A DNA stretch of 64,000 nt from Bolinopsis microptera (lineage: Eukaryota; Ctenophora; Tentaculata; Lobata; Bolinopsidae), in NCBI RefSeq assembly GCF_026151205.1, contig NC_087082.1:10734901-10798900 (forward strand). Direction: 5' to 3'. The notes beneath the pieces were generated by a model. It was given only the letters and a program-made list of their open reading frames with translations, searched no databases and had not been told where the DNA came from. Of this stretch, positions 1-64,000 are shown one piece after another. The position numbers and the translations under genes are program-made. Every line of letters starts with the position of its first letter. The first letter of the stretch is position 1.

Positions 1-325
1 CAATTTATCTGCTTACGTGTAATTTCAAAGTTATCAGTTACCATGTCTTTTATCTAATTTTTATCAGCAGATTTATAAATCTGCTGTTCATTTGTAGTTA
101 TTACCTTGCTAGTTATGAGTAAATTTTTGCCTTCCATCAATTGAGTGCAGCTTTCAGTTTTAAAATTTTCAGTTTATTCAGATTTTTCGTTTTCGATATT
201 GCAAATTTTTAATAAATCATGTTCAGATTATGGTGATAATGGATGTAAAGGTACTTCAACCGAATTAACAATCCAACCGTGTGTATGACGTGTCCCAGTA
301 GCCAATCATAATATATATATATATA
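1..325. other. AT-rich stretch without a gene
   Basis: No coding signal was recognised. Bases 65-86 form a perfect 22-bp palindrome whose half is CAGCAGATTTA. An (AT)n run at about 310-325 ends at the left TA flank of the next element. Confidence 0.6.
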
Positions 326-1418
326 CCTTACAAGACTTTTTTGTTGCGGACCAATTTGCGACGACCGAAATTTTGGCGGTCCAAAAATATGGCGAAATTG
401 ATCAAAAACCGTCACATTTCGGACGTCACAGAAAATAAGGGTATTTTTCATCATTTTGTTTTCTGACACAAAGGAAATTCAAAATTTTCTAAAAATCGGT
501 AAAATCATGTTGAAACAAAATGAAACTTATAAATCGATTTCTTCATCTTCCTCTAAGGGGTCCGGCTCGACTCTTTCAGTTTCACGCTGTTCTCCAGTGT
601 ACTCCCAGGAGTAAGATTCTCGGATAAGCTGCTTCATCTTGTACACGATGTCTCCGAGGCCTTTGAAAGTAAGTTTCAACTTGACTTCCAATCCACCGGA
701 GGGTATAGCCATAGGGGAACGACGGTGTCTGCTATCCTCAACAACTCCATTAATTTCCCCACCGTGGCACATAAAATAGTGACAATGTTTACTAACTTCT
801 AACGGAATATGTCCAACGGTTACCAACTGTGGAACAAGCAAACCTCTTCCGTCCTTTATCCGCTTCACGGCACACGCATACCGATCATGTTGAAGAGACA
901 CATCGTTAGTTTCCCGACGGATAGTAACCTTCTCGTAGATATCAGTCCATGTGGTTACTTTTCCGGAACAAGATCCTTTTTAAATTGACTTGAGTAATAA
1001 GATGATTACTGATTAGTGCTGATTTTAGTATTTCAATCTAAAATCTAAATTTTACTCTACTGATCAATGACAGTATATCTGCATCACATGACTTATTGAG
1101 TTTGGTATTAAATTGTTTATCTTGACTTAGTCTCTTATAAGACTTTTATGTTAGCACATAAATGTAATTTATTGTAAATTTAAAACGTATTACTTGACAT
1201 TAAATTCATCATGTAATATTGTGTTTTTTTGTCCCACCATTATATCACTAACTTTTCAAGAACAAAATGAATCGATGAAGCCACAATTATTGGAATAAGC
1301 TAAAAATAATGCGACGGATTCTATTACGACGACCGAAATTTTGGCGGTCCGAAAATATGGCGAAATTTCGGGAAAACCGTCGCATTTCGTACGTTAGGTA
1401 TGAAAAGGTCTTGTAAGG
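326..1418. mobile_element. TA-flanked inverted-repeat DNA element carrying a HIRAN-like ORF
   Basis: The stretch begins CCTTACAAGAC (326-336) and ends GTCTTGTAAGG (1408-1418), a perfect 11-bp inverted terminal repeat with a few more matching bases inward. A TA dinucleotide flanks each end (324-325 and 1419-1420), as expected for Tc1/mariner-like insertion. Inside the ends, about 70 bp starting GACGACCGAAATTTTGGCGG occurs twice in direct orientation (about 352-425 and 1321-1394). No transposase with a DDE/D triad was seen; the only ORF is on the minus strand and is HIRAN-like. It could be a non-autonomous element that captured a host fragment. Confidence 0.55.
527..979 (-). CDS. HIRAN-like domain ORF (partial, inside the inverted-repeat element)
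   Basis: The minus-strand frame is open from about 979 down to the TAA at 527. The annotated-style start would be a GTG at 901, but homology-like residues continue upstream of it to a stop at about 980, so the true start is probably on an upstream exon or missing. Visible motifs are HDRYACAV, VGHIPLEVSK, a CHGGEING stretch, a basic SRHRRSP turn and GGLEVKLKLTFKG, in the order I know from HIRAN-like proteins common in sponge and cnidarian genomes. The C-terminus is acidic. HIRAN domains of Rad5/HLTF bind DNA 3' ends; the function of the stand-alone transposon-borne forms is unknown. The family call rests on memory of the pattern. Confidence 0.5.
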   Translation of the reverse strand, partial: KGSCSGKVTTWTDIYEKVTIRRETNDVSLQHDRYACAVKRIKDGRGLLVPQLVTVGHIPLEVSKHCHYFMCHGGEINGVVEDSRHRRSPMAIPSGGLEVKLKLTFKGLGDIVYKMKQLIRESYSWEYTGEQRETERVEPDPLEEDEEIDL

Positions 1419-2140
1419 TAGATAATTGTTCAAGCATTCTGAAAATCTACCGGAAAAGTTTCCTACCTTACTCCTTCATAAAGATATTCGCTATTGAAGT
1501 TAGTGCTTTTTTGAAGAATACTTTTATAAAAACACAAAAGTTGTGAATTAGTATTCTCTGGTGTTGGACTTGGACCATCCCTTGGGTTGTGGAGCTCAAT
1601 TTTGCTTCTTAAAGGTCTAAATTGTGTTATTAAGGTCTAAATATTATTATTATTAAGGTCTAAATATTATTATTATATAGGCTAGTTTTAAAGTTGAAAA
1701 TCTAAAAGTTGCACACGTGGGGACACGCCCAAATTGATTTAAAATAGCTAAAATCACTGAAAATCGTTATTTTCACGATTTTTATCAACTTTGGAGTCCC
1801 GTTGTGATTCAAGTTCTTTTTGAAATCTTCTGAAACTTTGCATGCTTATCAAACTATATATTAAATACCACTATGCAAAAATTTACGGTGATTCAATATT
1901 GTTTGCGCACGCAACGTCCGCTCAAAGTTTGCACGTGCGAAAGGTGAGAATTTTGCTCATTCTTGATTTCGAATATATTCTGCTTTCCCACGATATTTAA
2001 ATGGCATTATATATAAATTAAATGCCAACTTGAATGAGTATAAAGTGCCATATTCAGTCTGTTATCGACAGATATACCTACCTAAACACAAGGGAATGTT
2101 TTTAAAGGTAAAATTTCGAAATCGTTGAAATTACCTCCTT
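1419..2140. other. Stretch without a recognised gene
   Basis: AT-rich DNA. It contains a short direct repeat TTAAGGTCTAAATATTATTA at about 1630-1675. No coding or RNA gene signal was seen. Confidence 0.6.
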
Positions 2141-2407
2141 ATTATTATAAGGCAACCCTCGAGATATAATGAAGTTGATACATCTCAAATGCCTGATATC
2201 AACCAGAGGCGACAGAACAGACACGACCACCTTTCCCTGAAGTGTACTGTGGAAGCAAAAGCTCACTCCTTTAAGAAAAGCTTCTTCTTCAGAACACACA
2301 GTGTCTGGAATGACCTACCAACTGACCTTAAAGAGATAAGTGATGCCGGAACTTTTAAGGCAAACCTGGCAAAACACTTTTGGGACAAATTGACAGACCC
2401 TGACTAA
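2141..2407 (+). pseudogene. Non-LTR retrotransposon RT C-terminal fragment
   Basis: The plus-strand frame, best from 2189, ends at the TAA at 2405-2407. It contains RRQNRHDHLSLK, then FFFRTHSVWNDLP and TFKANLAKHF, the usual C-terminal ending of CR1/L2-like reverse transcriptases (an F-x-R-x4-WN-x-LP motif followed by the final helix). The polymerase domain is absent, so this is a 5'-truncated copy. The A/T-rich tail after it, with repeated TTAAATAATA at about 2500-2522, looks like the element's 3' end. Confidence 0.6.
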
Positions 2408-2755
2408 GTTAATGAGTGCAAATGATATTTATATGTGGCCCCCGCCACTGATAGATCGGTCACGATACTGAATATAACAACTATAATATAAAAATAAATC
2501 TATTAAATAATATTAAATAACATTTACGTTCTGTCACCATGATTTGACCCTGGTGCAGTCCTCAGTTAATATACTTAACTGGATTACGCGAACTTTATAT
2601 CCGACTGTAATCTTGCTTCTAAGCGCTGTGTTATATTCTAGAAGACTGACAGTCTTGTGTTGAAAGACGAATGTGATTTAGAAGCTTATCAAAAAATTAA
2701 AATCTTAGCGAGCCACGAATCCATAAATCCAAACAAAACTCTGTCTTAACACATT
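2408..2755. other. Retrotransposon 3' tail and unassigned sequence
   Basis: Bases 2408-2525 look like the 3' untranslated tail of the preceding fragment. Nothing was recognised in the remainder. Confidence 0.45.
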
Positions 2756-3091
2756 TCAAACAACAGTTTTGTCCACACTACACACTTTACCTCCTCTAAT
2801 GAAGTGTCTCTTATCTGGCTCGTCGTTTGATCTCTTCTTGAGTTCTAAAACAAGCTTTTGCTGTTCGGCATGTTCCTCTGGAGACCTATCTGGACTGATG
2901 AAGACTTTACCGAAATGCTCCGAGCTACGGAGATGCCTTGCTCTAGTCAAAATCTGCTGCACGATTGTAGAGCTCGTCAAAGTCACCTTAACAGGTCTAT
3001 CAGCCACCTGTTTCTTATCCTTGGATTTGATCAAACCAATTCTGCTAGCTTCTATTTTTGGCTTTTCACCAAGTTCCAAAAATAGAAGCAA
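2756..3091 (-). pseudogene. Non-LTR retrotransposon ORF1-like fragment
   Basis: A 111-codon minus-strand frame reads RPVKVTLTSSTIVQQIL, then ARHLRSSEHFGKVFISPD, then RSPEEHAEQQKLVLELKKR. The order (a beta strand, a helix of A-R-x-L-R type, a V-F-I-S-P-D strand, a charged helix) is that of the RRM-like domain in ORF1 proteins of CR1/L2-type elements. Neither the start region nor a partner RT frame is present nearby, so this is an isolated remnant. Overlapping plus-strand frames here are shadows. Confidence 0.5.
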
Positions 3092-3271
3092 GTTCTGAAA
3101 ATGGTAAGGCTGAAAATGGTAGGGCTACAAAACTAAGTTGGAACACATCTTGTTTGAATACTGTTGAACCAAATTCAACTCTCTGCAACAACACAAGCAG
3201 ACAAAATTTCTCAAAATCCGTTTTATCTGCTCAACTGGTTCTAAATTCTTGAATCCAGCCAAGGGTATAAT

Positions 3272-3531
3272 GGGTGTTCTGGGAGTGCTAGGGCCACCAA
3301 ATTTCGTAGGAACATTATTAGGGTCAATACCAAACGATTCCGACCTGTTTTGGGGCCATCCGACGAGTTTTAGAAAAATGTTCATTTTTGTTCATTTCGT
3401 TCATACCATGACTCAGGGAGTCTTGGGCGACTATTTTGACGTCAAAATAGTTAGTAAACACATCCCCCTACACCGTACAATCATCTCCAGCACTCTGCAG
3501 CCCCTTTAACAGACTGAAATGACCGTATCAA
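3272..3531. repeat. Duplicated 260-bp block, copy 1
   Basis: This block begins GGGTGTTCTGGGAGTGCTAG and ends GACCGTATCAA. It recurs at 3587-3852 with about 85-90% identity by eye. Bases 3431-3450 are a perfect 20-bp palindrome centred on a CRE-like TGACGTCA. Origin is unknown; probably part of a dispersed repeat. Confidence 0.7.
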
Positions 3532-3586
3532 TATCGGATACTCAGGAACCAGCTTTCTGATACGGAAATGGAATCAAGTCTCTAGT

Positions 3587-3852
3587 GGGCGTTCTGGGAG
3601 TGCTAGGGCCACCAAACTTTGTAGGAACACTATAAGGGTCAATACCAAACGATTCCGACCTGTTTTGGGGCAATCCGACGAGTTTTAGAAAAAATTTCAT
3701 TTTTGTTCATTCCGTTCATTCCATTACTCAGGGAGCCTCTGGCGACAATTTTGACGTCAAAATAGTTAGTAAACACATCCCCCTACAGTTACACCGTGAA
3801 ACCATTTCCAGCACTCTGAGACTACTTTAACAGACTAAAATGACCGTATCAA
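3587..3852. repeat. Duplicated 260-bp block, copy 2
   Basis: Direct copy of the block at 3272-3531, separated from it by about 55 bp. The TGACGTCA core is retained, but one arm of the palindrome has mutated, and a small insertion (CAGTTA) follows the CATCCCCCTA motif. Confidence 0.7.
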
Positions 3853-3968
3853 AATGCCTCAAAAACCGTATCATCTGGTTCCACAATTTCCGATTTATCT
3901 TCTGTTTGCCGCGGACGCGATACCTAAAACCTAATGAAAGCTTACGGCGCGGCTGACATTGTCATGCT

Positions 3969-4020
3969 TTCAGGCGCGCTACGTTTCAGGCGCGCTACGT
4001 TTCAGGCGCGCTACGTTTCA
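3969..4020. repeat. Three tandem 16-bp repeats
   Basis: The unit TCAGGCGCGCTACGTT occurs three times head to tail. It is GC-rich against an AT-rich background. No gene was recognised around it. Confidence 0.8.
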
Positions 4021-4221
4021 ATACCACTCGTAGGTGGGCGCACCACTGTGAGTCTAGCTTCCTTGCTATTCATATTTCCCCCGACAGATGATACTCACTT
4101 AAAGTTGAATCGATGCATTTTCGAACGCTGATTCCGAATCACCCCACATGACATAGGGTTTAAATGCTCCCCTGGCGAAAAACTCTCTCGATGACCATAT
4201 TAGGAAGTTTGCCTAATTTCT

Positions 4222-4310
4222 CGTTAGGGTTAGGGTTTCAGCATATGCTTTAGTTAGGGATTGGGTTAGGGTTAGGGTTGGGATCAGATTAGAGAGTTAG
4301 GGTTTCGAAT
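4222..4310 (+). repeat. Short degenerate telomere-like (TTAGGG) tract
   Basis: Several TTAGGG words and one-base variants cluster within 90 bp, for example GTTAGGGTTAGGGTTTCAG and GGGTTAGGGTTAGGGTTGGG. It is far too short and degenerate for a telomere. An interstitial telomeric tract left by break repair is the simplest reading. Confidence 0.6.
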
Positions 4311-5866
4311 ACTGAATAGCTATTCATGATTCAGGGCCACATAGAGAACGTGTTAAAAAAGTCACGTGACAATCGAGTGTAGACAGTAGAGTGATTTATC
4401 ATTATTATTACATTGTCCTGCGAGGGTGATGTTTTTCAATAATCAATAAAAACTTGAAGAAAGAAAGTTATCAATTATGACGAACAAGTTAAAAGATCAA
4501 TTTATCAATAATCAAGATGTAAACTCAGATAATCTATGAAAATAATACTTGTTATAATAAATTGCATGATATAGTTATACTTTCTTGAGCTCATTTTTTA
4601 ATATTTTAAATAAACTATCTTTTCGGCCCTTTAAGCTTAAAAGTGATCCCGCCACTCGGGATCATTTTTATCCCGAGTTGGCACATGGCCAACCTGTATG
4701 CTGTAAGTATTTTGGAATGATTAGTGAGTTTCGCCTAGGTGCCATATTTGATGGTGCGCGGCTTTTGGAGCAAAATTAGGTGTAAAAGTCGCGTAATTTG
4801 ACGAAATTCGTTGATTTTTGTCGTATTATTCTGTCATATCTTCGGTTCCTGAACATGAATCATGCTGAAAATTTGTCAGAACCTTTCAATCATACTTAAC
4901 TACCGAACCTAATTTAGTTGGGAGAGATTGGCCTTGATTAAGAGGTCTAAAAATGACAAAATAGGTATAAATTCGTTGATAACTCAAATTCTGAGCATCG
5001 AAATTGCTCAAACTAAATTAGGTTCAGTAGAACATAAGTGTTTACGTAAGCTGACCAAATTTCAACAAAATTGTTATATGGGAAGTATTATAACTTTTCG
5101 ATTGTTTCAAAAATAATGTGCTGGCCGAAATAAGAGCTAAAAACCATTCAATGGTCAGCGCGCGCGTCTTATTGTCGATGGCGCACTGCCTACTGTAAGT
5201 ATTTTTACATTTTTCTACTTTCTATCAATTTTCCATTTATCTACCTCGTCTATCAATAATTTTACCTGAGGACCCCAGGCTTTTATGTTCATTAACATAT
5301 AAGAATATAGATTTAGCGGAATGACAGGCTGAGCGCGGCCCAGTAATCAATAATTTTGACTAATTTTTTAAATAATCGCATGTAAATTGTAACAAATATC
5401 GCCAGCCACCAACTTTAACAAAAGGTTGATATGCAATACTGGATGAGAGTGATACCGAAGGTGAATGGAAGTTATCTTAGTACTTTAGTAAAATAAACAA
5501 TCGTAATAAATGAAAAAGGTGATAATTTTGATAAAGTCTCGTTCACAGACACAGAATCTAAAACATACAAAATAAAATAGCGTCTAAATCTACAAATAAA
5601 ATATCGTCTATGATCTAAATCTAGAATTAAAATAAAATAATCGAATAATGTCACATAAAAGTTCTAAAAATATATCTATGATGTTTGATAAAATAAAACA
5701 TATCACAGTGATAAATTAATAAATTAGAGTTTGGGCAGTAGCCATTTCAGTCATCATGATAAAATAGGGCGGAAAACAGAACAACGCCCATAAAACAGTG
5801 GCCCAAGAATCTGTCAAACAGAATCGAGTAAAAAATAAATCCACTTCCATGACAAACTGGCCTCCG
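4311..5866. other. Gene-poor AT-rich stretch
   Basis: No coding region was recognised. A perfect 9-bp stem hairpin (ACTCGGGAT, 7-nt loop, ATCCCGAGT) lies at 4653-4677. The end near 5720-5866 is presumably the 3' untranslated region of the minus-strand receptor gene that ends at 5867, although no clear polyadenylation signal was found. Confidence 0.5.
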
Positions 5867-8800
5867 TTATATCCGCTCATAATGCGGTTCCGAGTGCCTG
5901 CTAATCCCGGACCCGTTCTGTCCTGGGTAGCTGGACCCTTGCTTGTAGTTATACCGCTCATAGTCCGGCCCGGAATTTGTATCACTTCCGCAGCTGTTTA
6001 TAGTTTTCATCTTGATATAGCTGTTGTCAGCGGGGCCCGGTTTGGGGCTGTCGCAGTGGTTGGAAGAGTTGAAGCTACGGTACGGGGCTGCTGCTGTGTC
6101 TTGGTCCGGGGTTGGCATCTGGAGATTGTAATGTTAACAATTGAGAATATGTTCCGAAACTAAAGTTGTGAAATACCGAGTAACTACCGGTATTGGGGAT
6201 GATAATATCCTATTTCAAGGGTAACGTTAGATCACCCCTTTATTTCAATGTTTTGAGCGTATATCCCCTTACTCTCAGTGCAATGGGATTCCGCCATACT
6301 CGAACATAACAGAATAATCCATATGGTAAAATACCACAATGACCCTAAAAAGCAGTACAGATAATACAAGAAGCGCGGTGTCTAGGAACACACAACGAGA
6401 TAACCCACTCACTAGCTGACGGAGACAGGCTCTATTACATTTCTTGTAGAAAACAGCTGCAGCCACGCCCAGTATAACCACTGCTGACAGTCCTAAAACT
6501 AATGGAGTCCACATCTCTGAAAAATAGTTGGTAAAATATTTGCACAAAAGATTTTAATAAACCCGCGTGTCGCGTATCCTCATGTTTTCATAGTTTATCG
6601 GTCGATTAAAGAGTTTGGTTTAAAGACGTCTAGATAACTTAAGTTGTGGATTTTCTTTTTGTTATTATAAATTATAATAATCACTGATAGAAAGAAAACC
6701 ATCTTGTCGCTAGAGAAGAATACGTAGATGGTAACGACCAAATATGGTATTAATAAATCGTATTTTCAATCGCCTTTTCAACCAACCTTCAATCAACCGA
6801 TGAAGAAACACTATACATTGTGTTATTCAACCAAAAAAATGGACAGTAGAAAGTTGCTATTCGCTGTATTTGGCAAACTTCTCGATTTCTTCAAAGTGGC
6901 GAGGTCCAACAAAAAGCATACAAACTTTTATCGAATACAATAAAATCAAAACATTAAAATGAGGCACATTCTTATCATTTCTTTCATTCCATTATACTCC
7001 TGATGCGGTAGCGATGATTTGCCCACACTCTCTTTTATTCTACTGATAAATGCCTCAATAGTCTTGGACCACCTATGAACTTATCATTTGACCAAACAAA
7101 TGTTAAATTATAATTCTTTGCATACACTTTACAGTTCTTAACGTATAAAAGCACAAAGGTGCACCAAATATGACTAATGATGTACCTAATTGTGATTGTC
7201 TCGAGAGCATTACTTATTCTTAAACCAGACACCCCAATGAGCATCCGTGGTTCGGAACAATCGAGTAAATGTTACCTCACAAAAACCGCGTTAAAAGATA
7301 TGTAGCCTACTTGGCGTTTCTTTTGTGTGTTCTATTAAGCTTAGGCTATAGATTTAACCGGTAAAAGTGAAACATTCAATCTTGCTCACTTGCTGTACCG
7401 TTTAACACGTACGTCGCGTATCTTTTGTTTTTTAGTGTCTGTGGACAAAGAGGACAAAAAGGAAAAAAAGGATCAAAAACCCAGAAACCTTTCTTATCTT
7501 AGACTGTGAGATGGCGGAGGACAGTGATTCGTTTTCAGACACCAACCCAAAAGTTGACAAAGCTATTGGAAGTGTTATAGCCCTTATCTTTATTGTCGGA
7601 ATCCTGGGAAACTCCTCGGCATTCTGCTACTTTTTGCAAAAGAGAAAGAGTTGGGTCCCCAACATGAACAAACTCTACATAGTTATCACATCATTTGATA
7701 TTTTAACTACTCTTTTAACCATTCCAGTGATGATGTCATTGTTTAACCACCGTAAACCCATGCTATTTGAATCTTCTGTATTTTGTGGAGCCTGGACCAC
7801 CACGCACGTCTTCTTGATAAGGATGTCCATATTTTTAGTCGCTGTCTTGAGCATAACAAGAACAATTGAAATCTGGCCCTTTATCAAGCTCCCTTTCGAA
7901 CAAGTCAAGCTGTCCTCCATATTTGTGATGATAACAGGATATGGAACTCTAGTGCTCACTCTGGATGGTGCATTCTTTGCTTCTGGCTGGATAAAAGGAT
8001 CCTACTACCCTACTCTCTGGTCCCACTGCGTGTTCGCAACAACCGAACACGTGCAGTCTCTAAGAGCCAAGACGTTTCTCTTCGTGCTCTTTCAGGTTGA
8101 AGTAATCCTGCCTTCTATATTGATCTTCATCAGTCTTGTTGCGTCCACCATATCGCTGATTAAAGGGCGGCGTAGTGTTACAACTGAGAGCGAAAGTGAG
8201 GCTCGGCACGCCTCGATTACCATTACGCTTGTTATAGTTGTTTTCTTGTTATGTAACATGCCAACTTTTGTCTACCAATTTCTGTTGGACTTTAAACCAT
8301 CTTTGCTGGAAGCCAAGACAAGCAACGGAATGTTCAAAAAGTACGGAAACTTGTTATTCCTGTATGTCCCGTATATTCTGAATGCTGCACTAAACCCGTT
8401 GGTGTATTGGCTGAGGATGTCCCCATACAGAGAGCAGCGCCGGACATTTGCTAGATATTTAGGGAGTACTCTTAAGTGCTCAAGAGTGAAGCGAAAAGAT
8501 CATCAGGAGAGATCAGAAAAAGAAGAGATAAAACCTAGAAAGAAGGTTAAATTTAACCTTTAAAAAAGACATTACAATCTCCAGTGTTAGCAAGGCTTGG
8601 AACTATTTCTATTTCCTCAAATTCGAACTTGTCATGTGTATCTTGAAAGGATATGACGAAATTTATGTGTTTATGATTATGATTCATCATCTAGTTTAAA
8701 TATGAACTTTCCTTGAACCTTAGAAATAGAATTTAAGATTTAAGAACCGGGCAAGAAACGTTACTGATTCTAGAGTGCGCTGACTTGTGAACTGTGCTTT

Positions 8801-11800
8801 TAACTGTTTTAGAAATAAATAACGTCTTATGTTTTGACCATGCTCGATAATATATGACAAACTTAGCTATAGTTTTTTAAAAAGGGTTAAAATAGATTAA
8901 ATACAAATGCTTCCGACCAGAGTTGAAATTCTGTTAGAATTGAGGATAAAAACATACCCATAACTTTAGTGTCGATCTGCTGAGAGAAGAAAACGCACTC
9001 GAACATTGAACTGACAGTAAGATTCTGCTTCATGATAACGAAATTGAGGTTCTCTGGCGATAAATCCTTGATGAAACTGCAAAGATAGGGGTGTCATTAT
9101 TATTAGCTGTCAGTTTTATGTTTCTTTCAAGTACGTCTGTGTCATTTTAGAAGCGCAATTTGATGAAAAAACATGTTTTATAAAACGAAAATGTTTTTAC
9201 CACATATATAATGATTATATATAATTTTGATTTACGAGATTCTTTTTAAAAGATTTTCAAATTCATCAAATTTCTGATCATTTATTATAATGATCTGCCA
9301 AACAATGTCAACCCATCTCATCGGAAATTTAATGAATTTGAAAATCGTTTAAAAAGAATCTCGTAAATCAAAATTAAGAATTCCACATTGCCCGTACTTC
9401 ATACTTACTGGCAAAGTACAGTGTGTCTAGAGTACTCTATCGTGATGTTCCATTTCTGAGATTTAGACTCGCTGTTAGGAATTCCAAACTCCAGACTGCT
9501 TCCCCGGATATGGGGCCGTATTTTATATTTTGTACAGTCTGAAATAATTGTCACGTGGTTATTTGTCACGTGGTTAATTGTCACGTGGTTATTTGTCACG
9601 TGGTTATTTGTCACGTGGTTATTTGTCACGTGGTTATTTGTCACGTGGTTATTTGTCACGTGGTTATTTGTCACGTGGTTATTTGTCACGTGGTTGTTTG
9701 TCACGTGGTGATTTGTCCGCGCGGCTCTGCCTTGTGCTGAGACGTGGATTCTGGTTGGGAAGTGAAACAAACACGTGACAGCAGTTAACTAGTCAGCTTC
9801 CACTATTGACCTATCAAACCCCAGACTCTCCTATCAAAAATAGATGCTCAACCTCCTCACCAGAATCAAATTAAACATCTATTATTATAGTTAAAGCAAC
9901 TTCTCACGAACAAACATCACCACCATGGCTACCATTAAATTGGACGTTGATCCAATACTGGAGTGCTTCTTAATAACTATAAAAGAATCTACCGATAAGA
10001 AAAAATATCAACCAAACTTAATAAAAATGTGTACCTGAGCAGCCAGCCTCTTTTACGAGTATTTTAATCCCTGAAGGGTCGATATTTCCGTAATCCGTTA
10101 CATTGTGCAGGCATATGTTAACGAATGTCTTTTTTCCATGAACTCGTTCGCTGAAATTAAAACAAATATAATTTAATCATGATGTCACGATTCATGAATC
10201 CTTCCCCTAATTTTAAAATTTCCTTGGAGTAAAAACAAGAGTCTAGTTAAAAAGCCATGTAGGAATCGATTGCTTAGGACTGTGTGAACTATGAAATCCC
10301 CATCCTTCAAAAGGTGACGATATTTGAGGTGATCAGGATTAATCAGGTTGTTCCCTCTTATTAAACATTCTAAGATCTGTTCCAGTATTCAATCTCTCTT
10401 CGATCCTTTTCTTAAAAATCTTAGTGCCTTGGCCAGTAAAAAGTGCCAAGGATTGAGTAGAAATCCAATACAAGCAGGGTGACACCTTCAACAAAAGCTT
10501 AACTACAATAGTATTTATATTTATTATTTATATTGTAGACAATAGAGGCTGTTAGTCCTTGGTCCGGGTATGGGAACGAACAATGGTCCAGAACAAAAGC
10601 CTCGTTTTCAGAAATTTACTGGCACTGTAGTGGTTAGTATCATATTTTAAACATGTTTTAAACTAATTAAAACACTACAAATCTATTGCATTTATTGAGG
10701 ACGTTACAGAAGGAATTGATTTAATATAGTTTGAGAAGTCCTAACTCTCCTCACGTCCGAAAATGTCGTTTCTCTTGTATCAAATATAAGCACAGCTATT
10801 ATATTCGGTAGAACACAGTATGTATAACCCTGGGCAGTATCTAGATAGCCCGACCACTGTCACGAACAACTGTCTACCAGATCATATTACTGCATAATAA
10901 CAGTATCCCCTGAATCAAGCAGGGTTCACATTATCGCACGCGAATTTCAATCAGCGGTGGTGTCAAGGCTTATTAAACGATTAAGCAACCTTACGAGATC
11001 AGTTCACCACCTCCAGCCGCTGTATTACAACCCAGTCATCCAGCTGATGTATTACAGCCTAGTCCTCCAGTTGCAGTTGATCATCCCCCTTCTACAAGCA
11101 GAGTAGCAACTGATAATGCTTCACAAAAAACGAACGACTTAGGCCCTTTGTTTCTGTCTAGTTCTAATGTACCGTCACAATAGTGACTTTAAATATATAA
11201 TCAAGAGTACTAGCCTGCTGATTTATCGCGGCTGTTCTCATCTGAAACTATGCTTGGTGTAGCTCGTTGGGATAATGGATATAAAACCAAATTATTCTCC
11301 CTTCTCTAGGTTACGCTGCATTCGCATGGCAGCATAGAATAGACGAAGCCCAATACATAAAGACCAAGATGCAGGCAATTCAGAGACACGCTAGTATCAT
11401 GATATCAAGAGGACTCAAAAGCACACCACTAGAAAACTTGGAAATCATGGCAGGAATCAAACCCATTGATCTAAAACTCAAGGAACTGGCCATACTTTCA
11501 GCTCGGAGACTCAAAATTAACGGTAATTGGAATTCTAACTACCAGTTTAGCAGAACAGGAAACTGTAAGTCCCATGCATACAATCTGGACAAAGCTATGT
11601 CAACCATACCAGCGATGGAATGTAAAATTACGGACATTATCGAAACTACCACAGTTTTGGATCGGAAGTTTAAAACAATAATACAGGAGCGGTCTAAAGC
11701 AACACAGCAGGTCGGAATCACCCCAGCAACACATTGGGCTATTTTCACAGACGGCTCAAAAATAGAACAGTTCCCAGGTGCAGGTTACTGTGTAATAAGA

Positions 11801-14800
11801 AACGCAATCGAGGTCCAGAGACAAAGTTTCCACCTAGGCACTAATGCAACGGTATACCAGTGTGAACTGTTTGCTCTCAACACATCAGCTCACTGGGCAA
11901 CTATCAATATTTCAGAACCTGGGAGTATAACATTCTTTTCAGACTCACAGGCAGCAATCCTAGCAGTCACACACCACACGGTCACATCTAACTTAGTTCT
12001 TGATACCATTAACTACCTTAACAAACTAGGACAAACCCACTCAGTCAATGTCAGGTGGGTCCCAGGACATGCAGGAATTCCAGGAAACGAAAGAGCTGAT
12101 GAACTAGCCAGAGAAGGATCACTCACAATCGCTCTAGGTCCTGAACCCTTCATCAGCATATCCGAAGGAGCAATTAAGACGGCAGTAAAGGAGTATTTAC
12201 ACGGAATTCATCTTCGTAGATACAGGAACACGGCACTGAGCGAGAAAGGGAAAATACCACTAACAATCCTACTCACCAAATATAAATACAGGAATCTTGG
12301 ACTTGCAGGAAATCATCAAAGATGGCTAACCTGGCTCTTCACAGGACATAGCCCCCTAGCCTACTTCCAATACAAGGCAAACAATTTCACATCCCCCCGT
12401 TGTGAACACTGTCCAGAAGAGGAAGAAACCTCGGAACACTTCATGTGTCACTGTATAGGATACATGACCATTAGGTTAAGAATTTTCGGTAATATATTTC
12501 TAACCTGGGAAGACATAGTATCAGCTAGAATTAGTACGGTTATAAAATTTATCGAGGCAACCAATAGACTTTTAAAGGAGGATCTTTTCGAGGATCCCAT
12601 TAACCACTAATACAAATAGGACATCTTGCAGTTTACTAGGCATTGACTGTCCCTGGAAGTCCCTGTCTCCCCATCGTTAACCCGTAAGGGGTTGCACCAG
12701 GGGCGGTGGTAACAGAACTTCAAGACTCTCGGAGTCTGTTGTCGATATCTATGTATAATATATTTATGGTATATAATTTGGGAGTCTCTCTCTCCAGCAG
12801 CAGGAGTTGGAGAATGGGGACGCGTTGTGAAAGCCACCGCAAGGAAGGCTTACAGTCGACGCCGACCAATCAAAAGAAGCTCGTTGGGATAGTATAGGAA
12901 TTCTAGTTCCTATAGTTGGGAATGAGGTAGTTGTCTGTTCACAGATCGCCCTCTAAAAACTTACAAGGAAATATTTCCTGTAGATCCTTGGTATATAAGC
13001 AACATTTGACAGAGCTGGTAGACAGGTGTTCGTGGACAGTTGTTCGTGGACAGTTGTCCGCGGACAGTGGTCGGGCTATCTAGATACATGGTTAGTGCGT
13101 TTACTCGAGTATTGCAACCCCTGAGCGCTTATTACAAGAACATTGATACCACGATGAATAATGGATCAACTGTTTTACCGATAAAAAGAGATTTTGGAAG
13201 ATTTTTGAAGATGAGCTTTTCTGCCGTGCCCGTCTCCTAGACAGAAATTTCGCGGTTTGACTGAAATTTTGACCAGTAAACAATTAGTGAGGTCGGTCAG
13301 AGTGGCACAAGTCGCCATCAAGGTACTGGAAGCAGTATATCCGGAGAAAACTTTGTAACTTTGATGCAATGAACATTTTTAATATGTCCTAACGGTAGAA
13401 CATATTCGAATTGCAGCTTTCCGCGACCCAAATTGCACTGTTTTAACTCAATTTTCCTTAAATGACCATCTTACAGGGTCACTGAGGATGGTACAAGACA
13501 CTATTGAGGTACTCAACGTTCTATCTGTTGAAGTGCAATTTTAAAATTTTCGGCTCATGTCCCAGAATAAATGGGCCGCCATAGTGCCACGAGATTGCCA
13601 CGAGAGTGCCACGAGAGTGCCACGAGAGTGCCACGGGAGTGCCACGAGAGTGCCACGAGAGTGCCACGAGAGTGCCATCGAGATCCGGATGTATTACCGG
13701 TATTTTCAGCGAAATAAAACTCCAAGGATAAACAGGACTTACCCCACACTACTAATACCACTACTAGTTACTACTGCTAGTTTTTACTCACCCCATGTTA
13801 CAGAGATATCCAGAGAATTCCTGGTCATTCCTCACTACAGACATTACACTGTGGTCTTCTGCTTGAACCGTCATGTTACCTGCCCGGATAAATAAAGTGA
13901 GGAAACATTCCTAAAACTCTAATTTGTACATCCCTAGTACAACTTCTTGGTAATTCGGTAATCTGTCGATGGTCACATAACGCTCCTTAACCTAGCGGTT
14001 TGTGACCATGTGCCCCCCCCCCCTCCCCGATTGATAAAGTACCCGATAATAACTGAGTAAAAGAACCTTGAAATTTGAGAACATTGTGCTCAACATCCTC
14101 GTTGGCGTAATTGCGAGTAAAGACACTGACTCTGCCGAAGTACATCGTATCTGGAGGAGGTGTTAAAATGTTAACAATGTTAATCGTGTTAACAACGTTA
14201 AAAAAAGATTGAGATGGCTTTTTAAAAAGGAACTTTGAGAACAGACATGTTAAAAAAGAATTGCAACATGATCAACTTACCGTTTATATAAGTCCACTCT
14301 TCAGAAAGTCCATAGTACGGAGCACTCTTTATAGGAATTCTTGTTTGCTCTGCCTCCTGTGTGTACATTGTGTGTACATTGTGTGTACATTGTATGTACA
14401 TTATGTGTACATTGTGTGTACATTGTGTGTACATTGTGTGTACACTGTGTGTACATTGTGTGTACATTGTGTGTACATTGTGTGTACATTGTGTGTACAT
14501 TGTGTGTACATTGTGTGTACATTGTGTGTACATTGTGTGTACATTGTGTGTACATTGTGTGTACACTGTGTGTACATTGTGTGTACATTGTGTGTACACT
14601 GTGTGCACATTGTGTGTACATTGTGTGTACACTGTGTGTACATTGTGTGTACATTGTGTGTACATTGTGTGTACATTGTGAAGTGAACATACTCATTTAT
14701 TTTCAATAAACTCTATTGCTCACAGTGCTGACATAATTAAAACACTACAAAGTACAAATCTGTCGCATTTCTTGGGGTAAATAAGAGGGAAGTATGATTT

Positions 14801-15001
14801 GAGATATTCGAATAAAGAACCCACCGTATCAACTGCGAGGACGAGCAAGTCATCCTCAGTCTTCCCTAGAGGAGTGAGAATCTGATCGTAGCGAGGGTGT
14901 GAGTAGAAGTTAGCTACTTTAACCCATCCTCCAGTGCTGGGGGCTATGAGAAGGAACCAGACCGCTACATATGGGAGCATTACATGGGTCCTATCTGGCA
15001 T
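5867..15001 (-). CDS. Single-pass receptor-like membrane protein with tyrosine-rich tail, eight exons
   Basis: I assembled eight minus-strand exons by splice consensus and phase: 15001-14825 (start), 14356-14281, 13879-13792, 10150-10035, 9538-9409, 9076-8958, 6516-6413 and 6118-5867 (stop). All junction phases agree. The product is about 353 residues: a hydrophobic signal-like stretch near residues 8-20 (MLPYVAVWFLLIAP), an ectodomain of about 200 residues, a membrane span (PLVLGLSAVVILGVAAAVF) followed by KKC, and a tail of about 90 residues. Exons 2-3 have an Ig-like W...D-x-x-x-SGYLC pattern, but no clear partner cysteine. Later exons carry CxxC and other cysteines and N-glycosylation sites. 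The tail has YIKM (a YxxM motif), YERYNY and a terminal HYERI, typical of phosphotyrosine docking. Exon 1 could instead end at 14747 using a weaker donor, also phase 0. No family was recognised; immune or adhesion receptor is inference. Confidence 0.7.
6517..7510. other. Receptor intron; also upstream region of the nested GPCR
   Basis: This is part of the intron between the receptor exons ending at 8958 and starting at 6516. It also holds the presumed promoter of the plus-strand GPCR at 7511. No specific promoter element could be supported. Short frames here are not recognisable proteins. Confidence 0.5.
7511..8563 (+). CDS. Rhodopsin-class (class A) G-protein-coupled receptor, intronless, nested gene
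   Basis: The 350-residue frame has seven hydrophobic segments. Class A marks visible: GNS in TM1 (residues 33-35), an extracellular Cys92 that can pair with Cys173 in loop 2, CNMP in TM6 (248-251), and NPLVY in TM7 (295-299). The DRY motif after TM3 is replaced by TRT (116-118), so it keeps the arginine but not the aspartate. The C-terminal tail is strongly basic (KRKDHQERSEKEEIKPRKK). The ligand cannot be told. The whole gene lies inside an intron of the opposite-strand receptor gene, and its single-exon form suggests origin by retroposition or the intronless GPCR expansions common in animals. Confidence 0.9.
   Translation: MAEDSDSFSDTNPKVDKAIGSVIALIFIVGILGNSSAFCYFLQKRKSWVPNMNKLYIVITSFDILTTLLTIPVMMSLFNHRKPMLFESSVFCGAWTTTHVFLIRMSIFLVAVLSITRTIEIWPFIKLPFEQVKLSSIFVMITGYGTLVLTLDGAFFASGWIKGSYYPTLWSHCVFATTEHVQSLRAKTFLFVLFQVEVILPSILIFISLVASTISLIKGRRSVTTESESEARHASITITLVIVVFLLCNMPTFVYQFLLDFKPSLLEAKTSNGMFKKYGNLLFLYVPYILNAALNPLVYWLRMSPYREQRRTFARYLGSTLKCSRVKRKDHQERSEKEEIKPRKKVKFNL
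8814..8819 (+). terminator. Polyadenylation signal of the nested GPCR
   Basis: AATAAA lies about 250 bases after the GPCR stop codon, on the same strand, in a stretch with no other gene on that strand. Confidence 0.5.
9224..9374. mobile_element. 151-bp hairpin MITE in a receptor intron
   Basis: Two arms of about 50 bp are near-perfect inverted repeats, beginning ATTTTGATTTACGAGATTC and ending in its complement. TA flanks both ends (9222-9223 and 9375-9376). It fits a Tc1/mariner-type MITE and fills most of the 332-bp intron between receptor exons 5 and 6. Confidence 0.75.
9549..9716. repeat. 15-bp minisatellite with an E-box in every unit
   Basis: About eleven copies of TCACGTGGTTATTTG. Each contains CACGTG, the palindromic E-box core. 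The array starts about ten bases from the splice acceptor of the receptor exon at 9538-9409 (minus strand), so it forms the upstream end of that intron's 3' side. Frames across it are open in both strands only because the unit is a multiple of three. Confidence 0.9.
10151..11274. other. Receptor intron 3, left part, no confident gene
   Basis: Mostly AT-rich intron. A plus-strand frame of about 68 codons ending at 11183 is rich in proline and glutamine, with an internal duplication (VLQPSHPA, then VLQPSPPV). It has no recognisable domain and may be a transposon or exon relic. Confidence 0.4.
11275..12877 (+). mobile_element. 5'-truncated non-LTR retrotransposon with 14-bp target-site duplication
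   Basis: The perfect direct repeat AGCTCGTTGGGATA occurs at 11261-11274 and 12878-12891, exactly bracketing the insert, and marks a target-site duplication. The insert holds the end of an RT polyprotein, an RNase H domain and a 3' tail of about 270 bp without a poly(A) run. It lies in the receptor gene's third intron, antisense to that gene. Confidence 0.85.
11289..12610 (+). pseudogene. RT thumb plus RNase H domain of an I-like non-LTR retrotransposon
   Basis: The frame is open from about 11289; the ATG at 11369 is internal and not a real start. First comes the RT C-terminal region (YAAFAWQHRIDEAQYIK, then QRHASIMISRG). The RNase H domain follows, with all four acidic catalytic positions visible: FTDGS, CELFAL, FSDSQAA and NERADELA, and the VRWVPGHAGIPGN loop. 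A cysteine-histidine cluster (CEHCPEEEETSEHFMCHC) ends the protein. RT plus RNase H points to the I/Jockey-related clades. The RT palm is missing, so the copy is dead on arrival, but the remaining frame has no stops, suggesting recent insertion. Confidence 0.85.
12892..13580. other. Receptor intron 3, right part
   Basis: Non-coding. Three imperfect copies of GTTCGTGGACAGTT lie at about 13025-13070. Nothing else was recognised. Confidence 0.5.
13583..13678. repeat. 11-bp minisatellite
   Basis: About nine copies of GCCACGAGAGT with few variants, inside the receptor intron about 110 bp from the donor at 13792. Confidence 0.9.
14357..14680. repeat. 11-bp minisatellite abutting a receptor exon
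   Basis: About thirty copies of TGTGTACATTG with scattered single-base variants. On the minus strand the last unit runs directly into the CACACAG acceptor of the receptor exon 14356-14281, so the array supplies the splice acceptor context. The many long frames across it (VCTLCVHC or MYTQCTHN repeats) are artefacts of the repeat. Confidence 0.95.
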
Positions 15002-16335
15002 TTTGTCATTTTGTGATTAAAAACAAAATTAAATAGTAGTGTAACAAGAAATCATTTAAAAACTGTCATGAATAGTGAGGAATGAGTATAATATGAAGAT
15101 TGAGAATATTATATGTGGTCTAAAGAACACTGAGTAGCATTGTTCAAATGACATGGCACAGAGTAGAGAGTAAAAATGACAAGCAAACATCTCACTGGCG
15201 AGCCACTTTCCATCTTAAGATATTTCATTGTGTTTAAATTAGCGCGGACGTGACGGTCGTTTAAAGCTGCGAAGTTTAAAGTAGAGAGAATAATACCTAC
15301 CTATTTAATCTCAATATGATTTTACAGACGATGCTCCAATTAATTTACACTATGCTATTCCTGGACGGCTCCAGCTAAACTCACACTTTCACCCAATGCA
15401 GCATTGTCCACAGTTTTCCTCACCTTAACTTCATACCAGTTTTATAGCACCTTCTTCACTTCATTCATCCCAGTCACACACGGGCCAGGCCTATCTCTAA
15501 ATCTAATCAGTGGAAAGTTCTAAGACAATAAATGTTTGTAAACGTACGATTATTATCACCTTTTTGACGAAGATATTTTGATTCACAAATCATTAATCAA
15601 ACCATCTTTTATCACCTTGAAATTTAGATTCAGTTTTCTCTTGATCTAGTCCTCAACATCCCTATTTACGCTCCACTATTACAAATCTTGAGTCGATATG
15701 TCGTCGGTTTTCAATCAGCGATTGGGGTTTATAAATGATTACGCTACTGTAATTTCAACACAATAGTTAATAATTATCTGTAAAAGTAAAACTGATCATT
15801 GCATGAAATTTGTATTTTGTCGCCGATAGCAGTTGTTTCTCGTCTACTTTCCAGCAAGTGGTCATAAGTTTGCCAGAAGGTGATTAGTAGCTGCTTAACT
15901 TGGTAACCCATAACCCAGCCATAATCGTTCAGATTATTCCGGTCCAAATAAGGTCCGATAAGGCAAATCACAGTCCAAATTAGAGTCACTTATATTAGAT
16001 AGGATTCAGCGATATTTACATCACATTTCAATGATGTAGGCAGATCAGGCGATGATTTACGCTGGAAGTTACATGGTAGATTATTAAAGGATTTAGCTGT
16101 CTTGATCGCTCCCACTTCTGGTTTAGATCTTGGCTCTGAATTGTAAAAACTTTTGTAGAGTATCACGCTTAAGAACATTTTTATGGTGAATCACTGCTCC
16201 TTACTGATCACAAAAGTGGAATATACCAGTTCTACACTGACTTCATGATCAATTGTTATTTAAAGCTCTTTGCGGTCTAAATAGTCATGAATAACAAAAT
16301 TATATCACAATTTAGCAAAAAGCTGTCTTCATACA
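15002..16335. promoter_or_regulatory. Divergent intergenic region between receptor and SLC22-like genes
   Basis: The receptor start codon (15001, minus) and the transporter start codon (16336, plus) face away from each other across 1.3 kb. The 5' untranslated regions and promoters of both genes should lie here. No TATA box or other site could be assigned with confidence. Confidence 0.45.
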
Positions 16336-17939
16336 ATGGAAGAATCAGTCGCCGATTCTGAGGGACAGTCGTCGAATCTGGACTTCAAGCAGAAAGCATC
16401 CCTATCGCTTGAAGATTTAGTCGATAGAATCTTTCCTAGATTGAACTTGAAGCTTTTCTTACTGTTTCTGAGTGCTCTGAGCACTATTTTCCATGCTGCT
16501 GCAGTGACATATGTAACCGCCCTCGCTGGAAACATACCATACAAGGATTGGGTATGTGTTTCAGAGGATTGTGTGTCACTCTTCAGAACCGCATCAGCAG
16601 CCGGCTTGGAAGGGGACTTCTTCTCACAGAAGACGATCTGCGAAAACAATTTAGTAGCTGGCACCGATTTTGATTGGACGACTCAAAAGACAACTTTCAC
16701 GACGGATTGGAACATATATTGCAAGGACGAGGCCAAGTTGTCCCTCATCTCCAGTATCTCCTTTTTTGGAGCTCTCTTTGGTTTACTGTGTTCAACAGCC
16801 ATATTCGACAGAATAGGCCGGAAAAGAGGTGCCCTCCTAGGCTGTGTTATTGTAACAATGGGAACAGCTGCCAGTGCTGCTGCTCCCAACTACCAGACAC
16901 TGCTAGTCCTGAGGGTCATATCAGGGTTCGGGCTCCTGATCAACTACACCGGCTCCTACTGCTGGATCATAGAGTTCGCACCCACTCACCTCAGGAACCT
17001 TGTGAGTGGGTGCTATAATCTGGGATGGACGTGTAGCTATGTGATGATGGTGGTGCTAGGGTACCTTATAGACAAGTGGGAACATCTCTACCTTGCGGTG
17101 GGTGGGCTCTGTGTTTTTAGTTTAGTCATGTTCTTCATTACTCCGCTTCCTGAGTCTGCTCGCTTTCATCTGGTCAGAGGACGGGACGAGGAGGCAAAGA
17201 AAACCTTAGAATATCTGTCCAACATCAGTGGGCACCCAATTTCTTTCGGTACCGTTCATCTTGTATACGACAAAAGAGTGCAGAACTACTTGAAGCAGGT
17301 CAAAGACTTCATGAAGTATCCGAGCATGCTTAAAGGTCCCTCCTATGTATGGTTGGCTGGTTTCTAGCCGCTCTGATAACCTACGCTTACACGTTCGGAT
17401 GGAGTAAGATAGGTACTGATCTGTACACCAGCTACATGTCTGCTGCCCTCGGAGGAGGACTTGGATACATCCTCTCTATCCTTGTCTGTCGGGTCCTCGG
17501 GAGAAAGCGAGCAACCTTGTTCTTCTTCGGTTCTGTTGCTGTGGTGAATGTCATCGCCATGCTGGATGTGGACCTCTCAGACACGTGGACTTTAGAGCAC
17601 GTGGCGAGTTTGCTGGGGAATGTGAGTATTCTAGGAGCGTTTGCAATGTTGTATCTCTACACCGGGGAACTGGCTCCAACCTCGCACCGTGGTATGATCA
17701 TGTGTCTCAGTTCTAGCTGTGCTCGATTCGGCAGCTTTATTGGCCCGTATGTGAGCTTGTTGTACGGGGTGACTGATAGGAAGATCCCTTTGGCTCTGTT
17801 TGCTGGTTTGTCCGTGTGTGCGTTTGTGGCAGTCTTGTTCCTTCCTGATACTACTGGAGTTGGGATACCAGAGACACCCAAAGATATTGAGATCGTGAGC
17901 GAAGAAAAGAACGGGGTTGATAATGCTTGTAGTCAATAA
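16336..17939 (+). pseudogene. SLC22-like organic ion transporter, intronless, one frameshift
   Basis: Two overlapping frames (16336-17367 and 17349-17939) together give a full-length MFS transporter of about 534 residues. SLC22 marks: a large cysteine-containing first outer loop ending TDWNIYCKDE, DRIGRKRG after TM2, GSYCWIIEF in TM4, PESARFHLV before the central loop, and TGELAPTSHRG in the second half. The frame changes at about 17345-17352: SYVWLAGF then stop in one frame, MVGWFLAALI in the other. Removal of one base explains it. Everything else looks intact, so a sequencing error in the assembly is as likely as a young pseudogene. Substrate is unknown. Confidence 0.85.
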
Positions 17940-17940
17940 A
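17935..17940 (+). terminator. AATAAA overlapping the SLC22-like stop codon
   Basis: The stop TAA is inside AATAAA. A second AATAAA lies at about 18180. Either may serve as the polyadenylation signal. Confidence 0.4.
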
Positions 17941-19312
17941 GCAATAATGACACATTCATATCACCTTACACATGCACCCTCAGTAGATCTAATTTCAGAT
18001 GGCCAATCTATAAGTCCATAAACTTGAGAAACTTATTAATTTCAACGTCGATACTTTCAATTGGCATGACCCCCAAACGATCTGACTGTAAGACTTCGTA
18101 CGAACTGTATCTTATGTAATTGTACATGTATCCTACGTAACATGTAAGTTACAGGTGAACCCTCAAACCTCAGTATTGAATAATAAACAGTCGTTACGTA
18201 AGCCAACAGAAGGTCTGTGTCAGATTTGTATACTGTTATTTTAATTTATTTAGATACCTTAGTTCGTATATTTATGGCGGGTAATATCATGGGGGGTAAT
18301 ATTGACTTGGCGGGTTTTATTATGGCGGGTAAAAATATAGATATGGTAGTGTAACCCGCCATAATAAAACGAACTAAGGTACTGTTATTTTAACTTATTT
18401 ATACCTATCAATTGCAAAGTCGAGATTTTATGTTTAAATGACCCTCAAACTTATTTTAACTTATTTGTATGTATTGTACATATTCATGAAATTTTATTAG
18501 TCAAAATTCCTAATGTTTTCCTTAGTATCATTACAAAATACTAGGGATCAGAAAATAATGTACATAATACTAATAGAAAATTTATGGGAATAAAGTGGGA
18601 CCTAAGTGTCCAATCTAACTCATAATGGGACATTATTTAAAAGAAAAGTTAATTAATTGAAAAAATATGATTGACAAAAATAGGTTGAAGCTGATTCATT
18701 TCACGGTGTGAGCTCAGCTTCTAACTACTCACCATTCTACGAATTCGGTAATATTAACCCCCTTTTTTGTCATCTCTACCTAAAATGGTAACAAATGTTA
18801 TGATCAATATTCGAGTCTCTATAAGTATACTTCGACGTATAATAGATAAGGACACAAACAGATTCAAATAAATTAAAATATAAATCTATTGCATGTTTTT
18901 CACAGCAGTCCATACCACCAAAAAGAAACTTCGTAAGTTTCAGATTATTTTGTTATAAATTTCATGGAGCAACACATTTTTTAAAGGGGTTATAAATCAG
19001 TAGGAAACAAAACGACATGACGCTATACCGAAATAATTCACATAATAAGTATTATTTATGCAATGGAAATATGGAAGAATATAACGAAAACGTTCTGACA
19101 ATCAATGACATTTTTTACATGATTCATTTCATATCATATACCTAACACATATTCGAACTTTTCGTTAAAAATTAAAACAATTCCTTTGGACCTTTATAAT
19201 ATTATGGGGCCAGCTACACCTGGCTAAAGCACTTAAACCCCGAGTATCATTTGTCAATTTACAACTCAAATACAAATCAGTTACAAGTCAGAGCCTTGGA
19301 CAGTGTAATCCT
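17941..19312. other. Intergenic AT-rich region
   Basis: Apart from the small MITE at 18257-18379, nothing was recognised. The right end should include the 3' untranslated region of SLC17-like copy A. Confidence 0.5.
18257..18379. mobile_element. 123-bp TA-flanked MITE
   Basis: It starts CCTTAGTTCGT and ends ACGAACTAAGG, a perfect 11-bp inverted repeat, with TA at both flanks. The inside has repeated GGCGGGT words that also pair across the element. The sequence TACTGTTATTTTAA-TTATTTA occurs on both sides, which hints at an additional local duplication. Confidence 0.7.
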
Positions 19313-21987
19313 CTAAATACCGAAACCTCGGCTGCTTTCTTCGGCGTAAGCATATAGAAGATCTTCATCCTCCACAGACGTTTCCTTCTCCAACCCATGG
19401 GAATTCCAGGGCTGCACCTCAGCGGAACCAAACACACAATATTGGAGAGAGCCAAATACCCAGACTGCTGAAGCCGACAGGAAGGCTATTTTCCACCGTC
19501 CATGCACTTTCTCATAATCGTTTGGATCAACATTATTGACAAGGAATCCAACAACAATGGGCCCCATGATTCCAGCTACAGCACTAAGGCCGTTACCAAA
19601 ACCACAGAGGATCGGAGAAAAGCGAGGAGAGAGATCAACATAGTTCGCATAGTAGCATAGGTTAGCATAACCCTGGAAATACATTGCTATGTTCAAGAGA
19701 ATCAGGATGGGGACATTGTTCTCACAGTAGGCCATGCCAGTCAAAAGAATGGCCGAAATAACGTGGGAGGTAACACTACACCATTTTCTTGTCCATGTTT
19801 TTGACAGAATTTCGTTTCTTACAAGAAGATCAGAAAAGTATCCACCCGAAATGTAACCAATGTAAATCATGACGTAAGGTAGCGAGGCTATAAACCCGGA
19901 GTCTTTCATGTTGTACTGCAAAACTTCGATCATAAACTTGGGAATGTCTGACAGTAACATGAAGTACCCATACCTGAGAATTTTGTATTGTAATTCATAA
20001 TTCGTAAATAAAGGGCCAAAGATTCCTGAATTTGCCTTACATTTAAAAGGTACGAGTAGAAATAGTCATTCCTTGAGATTAACATTAACATAAAAATATT
20101 ATGATCAACATACCCATTACACATGTGCATGACACAAGTTGACCAAACTCTTCCGCTTTTCAGAATACCTTTCCAGGGTATTTCAGATATCTGAACTGCT
20201 TTCTTAGGGACTGTAGTCGCGGCCAAGTACTCCTTTTCAGCGGTGGAAGTCCAGTATGATGTGGCCGGATCATCTCTAACAAAGACAAACCATAGCAGAG
20301 CCCATAGTACTCCACAGCCTCCATACACATAGAAAAGACTGGGCCAGCCCCCCAAAAAGCTACCAGAAGCTAACAGTCCAGAAAAAGAGTTCGCCAGGAC
20401 ACCCCCCAGATACTGACCCCCGGCACATAAAGCTATAAACGTGGCAAACTGAGAAGAAGGGGCCCAGTTTCTAATGATGTTCAAGGCCACCGGGAATGTT
20501 ACACCTTGCCCCAATCCAATGAAAAGACGCAGTGCAATAAACAGCCAAAAGTTGACACCAGAGATAAAAGGACAAAGGAAGGTTGCTAGGATGGCGATGA
20601 AGAGGCCGATACCAAAGACTTTGCTGGCCCCAAAATAACAGCAGATCACAGCGCCCGGAAGCTGCGTGGCAAAGTAGCCCCAGAAAAAGGAGCTCAAAAT
20701 GTAACCTAGGAAAACATGTATTAACCTTTTGTAATGTTAACGGACTTGAGAAATATAGAAAATACAGGATAAATAAGTACCTTGTTGAGCCTGGGACCAA
20801 CATCTTTTATCATTTGCAGTACAATTTTCTGGTGCAGCCACCATATCACTATCCAACGCGAAACTGAAAAATCATCATTCAATCAAAAATATTTATTATC
20901 TTAAATATATGGGTTGTAATGATAAGTGGAATGAACTAGAGCAGTAGTTAAGAACGGAGGTTGACTGGACTACCTGTAGTCAGGAAATCGTGGCTGAAAT
21001 AGGACAAAATATGAACGAAGAATACAGTTAGTAAAAATGTATAAGAATTGAACATGCCCCTCAACAGAGCTGAAATGTATTTAAATAAGAACACACTGTA
21101 CCTGACGTTCATACGTAAGATGTAGTCCATTATGAACCCGCAACACACAAGCAAAACTATCACATATCTAAACCAGCCCTGGAGGAAGAAAAAACAGGTT
21201 AAACAAAAAAGTAAAATGTGTCTTCTCCTTTTAACCAATCTAGCCGACATGAATAGAAATATGATAATCACACCGTTAAGATGGCGCGGAAAATATTGGG
21301 GTCAGTTCGCAGTGTTAAGGTAATTGGTGGTGGGGCTGACCATATTAAAGTATATTAAAATGTAGATTTTTTCCCGATTTAGGGGCGGGGATATACTTTA
21401 ATAAACCTATATCCCTATCTTTTTTGAGGCCTAAATCAAAAATCGTTGTCCACAATAAGCTTGAAATGCAATTCTTAATCGATTTCGAAACTTTCATGCA
21501 AAAATATTGAAAACTGATAGAGTTATCTTAATTTCAAAGAAGTCATTTTGAATAGTATCCCGAACGGCCGAACCGAGATATGTGCAATTTTGTTCATGGA
21601 GGTCTTTTTACTTAGTATCCACTATTCAACAGATATTGCGCTATATCTTTCACATAAAGTTAGACTCGTTCAAAAATATTAAAATTTGATCGAATTTTGG
21701 GCAAAAGCTTTCAAATTTGGTGCGTATGCCCAAATATGGACATATGATTTTAAGCCATTTTTTGACCAAACTGGATGTAAAAGTGTAAATTCATGAACTA
21801 GTCCAAAACAGGCTCTTCTTGCAAATCTAAACGAAGAATATAGCGCGACTAATTTGGGTATATTAAAATAAAATAAAAAATATTAGATAAATAATAACGA
21901 ATAACTTACAGCAGGTTTAGCTGATGTTTTGTTCTGTGCAAAGTTCTCTTTCCTCCCACCGAGCAAAGGAAATATTTCGCCTTTCAT
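19313..21987 (-). CDS. SLC17-like anion transporter, copy A (five exons)
   Basis: Exons (minus strand): 21987-21910, 21178-21102, 20863-20781, 20705-20114 and 19973-19313. Phases match at every junction and the product is about 496 residues, the normal SLC17 length. Exon 1 (MKGEIFPLLGG) carries an E-x-x-x-LL acidic dileucine motif like the lysosomal signal of sialin. Exon 2 gives TM1, ending YILRMN with the family's TM1 arginine. Exon 3 is a lumenal loop with NCT glycosylation site. Exon 4 contains SSFFWGYFATQLPG, ALRLFIGLGQGVTFP, NWAPSSQ and GGWPSLFYVYGG. Exon 5 holds the C-terminal half. The glutamate of the usual GEGVTFP motif is glutamine here. The gene is probably a sialin/VGLUT-type vesicular or lysosomal carrier; substrate unknown. 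Confidence 0.9.
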
Positions 21988-22038
21988 AATATGTTCAACT
22001 GAAACAACGTCTATCAGGCGAATCTACAACATCTTTAA
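21988..22038. promoter_or_regulatory. 5' flank of SLC17-like copy A
   Basis: Closely similar to the flank of copy B at 27794-27844, up to the TTAA where the foldback element entered copy A. Confidence 0.4.
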
Positions 22039-22712
22039 GGGGGGTTCAGCCTGAAATTTTGGTGAAACTTGATTCTGACATAGCAGACCAACAAACTAGG
22101 ACCTGTTACCAAACTTTTGAGGGGGTCCTAGGGCTTTTTCAAAATGTTCAAAATGTTCCCATGAAATTTTTCATGATTTAGGCCTTATGATTTGCCGAAG
22201 TCACTTTCGCAAAAATCGCGAACTGGGATATGGGCAGTTTTCTTCATTTTTAGTGGTCTTTTGGCCTTAGTCTCCATATTTCTATAAATTTATCAAGCTA
22301 TATATCTCAGAGAATGTATAGTTTAGGCTTACCTTTTATAGAAAGTTGGTCTCATTCAAAAATATTGATAATTTATGGCTCAAAATCTATCAAATGTGGT
22401 GCGTATGCCCAAAAATGGGCAATAGTTTTTGGCTCATAGCTCAATCATTTTTTGTCTAATTCGGATGAGGATTCATATACGAGTTCAGGGGACCACTAGC
22501 TACACGTAGAACACCTAATATCTGGGGATGTTAAGGTAATTTGGCCTAATTGGGCTCAAATATGGGCGCGGCTGCACCACAGGCACCGGTGGGCGGTTGG
22601 AGTCCGGTACCCCCTCAAAAGTTTGGTCACGGGTCTTAGTTTGTTGGTCAACTGCTATGTCAGAATCAAGTTTCACAAAAATTACAGGCTGAACCCCCCC
22701 CCCCCCCCCCCC
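22039..22712. mobile_element. Foldback element with poly-G/poly-C ends at TTAA (upstream of copy A)
   Basis: It begins GGGGGGTTCAGCCTGAAAT and ends in the complement followed by a long C run. TTAA flanks both ends (22035-22038 and 22713-22716). The two halves are inverted repeats carrying words such as GACATAGCAG and TTTTGAGGGGGTCC. The homologous site upstream of copy B (about 27840) reads CATCTTTAAACGAAATAAAA without an insert, which is the empty site. Confidence 0.8.
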
Positions 22713-22716
22713 TTAA

Positions 22717-23039
22717 ACGAAATAAAATTCTTCATATCCAAGTTATAAACAGCAATAAGGTAAGCATCTGGTCTTCTATTAATTCAAAAAAGTAAAAAGC
22801 ATTGGCAAGTGATTTAGGGGGAACGACTAACGAGGCATCTGTTGTAAATTCAGTCTGTGAAGGTACAAATCAAACTGACAAAATCTAAGGAATGGTGGCT
22901 GGATTTAGATGAGCACTCAATTAGATACTTAGTGCAGAGAGCAGAGAACATGCCTGTTATTGGCTGGTAGTAGTACTACCACTGAATGCAAGTGATATGT
23001 GATAAGATAAGAGATATGAGAAAACCTGAGATGATGGGG
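22717..23039. other. Conserved upstream sequence of copy A
   Basis: It aligns by eye with 27845-28235 upstream of copy B (shared words include GAATGATGGCTGGATTTAGA-like and GTTGGTAGTAGTACT-like strings), so it belongs to the SLC17 duplication unit. No coding signal. Confidence 0.5.
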
Positions 23040-23042
23040 TTA

Positions 23043-23275
23043 GGGGGGGGGGCAGCCTGAAATTTGTGTGAAACTTGATTCTGACATAGCAGTTGACCAA
23101 CAAACTAAGACCCGTGATCATATTTTTGAGGGGGTCCCAGACCCCAAATCACCTTAACATGCCCAAAACCCAAAAACTATATACCCATGTTTGGGCATAC
23201 GCACCAAATTTGATAGATTTTGGCCAATAAATTGGTCAAATATCAATATTTCAGGCTGGACCCCCCACCCCTAAT
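23043..23275. mobile_element. Short member of the TTAA foldback family
   Basis: It starts GGGGGGGGGGCAGCCTGAAAT and ends TTTCAGGCTGGACCCCCC. It contains the same internal words as the 22039-22712 element. The equivalent position upstream of copy B (about 28232) is GAGGTTAAAAAGC without an insert. Confidence 0.6.
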
Positions 23276-23426
23276 TTAATACAACGATTCAAAATTGGAT
23301 CTCAAAGAAACACGACGCCTCATTATCAGGTCATCTTAACAAACTCACATACAACATAATGTAAGATAATACTAGCCTATCAATACTAGCCTAGTATTAC
23401 GTGATGGGCGCTCAGAATTAAATTTA

Positions 23427-23690
23427 CTCTAATGCGGTTGGTTTCAACTGAGCGAGTTTATGCTTTTGCACAATTTTAACTTTTGCACTGTCTATACTTT
23501 CGCAATTCAACTACGATAGTGAAGTCCCGGCCGTAGGCACGGGTTACACTAGTTATAATATACTAGTGTAACCCGTTCCTATAACGGCCGGGACTTCACT
23601 ATCGCAGTTGAATTGCAAAAGTACAAACAGTACAAAAGTTTAAACGTTGCAGAAATATGAACTCCCTCATTCGAACCGGCCGCATTAGAG
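23427..23690. mobile_element. 264-bp palindromic element
   Basis: It starts CTCTAATGCGG and ends CCGCATTAGAG. The two arms of about 120 bp are inverted repeats, and the centre ACTAGTTATAATATACTAGT is nearly perfect. The element should form a cruciform or hairpin. No target-site duplication is evident. Copy B's upstream region has no counterpart. Confidence 0.75.
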
Positions 23691-23975
23691 TTCCTAACAC
23701 GTAGCTCTTTACTAATTTTCATGGAGTGATTAAATTTTGTTCGGCTACATGTCATTTAATTATTCTACTGTGTTACTGTTTCAAGGATAACTAAGTCATT
23801 ATGTAACCCGATTTACGGTCCGTTGAACCTGCACCATGATCATTAGCGGGGGATGACAATTAAGTTTCGTAAAAATAGGAGCGGAACAGATTAATGAAGG
23901 AAAAGTGGGTGCAAAACCGTACACCACATACGACTGATACAGCACTCTGATCTACCTTTTTCAAGCTCTGTTCTG

Positions 23976-24200
23976 TCAGTGCAGTTTCCGGCGGGACCTT
24001 TGAAACAGCTTTACTGTATTTAACCTGATCTCAGCTTGTACACTTTCCTGAACGGCAGATTCCACGGTGGTCTGAACAGATTCCAACTGCTTTAATTTAC
24101 CCTCAAGAAGTTCACTCTGCAGTTTGATAACCAAATTTTGTTGCCGAATAAGAAAGCTCTTCAACTCCGAGCCGCATCTTATTTCATTTTCATAGCTTCT
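23976..24200 (-). CDS. Possible coiled-coil exon, unrecognised
   Basis: A 75-codon frame follows a good acceptor (ATTTGTCAG) and ends in TGA at 23976; donor-like sites lie at about 24000 and 23957. The peptide (for example LIRQQNLVIKLQSELLEGK and QTTVESAVQESVQAEI) is a heptad-like, charged helix. It occurs once in the window, unlike its duplicated neighbours. It may be a single exon of an unassembled gene or a chance frame. Confidence 0.3.
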   Translation of the reverse strand, partial: RSYENEIRCGSELKSFLIRQQNLVIKLQSELLEGKLKQLESVQTTVESAVQESVQAEIRLNTVKLFQRSRRKLH

Positions 24201-24243
24201 CTGACAAATAGATATTATATAAAATATAAATCGTAAGGAATAC

Positions 24244-24303
24244 CTGATGTTGGTATGTAAAATATAATCCATTGTAAACCCGTAACTCAGCAACAAAACT
24301 AGA
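24244..24303 (-). pseudogene. Relic of SLC17 exon 2 (block 1)
   Basis: The frame LVLLLSYGFTMDYILHTNI matches the second half of SLC17 exon 2, with a donor ATCAG|GTATTCC in the same phase. The 5' part and acceptor of the exon are replaced by unrelated sequence with an in-frame stop. Relics of the same kind lie at 29171 and 34384. Confidence 0.6.
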
Positions 24304-24483
24304 TCTGAACTTTGGGACTGTCACCCTGAAGTGAAAAACTATTAAATTAAGCTTTTTTAGCATCTGCATTAAAAGCTAAGATCTAATGAAATATTATATA
24401 AAGAAGATCAAGAGAAGGAAAATTAAAATTCTTCCTTGCTAATGCGGATAAAACTAAATTATTTATCTTTTAGCCGGTCTTAC

Positions 24484-24585
24484 CTTTCTTCAGTGGCAGA
24501 ACACTAAAGTTTATGACGAATTCATATGAATGATCTTCTTTCATCTTGAACCAGTTGTTTCGGTATGCCATTACTTTTAAACCTC
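24484..24585 (-). CDS. Duplicated exon-like block of unknown gene, block 1
   Basis: This 102-bp segment has an acceptor (CGTAG|GAGG) and a strong donor (AAAG|GTAAGA). It encodes 33 residues beginning GLKVMAYRNNWFKM and ending INFSVLPLKK. The same exon is kept open in blocks at 29399-29500 and 34618-34719. Joining it to the next acceptor (GGTGACAG) gives an immediate TGA in all three blocks, so it may be a last coding exon. No family was recognised. It could also be an alternative 5' exon of the SLC17 copy downstream. Confidence 0.4.
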
Positions 24586-25275
24586 CTACGAAAAGATACC
24601 ACATTAATTAAAGAAAATAATAGAAAAAACAAATAATATCTGTTTTAACAAACTTGTTGAGTTTTTCTCGTGAAACCAGCTGAAGATCGAAAACTCTAGC
24701 AAGGAGTTCGAACAATTGCATAGTCTAATATGAATTTGGAACACTTGGCGAATATTGATAAGCATATTTGTGGAAGCTTTACATAGTGCAAACAACTCTC
24801 ATAAAATTAAAGCTCGTTATTCACAATAATTAAATTTCATCGTGTGACAAAGAACAAAAACAAGTTTATTTCCTGAGTTTTAAAATCTGCACAAAACATA
24901 TCTAAATACAATGTGATTCGTCATGACGTAACAAATGAAATCAAAAAATAAAATCAAAAACAATTCATACTTTCTGACATAAATTAGATTTAACAATAGT
25001 TGGTCAATTAAAAATAAAGCATAAACAAAGGTACACTCAACAAAACAATCATTCTTCTGAATATAAAAATACTCATACTGTAACCACTACATAATTATAA
25101 CAAATATCAATTTTAAAACAACAAATAATTACTTTTAGTCACTAGCCAGTGAATGTGTGTAATAGGATGAAAACACTTTATCACCTTATTATTCAGTCAA
25201 TGAAGAGCTCAAATACATATCAGTTACAAGTCAGAGTCCTGGAAAGTGTAATCCTCTAAATACCGAATCCCCTGC
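24586..25275. other. Spacer within the SLC17 duplication unit
   Basis: AT-rich sequence repeated with small changes at 29501-30094 and 34720-35410. The part nearest 25275 should be the 3' untranslated region of copy B. No gene was recognised. Confidence 0.5.
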
Positions 25276-27793
25276 TCATGCTTCGACATCAGTATACATA
25301 ATATCTTCATCCCTCACAGACGTTTCCTCCTCCAACCCATGGGAATTCCAGGGCTGAACTTCTGCAGAACCAAACACACAGTACTGTACAGATCCAAACA
25401 TCCAGACTGCTGAAGCCGATAGGAAGGCTATCTTCCAACGTTCATGCAGTTTCTCATAATCGTCTGGATCAACATCGTTGACAAGGAATCCAACAGCGAT
25501 GGGGCCCAGGATTCCAGCTACAGCACTAAGGCCGTTACCAATACCGCAGAGGATCACAGAAAAGCGAGGAGAGAGATCAACATAATTCACATAATAGCAG
25601 AGGTTGGCGTAACCCTGGAAATACATTGTTATGTTCAAGAGAATCAGAATGGGGACATTGTTCTCACAGTAGGCCATGGCAGCCAGAAGAATGGCCGGAA
25701 TAATCTGGGCAGCAACACTACAAAATTTTCTTGTCCATGTTTTTGACAGTATTCCGTTTCTTATAAGAAGATCAGAAAAGTATCCACCGGAAGTGTAACC
25801 AAGGTAAATCATGACGTAAGGTAGCGAGGCTATAAACCCGGAGTCTTTCATGTTGTACTGCAAAACTTCGATCATAAACTTGGGAATGTCTGACAGTAAC
25901 ATGAAGAATCCATACCTGAGAAATTTCGGATTGAATTTCATATTTCGAAAATAAAGGGTTAAAGATTCTTAACTTTTTCTTAAATTTAAAAGTTACGAGT
26001 AGAAATAGTCATTCTTCGATATATTAACATTAACTCATTAACGTAAAAAAATTATGATTAACATACCCATTACACATGTGCATGACACAAGTTGACCGAA
26101 ATCGTCCGCTCTTCAGAATACTTTTCCAAGGTATTTCAGATATCTGAACTGCTTTCTTAGGGACTGTAGTCGCGGCCAAGTATTCCCTTTCAGCGTTGGA
26201 AGTCCAGTATGATGTGGCCGGATCATCTCTAACAAAGACAAACCATAGCAGAGCCCATAGTACTCCACAGCCTCCATACACATAGAAAAGACTGGGCCAG
26301 CCCTCTAAAAAGCTACCAGAAGCTAACAGTCCAGAAACAGAGTTCGCCAGGACAGCCCCTAAATACTGACCCCCGGAACTTAAAGCTGAAAATGTGGCAA
26401 ACTGAGAAGTAGGGGCCCAGGTTGCTATGATGTTCAGGGCCACCGGGAATGTTACACCTTGCCCCAATCCAATGAAAAGACGCAGTGCAATAAACAGCCA
26501 AAAGTTGACACCAGAGATAAAAGGACAAAGGAAGGTTGCTAGGATGGCGATGAAGAGGCCGATACCAAAGACTTTGCTGGCCCCAAAATAACAGCATATC
26601 ACAGCGCCCGGAAGCTGCGTGGCCCAGTATCCCCAGAAAAAGGAGCTCAAAACGTAACCTAGAAAAAATATGTAAAAGTTTTAATCTGGAACAAATGCGA
26701 ATGTATATTGTATAACTCTCACGATATCATTATGTTATAATTATTTTGTTCACAATAATATCTTTGCAATATTTGTACAACGTTTAAGTACAAGGAAATA
26801 GTTGGTCACTGGCTATGGGGCCAAGCTTCATCGAATTTAAAAACCGTTTGAGTTTAAAACTGGACTTGAGAAACATAGAAAATACAGGATAAATAAGTAC
26901 CTTGTTGTTCCTGGGACCAACATCTTGTTTCATTTTCAGTACAATGTTCTGGTGCAGCCACCATATCACTATCCAACGCGAAACTGAAAAATCATCATTC
27001 AATCAAAAATAATTATCTTAAATAAGGGGAGGGGGTTGTGAAATGAAATTAGAGCAGTAGTGAGGGACTGAGGTTAACTGGAAATCGTGGCTGTGATAGG
27101 AAAAAATATGAACGAACAATACAGTCAGTAAAATTATATAAGAATCGAACAAGCCATCAACAGAGCTGAAATGTACCTAAATAAGAACTTAGAACACACT
27201 GTACCTTATGTTCATACGTAGGATGTAGTCCATTATGAACCCACAACACACCAGCAAAACTATCACATATCTAAACCAGCCCTGGTGGAAGAAAAAAAGG
27301 TTAAACAAAAAAAAGTAAAATGTGCTTTCTCCTTTTAACCAATAGCCCACATGAATAGAAATCTGATAATCACACCGTTAAAATGGCGCGGAAAATATTG
27401 GGGTCAGTTCGCAGTGTTAATGTTTGTTTGTTTGGTGACTGGTTTATTAGCCAGTCAATGTTTACGAATATAATAACTTTATTACTTAATTATAAAATAC
27501 AAAAATTAAAAAGATGATTTATTGATTTAAACAAAAGATCAAGCACACTGTGCTTCCAGTTAATTTGGTAAAGTGTAAAATACACAATCCATCATCAAAG
27601 CACGTGAAAACTGTGTGTGACAATTAATAAAATAATCAACAAATATTAGATAATAATATAATAATATAATAAACAATTATTAGATAATTAATAACGAATA
27701 ACTTACAGCGGGTTTAACACTTTTAACAGATGTTTTGTTCGGTGCACAGTTCTCCCTCCTCCCACCGAGCAAAGGAAATATTTCACCTTTCAT
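25276..27793 (-). CDS. SLC17-like anion transporter, copy B (five exons)
   Basis: Exons (minus strand): 27793-27707, 27281-27205, 26983-26901, 26658-26067 and 25915-25276. Exon lengths equal those of copy A, except exon 1 (87 bp; three extra codons) and exon 5 (21 bases shorter). All frames are open. Exon 1 again begins MKGEIFPLLGG, so A and B share the acidic dileucine N-terminus. The C-terminus is altered: SVRDEDIMYTDVEA and stop, where A, C and D end YAEESSRGFGI. GLGQGVTFP shows the same glutamate-to-glutamine change as the other copies. Probable sialin/VGLUT-like transporter. Confidence 0.9.
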
Positions 27794-29170
27794 ATTATGT
27801 TCAACTGAAACAACGTCTATCAGGCAAATCTACAACATCTTTAAACGAAATAAAAGCTCTTCATATTAGTTATAAACAACAATAAGGTAATCTGGGCTTC
27901 TATTAATTCAACCGAGCCCTAAACAATCGAATTCGTGTTCTACTAGCCTGTCACGTGACCAAAACAGTTTTTTGCTCAGTGCCCTCCTGTCAAAAGTCAA
28001 AAAATTAAAAATCATTGGCGAGTGATTTAGTGGAATCGAGGCATCTGATATCAATTCAGTCAGTGAAGGTACGAATCAAACAGACAGAATTTAAGGAATG
28101 ATGGCTGGATTTAGATGAGCACTCAATTAGATAATTAGTGCAGAGAGCAGGCCTTTTATCGGCTGGTAGTAGTACTGCCACAGGGTGGTATGTGATAAGA
28201 TAGGAGATATGAGAAAAATGGAGATGATGAGGTTAAAAAGCAATTATTCAATAAAACAATACAAGATTAGATATGTATCTCAAAGAAACACGACGCCATT
28301 TTATCAGGTTATCTTTACAACTTTACAAAATCACACGAAACATAATATAAGACAATACTAGCCTATCATAATAATTATATGGACACGATCATTTTAAGTT
28401 GAGGATATTTGTACGAATTAAACAAGAATTGCGCCCGTTGTTTCGTTTGGCGGACGCTAGATTTCCGTTCACTATAACTTAAAGTATTTAAGCTCCAAAT
28501 AGCTCACTTCATAATAATATTGATAAATTATGCATTAAATACGGGGAACACTCGAAATCCAATTCAATTGCTGTAGAACTTAAATTGTATCTGTAATTCA
28601 AGAAACTGTTAGCAATTTAAGTAAACTATATTATATAATACTCGTATACACATCAATACACTAATACACTACGCGTGCCACGTACAAATTGGGCTTACAA
28701 CTTAATATTATAATATATTAAAATACACTCGCGCCGCGAATTTATTAACCAAAAGCTATCTATAATTCACATCTCCGCAAGCTCAAGCAATCCTCGCGCG
28801 CGGATATTTCGTTCTATGGTAACGGACGTAAGGAACACGACATATTTAAACCCACCTAGCTACCGCAATCTCCAAAATCCACTTTTTTCTGCAAAAAACG
28901 TCCATTCGTAACCTTTCACTATTGCCTTTTTTTAAAAGGGTGTGAACGGAAAAAATTGCATTTTTGACATTAGTGGCATAAATTTGACGTTTATCACTAC
29001 TAGAGTATTGTCAAAAGTACTGAAAATCAACCACGTGACCCATACTTCCAATGATGCCCGCAACTATATCAAAAGCATCGGAAAGAAGAATTACTTTAAA
29101 AAATCAGTAAGATACAAAAATAAATAAAATATAATAAATAGATATATAAATTGTAAATTGTAAGTAATAC
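27794..29170. other. Upstream region of copy B
   Basis: The part to about 28240 matches the upstream region of copy A and lacks A's foldback insertions. The rest, to 29170, is AT-rich, with no recognised gene. A 61-codon plus-strand frame at 28942 is lysine-rich and unlike any family I know. Confidence 0.5.
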
Positions 29171-29228
29171 CTGATGTTAGTATGTAGGATGTTTTCCATT
29201 ATAAACCCGTAACTAAGCAACACAACTA
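29171..29228 (-). pseudogene. Relic of SLC17 exon 2 (block 2)
   Basis: Reads LVVLLSYGFIMENILHTNI with donor ATCAG|GTATTAC. It has the same truncation as the block-1 relic. Confidence 0.55.
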
Positions 29229-29398
29229 GATCTGAACTTTGGGACTGTCACCCTAAAGTGAAAAACTATTAAATTAAGCTTTTTTAGCAGCTGCATTAAA
29301 AACTACGATGTAATGACATAATATATAAAGAAGACAATCGAAAGTCTTCCTTGCTAATGCGGATAAAACTAAATTAATTATCTTTTAGCCGGTCTTAC

Positions 29399-29500
29399 CT
29401 TTCTTCAGTGGCAGAACACTAAAGTTTATGACGAATTCATATGAATGATCTTCTAGCATCTTGAACCAGTTCTTTCTGTACGCCATTACTTTTAAACGTC
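29399..29500 (-). CDS. Duplicated exon-like block of unknown gene, block 2
   Basis: Same 102-bp exon as at 24484-24585, open, with a few replacements (RLKVMAYRKNWFKMLED). Donor AAAG|GTAAGACC is conserved; the acceptor is TTGTAG|GACG. Confidence 0.4.
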
Positions 29501-30094
29501 CTACAAAAATTAATTAACAAAAATAATAGAAAAAAACAATAATGTCTGTTTTTATCAAACTTGTTGAGTTTTTGTCATGAAACCAGCTGAAGATCGAAAA
29601 CTCTAGCAAGGAGTTCGAACAATTGCATAGTCTAATATGAATTTGGAACACTTGTCGAATTTTGGTAACATATTTGTGGAAGCTTTACATAGTGCAAACA
29701 AGTTTACTCCTTGAGATTTAAAATCTGCACAAAACATAATATCTAAATACAATGTGATTCGTCATAAAAATGAAATCAAAAAATAAAATCAAAAACAATT
29801 CATACTTTCTGACATAATTGGTCGATTAAAAAATATAGCATAAACAACAGTACACTCAACAAAACAATCATTCTTCTGAATATCAAAATACTCATACTGT
29901 AACCACTACATAATTATAACAAATATCAATTTTAAAACAACAAATAATTACTTTTAGTCGCTAGTCAGTGAATGTGTGTAATAGGATGAAAATATTTTAA
30001 CCTTGTTATTCAGTCAAAACACCGAGTATCATTTGTCAATGAAGAGCTCAAATACCAATCAGTTACAAGTCAGAGCCTTGGACAGTGTAATTCT
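29501..30094. other. Spacer within the SLC17 duplication unit
   Basis: Paralogous to 24586-25275. It contains the presumed 3' untranslated region of copy C. No gene was recognised. Confidence 0.5.
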
Positions 30095-33000
30095 CTAAAT
30101 ACCGAAACCTCGGCTGCTTTCTTCGGCGTAAGCATACAGAAGATCTTCATCCTCCACAGACGTTTCCTCCTCCAACCCATGGGAATTCCAGGGCTGCACC
30201 TCAGCGGAACTAAACACACAGTACTGAAGAGATCCAAACATCCAAACCGCTGAAGCTGATAGGAAGGCTATTTTCCACCGTTCATGCAGTTTATCATGAT
30301 CATTTGGATCAACATCATTGACAAGAAGACCAACAGCGATGGGGCCCAGGATTCCAGCAACAGCACAAAGTCCATTACCAATACCACAGAGGATGGCAGA
30401 GAAGCGAGGAGAGAGATCAGCATAGTTCACATAATAGCAGAGGTGGGCGTAACCCTGGAAATACATTGCTATATTCATAAGAATCAGGATGGGGACATTG
30501 TTCTCACAGTAGGCCATGGCAGCCAGAAGAATGGCGGGAATAATCTGGGCAGCAACACTACACAGTTTCTTGTCCATGTTTTTGACAGTATTTCCGTTTC
30601 TTATAAGAAGATCAGAAAGGTATCCACCGGAAGTGTAACCAAGGTAAATCATGACGTAAGGTAGCGAGGCTATAAACCCGGAGTCTTTCATGTTGTACTG
30701 CAAAACTTCGATCATAAACTTGGGAATGTCTGACAGTAACATGAAGAACCCATACCTGAGGAATTTCGGATTGAATTGCATGTTTCGTAAACAACAGGTC
30801 AAAGATTCTTGAATTTTTCGAAATTTAAAAGTTGAGAGTAGAAATAACCATTCTTCGAGTTTGGCATTATTAACATACCCATTACAAGTGTGTATGACAC
30901 AAGTTGACCAAAATCGTCCGCTCTTCAGAATACTTTTCCAGGGTATTTCAGATATCTGAACTGCTTTCCTTGGGACTGTAGTCGCGGCCAAGTATTCCCT
31001 TTCAGAGGTGGAAGTCCAGTATGATGTGGCCGGATCATCTCTAACAAATACAAACCATAGCAGAGCCCATAGTACTCCACAGCCTCCATACACATAGAAA
31101 AGACTGGGCCAGCCCTCTAAAAAGCTACCAGAAGCTAACAGTCCAGAAACAGAGTTCGCCAGGACAGCCCCCAGATACTGACCACCGCCCCCTAAAGCTA
31201 TAAACGTGGCAAACTGAGAAGAAGGGGCCCAGTTTGCAATGATGTTCAGGGCCACTGGGAATGTTACACCTTGCCCCAATCCAATGAAAAGACGCAGTGC
31301 AATGAACAGCCAAAAGTTGACACCAGAGATAAAAGGACAAAGGAAGGTTGCTAGGATGGCGATGAAGAGGCCGATACTAAAGACTTTGCTGGCCCCAAAA
31401 TAACAGCATATCACAGCGCCCGGAAGCTGCGTGGCCCAGTAGCCCCAGAAAAATGAGCTCAGAACGTAACCTAGGAAAAATATTTTTAATTTTCACTCGA
31501 TGTGGAAATACGTTACCCGAACACTATTATCATTGAATTTAAAGACCGATCTTAAACTGGATAGGATATGTTAATTATCTGTAATGTTAATGAAAAAATA
31601 CAAGAGGCAGAAAAGAAAGCTAAATAAGAACCTTGTTGAGCTTGAGACCAACATCTTGTATCATTTGCAGTACAATTTTCTGGGGCAACCACCATCTCAC
31701 TATCCAACGCGAAACTGAAAAATCATCATTCAATCAAAACTATTCTGTTCGATGTGACTAAGAAGCTGCGTCATGCAACTCCTCTTTTTTCTGAACCCAT
31801 GCTGGTTCGTATTGATCATCATGTTCTCTTCCAAATGACGAACCAGGTTTTTTCTGATGACACACTCAAATGTCTTTATGATGTGCGAGGTTAAAGACAC
31901 TGGTCTATAGTTTGCTGGGTCCGTTCTGTCCCCCTTCTTATAGATAGGGGTGATATATTAGGTCTTTAATTCCGCTGGTATATACCCACTGCTGAACGAT
32001 TCCTGCCAGAGGAGTGTTAGCGGGTCTGCAAGTTGTTCTTTGCAGGCTGTGAGTATCCTAGCAGGAATCTCTCCGTCAGGTGCGGCAGAATAGGGATCCA
32101 GTTCTCCTAATGCTTCAATGATATCTTTTCTTGTGAAGCTTAGCTCATTGAATCCGGAATTCAGTCCCTGAGGTAATCCTTGGCTCTTCATACATTCATC
32201 AATATCAGCACTCATAGGGTTACTAAATACCTTCTGGTACTGCTTCTGAAGTAACTCTGCCTTGATACTGGGGTCGTCCACTAATGCCCCAGTCTCATCT
32301 CTCAACACCGGGATCGTAGATCTGGTCTTCTGAAAACGCTTGGCATACGAAAAGAAGTATTTCGGGTTCTTCTTTATTAGGTGTGCCTAAAGTACAGGGT
32401 GTGCCTAAACTACAGGGTGTGCCTAAACTACAGGGTGTGCCTAAACTACAGGGTGTGCCTACTGCCTAAAGTCTGGTCAGGATTTACGTTTTAAATAACC
32501 TTTTCTCCCCAACTGGAACCTTCGCAGTAAATCGGGGTTTTACTGTGCTAGGATTCGTATGATAGGTAGAACTACAGGGTGCAGTATTCCTAGTTTTATA
32601 TAAATATAACCTGCCCAAGCTAAAAAGCCATGGCAGGGCCAGCAGGCAAAGCCCAGACTAAATCCTACTGAGCTGACTAGTGACTACGTATGAAATAACA
32701 ATAGGGGAATGAACAATGAATAATGTGTACATACATATACATACATATACACATATACATACATATACATATACATTATACAGGTACCATGTATTATAGA
32801 GAGAAGGTGTACCAAAATAAGAATACTAGGTACCTGATGTTGAGAGCAGTACAAGTGTGTACCTAAATAATAACACTAGGTACCTGATGTTGAGAGCAGT
32901 ACAAGTGTGTACCTAAATAATAACACTAGGTACCTGATGTTGAGAGCATTGCAAGTGTGTACCTAAATAAGAACCTAAATACTAACCTAAATAATAACAC

Positions 33001-33508
33001 TAGGTACCTGATATTGATACGTAGGATGTAGTCCATAATAAAGCCGTAACTCAGCAACAAAACTATCACATATCTAAACCAGCCCTGAAGAGAGAAAACA
33101 ACAGGTTAAACACAAACAAGGGATGAAAAATTGAGAGGCGGTGTTATTTCATTAATAATGATTTACATATCGCGACTGTTTAGGTTCTGGGGAGGGCAAG
33201 GGTTGCAGTAGTCTGTAGGTGTTTTTAAAGCAGAAACCTATGTATTTATTAGGCTTGAACAGTTTGATATTCAAATTTTCACCAAAAATGATAATGAGCT
33301 ATTACTAGCTGGGCACCATAATTAACCATAGACATATGGTGTTAAATTATAAAATAATAAACAAATATTAGATAAATAATAACATATAACTTACGGCTGG
33401 TTTAACAGAAGTCTTGCTCTGAACGCTGTTCTCCGCTCCGTCTCCTCCTAGTAACGGAACACTCGAGTCTACAATACCTTCATCTGACATGTCATCATAA
33501 TCCACCAT
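30095..33508 (-). CDS. SLC17-like anion transporter, copy C (five exons)
   Basis: Exons (minus strand): 33508-33395, 33084-33008, 31714-31632, 31470-30879 and 30755-30095. Lengths are 114, 77, 83, 592 and 661, the last four identical to copy A. Exon 1 (MVDYDDMSDEGIVDSSVPLL) is of a different type from A and B but again carries a dileucine near acidic residues. Exon 5 has a pair of compensating one-base indels at about 30565-30595, which replace about ten residues (NTVKNMDKKL where B has ILSKTWTRKF) and then restore the frame. Intron 4 is 123 bp, in frame and without a stop. Intron 2 holds an RT fragment, an 18-bp repeat and about three units of the 50-bp repeat. Confidence 0.88.
31740..32385 (-). 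pseudogene. Non-LTR retrotransposon RT fragment in intron 2 of copy C
   Basis: Minus-strand frame 32308-31958 and its continuation to about 31740 in another frame contain RKDIIEALGELDPYSAAPDG, GDRTDPANYRPVSLTS and NQHGFRKKRSC, the fingers and early palm of a CR1/Jockey-like reverse transcriptase. A frameshift or stop separates the two parts, near 31955, and the catalytic YADD region is missing. Dead fragment, sense to the host gene. Confidence 0.75.
32383..32464. repeat. 18-bp tandem repeat
   Basis: About four to five copies of CAGGGTGTGCCTAAACTA, directly beside the RT fragment. Confidence 0.85.
32708..32790. repeat. (ATACAT)n-like microsatellite
   Basis: Alternating TACATA and CATATA words over about 70 bp, in intron 2 of copy C. 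Confidence 0.7.
32820..33007. repeat. Three units of the exon-2-donor minisatellite in copy C
   Basis: Three units of the 50-bp repeat (GGTACCTGATGTTGAGAGCA...GTGTGTACCTAAATAATAACACTA) lie directly downstream of exon 2 on the coding strand. The unit contains the donor CATCAG|GTACCTAG. The same repeat is massively expanded at the same position in copy D. Confidence 0.9.
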
Positions 33509-33575
33509 CTTAAGTGATTAAAAGGTTTAGAACAAGTAAATAATTAGTAAATAAATAATAAGTAACTAGTTATTA

Positions 33576-34310
33576 AGGGGGTGGGGGGGGGGTTCACCCT
33601 GAATTTTTTCGTGAAACTTGGTTTCGAGATAGCAGTTGACCAACAAACTAGGACCGGTGACCGAACTTTTGAGGGGGTCCCGGACCCCAACCGCCAAACG
33701 GTGCCCGCGGGGCAGCCACGCCCATATTTTGTCCAAATTAGGCCCAATTTAGCCAAATACCCTCAACATGCCGGAAACCCAGATTGTGCTATACTTGTAG
33801 CTAGTGATCTCCTGAACTTGTATATGAAATTTCATCAAGATTAGACAAAAAATGACTGAGTTATGAGCCCAAAACCATATGACCACATTTGGGCATACGC
33901 ACCAAATTTGATCGATTTTTGCCCATAAATTGGTCAAATATCAATATTTTTGAATGAAACTAACTTTATATGGAAGGTAAGCTTATACTACACATTCTCT
34001 ATGATTCCCATGATTGTAAGCTCAATATCACCTCACTGTGGATTCTGAGTTCAAATAATCGCAAAAAATTAACAAAATCGCCCATATCTCAGTTCGCGAT
34101 ATTTGCGAAACTGATTTCGTTCAAAACAATAGAACTCAATAGGGTTTCAATATTTTTACATGAAATTTTCAGAATCAACGTAGAATCGCATTTCGACCTT
34201 AAGTTTTAATATAGAATTTTGAGTTAGGCCTTTAAAAAAAGTTGGCGGCCAAATTCTGAAAAATGCCCGGCAAATTTCAGAATTTGGCCGCCAAATCAGG
34301 ATGAACCCCT
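33576..34310. mobile_element. TTAA foldback-family element upstream of copy C
   Basis: It begins after TTAA (33572-33575) with a G run and GGTTCACCCTGAATTT. Internal words match the 58305-59487 element (for example ACCAACAAACTAGGACCGGT and GGCATACGCACCAAATTTGA). It ends near AATCAGGATGAACCCC; the right TTAA is not clear. Copy D at 51530 has the uninterrupted sequence AACTAGCTATTAAGTAAG. Confidence 0.7.
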
Positions 34311-34383
34311 GTAAAAGTGATCTCAACTAGGAATAAATAAAATATAATAAATAGATATATAAAATGTTAATTGTAAGCAATAC

Positions 34384-34442
34384 CAAATGTTGGTATGTAG
34401 GATGTAATCCATTGTAAACCCGTAACTCAGCAACATAACTAG
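34384..34442 (-). pseudogene. Relic of SLC17 exon 2 (block 3)
   Basis: Reads LVMLLSYGFTMDYILHTNI; the donor has degraded to CATTTG|GTATTG. Truncated like blocks 1 and 2. Confidence 0.55.
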
Positions 34443-34617
34443 ATCTGAACTCTGGGACTGTCACACTGAAGTGAAAAACTATTAAATTAAGCTTTTTTAG
34501 CATCTACATTACAAACTACAATCTAATGACATAATATATCAAGAAGATCAAGACAATCGAAAGTCTTCCTTGCTAATGCGGATAAAACTAAATTAATTAT
34601 CTTTTAGCCGGTCTTAC

Positions 34618-34719
34618 CTTTCTTCAGTGGCAGAACACTAAAGTTTATGACGAATTCATATGAATGATCTTCTAGCATCTTGAACCAGTTGTTTCGGTAT
34701 GCCATTACTTTTAAACTTC
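34618..34719 (-). CDS. Duplicated exon-like block of unknown gene, block 3
   Basis: Third copy of the 102-bp exon (VMAYRNNWFKMLED), open, with the same donor. See 24484-24585 for discussion. Confidence 0.4.
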
Positions 34720-35410
34720 CTACGAAAAGATACCACATTAATTAAAGAAAATAATAGAAAAAACTAATAATATCTTGATTTAACAAACTTGTTGAGTTTT
34801 TCTCATGAAACCAGCTGAAGATCGAAAACTCTAGCAAGGAGTTCCAACAATTGCATAGTCTAATATTAATTTGGAACCCTTGTCAAATATTGGTAACATA
34901 TTTGTGGAAGCTTTACATAGTGCAAACAACTCTCATAAAATTAAAGCTCGTTATTCACAATATTTAAATTGCATCGTGTGACAAGAAACAAAAACAAGTT
35001 TACTTCTTGAGTTTTAAAATCTGCACAAAACATATTATCAAATACAATGTGATTCGTCATAACAATGAAATCAAAAAATGAAATCAAAAACAATTCGTAC
35101 TTTCTGACATATATATAATAGATTTTAAAATAATTGGTCAGTTAAAAAAATAAAGCATAAACAACGGTACACTCAACAAAACAATCATTCTTCTGATATC
35201 AAAATACTCATACTGTAACCACTACAATTATAACAAATATCAATTTTAAAACAACAAATAATTAATTTTTGTCGCTAGTCAGTGAATGTGTGTAATAGGA
35301 TGAAAATACTTTATTACCTTTTTATTCACACAAAACACTGAGTCTCATTTGTCAATGAAGAGCTCAAATACCAATCAGTTACAAGTCAGAGCCTTGGACA
35401 GTGTAATCCT
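34720..35410. other. Spacer within the SLC17 duplication unit
   Basis: Paralogous to 24586-25275 and 29501-30094; includes the likely 3' untranslated region of copy D. No gene was recognised. Confidence 0.5.
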
Positions 35411-37030
35411 CTAAATACCGAAGCCTCGGCTGCTTTCTTCGGCGTAAGCATACAGAAGATCTTCATCCTCCACAGACGTTTCCTCCTCCAACCCATGGGA
35501 ATTCCAGGGCTGAACTTCTGCAGAACCAAACACACAGTACTGAACAGATCCAAACATCCAGACCGCTGAAGCCGATAGGAAGGCTATTTTCCAACGTTCA
35601 TGCAGTTTATCATGATCATTCGGATCAACATCATTGACAAGGAGACCAACAGCGATGGGGCCCAGGATCCCAGCTACAGCACAAAGTCCGTTACCAATAC
35701 CACAAAGGATGGCAGAGAAGCGAGGAGAGAGATCAGCATAATTCACATAATAGCAGGGGTTAGCGTAACCCTGGAAATACATTGCTATATTCATGAGAAT
35801 CAGGATGGGGACATTGTTTTCACAGTAGGCCATGCCAGTCAGAAGAATGGCGGGAATGAACATGGCCGCAATACTACACCATCTTCTTGTCCACGTTTTT
35901 GACAGTATTTTGTTTCTAACAAGAAGATCAGAAAGGTATCCACCGAAGTGTAACCAAGGTAAATCATGACGTAAGGTAGCGAGGCTATAAACCCGGAGTC
36001 TTTCATGTTGTACTGCAAAACTTCGATCATAAACTTGGGAATGTCTGACAGTAACATGAAGTACCCATACCTGAGAAATTTCGGATTGAATTGCATAATT
36101 CGTAAATAACAGGTCAAAGATTCTTGAATTTTTCGAAATTTAAAAGTTGAGAGTAGAAATAACCATTCTTCGAGTTTGGCATTATTAACATACCCATTAC
36201 AAGTGTGTATGACACAAGTTGACCAAAATCGTCCGCTCTTCAGAATACTTTTCCAGGGTATTTCAGATATCTGAACTGCTTTCCTCGGGACTGTAGTCGC
36301 GGCCAAGTACTCCTTTTCAGCGGTGGAAGTCCAGTATGATGTGGCCGGATCATCTCTAACAAAGACAAACCATAGCAGAGCCCATAGTACTCCACAGCCT
36401 CCATACACATAGAAAAGACTGGGCCAGCCCTCTAAAAAGCTACCAGAAGCTAACAGTCCAGAAACAGAGTTCGCCAGGACAGCCCCCAGGTACTGACCAC
36501 CGCCCCCTAAAGCTATAAACGTGGCAAACTGAGAAGAAGGGGCCCAGTTTGCAATGATGTTCAGGGCCACTGGGAATGTTACACCTTGCCCCAATCCAAT
36601 GAAAAGACGCAGTGCAATGAACAGCCAAAAGTTGACACCAGAGATAAAAGGACAAAGGAAGGTTGCTAGGATGGCGATGAAGAGGCCGATACCAAAGACT
36701 TTGCTGGCCCCAAAATAACAGCATATCACAGCGCCCGGAAGCTGCGTGGCCCAGTAGCCCCAGAAAAAGGAGCTCAAAACGTAACCTAGGAAAAATATTT
36801 TTAATTTTCACTCGATGTGGAAATACGTTACCCGAACTCTATTATCATTGAATTTAAAGACCGATCTTAAACTGGATATGATATGTTAATTATCTGTAAT
36901 GTTAATGAAAAAATACAAGAGGCAGAAAAGAAAGCCGAGTTAAGTACCTTGTTTAGCTTGAGACCAACATCTTGTATCATTTAAAGTACAATTTTCTGGG
37001 GCAACCACCATCTCACTATCTAACGCGAAA

Positions 37031-37893
37031 CTGAAAAATCATCATTCATTCAACTATTCAATCAAAAATAATTCTTATTTTAAGTATATATTTTTAAATA
37101 TTTATATTTAAAATATATATATGAGTTATAATGACTCCTAAGTGGATTGACCTAAATTTATTAATAATGAAGGACAGAGGTTGGCTGGACTTCATTAAAT
37201 CAAGAAAATGAGGTTATGATAGGAAAAATGCAGTGAGTAAAATAGGGTTACCAATAATGAACAATATATTAATATTATAATATTATATTATCTATACTAT
37301 GCCGTTACTATGCACCACTTTGCTTTTAGTTTTACCTAATTACCTCATATATCCAATTACCTACGATCTTTTTGCCTTCAGCAAGAGTAGGGAAAATATC
37401 TCTACCAATTTACAGAGTGAAGAAAATTATTGGAGCAAGGCATTTTCAGTGAAATTGCAGGGTCAGCACTCAGCATTTATGGGATCATTTGAAAAGGAAA
37501 ACTCATATCCAATTTACAACTCAAGTTTAGAAAGAAACAGACCAAACTTAACAAATTTTAAAACTCAAGGTACTAAACCAAAATGATCCATGATTTAACA
37601 TTATTGTTTAATAGAAATAGTACAACAAAACAAAATGAATTAGCAAAGTGATAAATGGGATGTCTGGTAATCGCACATATTTTCGTTAGTTAATACAGAT
37701 AGATTTTAATAATATGTCCATTATCCATCAGCAGAGATAAGAGACTTTACTTTTAGGGACCGTCGCAAAAAGTTTTAAAATCGCATCGCTGATTAATGTC
37801 TCATCAGCTTGTTAATCAGCGCTGTTCGTTTTATTAAATTAATTGTTAATTGCTCATCAAAAAATACGAGAGTATCGTGAAGTCAGCTCTTTA
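37031..37893. other. Start of the intron-2 right part of copy D, no gene recognised
   Basis: AT-rich. A 95-codon plus-strand frame at 37299-37586 starts with a hydrophobic stretch, but has no known domain and is antisense to the cluster, so I do not call it. Confidence 0.5.
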
Positions 37894-38901
37894 TTAGTCA
37901 CAAATAAGTCTTTGTCGTTCCTCTTCCCCAGAATTTATTCTAACTTCAGTTTGAGTAAACAATCTGCCGAGGATTGCTGATATCGTCACTATCCTGGAGT
38001 TAAGGAACTCCCTGAAGCTGCTGAGAGACAGTGTGTAAATGTAGAAGTTGGACATCAAATTCAGGGACCCAATCGCATACCCAATCCTAAAAAAATAAAA
38101 ATGCCAGAACTGGGACATCTCCGTTGGGGCATCCTTCACAAAGTAGCTAACTGCATCGCAGATAGCTCCCGGTAGATTAGCGACAGTGAAGACAGCTACA
38201 GTGAGCACCACTGTCATCACCCCCCTCCACTGGAGTCCTCCTGGTCCTCTAGCAGTGATCTTCTTAGCTGTGATGATAATCATGACATTGCTCACCATCA
38301 CAACCACCAAACTAATGAGCGATACTAATCCGATTAAGATGAAGGTGATCTTTAAGAACCAGCTGTCTTGAGATGAAGATCTGCTGAACTGACAGGTGTA
38401 GGTAAGGTAGCTGAAGTAGATATCATCTATCTTTGTCAGGACAGGCAGCGCTGCTAATACGAAGCTGCAAACGAAGCAGACGAGTGATGAAATATGAGCG
38501 ATCTTTGTGGAGAGATGGACAGCTCTGAACGGATATTTCAGGATCAGCAACTTGGTCAGAGACAGCGCAACAATTAGGAGAAGGAAAGTTCCTAAAACAC
38601 TGTAGGTAACACAATATTCTATACGACAGAAGAGTTCGCCGAACACCCATCTGTTCAGAGCTAGTGAGACTACTTCCGGCAAGACAGTGAAAATCACTAG
38701 GAAGATATCAGCAAGAGCAATGTACTGAATAAACACGACCATGACTTTTTGAAGATTAATTGCATTGTATGTCAAGGATCCTATCAATATTAGAGCATCG
38801 CCTATAAGAGATGATATGGCTATGGTAGAGGTGTATGCAGTTAGAAGCTGTCGTTCTGTGGAGCTGTGGATACCATACAGGGTATAGTTATCATACTTCA
38901 T
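37894..38901 (-). CDS. Divergent rhodopsin-class GPCR, intronless, nested in copy D intron 2
   Basis: The 335-residue frame has seven hydrophobic segments with an N-glycosylation site NYT near the start. Cys92 and Cys170 can form the usual TM3-loop 2 disulfide. TM2 has ALADI and TM6 has NLPG. The motifs are divergent: TM1 has GD in place of GN, the DRY position reads TKL (116-118), and the TM7 NPxxY position reads SNFYIY (284-289). It is on the same strand as the host transporter. The ligand cannot be inferred. The frame is open and full length, so it is probably functional, perhaps with non-canonical G-protein coupling. Confidence 0.85.
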   Translation of the reverse strand: MKYDNYTLYGIHSSTERQLLTAYTSTIAISSLIGDALILIGSLTYNAINLQKVMVVFIQYIALADIFLVIFTVLPEVVSLALNRWVFGELFCRIEYCVTYSVLGTFLLLIVALSLTKLLILKYPFRAVHLSTKIAHISSLVCFVCSFVLAALPVLTKIDDIYFSYLTYTCQFSRSSSQDSWFLKITFILIGLVSLISLVVVMVSNVMIIITAKKITARGPGGLQWRGVMTVVLTVAVFTVANLPGAICDAVSYFVKDAPTEMSQFWHFYFFRIGYAIGSLNLMSNFYIYTLSLSSFREFLNSRIVTISAILGRLFTQTEVRINSGEEERQRLICD

Positions 38902-39640
38902 CCTAGCTCTAGAATCTTCGAAGAAGCACCAGTGGGGTTAAAATGTAAAAGAAAAAGAATGAACTAACCTCAGTAACTTGCCTTTGCTCGGAAAACGGTA
39001 TACGATAGGACAAATACGTATGATGAGTACTACAGTGTACAGGGTGTGCCGGGGGGATCAGGTACTATTACTAAGTGCCGTACGTGACGTCGAATAAGTG
39101 CAGTTTTGGACTTTACAAAAAGGACCCACCCACCCCCTTCACGGTACTAATTGCTTTTTCGGATAATATTTAGGACACCCACCCCCTTTTGCCGGCTTTT
39201 GCGGTACTAACTAGAACTGTTGCGAAATCACGGTACTTACTGAGTCTGGGTATATAAAATAAGATACCCACCCATAAATTGCTTTAAACAGCTCATTAAA
39301 CATTGGAAATGGGCAAATTATACCCGCTATTTAGTAGGGGTTTTGTTTTCAATGTAGTTGAATTAGATAAAAAGTTACAAAACAATTTTTAAATTACAAA
39401 AAAACCCTTAAAAAAACTCAAAAAAACCTCTATACAACCTCAAAACCCATTCCCAAAATTGAAATTTGAGGTAAAATGAAGCCCCTTACTACCATGTGCT
39501 AACTGTTTTTCTGGGAAATGAGCAGCAGACCCACCACTTAGTACAAGAGTACTAACTGTGTTTTGGAAGAAAATATGACCCACCCAATCACCCAACGTCA
39601 CGTACGATTCTGACCATATGGAAATAAACATTTCTTTCCA
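38902..39640. other. Upstream flank of the nested GPCR
   Basis: Non-coding; contains repeated GACCCACCCACCCCC-like and GCGGTACTAACT-like words (about 39115-39215 and 39530-39590). A garbled version of this region recurs at 47.1-48.1 kb. Confidence 0.5.
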
Positions 39641-39664
39641 ACACTCTCGTCTCTCAAAGAAGAG

Positions 39665-39918
39665 GGGTTACATGTCTTCGTCCTCTTGGCGGATCAAAAT
39701 ACAAAGGCACCAATACCATGAGGTTCCATTCTTTCCCTTCAGTGGCTTCTGCTTTGTATAACGCTGTGCCTCACGACATCAAGTCTATCCCAACCTTGCC
39801 AAAATTCAAGGCAGCACTTGATCGCTTTCTTCATACCGTCCCCGACACCCCTCCTACCCCTGGATATACAGCGGCTAACGGCAATTCAATCTTGGAATGG
39901 GCTGTGAGCAAGACATGA
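39665..39918 (+). pseudogene. Non-LTR retrotransposon RT C-terminal fragment
   Basis: The frame from 39718 reads HSFPSVASALYNAVPHDI, then KFKAALDRFLHTVPDTPP and GYTAANGNSILEW. This is the standard C-terminal end of a class of CR1/Jockey-like RTs. It is a short 5'-truncated remnant lying against the left edge of the long 50-bp array. Confidence 0.65.
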
Positions 39919-39921
39919 TAA

Positions 39922-42900
39922 CGTGCAAGTGTGTACCTAAATAATAACACTAGGTACCTGATGTTGAGAGCATTGCAAGTGTGTACCTAAATAAGAACCT
40001 AAATAATAACACTAGGTACCTGATGTTGAGAGCATTGCAAGTGTGTACCTAAATAATAACACTAGGTACCTGATGTTGAGAGCATTGCAAGTGTGTACCT
40101 AAATAATAACACTAGGTACCTGATGTTGAGAGCATTGCAAGTGTGTACCTAAATAAGAACCTAAATAATAACACTAGGTACCTGATGTTGAGAGTATTGC
40201 AAGTGTGTACCTAAATAATAACACTAGGTACCTGATGTTGAGAGCATTGCAAGTGTGTACCTAAATAAGAACCTAAATAATAACACTAGGTACCTGATGT
40301 TGAGAGCATTGCAAGTGTGTACCTAAATAATAACACTAGGTACCTGATGTTGAGAGCATTGCAAGTGTGTACCTAAATAAGAACCTAAATAATAACACTA
40401 GGTACCTGATGTTGAGAGCATTGCAAGTGTGTACCTAAATACTAACACTAGGTACCTGATGTTGAGAGCATTGCAAGTGTGTATCTAAATAATAACACTA
40501 GGTACCTGATGTTGAGAGCATTGCAAGTGTGTACCTAAATAATAACACTAGGTACCTGATGTTGAGAGCATTGCAAGTGTGTACCTAAATAAGAACCTAA
40601 ATAATAACACTAGGTACCTGATGTTGAGAGCATTGCAAGTGTGTACCTAAATAAGAACCTAAATAATAACACTAGGTACCTGATGTTGAGAGCATTGCAA
40701 GTGTGTACCTAAATAATAACACTAGGTACCTGATGTTGAGAGCATTGCAAGTGTGTACCTAAATAATAACACTAGGTACCTGATGTTGAGAGCATTGCAA
40801 GTGTGTACCTAAATAATAACACTAGGTACCTGATGTTGAGAGCATTGCAAGTGTGTACCTAAATAATAACACTAGGTACCTGATGTTGAGAGCATTGCAA
40901 GTGTGTACCCAAATAATAACACTAGGTACCTGATGTTGAGAGCATTGCAAGTGTGTACCTAAATAATAACACTAGGTACCTGATGTTGAGAGCATTGCAA
41001 GTGTGTACCTAAATAATAACACTAGGTACCTGATGTTGAGAGCATTGCAAGTGTGTACCTAAATAATAACACTAGGTACCTGATGTTGAGAGCATTGCAA
41101 GTGTGTACCCAAATAATAACACTAGGTACCTGATGTTGAGAGCATTGCAAGTGTGTACCTAAATAATAACCTAAATACTAACCTAAATAATAACACTAGG
41201 TACCTGATGTTGAGAGCATTGCAAGTGTGTACCTAAATAATAACACTAGGTACCTGATGTTGAGAGCATTGCAAGTGTGTACCTAAATAAGAACCTAAAT
41301 AATAACACTAGGTACCTGATGTTGAGAGCATTGCAAGTGTGTACCTAAATAAGAACCTAAATAATAACACTAGGTACCTGATGTTGAGAGCATTGCAAGT
41401 GTGTACCTAAATAATAACACTAGGTACCTGATGTTGAGAGCATTGCAAGTGTGTACCTAAATAATAACACTAGGTACCTAATGTTGAGAGCATTGCAAGT
41501 GTGTACCTAAATAAGAACCTAAATAATAACACTAGGTACCTGATGTTGAGAGCATTGCAAGTGTGTACCTAAATAATAACACTAGGTACCTGATGTTGAG
41601 AGCATTGCAAGTGTGTACCTAAATAATAACACTAGGTACCTGATGTTGAGAGCATTGCAAGTGTGTACCTAAATAATAACACTAGGTACCTGATGTTGAG
41701 AGCATTGCAAGTGTGTACCTAAATAATAACACTAGGTACCTGATGTTGAGAGCATTGCAAGTGTGTACCTAAATAAGAACCTAAATACTAACACTAGGTA
41801 CCTGATGTTGAGAGCATTGCAAGTGTGTACCTAAATAATAACACTAGGTACCTGATGTTGAGAGCATTGCAAGTGTGTACCTAAATAATAACACTAGGTA
41901 CCTGATGTTGAGAGCATTGCAAGTGTGTACCTAAATAATAACACTAGGTACCTGATGTTGAGAGCAGTACAAGTGTGTACCTAAATAATAACACTAGGTA
42001 CCTGATGTTGAGAGTATTGCAAGTGTGTACCTAAATAATAACACTAGGTACCTGATGTTGAGAGCATTGCAAGTGTGTACCTAAATAATAACACTAGGTA
42101 CCTGATGTTGAGAGCATTGCAAGTGTGTACCTAAATAATAACACTAGGTACCTGATGTTGAGAGCATTGCAAGTGTGTACCTAAATAAGAACCTAAATAC
42201 TAACACTAGGTACCTGATGTTGAGAGCATTGCAAGTGTGTACCTAAATAAGAACCTAAATAATAACACTAGGTACCTGATGTTGAGAGCATTGCAAGTGT
42301 GTACCTAAATAATAACACTAGGTACCTGATGTTGAGAGCATTGCAAGTGTGTACCTAAATAATAACACTAGGTACCTGATGTTGAGAGCATTGCAAGTGT
42401 GTACCTAAATAATAACACTAGGTACCTGATGTTGAGAGCATTGCAAGTGTGTACCTAAATAAGAACCTAAATACTAACACTAGGTACCTGATGTTGAGAG
42501 CATTGCAAGTGTGTACCTAAATAAGAACCTAAATAATAACACTAGGTACCTGATGTTGAGAGCATTGAAAGTGTGTACCTGAATAATAACACTAGGTACC
42601 TGATGTTGAGAGCATTGCAAGTGTGTACCTAAATAATAACACTAGGTACCTGATGTTGAGAGCATTGCAAGTGTGTACCTAAATAAGAACCTAAATACTA
42701 ACACTAGGTACCTGATGTTGAGAGCATTGCAAGTGTGTACCTAAATACTAACCTAAATAAGAACCTAAATAATAACACTAGGTACCTGATGTTGAGAGCA
42801 TTGCAAGTGTTTACCTAAATAATAACACTAGGTACCTGATGTTGAGAGCATTGCAAGTGTGTACCTAAATAATAACACTAGGTACCTTATGTTGAGAGCA

Positions 42901-45900
42901 TTGCAAGTGTGTACCTAAATAATAACACTAGGTACCTGATGTTGAGAGCATTGCAAGTGTTTACCTAAATAATAACACTAGGTACCTTATGTTGAGAGCA
43001 TTGCAAGTGTGTACCTAAATAATAACACTAGGTACCTGATGTTGAGAGCATTGCAAGTGTGTACCTAAATAATAACACTAGGTACCTGATGTTGAGAGCA
43101 TTGCAAGTGTGTACCTAAATAATAACACTAGGTACCTTATGTTAAGAGCATTGCAAGTGTGTACCTAAATAATAACACTAGGTACCTGATGTTGAGAGCA
43201 TTGCAAGTGTGTACCTAAATAATAACACTAGGTACCTGATGTTGAGAGCATTGCAAGTGTGTACCTAAATACTAACCTAAATAATAACACTAGGTACCTG
43301 ATGTTGAGAGCATTGCAAGTGTGTACCTAAATAATAACACTAGGTACCTTATGTTGAGAGCATTGCAAGTGTGTACCTAAATAATAACACTAGGTACCTG
43401 ATGTTGAGAGCATTGCAAGTGTGTACCTAAATAAGAACCTAAATAATAACACTAGGTACCTTATGTTGAGAGCATTGCAAGTGTGTACCTAAATAAGAAC
43501 CTAAATAATAACACTAGGTACCTGATGTTGAGAGCATTGCAAGTGTGTACCTAAATAAGAACCTAAATACTAACACTAGGTACCTGATGCTGAGAGCATT
43601 GCAAGTGTGTACCTAAATAATAACACTAGGTACCTTATGTTGAGAGCATTGCAAGTGTGTACCTAAATAATAACACTAGGTACCTGATGTTGAGAGCATT
43701 GCAAGTGTGTACCTAAATAAGAACCTAAATAATAACACTAGGTACCTGATGTTGAGAGCATTGCAAGTGTGTACCTAAATAAGAACCTAAATAATAACAC
43801 TAGGTACCTGATGTTGAGAGCATTGCAAGTGTGTACCTAAATAATAACACTAGGTACCTGATGTTGAGAGCATTGCAAGTGTGTACCTAAATAAGAACCT
43901 AAATAATAACACTAGGTACCTGATGTTGAGAGTATTGCAAGTGTGTACCTAAATAAGAACCTAAATAATAACACTAGGTACCTGATGTTGAGAGCATTGC
44001 AAGTGTGTACCTAAATAAGAACCTAAATAATAACACTAGGTACCTGATGTTGAGAGCATTGCAAGTGTGTACCTAAATAATAACACTAGGTACCTGATGT
44101 TGAGAGTATTGCAAGTGTGTACCTAAATAAGAACCTAAATTATAACACTAGGTACCTGATGTTGAGAGCATTGCAAGTGTGTACCTAAATAATAACACTA
44201 GGTACCTGATGTTGAGAGCATTGCAAGTGTGTACCTAAATAAGAACCTAAATAATAACACTAGGTACCTGATGTTGAGAGCATTGCAAGTGTGTACCTAA
44301 ATAATAACACTAGGTACCTGATGTTGAGAGCATTGCAAGTGTGTACCTAAATAATAACACTAGGTACCTGATGTTGAGAGCATTGCAAGTGTGTACCTAA
44401 ATAATAACACTAGGTACCTGATGTTGAGAGCATTGCAAGTGTGTACCTAAATAATAACACAAGGTACCTGATGTTGAGAGCATTGCAAGTGTGTACCTAA
44501 ATAATAACACTAGGTACCTGATGTTGAGAGCATTGCAAGTGTGTACCTAAATAATAACACTAGGTACCTGATGTTGAGAGCATTGCAAGTGTGTACCTAA
44601 ATAATAACACTAGGTACCTGATGTTGAGAGCATTGCAAGTGTGTACCTAAATAAGAACCTAAATAATAACACTAGGTACCTAATGTTGAGAGCATTGCAA
44701 GTGTGTACCTAAATAATAACACTAGGTACCTGATGTTGAGAGCATTGCAAGTGTGTACCTAAATAAGAACCTAAATTATAACACTAGGTACCTAATGTTG
44801 AGAGCATTGCAAGTGTGTACCTAAATAATAACACTAGGTACCTGATGTTGAGAACATTGCAAGTGTGTACCTAAATACTAACCTAAATAATAACACTAGG
44901 TACCTGATGTTGAGAGCATTGCAAGTGTGTACCTAAATAAGAACCTAAATAATAACACTAGGTACCCGATGTTGAGAGTATTGCAAGTGTGTACCTAAAT
45001 AATAACACTAGGTACCTGATGTTGAGAGCATTGCAAGTGTGTACCTAAATAATAACCTAAATTATAACACTAGGTACCTGATGTTGAGAGTATTGCAAGT
45101 GTGTACCTAAATAATAACACTAGGTACCTGATGTTGAGAGCATTGCAAGTGTGTACCTAAATAATAACACTAGGTACCTGATGTTGAGAGCATTGCAAGT
45201 GTGTACCTAAATAATAACACTAGGTACCTGATGTTGAGAGCATTGCAAGTGTGTACCTAAATAAGAACCTAAATAATAACACTAGGTACCTGATGTTGAG
45301 AGCAGTGCAAGTGTGTACCTAAATAATAACACTAGGTACCTGATGTTGAGAGCATTGCAAGTGTGTACCTAAATAAGAACCTAAATAATAACACTAGGTA
45401 CCTGATGTTGAGAGCATTGCAAGTGTGTACCTAAATAATAACACTAGGTACATGATGTTGAGAGCATTGCAAGTGTGTACCTAAATAAGAACCTAAATAA
45501 TAACACTAGGTACCTGATGTTGAGAGCATTGCAAGTGTGTACCTAAATAATAACACTAGGTACCTGATGTTGAGAGCATTGCAAGTGTGTACCTAAATAA
45601 GAACCTAAATAATAACACTAGGTACCTGATGTTGAGAGCAGTGCAAGTGTGTACCTAAATACTAACCTAAATAATAACACTAGGTACCTGATGTTGAGAG
45701 CATTGCAAGTGTGTACCTAAATAAGAACCTAAATAATAACACTAGGTACCTGATGTTGAGAGCAGTGCAAGTGTGTACCTAAATAAGAACCTAAATAATA
45801 ACACTAGGTACCTGATGTTGAGAGCATTGCAAGTGTGTACCTAAATACTAACCTAAATAATAACACTAGGTACCTGATGTTGAGAGCATTGCAAGTGTGT

Positions 45901-47110
45901 ACCTAAATACTAACCTAAATAATAACACTAGGTACCTGATGTTGAGAGCATTGCAAGTGTGTACCTAAATAATAACACTAGGTACCTGATGTTGAGAGCA
46001 TTGCAAGTGTGTACCTAAATAAGAACCTAAATAATAACACTAGGTACCTTATGTTGAGAGCATTGCAAGTGTGTACCTAAATAAGAACCTAAATAATAAC
46101 ACTAGGTACCTGATGTTGAGAGCATTGCAAGTGTGTACCTAAATAAGAACCTAAATACTAACACTAGGTACCTGATGCTGAGAGCATTGCAAGTGTGTAC
46201 CTAAATAATAACACTAGGTACCTTATGTTGAGAGCATTGCAAGTGTGTACCTAAATAAGAACCTAAATAATAACACTAGGTACCTGATGTTGAGAGCATT
46301 GCAAGTGTGTACCTAAATAATAACACTAGGTACCTGATGTTGAGAGCATTGCAAGTGTGTACCTAAATAAGAACCTAAATAATAACACTAGGTACCTGAT
46401 GTTGAGAGTATTGCAAGTGTGTACCTAAATAAGAACCTAAATAATAACACTAGGTACCTGATGTTGAGAGCATTGCAAGTGTGTACCTAAATAAGAACCT
46501 AAATAATAACACTAGGTACCTGAAGTTGAGAGCATTGCAAGTGTGTACCTAAATAATAACACTAGGTACCTGATGTTGAGAGTATTGCAAGTGTGTACCT
46601 AAATAAGAACCTAAATTATAACACTAGGTACCTGATGTTGAGAGCATTGCAAGTGTGTACCTAAATAATAACACTAGGTACCTGATGTTGAGGAGCATTG
46701 CAAGTGTGTACCTAAATAAGAACCTAAATAATAACACTAGGTACCTGATGTTGAGAGCATTGCAAGTGTGTACCTAAATAATAACACTAGTACCTGATGT
46801 TGAGAGCATTGCAAGTGTGTACCTAAATAATAACACTAGGTACCTGATGTTGAGAGCATTGCAAGTGTGTACCTAAATAATAACACTAGGTACCTGATGT
46901 TGAGAGCATTGCAAGTGTGTACCTAAATAATAACACAAGGTTACCTGATGTTGAGAGCATTGCAAGTGTGTACCTAAATAATAACACTAGGTACCTGATG
47001 TTGAGAGCATTGCAAGTGTGTACCTAAATAATAACACTAGGTACCTGATGTTGAGAGCATTGCAAGTGTGTACCTAAATAATAACAACTAGGTACCTGAT
47101 GTATTGAGAG
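39922..47110. repeat. Long 50/62-bp minisatellite array, left part (about 130 units)
   Basis: The basic unit is 50 bp: GTACCTGATGTTGAGAGCAT, TGCAAGTGTGTACCTAAATA, ATAACACTAG. A 62-bp variant has an extra AAGAACCTAAAT, and a rarer form has ACTAACCTAAAT. Units are nearly identical, with scattered changes (AGTATTGC, CCTTATG, CAGTGC). On the minus strand every unit contains CATCAG|GTACCTAG, the splice donor of SLC17 exon 2. Copy number is estimated from length only. No unit has spacers, so this is not a CRISPR array. Confidence 0.97.
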
Positions 47111-48390
47111 CATTGCAAGTGGTAAATCACTAGGAATATCAGAGAGCAATGTACTAATAAATAAAACACTTATGTACTAATGTTGTATGCAGATCCTTCA
47201 ATGTGCATCGCTATAATAATAAACACTAGGTAAGTGATCGTTGAGCGCTATGTGCAGTGTGTACCTACATATAGATCTATACTTATCACTAGCTCTAAAA
47301 TGTCGAAGAAGCCAAGTGGTTACAAATTAAAAAAAAATAAGTACCTGTATTGTTGGAGAGACTATTGAACGGTACCGATAGAAATACTATGATGATATAA
47401 GATACAGGTGTGCAATCAGGTCCCTTTACTAAGTCGTATGAGCAATTGAAAGTGTTGGCCCTTTAAAAAAGGAACCCCCTTCAGACAAAATATATATTAG
47501 GACCCATCCTTGCCGGCTTTTGCGGTGATAACTAAATGTTAAATAGGTACTTACTGATGTTGGGTATTAAAGTAAGTACCCACATAATTCTTAAATTCAT
47601 AAACATAGGCAAATATACCGTATTAGTAGGGTATTGTCAATGTGTGACTTAATAATAAACTAGAAACATTTTTGAGATTACAAAAAATACCCTAAATAAA
47701 AACTAGAAACCTATATTGAGAGACATTGCAAGTTGAAATTGATAAATGAAGCCTTGTTACAGAGCATTAACTGTTTCTGGAAATGAGCAGAGACCTAATT
47801 AATAACAAGGTACTAACTGGTTTTGAAGATAGCAAGTGTACACACCAATAATACATTCGACCTATGGAAATAAACTTTCTTTCCAACATTCTAAAGAAGC
47901 AGTGAGTGTTGTACCTCTGGGATAAATAAAAACACAATACATGAGTTCCATCTTTCCTTCAGTGCTCTGCTTTGGACATTAGCGTGTGTACATATAATCT
48001 ATCCTAATTGCAAAAGTCAAGGACATGATTGAGACATTGTCAAGTGTGTACCTTAAATACAGCCTAAATTTAATTTAAATGGCTGTGTTGAGAAGCATGC
48101 AACGGAGACCTTAAAGCAATATCTTGGCCTGGGACGTGGTGGCTGAAGCCCATTGCAAGTGGTTTCCCGTAAATAAAACCTTTAAAATCCATAAACCTGG
48201 TTTACCTGTTTGTTGATAGGTGCTAAGTGTGGTATCCTAAATACTAACCTCAACAAAAAATAACACAAGCCGTACCTTGATGTTGATAGTATGAATAAAA
48301 TTGGAATAACAATAATAATGGAACCTAAAATAAATAACACATATACACGATGTCTGATACATTATAAGGGTTTTACCTTATTATAGAAGA
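47111..48390. other. Garbled segment inside the array, probably a chimeric consensus
   Basis: In order, the segment shows damaged versions of 38690-39918 (GPCR 5' end, its flank and the RT fragment: for example GCCGGCTTTTGCGGT at 47512 and GAGTTCCATCTTTCCTTCAG at 47943), interleaved with array words such as GAGAGCATTGCAAGTG. Insertions and deletions occur every few bases. It looks like a consensus of two misaligned read sets, not like ordinary decay. Confidence 0.6.
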
Positions 48391-50982
48391 AATAATAACA
48401 CTAGGTACCTGATGTTGAGAGCATTGCAAGTGTGTACCCAAATAATAACACTAGGTACCTGATGTTGAGAGCATTGCAAGTGTGTACCTAAATAAGAACC
48501 TAAATAATAACACTAGGTACCTGATGTTAAGAGCATTGCAAGTGTGTACCTAAATAATAACACTAGGTACCTGATGTTGAGAGTAGTGCAAGTGTGTACC
48601 TAAATAATAACACTAGGTACCTGATGTTGAGAGCATTGCAAGTGTGTACCTAAATAAACACTAGGTACCTGATGTTGAGAGTAGTGCAAGTGTGTACCTA
48701 AATAATAACACTAGGTACCTGATGTTGAGAGCATTGCAAGTGTGTACCCAAATAATAACACTAGGTACCTGATGTTGAGAGCATTGCAAGTGTGTACCTA
48801 AATAATAACACTAGGTACCTGATGTTGAGAGCAGTGCAAGTGTGTACCTAAATAATAACACTAGGTACCTGATGTTGAGAGCATTGCAAGTGTGTACCTA
48901 AATAAGAACCTAAATAATAACACTAGGTACCTGATGTTGAGAGCAGTGCAAGTGTGTACCTAAATAATAACACTAGGTACCTGATGTTGAGAGCATTGCA
49001 AGTGTGTACCTAAATACTAACCTAAATAATAACACTAGGTACCTGATGTTGAGAGCATTGCAAGTGTGTACCTAAATAAGAACCTAAATAATAACACTAG
49101 GTACCTGATGTTGAGAGCATTGCAAGTGTGTACCTAAATAAGAACCTAAATAATAACACTAGGTACCTGATGTTGAGAGCATTGCAAGTGTGTACCTAAA
49201 TAAGAACCTAAATAATAACACTAGGTACCTGATGTTGAGAGCATTGCAAGTGTGTACCTAAATAAGAACCTAAATAATAACACTAGGTACCTGATGTTGA
49301 GAGCATTGCAAGTGTGTACCTAAATAAGAACCTAAATAATAACACTAGGTACCTGATGTTGAGAGCATTGCAAGTGTGTACCTAAATAAGAACCTAAATA
49401 ATAACACTAGGTACCTGATGTTGAGAGCATTGCAAGTGTGTACCTAAATAAGAACCTAAATAATAACACTAGGTACCTGATGTTGAGAGCATTGCAAGTG
49501 TGTACCTAAATAATAACACTGGGTACCTGATGTTGAGAGCATTGCAAGTGTGTACCTAAATAAGAACACTAGGTACCTGATGTTGAGAGCATTGCAAGTG
49601 TGTATCTAAATAATAACACTGGGTACCTGATGTTGAGAGCATTGCAAGTGTGTACCTAAATAATAACACTGGGTACCTGATGTTGAGAGCATTGCAAGTG
49701 TGTACCTAAATAAGAACACTAGGTACCTGATGTTGAGAGCATTGCAAGTGTGTATCTAAATAATAACACTGGGTACCTGATGTTGAGAGCATTGCAAGTG
49801 TGTACCTAAATAATAACACTAGGTACCTGATGTTGAGAGCATTGCAAGTGTGTACCTAAATAAGAACCTAAATAATAACACTAGGTACCTGATGTTGAGA
49901 GCATTGCAAGTGTGTACCTAAATAATAACACTGGGTACCTGATGTTGAGAGCATTGCAAGTGTGTACCTAAATAATAACACTAGGTACCTGATGTTGAGA
50001 GCATTGCAAGTGTGTACCTAAATAAGAACCTAAATAATAACACTAGGTACCTGATGCTGAGAGCATTGCAAGTGTGTACCTAAATAAGAACCTAAATAAT
50101 AACACTAGGTACCTGATGTTGAGAGCTTTGCAAGTGTGTACCTAAATAAGAACCTAAATAATAACACTAGGTACCTGATGTTGAGAGCATTGCAAGTGTG
50201 TACCTAAATAAGAACCTAAATAATAACACTAGGTACCTGATGTTGAGAGCATTGCAAGTGTGTACCTAAATAATAACACTAGGTACCTGATGTTGAGAGC
50301 ATTGCAAGTGTGTACCTAAATACTAACCTAAATAATAACACTAGGTACCTGATGTTGAGAGCATTGCAAGTGTGTACCCAAATAATAACACTAGGTACCT
50401 GATGTTGAGAGCAGTGCAAGTGTGTACCTAAATAAGAACCTAAATAATAACACTAGGTACCTGATGTTGAGAGCATTGCAAGTGTGTACCTAAATAAGAA
50501 CCTAAATAATAACACTAGGTACCTGATGTTGAGAGCATTGCAAGTGTGTACCTAAATAATAACACTAGGTACCTGATGTTGAGAGCAGTACAAGTGTGTA
50601 CCTAAATAATAACACTAGGTACCTGATGTTGAGAGCATTGCAAGTGTGTACCTAAATAAGAACCTAAATAATAACACTAGGTACCTGATGTTGAGAGCAT
50701 TGCAAGTGTGTACCTAAATAATAACACTGGGTACCTGATGTTGAGAGCATTGCAAGTGTGTACCTAAATAAGAACCTAAATAATAACACTAGGTACCTGA
50801 TGTTGAGAGCATTGCAAGTGTGTACCTAAATACTAACCTAAATAATAACACTAGGTACCTGATGTTGAGAGCATTGCAAGTGTGTACCTGAATAATAACA
50901 CTAGGTACCTGATGTTGAGAGCAGTACAAGTGTGTACCTAAATAATAACCTAAATACTAACCTAAATAATAACACTAGGTAC
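48391..50982. repeat. Long 50/62-bp minisatellite array, right part (about 45 units)
   Basis: Same units as 39922-47110, with more 62-bp variants and some with GGGTACC or CAGTACAAG. The array ends exactly at the donor of exon 2 of copy D (50983), which shares its first intron bases. Confidence 0.95.
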
Positions 50983-51474
50983 CTGATATTGATACGTAGG
51001 ATGTAGTCCATAATAAAGCCGTAACTCAGCAACAAAACTATCACATATCTAAACCAGCCCTGAAGAGAGAAAACAACAGGTTAAACACAAACAAGGGATG
51101 AAAAATTGAGAGGCGGTGTTATTTCATTACTAATAATTTACATATCGCGACAGTTTAGGTTCTGGGGAGGGAAAGGTTGTAGTCTGTAAGTGTTTAAGCA
51201 GAAACCTATGTATTCATTAGGCTTGAATAGTTTAATATTTAAATTTTCACCAAAAATGATAATGCTATTAATAGCTGGGCACCATAATTAACCATAGACA
51301 TATGGTGTTTAATAATAAAATAATAAACAAATATTAGATAAATAATAACATATAACTTACGGCTGATTTAACAGAAGTCTTGCTCTGAACGCTGTTCTCC
51401 ACTCCGTCTCCTCCGAGTAACGGAACACTCGAGTCTACAATACCTTCATCTGACATATCATCATAATCCACCAT

Positions 51475-52244
51475 CTTCAAGTGATTAAAAGGTTAAGAAC
51501 AAGTATTTTAATTAGTAAATAAATAATTAGTAACTAGCTATTAAGTAAGTGTGTGTATAACTACTGTTTGAAACTAGAACAAGTGGAGAATAAAAGCTAT
51601 AACATTTCAACATTAACATGAAACTTAATACATAGAACTAGAAGTGACTGTGTTGACATACACATCATCTTGAGAAATAAGATATGTGAATTAAATATAT
51701 TATGAGCTGTTTTGCACCTGTTATGTCGAGAGCATGGCACGAGATAAGAAATGAGAGATAGGACATTTGAAATAAATAGTAAATACGAATTTCAAGAAAT
51801 ATGACACTTTGACATAACAAAATCAAACACAACGCTACATAAAATTATTCAAAGCTACGAATTATATTATTATATAATATAGATACCTACCGGCAACACT
51901 TCATGTTTAACCTATAACTTAAAAGATGGTCGGCCACACGCAAAATAAACAAAACCAAAACAGCTTTATCCTTTAAGATCCTCAAGTAAGCATATTTCCT
52001 CATCATGCGACTTTGTGGATCTTGAATATTGGAGATCAAATTCCACAAAAAAATGTATCTAGTAGATGCTCTGATGAAACTCTACACTGCCATGACTACA
52101 TTTTACTCCAACATCGCCACATTTCTTCCACACACTCCTATTTTTATCTAGACACTTATTTTACTTCGGTGTATTCCAACAGCCACAATGTTACACAAGT
52201 GCAACCAGCCAATTACAGGAAGCCGAAGGATCTTTTTGGCCAGT
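51475..52244. other. Upstream region of copy D
   Basis: The first 70 bp match the upstream region of copy C up to the TTAA at about 51542. No other gene or element was recognised; a 77-codon plus-strand frame at 52013 has no known domain. Confidence 0.5.
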
Positions 52245-52492
52245 GACGGTTAAGGTAGTGTGTACCATACTTTCTTCGTCCGAGACTTTGCTGCAATGTG
52301 CAGCTCCTCATTTAACCCTCACACCCGATTTCTCGAGTATTCGGCTGAGTAGACCGGGGGGCTGCATAGACCACTCATGATCCTTAGCTGAACGTCGACG
52401 ACGCTCACCCCACGACCAGGCAGTCAGTGGGTTTCGAACTCGCAACCTAACGATTGTAAGACAGGCGTTCTAACCAACTGCGCTACCTGGCG
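52245..52492 (-). mobile_element. tRNA-derived SINE
   Basis: On the minus strand the 5' end (52492) begins CGCCAGGTAGCGCAGTTGGT, containing a Pol III A box (TAGCGCAGTTGG). A B box follows (GCGAGTTCGAAACCC, 52428-52442). The anticodon stem does not pair well, so it is not a tRNA gene. A non-tRNA body of about 170 bp follows. Adjacent to the head, CTGGCGCTACCTAGGCCTAAC is partly duplicated (52486-52529). Confidence 0.7.
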
Positions 52493-52529
52493 CTACCTAG
52501 GCCTAACCTGGCGCTACCTAGGCCTAACA

Positions 52530-53557
52530 AACTTTAAACTATACACGCATTTATTTGTTCATTGCTAATATCAATCATAGATACCGAACACCACCGATCA
52601 CAGGAGCATTTCATCGAGGGCAAGCAAAAGAACTGCGATATTTGACAATCTATTATGATGTTCACCGCAATGATATTCCTGACAGTTTCGTAACATACCA
52701 GCGGTGTAATAATAGTAATAATCTCTGTAGTCTGTAATGGTTCAAGAGAGTCGCAGCTCCTGACCATCACTGGAATATGACTTCAAGATTCAGGGACAGT
52801 TGCAGAAACCAGCTTCCCGACTTAGATAAAACTGTTCAAGGTTTGCCATTTTGTAATTTCGATATGTCTGGTATCAGTGCGTGGGCAAGAGAGAGACTTC
52901 TTCATTCTGACAATAGTGTCAAGCAGGTAATGGACAGGAGAAATGTCAAAATTCAAGAGAAAGCTTGTCAGCATTGATTGCGTGGTGATACTGGTTTCAT
53001 TTATTTTACTTCAGAATCTAAGTTCAGAACGGTAACCTATAATAATATACACAACTTGAAACAGACTCCACAGATCTGAAAAACTCAATTAATCGGTACA
53101 ATTATAGCATTAATGCTCAAAATACAACCACATATCTAAATTTAATTAAAGTACCACGGTATTATATCTCTCTAAACAACGACTGTCAAAATGGTGTTAT
53201 GACGTCACAAAACTCCTTATAAGGTAATAACGTGGTGTTGCGCCGTCAAAATGGTGTACACTAAATGACAGTTTCACTTTACAGTACCCCTCTGACGTCA
53301 GCTAACTGAGGTAATCTTGCTGGAACAGTGTGTTTGTGTCTGGAGTGCAGGGTTTCATGATTTGCTGGGGCCCGGCATTTCCGAGACTTTGGGGTTGTTG
53401 GGGTGCAGGGATTCAATCACCTGTATTGTAGAGTTTCAGAATTTCAGATATCAGAATTTCAGTTTAACTCGCGAGGTACCTAACAAGTGAGAAAAACGGG
53501 AATTTCCACGTCATTTTGAATTAAGATATTGTGACCGTTTAAAATAACAGGCCCTAA
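52530..53557. other. Intergenic stretch between copy D and the ABHD13-like gene
   Basis: Two plus-strand frames (52555-52737 and 52777-52977) of 60-66 codons have no recognised domain. AATGGTGT and CGTCAAAATGGTG words repeat at 53190-53260. The right end should be 3' untranslated sequence of the ABHD13-like gene. Confidence 0.45.
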
Positions 53558-56500
53558 TTAACGTTGTCCATACAGCCACAATAATAATCTACAAACCTCA
53601 GCCAGGAAGCGGTTGAGAGCCTCGTAGTAGCCGTAACATTGCCAAGTCCCATTGTGGGTTCCACTCTCAAAACACTCGATACGCTTCATGGTGCTGCCAC
53701 ATAACTGTGGGGTCAGATCAGCTAATATGTGAGATCAGATCAACTAATTTGTCAATTTGTGGGATCATATCAAATAATATGTGGGATCAGATCAACTAAT
53801 ATGTGGGATCAGATCAACTAATTTGTCAATTTGTGGAATGAGATCAAATAATATGTGGGATTAGATCAGCTAATATGTGGGATCAGATCAGCTAATATGT
53901 GGGATCAGATCAACTAATTTGTCAATTTGTGGGATCAGATCAAATAATATGTGGGATTAGATCAGCTAATATGTGGGATCAGATCAGCTAATATGTGGGA
54001 TCAGATCAACTAATTTGTCAATTTGTGGGATCAGATCAAATAATATGTGGGATTAGATCAGCTAATATGTGGGATCAGAGTAGCTAATATGTGGGATCAG
54101 AGTAGCTAATATGTGAGATCAGATCAAAAGGTTTTAAACCTGAAGGAAATTTAATTTGAGAAAGGTTAATTTAACCTGTTTGGAAGTCCCAGAGTCCAAC
54201 CAATTTCACCATTTTGCTCCAAATTTTCGGCCTTCCCAGTCCCCCATTGAATTTTTCAAAAGTGTTTCTAAACTGCTATAAAAATCTCTCTAAAAAAGCC
54301 AGGTTCAAACATTGTCAGCTTAGGTTGAGGTGCCACTTTTTGAACTTATTTTTTACCTATGGTGGCGTTTACAGTGCAATGCGCGCATCGTGTACACTAC
54401 AGTGCAATGAGCACCAAAGAATTGGTTCAGTACGCGAATCTCCATAAATCTATAAAAAGCTATACAACTAATAAATTAACAACGAAACTCTAAATACCCA
54501 TATATCGTTCAGAGCACCAAGAGAATATTAACTAATTGTACAACACTACAGATCAACTAATGGGATGGAAGCGTTCTAAATGAAAAGCTCAAATGAAGGA
54601 ATGCATTCTACTATTGTACTTATAATAAACCAAGTCTGCTCATACATCCAGAGCAGACTTAGAAATCATCATAATAATATAATAGTTAAGTAAAATACCG
54701 CTATATATAACATTATAATTAGTATGTCGCCTAAATAATTACAAGCATGTGCTCGCTATTCATGTTTATCCAGATCTCTCCGCATTGTTCTTCAACATTT
54801 TCTTAAACTTAGTTTCTTGAATTAAAGTCAAAGCAAGCTCATGAGAGAGGAAAACGCAGATAAAGATCTAACATATTCTAGAGCAAATCAAAGGTTATAT
54901 AATATAATATATTAATTAAGCGGCATAAATCAAATCAGTAAAATGTAAATTTGAATAGGTAAGTAATTAGGGAAGCGGAAGAAGATATTATATAATCAAC
55001 TTACAGTGTATAATGTACAATGTACAATGTATAATCAACTTACAGTGCATAATGTACAATGTATAATCAACTTACAGTGTATAATGTACAATGTACAATG
55101 TATAATCAACTTACAGACTATAATGTACAATGTACAATGTATAATCAACTTACAGTGTATAGATCGCGGGTCATTTTGGGAGGGACGAGTGTATCAGCCA
55201 TACCAGATATGAATAGAGTGGGAGAAGATACCCGTTTTATCTCCTCTACACTCAGAAACTGAAAGAAAACATCATCATCAAAAACATCATCATCAAAAAA
55301 CATTTAAATAATTATAAACAAGAATTTATCTTTGTGTCCATATTTCATTATAAGGGAGTCCTTTGTGTCCACATTTCATTATATTGGAGTCAACGCAAAG
55401 GCAACAAATTAACACTGGTCAAAATATTGCAACACATGGTTAGTGGTTACGGATGTTAAGAATTAAGATGCACCTGAAATCTGAGTGAGGAACAACATAC
55501 CGACCCGGCATTTAATTTAGTAGAGCAGACTCGGTCGTAGAAAGATATTAGAAATTAAAAAGAAGACCGATGTCCCAAATGATCACCCTACCGCATCCTT
55601 TATACTTTATAGAGCAATACTAGTTCAAGTTCAACCGTAACTCTGGAATGGGCACTCCTATACCCTAATGGGCACCCTAAGGGTACTAGTTAGGGGACCC
55701 TGACTAATTCCCAATTAATATTAATAGTCCGACAAGGCGACAAAGTTACTAAGAAATTATTTCTTCTTGAAAAGATGGACGAGCACAGCTGTGCCCAAAT
55801 ACCTAGTCAGACGTCCGGGGGAGGGGGGTGATCTGAAAATCTGCGATTTTAGCGGACGTCCTAAGTAGATGGCCCCCTAGTCAATGACGTAGTTATCAAG
55901 GAGTAAGGTGATAACAAACCGTGCGTGATGGCGCGCGCGGCGTGCGTCGGTACATTACCGAATTGGCCCCAAACCCACACACTAGCCTGGCTCCTTTTCT
56001 CTCTTCACTTAAATTGTTATCATTACTTAACCAATACTTAAATAGTGACTTCTGCCTTTCTGCTACTGCCAATGAAACGAAAGTCATTCACACAGAAATT
56101 AATCTACATTATATTTATAGTTAATGTTAGCACAAGATAATAAGTAAAAAGTCACCCTGCTAACCAATAGTAAATAGTAACCTTGTTTCTGTAGCAGAAT
56201 AAAGGAAGGTATTTAGTTAGAGGGAAGATGACATGTGCCATCTCTGGAATGGAAGTGAAGGTATTCTCCAGGATCAGGGCGAATATCTTGTCTTGATACA
56301 GTTTACTGGCAGACAGGTGAACCGCCACTCCTCCGCCTAAAGTTTTGTAATATTGTATTATCAATAATATAAATATTATTAATATTTACAATACTACACT
56401 ATCAATATCACAATTTAATTTACTTAATTAATATTATTACTTATTTATTTTAGTAATATAGCGGAGAGGTGAACCGCTACTCCTCCACCTAAAGTTTTTA

Positions 56501-59500
56501 ATATTTTATATCAATATTATGAATATTATTAATATTTACTATATTATTACAATATCAATATCACAATTTATTTAATTAATATTATTATTTATTTATTTTA
56601 ATAATATAGCGGAGAGGTGAACCGCTACTCCTCCACCTGTCATTAAATTGAAACTATTTCAGAAGTCCTGTTTAATAATTGATTTCCCACATATGACAAG
56701 AGATATTGGCAGAAACTGCAGTAACTTGTGAAGTTTTGACATTTAGAAAGATTAGACGTGGGCGTTTTTAAAGACTATCCCTTATTTAGAACTTTCATTT
56801 AATAAATTCCAGCATCAGAAGTCATGTTTACGAATTTATTTAAATTACGGGCAAATATCATTCAATTTAAGTCTTATGTTTCAGTACCTATTACTCAAAG
56901 TTAATAAAATTTCAAAGTTAACAGCTCAATAATATAAGGGAGAGATGAACCGCCACTTTAATGACTACTCCACCTGAGTTAAATTGTTACACTTTCCCGC
57001 GTTATGTTTCTATTATTATCGGAAATAACGCGCTCTTTAAAGTTATATTTACCAAGGCTCCGTCCATATACAATAATCCTTCGTCTATCGATATCTTCTC
57101 TTGAAAGAAGAAACTCTAATCCACCCTCAGCATCCATCTTCATTCCTGGATAAGAGTTTATTGGATCAAAAGAAACCCCATGTAGCCTAATTTGAATGTC
57201 CAGTAGAGAGAAATGATACTTTAAGGGGGCCGGGGGGGGTGTTCATCAAAATTCTCTCGAAATCGACTTTATAGTTGTTTCTGATAGAGGGGAGTGATAT
57301 CTATCAGCTGCTTTTGGTCCCATGGAAAAATATTGTTCCTAGCCGAAATTATTGCCGGTCTAAGGTCAGCGCTTATGTGTAATTGTATTGCGCGAGCGAT
57401 TTTCAATCGCAAATTCTGAAAATCGAGTCTAAAAATCTATCTTCTCCCACATTTTTTGAGTAATCACCCTGAAACTTTCAGGATATGTTCTAGGGACCAT
57501 TTAAAAGAGATCACTAGGACAAAATTTTGAGATAGGCCTTTAAAAAATTTTATTCAATTTTGAAAATCTTGGACCTCAAAAAATTGTAAAAAAACGAGGT
57601 CCAAGATTTTCAAAATTGAATAAAAAATTTTTAAAGGCCATCTCAAAATTTAGTCTGAGCGATCTCTTTTAAATGGTCCCTAGAACATATCCTGAAAGTT
57701 TCAGGGTGATTACTCAAAAAATGTGGGAGAAGATAGAATTTTAGACTCGATTTTCAGAATTTGCGATTGAAAATCGCTCGCGCAATACAATTACACATAA
57801 GCGCTGACCTTAAACCGGCGATAATTTCGGCTAGGAACAATATTTTTCCATGGGACCAAAAGCAGCTGATAGATATCACTCCCCTCTATCAGAAACAACT
57901 ATAAAGTCGATTTCGAGATAATTTTGATGAAGACCACCCCCAGCTGGGTAAAAAGTTGTGCTATCGGCTATAAAGTATAGATTCACCATATTCGGATGCC
58001 AGTCCATCACTCTTCCCGAATCCCCTCCACTCTAACAAGAAGATATTGCACCCACAGAAACTATGAAGAGCTTTAGCGTTTATCAGTCGGTGTCCCACGT
58101 TCCCCGCGTTGCCGTGCAGGAAGATAACAGTGGGCGCGGTCGCTAGCTGAGGGAGGGGGGCATGTTAGATACTGCACAGTAAACAAAACCTGATTTACCG
58201 TAGCATTAAAGTCATTGAAATGGCCCATCAAACATAAATACCGCGTCATTTGATTTTAAACTAAGTTTCACACTCTTTAGCAGAGTAGTAGAGCGGTTCA
58301 TTAAGGGGGGAGGGGGGTTCACCCTGATTTTTTGTGAACCTTGGTTTCGAGATAGCAAGTCCGGTGACCAACAAACTAGGACCGGTGACCGAACTTTTGA
58401 GGGGGTCCCGGACCCTAACAGCCAAACGGTGCCCGCGGGGCAGCCACGCCCATATTTGGTCCAAATTAGGCCCAATTTAGCCAAATACCCTAAACATGCC
58501 CAAAATCCAGATTTTAGGTTCTCTACTTGTAGCTAGTGGTCCCCTAAATTCGTAAATGAATTTTCATCAAGATTGGACAAAAAATGACTGAGTTATGAGC
58601 CAAAAACCATATGACCATATTTGGGCATACGCACCAAATTTGATCGATTTTGGCCCATAAATTGGTCAAATATCAATATTTTTGAATGAATCTAACTTTA
58701 TATGGAAGGTAAGCCTATACTACACATTATCTATGATTATCAGCTCAGTAGCTACCTAACTGTGGATTCTGTGTTCAAATAATCGCAAAAAATTAACAAA
58801 ATTGCCCATATCTCAGTTCGCGAAATTTTTTTAAAGGCCTAACTCAACATTTTAATACAAAACGTAAGGTCGAAATGCGATTCTACGTTGATTATGAAAA
58901 TTTCATGTAAAAATATTGAAACCCTATTGAGTTCTATTGTTTTGAGTGAAATCAGTTTTGCAAATATCGCGAACTGAGATATGGGCGGTTTTGTTAATTT
59001 TTGGCGATTATTTAAACACAGAATCCACAGTTAGTTAGATACTGAGCTGATAATCATAGAGAATGTGTAGTATATGCTTACTTTCCATATAAAGTTGGTT
59101 TGATTCAAAATTATTGATATTTGACCAATTTATGGGCCAAAATCGATCAAATTTGGTGTGTATGTCCAAATATGGTCATATGGTTTTTGTCTCATAACTC
59201 AGTCATTTTTTGTCCAATCTTGATGAAAATTCCTATACGAATTAAGGGGACCACTAGCTACAAGTACAGCACCTAAAATTTGGATTTTGGGCATGTTCAG
59301 GGTATTTGGCTAAATTGGGCCTAATTTGGACCAAATATGGGCGTGGCTGCCCCGCGGGCACCGTTTGGCTGTTAGGGTCCGGGACCCCCTCAAAAGTTCG
59401 GTCACCGGTCCTAGTTTGTTGGTCAACTGCTATCTCGAAACCAAGTTTCACAAAAAAATCAGGGTGAACCCCCCCCCCCCCCCCCCCCTTAAGTTCACCA

Positions 59501-60954
59501 GGAGCGTGTAACTGTAATCAACACGATTAACAAAAATGCCTCGTTTTAAAGGTGCCTGTGAAATACAAAATTGATTGCATTTGATATGCAACTTTACAAA
59601 GCAGTAAATATACAAATGTACAGCAAATCGAACAAACATTATTAGTGGCAAAGGATCTTAATAAGAACGTCAGTTCGGTGCTGATTGAAATCAAATCGAC
59701 ATGCACTATAAGCTGCCGGTATGTGTTACAAAAGCAGCCAAATTAATCAGTAGTCACTAGTCAGTACTGTGATGCAAAAGTTTTACCAGATCCTTATAAT
59801 TTATCCTTATAAGCGCCTCGAGGCACTATTAGTATTATCGGTTGATAACATATAAGCGCCCCCAGGCACTATTAGCGTTATCGGTTGATAACATATAAGC
59901 GCCCCCAGGCACTATTAGTATTATCGGTTAACAACATATAAGCGCCCCCAGGCACTATTAGTATTATCGGTTAATAACATATAAGCGCCCCCAGGCACTA
60001 TTAGTATTATCGGTTAACAACATATAAGCGCCCCCAGGCACTATTAGTATTATCGGTTAACAACATATAAGCGCCCCCAGGCACTATTAGTATTATCGGT
60101 TAATAACATATAAGCGCCCCCAGGCACTATTAGTATTATCGGTTAATAACATATAAGCGCCCCCAGGCACTATTAGTATTATCGGTTAATAACAAATTTA
60201 AATGGTAACGGCAGATACGGGCAAATTAGTCGTGTGCTGTGTACCCACAGCGAAATTAGACCATACTTATCAGGAATTTAGCACCGTTACGATTTGACAA
60301 AGAAGTGCAGGAAATATTTCTAATTTCGATCGGATTGACTTTGACTTTGATACTAAATATTTGTATTGGGTAAAAATAATATGTGCCGCGCTTAACTATA
60401 CGCCGAAGGAATCGGGAGACAAACTAATGAAGAAATAGCCAAAGCCCAAAATACTGTAAATTCTACAGAATTTTGGTTATTTGATTAAAAGTATTTAATT
60501 AAAACTAAAAGAACTGACCCTGTTGGCGGGTTGTTTGATGAAGACAGCATTTATCTTCACTCCGTCTTTAGTTTTAATGTAGATATTCTCATACGGTAAT
60601 CCTGGTCATATAAATAGAGAAATTATTAATCGTTAAATACTCTATTCATGTCTAGCCGGTACTATTTAAAGTAAGTACATATTACCTCTCAGAACTCCTA
60701 AATAAGAGATATCAAATTTAATTGCCATCCAAACTAGAACCTCTTAAATCGGAGTACATTAAAATAAGATTTTTTTTAAAGAAGAAAAAAGGTTTTACTG
60801 AATATAATAACATAATATGTTTGTACCTATAGTGTTGGGGGTCTGCACGAACACCCGACTTGATTCCGGCTGATCAGGAAAGTAGAGGAATGTGTCCTGA
60901 TACTGGTAGAGGGCAGCAAATATTGCGAGAACTAGCAGCACTAATATCGTCCAA
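53558..60954 (-). CDS. ABHD13: ABHD13-like (BEM46 family) alpha/beta hydrolase, seven exons, start exon missing
   Basis: Exons (minus strand): 60954-60827, 60601-60519, 58146-57987, 57145-57053, 56336-56182, 55258-55154 and 53704-53597 or, read through to a TAA, 53558. All phases agree. The protein starts in a membrane anchor (TILVLLVLAIFAALYQY), then YFPDQPESSRVFV, PYENIYIKTKDGVK, VIFLHGNAGNVGHRL (oxyanion HGNAGN), EWRGFGKSDG, the nucleophile elbow YGRSLGGG, ENTFTSIPEMAH, LPLFCYRNK, FISGMADTLVPP (catalytic Asp) and SGTHNGTWQC (catalytic His). The Ser-Asp-His triad is complete. Order and spacing follow ABHD13 closely. Members are single-pass membrane serine hydrolases; substrates are poorly known. 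The initiating exon must end in phase 2 and lies right of 60954, probably past the arrays. Confidence 0.92.
53705..54125. repeat. 22-bp minisatellite abutting the last ABHD13-like exon
   Basis: Units of GGGATCAGATCAGCTAATATGT with a longer variant holding CAACTAATTTGTCAATTTGT, making a higher-order period of roughly 120 bp. On the minus strand units read TGATCCCACATATTAGC, closely resembling the real acceptor TGACCCCACAG|TTATG next to them. Confidence 0.9.
54126..55005. other. ABHD13-like intron 6, no gene
   Basis: AT-rich intron sequence. A 77-codon plus-strand frame at 54214 has no recognisable domain. Confidence 0.5.
55006..55153. repeat. Donor-carrying minisatellite at an ABHD13-like splice donor
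   Basis: About five units containing ATAATCAACTTACAGTGTAT and one or two ATGTACAATGT words. On the minus strand each begins ACACTGTAAGTTGATTATAC, which is the real exon end plus donor (CTATACACT|GTAAGTTG) of the exon ending at 55154. The intron therefore contains several perfect GTAAGT donors in tandem. Confidence 0.92.
55259..56181. other. ABHD13-like intron 5, no gene
   Basis: Contains a CATCATCATCAAAA repeat (about 55270-55300), a duplicated TTTGTGTCCA-ATTTCATTATA motif, and a small GC-rich palindromic patch GCGCGCGCGG at 55931. Nothing coding was recognised. Confidence 0.5.
56337..56985. repeat. Three extra copies of an ABHD13-like splice acceptor
   Basis: The start of the exon at 56336 and its acceptor (plus-strand words GGTGAACCGCCACTCCTCCG then CCTAAAGTTT) recur at about 56463-56500 and 56611-56640, with a more diverged copy at 56943-56977. 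The first two are spaced about 150 bp and embedded in repeated AT-rich sequence (ATATTATTAATATTTA). On the coding strand the first repeats the acceptor CTTTAG|GTGGAGGAGTAGCGG. Confidence 0.85.
57225..57950. mobile_element. Long foldback element in ABHD13-like intron
   Basis: TTAA at 57221-57224 is followed by GGGGGCCGGGGGGGTGTTCATC. Arms of about 335 bp (57242-57575 and 57590-57925) are near-perfect inverted repeats, beginning TCATCAAAATTCTCTCGAAA. The right end (CCACCCCCAGCTGGG) has lost a clear TTAA. It belongs with the G-ended TTAA foldback elements, though its internal sequence differs. Confidence 0.8.
58305..59487. mobile_element. 1.2-kb foldback element of the TTAA poly-G family
   Basis: TTAA flanks both sides (58301-58304 and 59488-59491). 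The ends are GGGGGGAGGGGGGTTCACCC and a C run preceded by TCAGGGTGAA. The two arms of about 540 bp are inverted repeats meeting near 58840. Frames inside (for example GDRTFEGVPDPN on opposite strands in each half) are open in places but have no known domain. It lies in the ABHD13-like intron between the exons at 60519 and 58146. Confidence 0.85.
59809..60193. repeat. 43-bp minisatellite
   Basis: About nine copies of ATAAGCGCCCCCAGGCACTA, TTAGTATTATCGGTTAATAACAT (given in two pieces), in the same ABHD13-like intron. The first unit differs (CTCGAGG). Confidence 0.95.
60194..60518. other. ABHD13-like intron between the 43-bp array and exon 60601-60519
   Basis: No gene or element was recognised. 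Confidence 0.5.
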
Positions 60955-60965
60955 CTGGGAGTAGG

Positions 60966-61620
60966 TTCATGTTACAACAAGTTATCATGGGTTACCAATG
61001 GCTACAACAAGTTAGTGTGGGTTACTAATGGCTACAACAAGTTACTGTGGGTTGCTAATGGCTACAACAAGTTAGTGTGGGTTACCAATGGCTACAACAA
61101 GTTACTGTGGGTTACTAATGGCTACAACAAGTTAGTGTGGGTTACTAATGGCTACAACAAGTTACTGTGGGTTACCAATGGCTACAACAAGTTAGTGTGG
61201 GTTACTAATGGCTACCACAAGTTACTGTGGGTTACCAATGGCTACAACAAGTTAGTGTGGGTTACTAATGGCTACCACAAGTTACTGTGGGTTACCAATG
61301 GCTACAACAAGTTAATGTGGGTTACTAATGGCTACAACAAGTTACTGTGGGTTACTAATGGCTACAACAAGTTAGTGTGGGTTACTAATGGCTACAACAA
61401 GTTACTGTGGGTTACCAATGGCTACAACAAGTTAGTGTGGGTTACTAATGGCTACCACAAGTTACTGTGGGTTACCAATGGCTACAACAAGTTAGTGTGG
61501 GTTACCAATGGCTACAACAAGTTACTGTGGGTTACTAATGGCTACAACAAGTTACTGTGGGTTACCAATGGTTACTACAAGTTACTGTGGGTTACCAATG
61601 GTTACTACAAGTTACCCGTA
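60966..61620. repeat. 30-bp minisatellite with 60-bp higher-order period, beside an ABHD13-like exon
   Basis: About 22 units of GTTACTGTGGGTTACCAATG plus GCTACAACAA. Units alternate GTTAGTGTGG and GTTACTGTGG, so the true repeating unit is mostly 60 bp. The array begins about 12 bases from the acceptor of the exon at 60954. The long frame WVTNGYNKL across it results from the 30-bp period. Confidence 0.95.
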
Positions 61621-61689
61621 CTATTTGTTAGGTACCATTGGTTACCAAAACAATTGGTTTACAATTGGCGAAATACTTTAGACCGGAAA

Positions 61690-64000
61690 AAGGTACTTTA
61701 ACCCGGCGAAAGAAGACTTTAGCCCGGCGAAAGAAGACCTTAGCCCGGCGAAAGAAGACTTTAGCCTGGCAAAAGAGGACTTTAGCCCGGCGAAAGAAGA
61801 GTGAAGACTTTAACCCGGCGAAAGAAGAATTTAGCCCGGCGAAAGAAGACTTTAGCCCGGCGAAAGAAGACCTTAGCCCGGCGAAAGAAGACTTTAGCCT
61901 GGCAAAAGAGGACTTTAGCCCGGCGAAAGAAGAGTGAAGACTTTAACCCGGCGAAAGAAACTTTAGTCCGGCGAAAGAAACTATAGCCCGGCGAAAGTTA
62001 CCTTAGCCCGGCAAAAGTTACCTTAGCCCGGCGAAAGAAGACTTTAGCCCGGCGAATAAAACTTTAGCCCGACGAATAAAGCTTTAGCCAGGCGAAAGAA
62101 ACTTTAGTCCGGCAAATAAAACTTTAGCCCGGCGAATAAAGCTTTAGCCCGGCAAATAAAACTTTAGCCCGGCGAATAAAGCTTTAGCCCGACGAAAGAA
62201 ACTTTAGTCCGGCGAAAGTTACCTTAGCCCGGCGAAAGAAGACTTAATCCCGGCGAAAGAAACTTTATTCCGGCAAAAGAAGCTTTAGCCCGGCGAAAGA
62301 AGACTTTAGCCCGGCAAATAAAGCTTTAGCCCGGCGAATAAAGCTTTAGCCAGGCGAAAGAAGACTTTAGCCAGGCGAAAGAAGACTTTAGCCCGGCGAA
62401 AGAAGACTTTAGCCAGGCAAATAAAGTTTCAGCCCGGCGAATAAAGCTTTGGTCCGGCGAAAGAAGACTTTAGCCCGGCAAATAAAGCTTTAGCCCGGCG
62501 AATAAAGCTTTGGTCTGGCGAAAGAAGACTTTAGCCCGGCAAATAAAGCTTTAGCCCGGCGAATAAAGCTTTAGCCAGGCGAAAGAAGACTTAATCCCGG
62601 CGAAAGAAACTTTATTCCGGCAAAAGAAGCTTTAGCCCGGCGAAAGAAGACTTTAGCCCGGCAAATAAAGCTTTAGCCCGGCGAATAAAGCTTTAGCCAG
62701 GCGAAAGAAGACTTTAGCCCGGCGAAAGAAGACTTTAGCCAGGCAAATAAAGCTTCAGCCCGGCGAATAAAGCTTTATTCCGGCAAAAGAAGCTTTAGCC
62801 CGGCGAAAGAAGACTTTAGCCAGGCAAATAAAGCTTCAGCCCGGCGAATAAAGCTTTAGCCAGGCGAAAGAAGACTTTAGCCCGGCGAAAGAATACTTTA
62901 GAGTTTAGCCAGGCAAATAAAGCTTCAGCCCGGCGAATAAAGCTTTGGTCCGGCGAATAAAGCTTTAGCCAGGCGAAAGAAGACTTTAGCCCGGCAAATA
63001 AAGCTTCAGCCCGGCGAATAAAGCTTTAGCCAGGCAAAAGAAGACTTTAGCCCGGCGAAAGAAGACTTTAGCCAGGCAAATAAAGCTTCAGCCCGGCGAA
63101 TAAAGCTTTGGTCCGGTGAAAGAAGACTTTAGCCCGGCAAATAAAGCTTTAGCCCGGCGAATAAAGCTTTGGTCCGGCGAAAGAAGACTTTAGCCCGGCA
63201 AATAAAGCTTTAGCCCGGCGAATAAAGCTTTAGCCAGGCGAAAGAAGACTTAATCCCGGCGAAAGAAACTTTATTCCGGCAAAAGAAGCTTTAGCCCGGC
63301 GAAAGAAGACTTTAGCCCGGCAAATAAAGCTTTAGCCCGGCGAATAAAGCTTTAGCCAGGCGAAAGAAGACTTTAGCCCGGCGAAAGAAGACTTTAGCCA
63401 GGCAAATAAAGCTTCAGCCCGGCGAATAAAGCTTTATTCCGGCAAAAGAAGCTTTAGCCCGGCGAAAGAAGACTTTAGCCAGGCAAATAAAGCTTCAGCC
63501 CGGCGAATAAAGCTTTAGCCAGGCGAATAAAGCTTTAGCCAGGCGAAAGAAGACTTTAGCCCGGCGAAAGAAGACTTTAGCCAGGCAAATAAAGCTTCAG
63601 CCCGGCGAATAAAGCTTTAGCCAGGCGAAAGAAGACTTAATCCCGGCGAAAGAAACTTTATTCCGGCAAAAGAAGCTTTAGCCCGGCGAAAGAAGACTTT
63701 AGCCCGGCAAATAAAGCTTTAGCCCGGCAAATAAAACTTTAGCCCGGCGAATAAAGCTTTAGCCCGACGAAAGAAACTTTAGTCCGGCGAAAGTTACCTT
63801 AGCCCGGCGAAAGAAGACTTAATCCCGGCGAAAGAAACTTTATTCCGGCAAAAGAAGCTTTAGCCCGGCGAAAGAAGACTTTAGCCCGGCAAATAAAGCT
63901 TTAGCCCGGCGAATAAAGCTTTAGCCAGGCGAAAGAAGACTTTAGCCCGGCGAAAGAAGACTTTAGCCAGGCAAATAAAGCTTCAGCCCGGCGAATAAAG
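61690..64000. repeat. About 20-bp minisatellite reaching the window end
   Basis: Units are mainly CCCGGCGAAAGAAGACTTTAG (21 bp) and CCCGGCGAATAAAGCTTTAG (20 bp), mixed with CCAGGC, CCCGGCAAA and TTATTCCGGCAAAAGAAGC variants. Longer blocks of about 100-200 bp recur, showing higher-order structure. The array continues past 64000. No coding function is claimed for the frames that cross it. Confidence 0.95.

Follow-up and report, generated by a model that had tools for sequence, protein, structure and literature searches.

The window analysed here is the whole 64-kb stretch C11:10734901-10798900 of a genome assembled into 264.65 Mb and 232 contigs, and the genes that concern us lie on its minus strand: a receptor gene, four SLC17 copies (A to D) and a hydrolase gene, which we take to be ABHD13-like. 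We placed their exons by homology, reading frame and GT-AG rules, and tandem arrays played no part in that placement. The seven exons of the ABHD13-like model yield a single open frame of 277 amino acids whose product matches Pfam Hydrolase_4 (E = 3.5e-16), and sialin is the best solved relative of the SLC17 copies. Exons 1 to 6 of the receptor join in frame; the join to exon 7 (8999/6516) broke the frame and was excluded, and later receptor junctions were left unused. Because comparison with Pfam gave no family match for the receptor, frame and splice signals by themselves carry its model. The coordinates of junctions and arrays are collected in Table 1.

Several further features share the window with these genes. 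The 14-kb intron 2 of SLC17 D contains an intronless gene for a rhodopsin-type GPCR (37894-38937) in the same orientation, and two more exon-2-like SLC17 copies, at 24272-24240 and 29199-29167, end in AACATCAG|GTAT without an array and may be relics or alternative exons. On the plus strand, a transporter gene at 16291-17939, presumably SLC22-like, matches Pfam Sugar_tr in its first part and contains one frame shift near 17334-17367. A pair of inverted repeats at 58305-58828 and 58962-59481, 94% alike and with relatives at 22197-22716 and 33577-34247, represents a dispersed foldback-like element. By eye, we also noticed a long inverted repeat at about 57240-57930 within an ABHD13-like intron and two sets of mobile-element-like frames, an RNase H-type frame at 11285-12610 (plus strand) and reverse-transcriptase-like pieces at 31730-32386 (minus strand).

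Table 1. Splice junctions and tandem arrays of the window (window positions) and three array-bearing kinesin introns elsewhere in the genome (contig positions)
Feature	Position	Strand	Remark
ABHD13-like acceptor	60954	-	first exon base
ABHD13-like acceptor	56336	-	first exon base
ABHD13-like acceptor	55258	-	
ABHD13-like donor	55154	-	last exon base
ABHD13-like acceptor	53704	-	first base of last modelled exon
Receptor acceptor	14356	-	first base of exon 2
Receptor acceptor	9538	-	first exon base
SLC17 copy A exon-2 donor	21102	-	single copy, array-free state
SLC17 copy B exon-2 donor	27205	-	single copy, array-free state
SLC17 copy C exon-2 donor	33008	-	last base of exon 2; from paralogue scan
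SLC17 copy D exon-2 donor	50983	-	last base of exon 2; from paralogue scan
11-bp array, 29 copies	14358..14680	-	1 bp from acceptor 14356; gives the A of its AG
15-bp array, 11 copies	9548..9717	-	9 bp upstream of acceptor 9538
30-bp array	60973..61615	-	18 bp upstream of acceptor 60954
22-bp-based array	53706..54127	-	1 bp from acceptor 53704; last unit is the acceptor's pyrimidine stretch
148-bp array, 2.2 copies	56315..56638	-	runs 22 bp into exon at acceptor 56336
39/32-bp array	54991..55161	-	covers donor 55154, 8 bp into exon
50-bp array, 202 aligned units	39997..50992	-	start of SLC17 D intron 2; 10 bp into exon
Short form of SLC17 50-bp array, ~3.4 units	32807..32998	-	9 bp (TRF) from copy C donor 33008
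Small 15-bp array	55266..55303	-	7 bp upstream of acceptor 55258; case additional to the initial annotation
Kinesin intron i52	C12:14428085-14430211		52 donors
Kinesin intron i54	C2:22504153-22505927		
Kinesin intron i56	C2:22511697-22514598		

Arrays were called with TRF and merged over both strands; single-strand TRF missed the 148-bp array at 56336. The initial annotation had reported that tandem arrays repeatedly lie at splice sites of these genes, and every junction it named is plausible by homology or frame, with an array on it or at most 18 bp away. Its observation that in three cases the unit itself contains the splice site likewise holds. The unit of the 39/32-bp array contains the donor CT|GTAAGTTGATTATAC (site 55154), and the 148-bp unit at 56336 carries the acceptor CTTTAG together with the opening codons of the exon that follows (GGGVAVHLSA). 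The 50-bp unit of SLC17 C and D reads AACATCAG|GTACCTAGTG, composed in copy D of the last bases of exon 2 (AACATCAG), the donor GTACCT and about 40 bp of intron. At four other acceptors the likeness between unit and junction is not significant (14356, p = 0.06; 55258, p = 0.21; 9538, p = 0.36; 60954, p = 0.64), the last value ruling out a by-eye impression that the 60954 acceptor is unit-derived.

The further claim that such proximity exceeds chance within the window stands when arrays are counted and fails when sites are: of the 17 arrays with a score of at least 100, 7 have an edge no more than 25 bp from one of the 55 curated splice sites, where circular shifting predicts 1.4 (p = 2.5e-4, a post hoc value, as the pattern was picked from the same data), whereas the converse count finds 9 of the 55 sites within or close to an array, which is no excess over the mean of 16.5 (p = 0.92). 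The latter runs in the opposite direction because arrays cover 17.6 of the 64 kb and avoid exons, and we dropped it as a test on these grounds. Under the seed null described below, 24 window introns hold 14 arrays, of which 7 come within 25 bp of a splice site where 2.0 would be expected (P = 3e-4, again post hoc); the set comprises 25 introns less intron 2 of SLC17 C, which shares the array of copy D, and acceptor 60954, for which the model has no upstream exon, falls outside it.

Beyond the window, introns were defined from exon rows of kinesin, myosin head and dynein DHC_N2, blind to repeats, by a resolver that takes profile spacing, frame and splice weights as its inputs. Among the introns with sequence, it resolved 63 of 65 for kinesin, 32 of 34 for myosin and 15 of 16 for dynein, with exact profile spacing in 44, 25 and 12 introns, respectively, and spacing within two residues in 57 kinesin introns. 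The 109 kinesin rows gave 65 exon pairs, from which two unresolved pairs and two paralogous duplicates (i10 and i12) were removed to leave 61; the 73 myosin rows, 58 of them typed, gave 38 pairs, of which four lacked sequence and two were unresolved, leaving 32 with very long introns excluded; and the 72 dynein rows, of which 20 were used, gave 16 pairs and, with one unresolved, 15 introns, from stretches picked by intron length ahead of viewing the sequence and with long introns excluded. The total sample of 108 introns and 61 arrays (TRF score of at least 50) covers a small fraction of the 264-Mb genome, and median intron length ranges from 217 to 349 bp across the three families. In the null, one seed unit is placed uniformly over the pre-growth intron with exon overlap allowed, and the resulting expectations depend on our model of seed placement and of pre-growth intron length.

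In these homology-defined introns, 23 of the 61 arrays have a splice site no more than 25 bp away, where the null predicts 12.2 (P = 1.9e-4), so that the preference of arrays for junctions extends beyond the window. The excess is concentrated within 12 bp (18 against 8.8) and continues at 13-25 bp (5 against 3.4), followed by a sharp drop at 26-50 bp (2 against 5.9) and 36 arrays against 42.9 beyond 50 bp. Arrays with a score of at least 100 behave alike (13 of 26 within 25 bp against 5.7, P = 5e-4), and the excess persists under stricter TRF settings and when any one 20-kb bin is left out (worst P 0.0012 at score 50 or above and 0.005 at score 100 or above). The observed-to-expected ratio within 25 bp is 1.9 (95% 1.4-2.4, bootstrap over 20-kb gene bins); an enrichment thus exists, but at about twofold it is weaker than the initial annotation had claimed. 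We conclude, with statistical support, that arrays start at or beside splice junctions at about twice the rate expected from uniform seeding.

Junction-spanning arrays make a less even case. At a score of at least 100 they number 7 of 26 against 2.4 expected (P = 0.005), in favour of the proposal that a local mechanism duplicates the junctions themselves, while at a score of at least 50 they number 7 of 61 against 4.1 (P = 0.10), and all seven lie in kinesin genes, with none among the 47 myosin and dynein introns. Because the spanning excess is weak at the lower threshold and confined to kinesin, a special junction-duplicating mechanism is at most suggested. Large arrays occur in several introns of some kinesin genes on C2 and C12 and few in the 32 myosin introns, and array load looks gene-specific. 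An adjoining stretch of 100 kb, which overlaps the window by 5.1 kb, shows no excess of the donor word GTAAGT, which is found in the units of 0 of 23 arrays, against 4 of 23 for the reversed word.

These numbers also bear on a reading with no junction preference, in which arrays can form at any position, damage to exons removes some of them, those that span junctions are harmless because the splice site at the exon edge survives, and short introns bring about nearness by chance. Such a reading fits the spanning arrays at the lower threshold, as well as the myosin and dynein introns taken alone, where 7 arrays fall within 25 bp against 4.3 expected (P = 0.11). It draws further support from the behaviour of the kinesin excess: our first, intron-conditional null (15 against 5.0, P = 7e-7) barred junction-spanning seeds and was rejected as overgenerous, and two runs of the fuller null gave 15 against 7.6 and 16 against 7.9. 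The pooled excess within 25 bp with its deficit at 26-50 bp, together with the excess among high-scoring arrays, nevertheless argues against it, and we regard the absence of any preference as unlikely.

In seven kinesin introns, arrays of 2-52 copies take in 12-30 bp of the coding exon, and the splice site is repeated with it. Five repeat a donor (unit length by copies: 38 bp x 2, 53 bp x 2, 33 bp x 52, 53 bp x 8 and 35 bp x 25) and two an acceptor (21 bp x 24 and 49 bp x 29), and one acceptor unit includes the stretch DLAGS, which we take to be a conserved kinesin motif. The splice core is intact in all 138 copies of the five longer kinesin arrays (i16, i52, i53, i54 and i56) and in 96% of the 202 SLC17 D units, which bears out the earlier proposal that the units copy splice junctions and so produce many decoy sites. 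Head-to-tail units of about 10-100 bp with variable copy number, such as define minisatellites, are what we find throughout, apart from the longer 148-bp unit at 56336; the SLC17 array, for instance, varies from about 3.4 units in copy C to about 202 in copy D. Related elements in many introns, the mark of introners, were not found for the i56 unit: an exact 27-mer of this 49-bp unit has 23 matches in the 264 Mb, and every one falls within the intron that carries the array or at its edge. Judged from this one unit and from exact matches, the i56 array is local.

Continued into the array, the reading frame of the exon runs into a stop within two units in all ten junction-spanning arrays considered (the seven of kinesin, 55154, SLC17 D and 56336). 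Use of the adjacent copy for splicing would introduce a stop in eight of these arrays; in the other two the frame would shift, through an added 53 bp in i53 and 74 bp in SLC17 D. Unit length is a multiple of three in only three of the ten (21, 33 and 39). Since splicing at an adjacent copy would disrupt the reading frame in every case, by a stop or a shift, the copy at the exon edge is the one that fits the protein, and we infer that this is the copy used in splicing and that the others are ignored decoys.

Intact cores might be taken as the sign of a selected function, in which the repeated splice sites would slow or regulate splicing by serving as decoys, enhancers or recursive splice points, and the splice positions are indeed better conserved than the rest of the unit in four of the five longer arrays (i16, i53, i54 and i56). 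Yet away from the splice positions the units of these arrays are also 96-99.9% alike, such that youth or homogenisation would also keep the cores; i52 and SLC17 D lack the extra conservation at splice positions; and unit lengths are arbitrary. We therefore consider a selected function very improbable. In recursive (ratchet) splicing, 3' and 5' splice sites that lie side by side are used stepwise, and AG|GT does occur in some of the units. Likeness as a function of distance from the junction shows a gradient of inconsistent sign among arrays.

The SLC17 copies allow the order of events to be read at one locus. Exon 2 and an identically placed intron 2 are present in copies A and B, where the one junction can be aligned with the C/D unit (copy A reads AACGTCAGGTACAGTGTGTTCTTATTT and the array unit AACATCAGGTACCTAGTGTTATTATTT). 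Because A and B have the intron without the array, the array is younger than intron 2 and grew out of the junction of a pre-existing intron. Copies C and D share the array as well as flanks that are 93% alike, and it therefore most likely predates the C/D duplication. Where functional exon and array copies differ, they do so at third codon positions: AAT against the unit's AAC in SLC17 C and D and CTC/CTT as the single difference in the exon part of i54, both by our frame reading, and all five differences in 29 bp at 56336. Selection thus seems to maintain the exon while the array copies stay alike among themselves.

That such arrays might produce new introns had been raised from the window, and under the Rogers model a tandem duplication of exonic AG|GT sequence would make an intron and leave the array as its remains. 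AG|GT does occur within the units of SLC17 C and D and of i16, but is absent at the junction of i53 and of 55154. An intron born in this way would be absent before the duplication and flanked by unit copies at both ends; in SLC17 the intron is present in array-free A and B, and the spanning arrays occupy one intron end, never both, in the seven kinesin introns, at 55154, at 56336 and in SLC17 D. The proposal is accordingly contradicted in SLC17 and lacks support elsewhere; intron birth appears highly improbable as the source of these arrays, which probably create no new introns. Faulty gene models or assembly stutter can be all but dismissed as the source of the pattern: splice sites were inferred from homology and frame and one join in the receptor broke the frame, but the kinesin introns were resolved with the success and profile spacing given above, the ABHD13-like frame is open across seven exons, and the assembly has the C and D arrays at two distinct loci and with different copy numbers.

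The reading that we favour, and hold to be likely, is that the arrays are intronic minisatellites born by ordinary local tandem duplication with a modest bias towards junctions, and that they give rise to decoys and longer introns. A local tandem duplication would seed on or beside a splice junction and then grow into the intron. The sequences show that the repeated segment often takes in the junction itself, that is the donor or acceptor and as much as 30 bp of the coding exon, and that the arrays extend into the intron with as many as about 200 near-identical junction copies. Tandem copies usually grow by slippage or unequal exchange, and these processes would both make and homogenise the copies here. 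Exon-edge nucleosomes, transcription or microhomology of splice motifs are our guesses as to the cause of the twofold bias. A bolder version, in which junctions are tandem-duplication hot spots tied to transcription, splicing or exon-edge chromatin that keep seeding perfect decoys and form a main route of intron growth, we entertain tentatively.

If genome-wide data confirm the bias, it would name a birthplace of tandem arrays and a route of intron lengthening. With or without such a bias, introns in which the splice site recurs in 25-200 near-perfect copies, the one at the exon edge fitting the protein, offer natural tests of how the spliceosome chooses its sites, and they may provide raw material for intron sliding and for new protein repeats.

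Several known systems bear comparison with these arrays. Tandem duplications of AGGT create introns (PMC3443670, PMC2891723), and in the ATP2A1 case of Hellsten 2011 one duplication led to a new intron bounded by the copies (PMC3443670, PMC4974935). There, as here, a local tandem duplication copies splice signals together with coding sequence, and some of our units carry AG|GT; unlike in that account, the introns studied here gain arrays of up to about 200 copies at one end, and the SLC17 intron pre-existed. In fission yeast, according to a study cited in PMC4974935, 24-bp exonic tandem copies contain AGGT and an intron runs across the copies. The likeness to that summary consists in several tandem copies of a short segment with a splice motif, and the difference in that the copies here lie inside the intron at one end and that the SLC17 intron is older than its array.

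Intron borders have been reported to carry direct repeats of 4-30 bp above chance, read as insertion scars (PMC11782384), and our arrays resemble them in lying at or near splice sites above chance but differ in being head-to-tail arrays at one border. In the Drosophila work, which joins intron sliding with tandem duplication, tandem splice sites let the junction move (PMC2891723), whereas no junction movement was observed in our arrays, whose adjacent copies would bring in a stop or a frame shift. Among the titles and abstract openings listed by our searches of the open-licence literature, we found no description of multi-copy junction-spanning arrays recurring in one animal genome. In the potato RdRp gene, as described in PMC4974935, a single duplication across an intron-exon boundary led to a new, expressed intron. 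As in some of our arrays, the duplicated segment there crosses the boundary and copies the 3' splice site, although our arrays are multi-copy, involve donors as well as acceptors, recur in one genome and give no indication of a new intron. The nearest known events are this potato boundary duplication and the AGGT duplications that create introns (PMC4974935, PMC3443670, PMC2891723).
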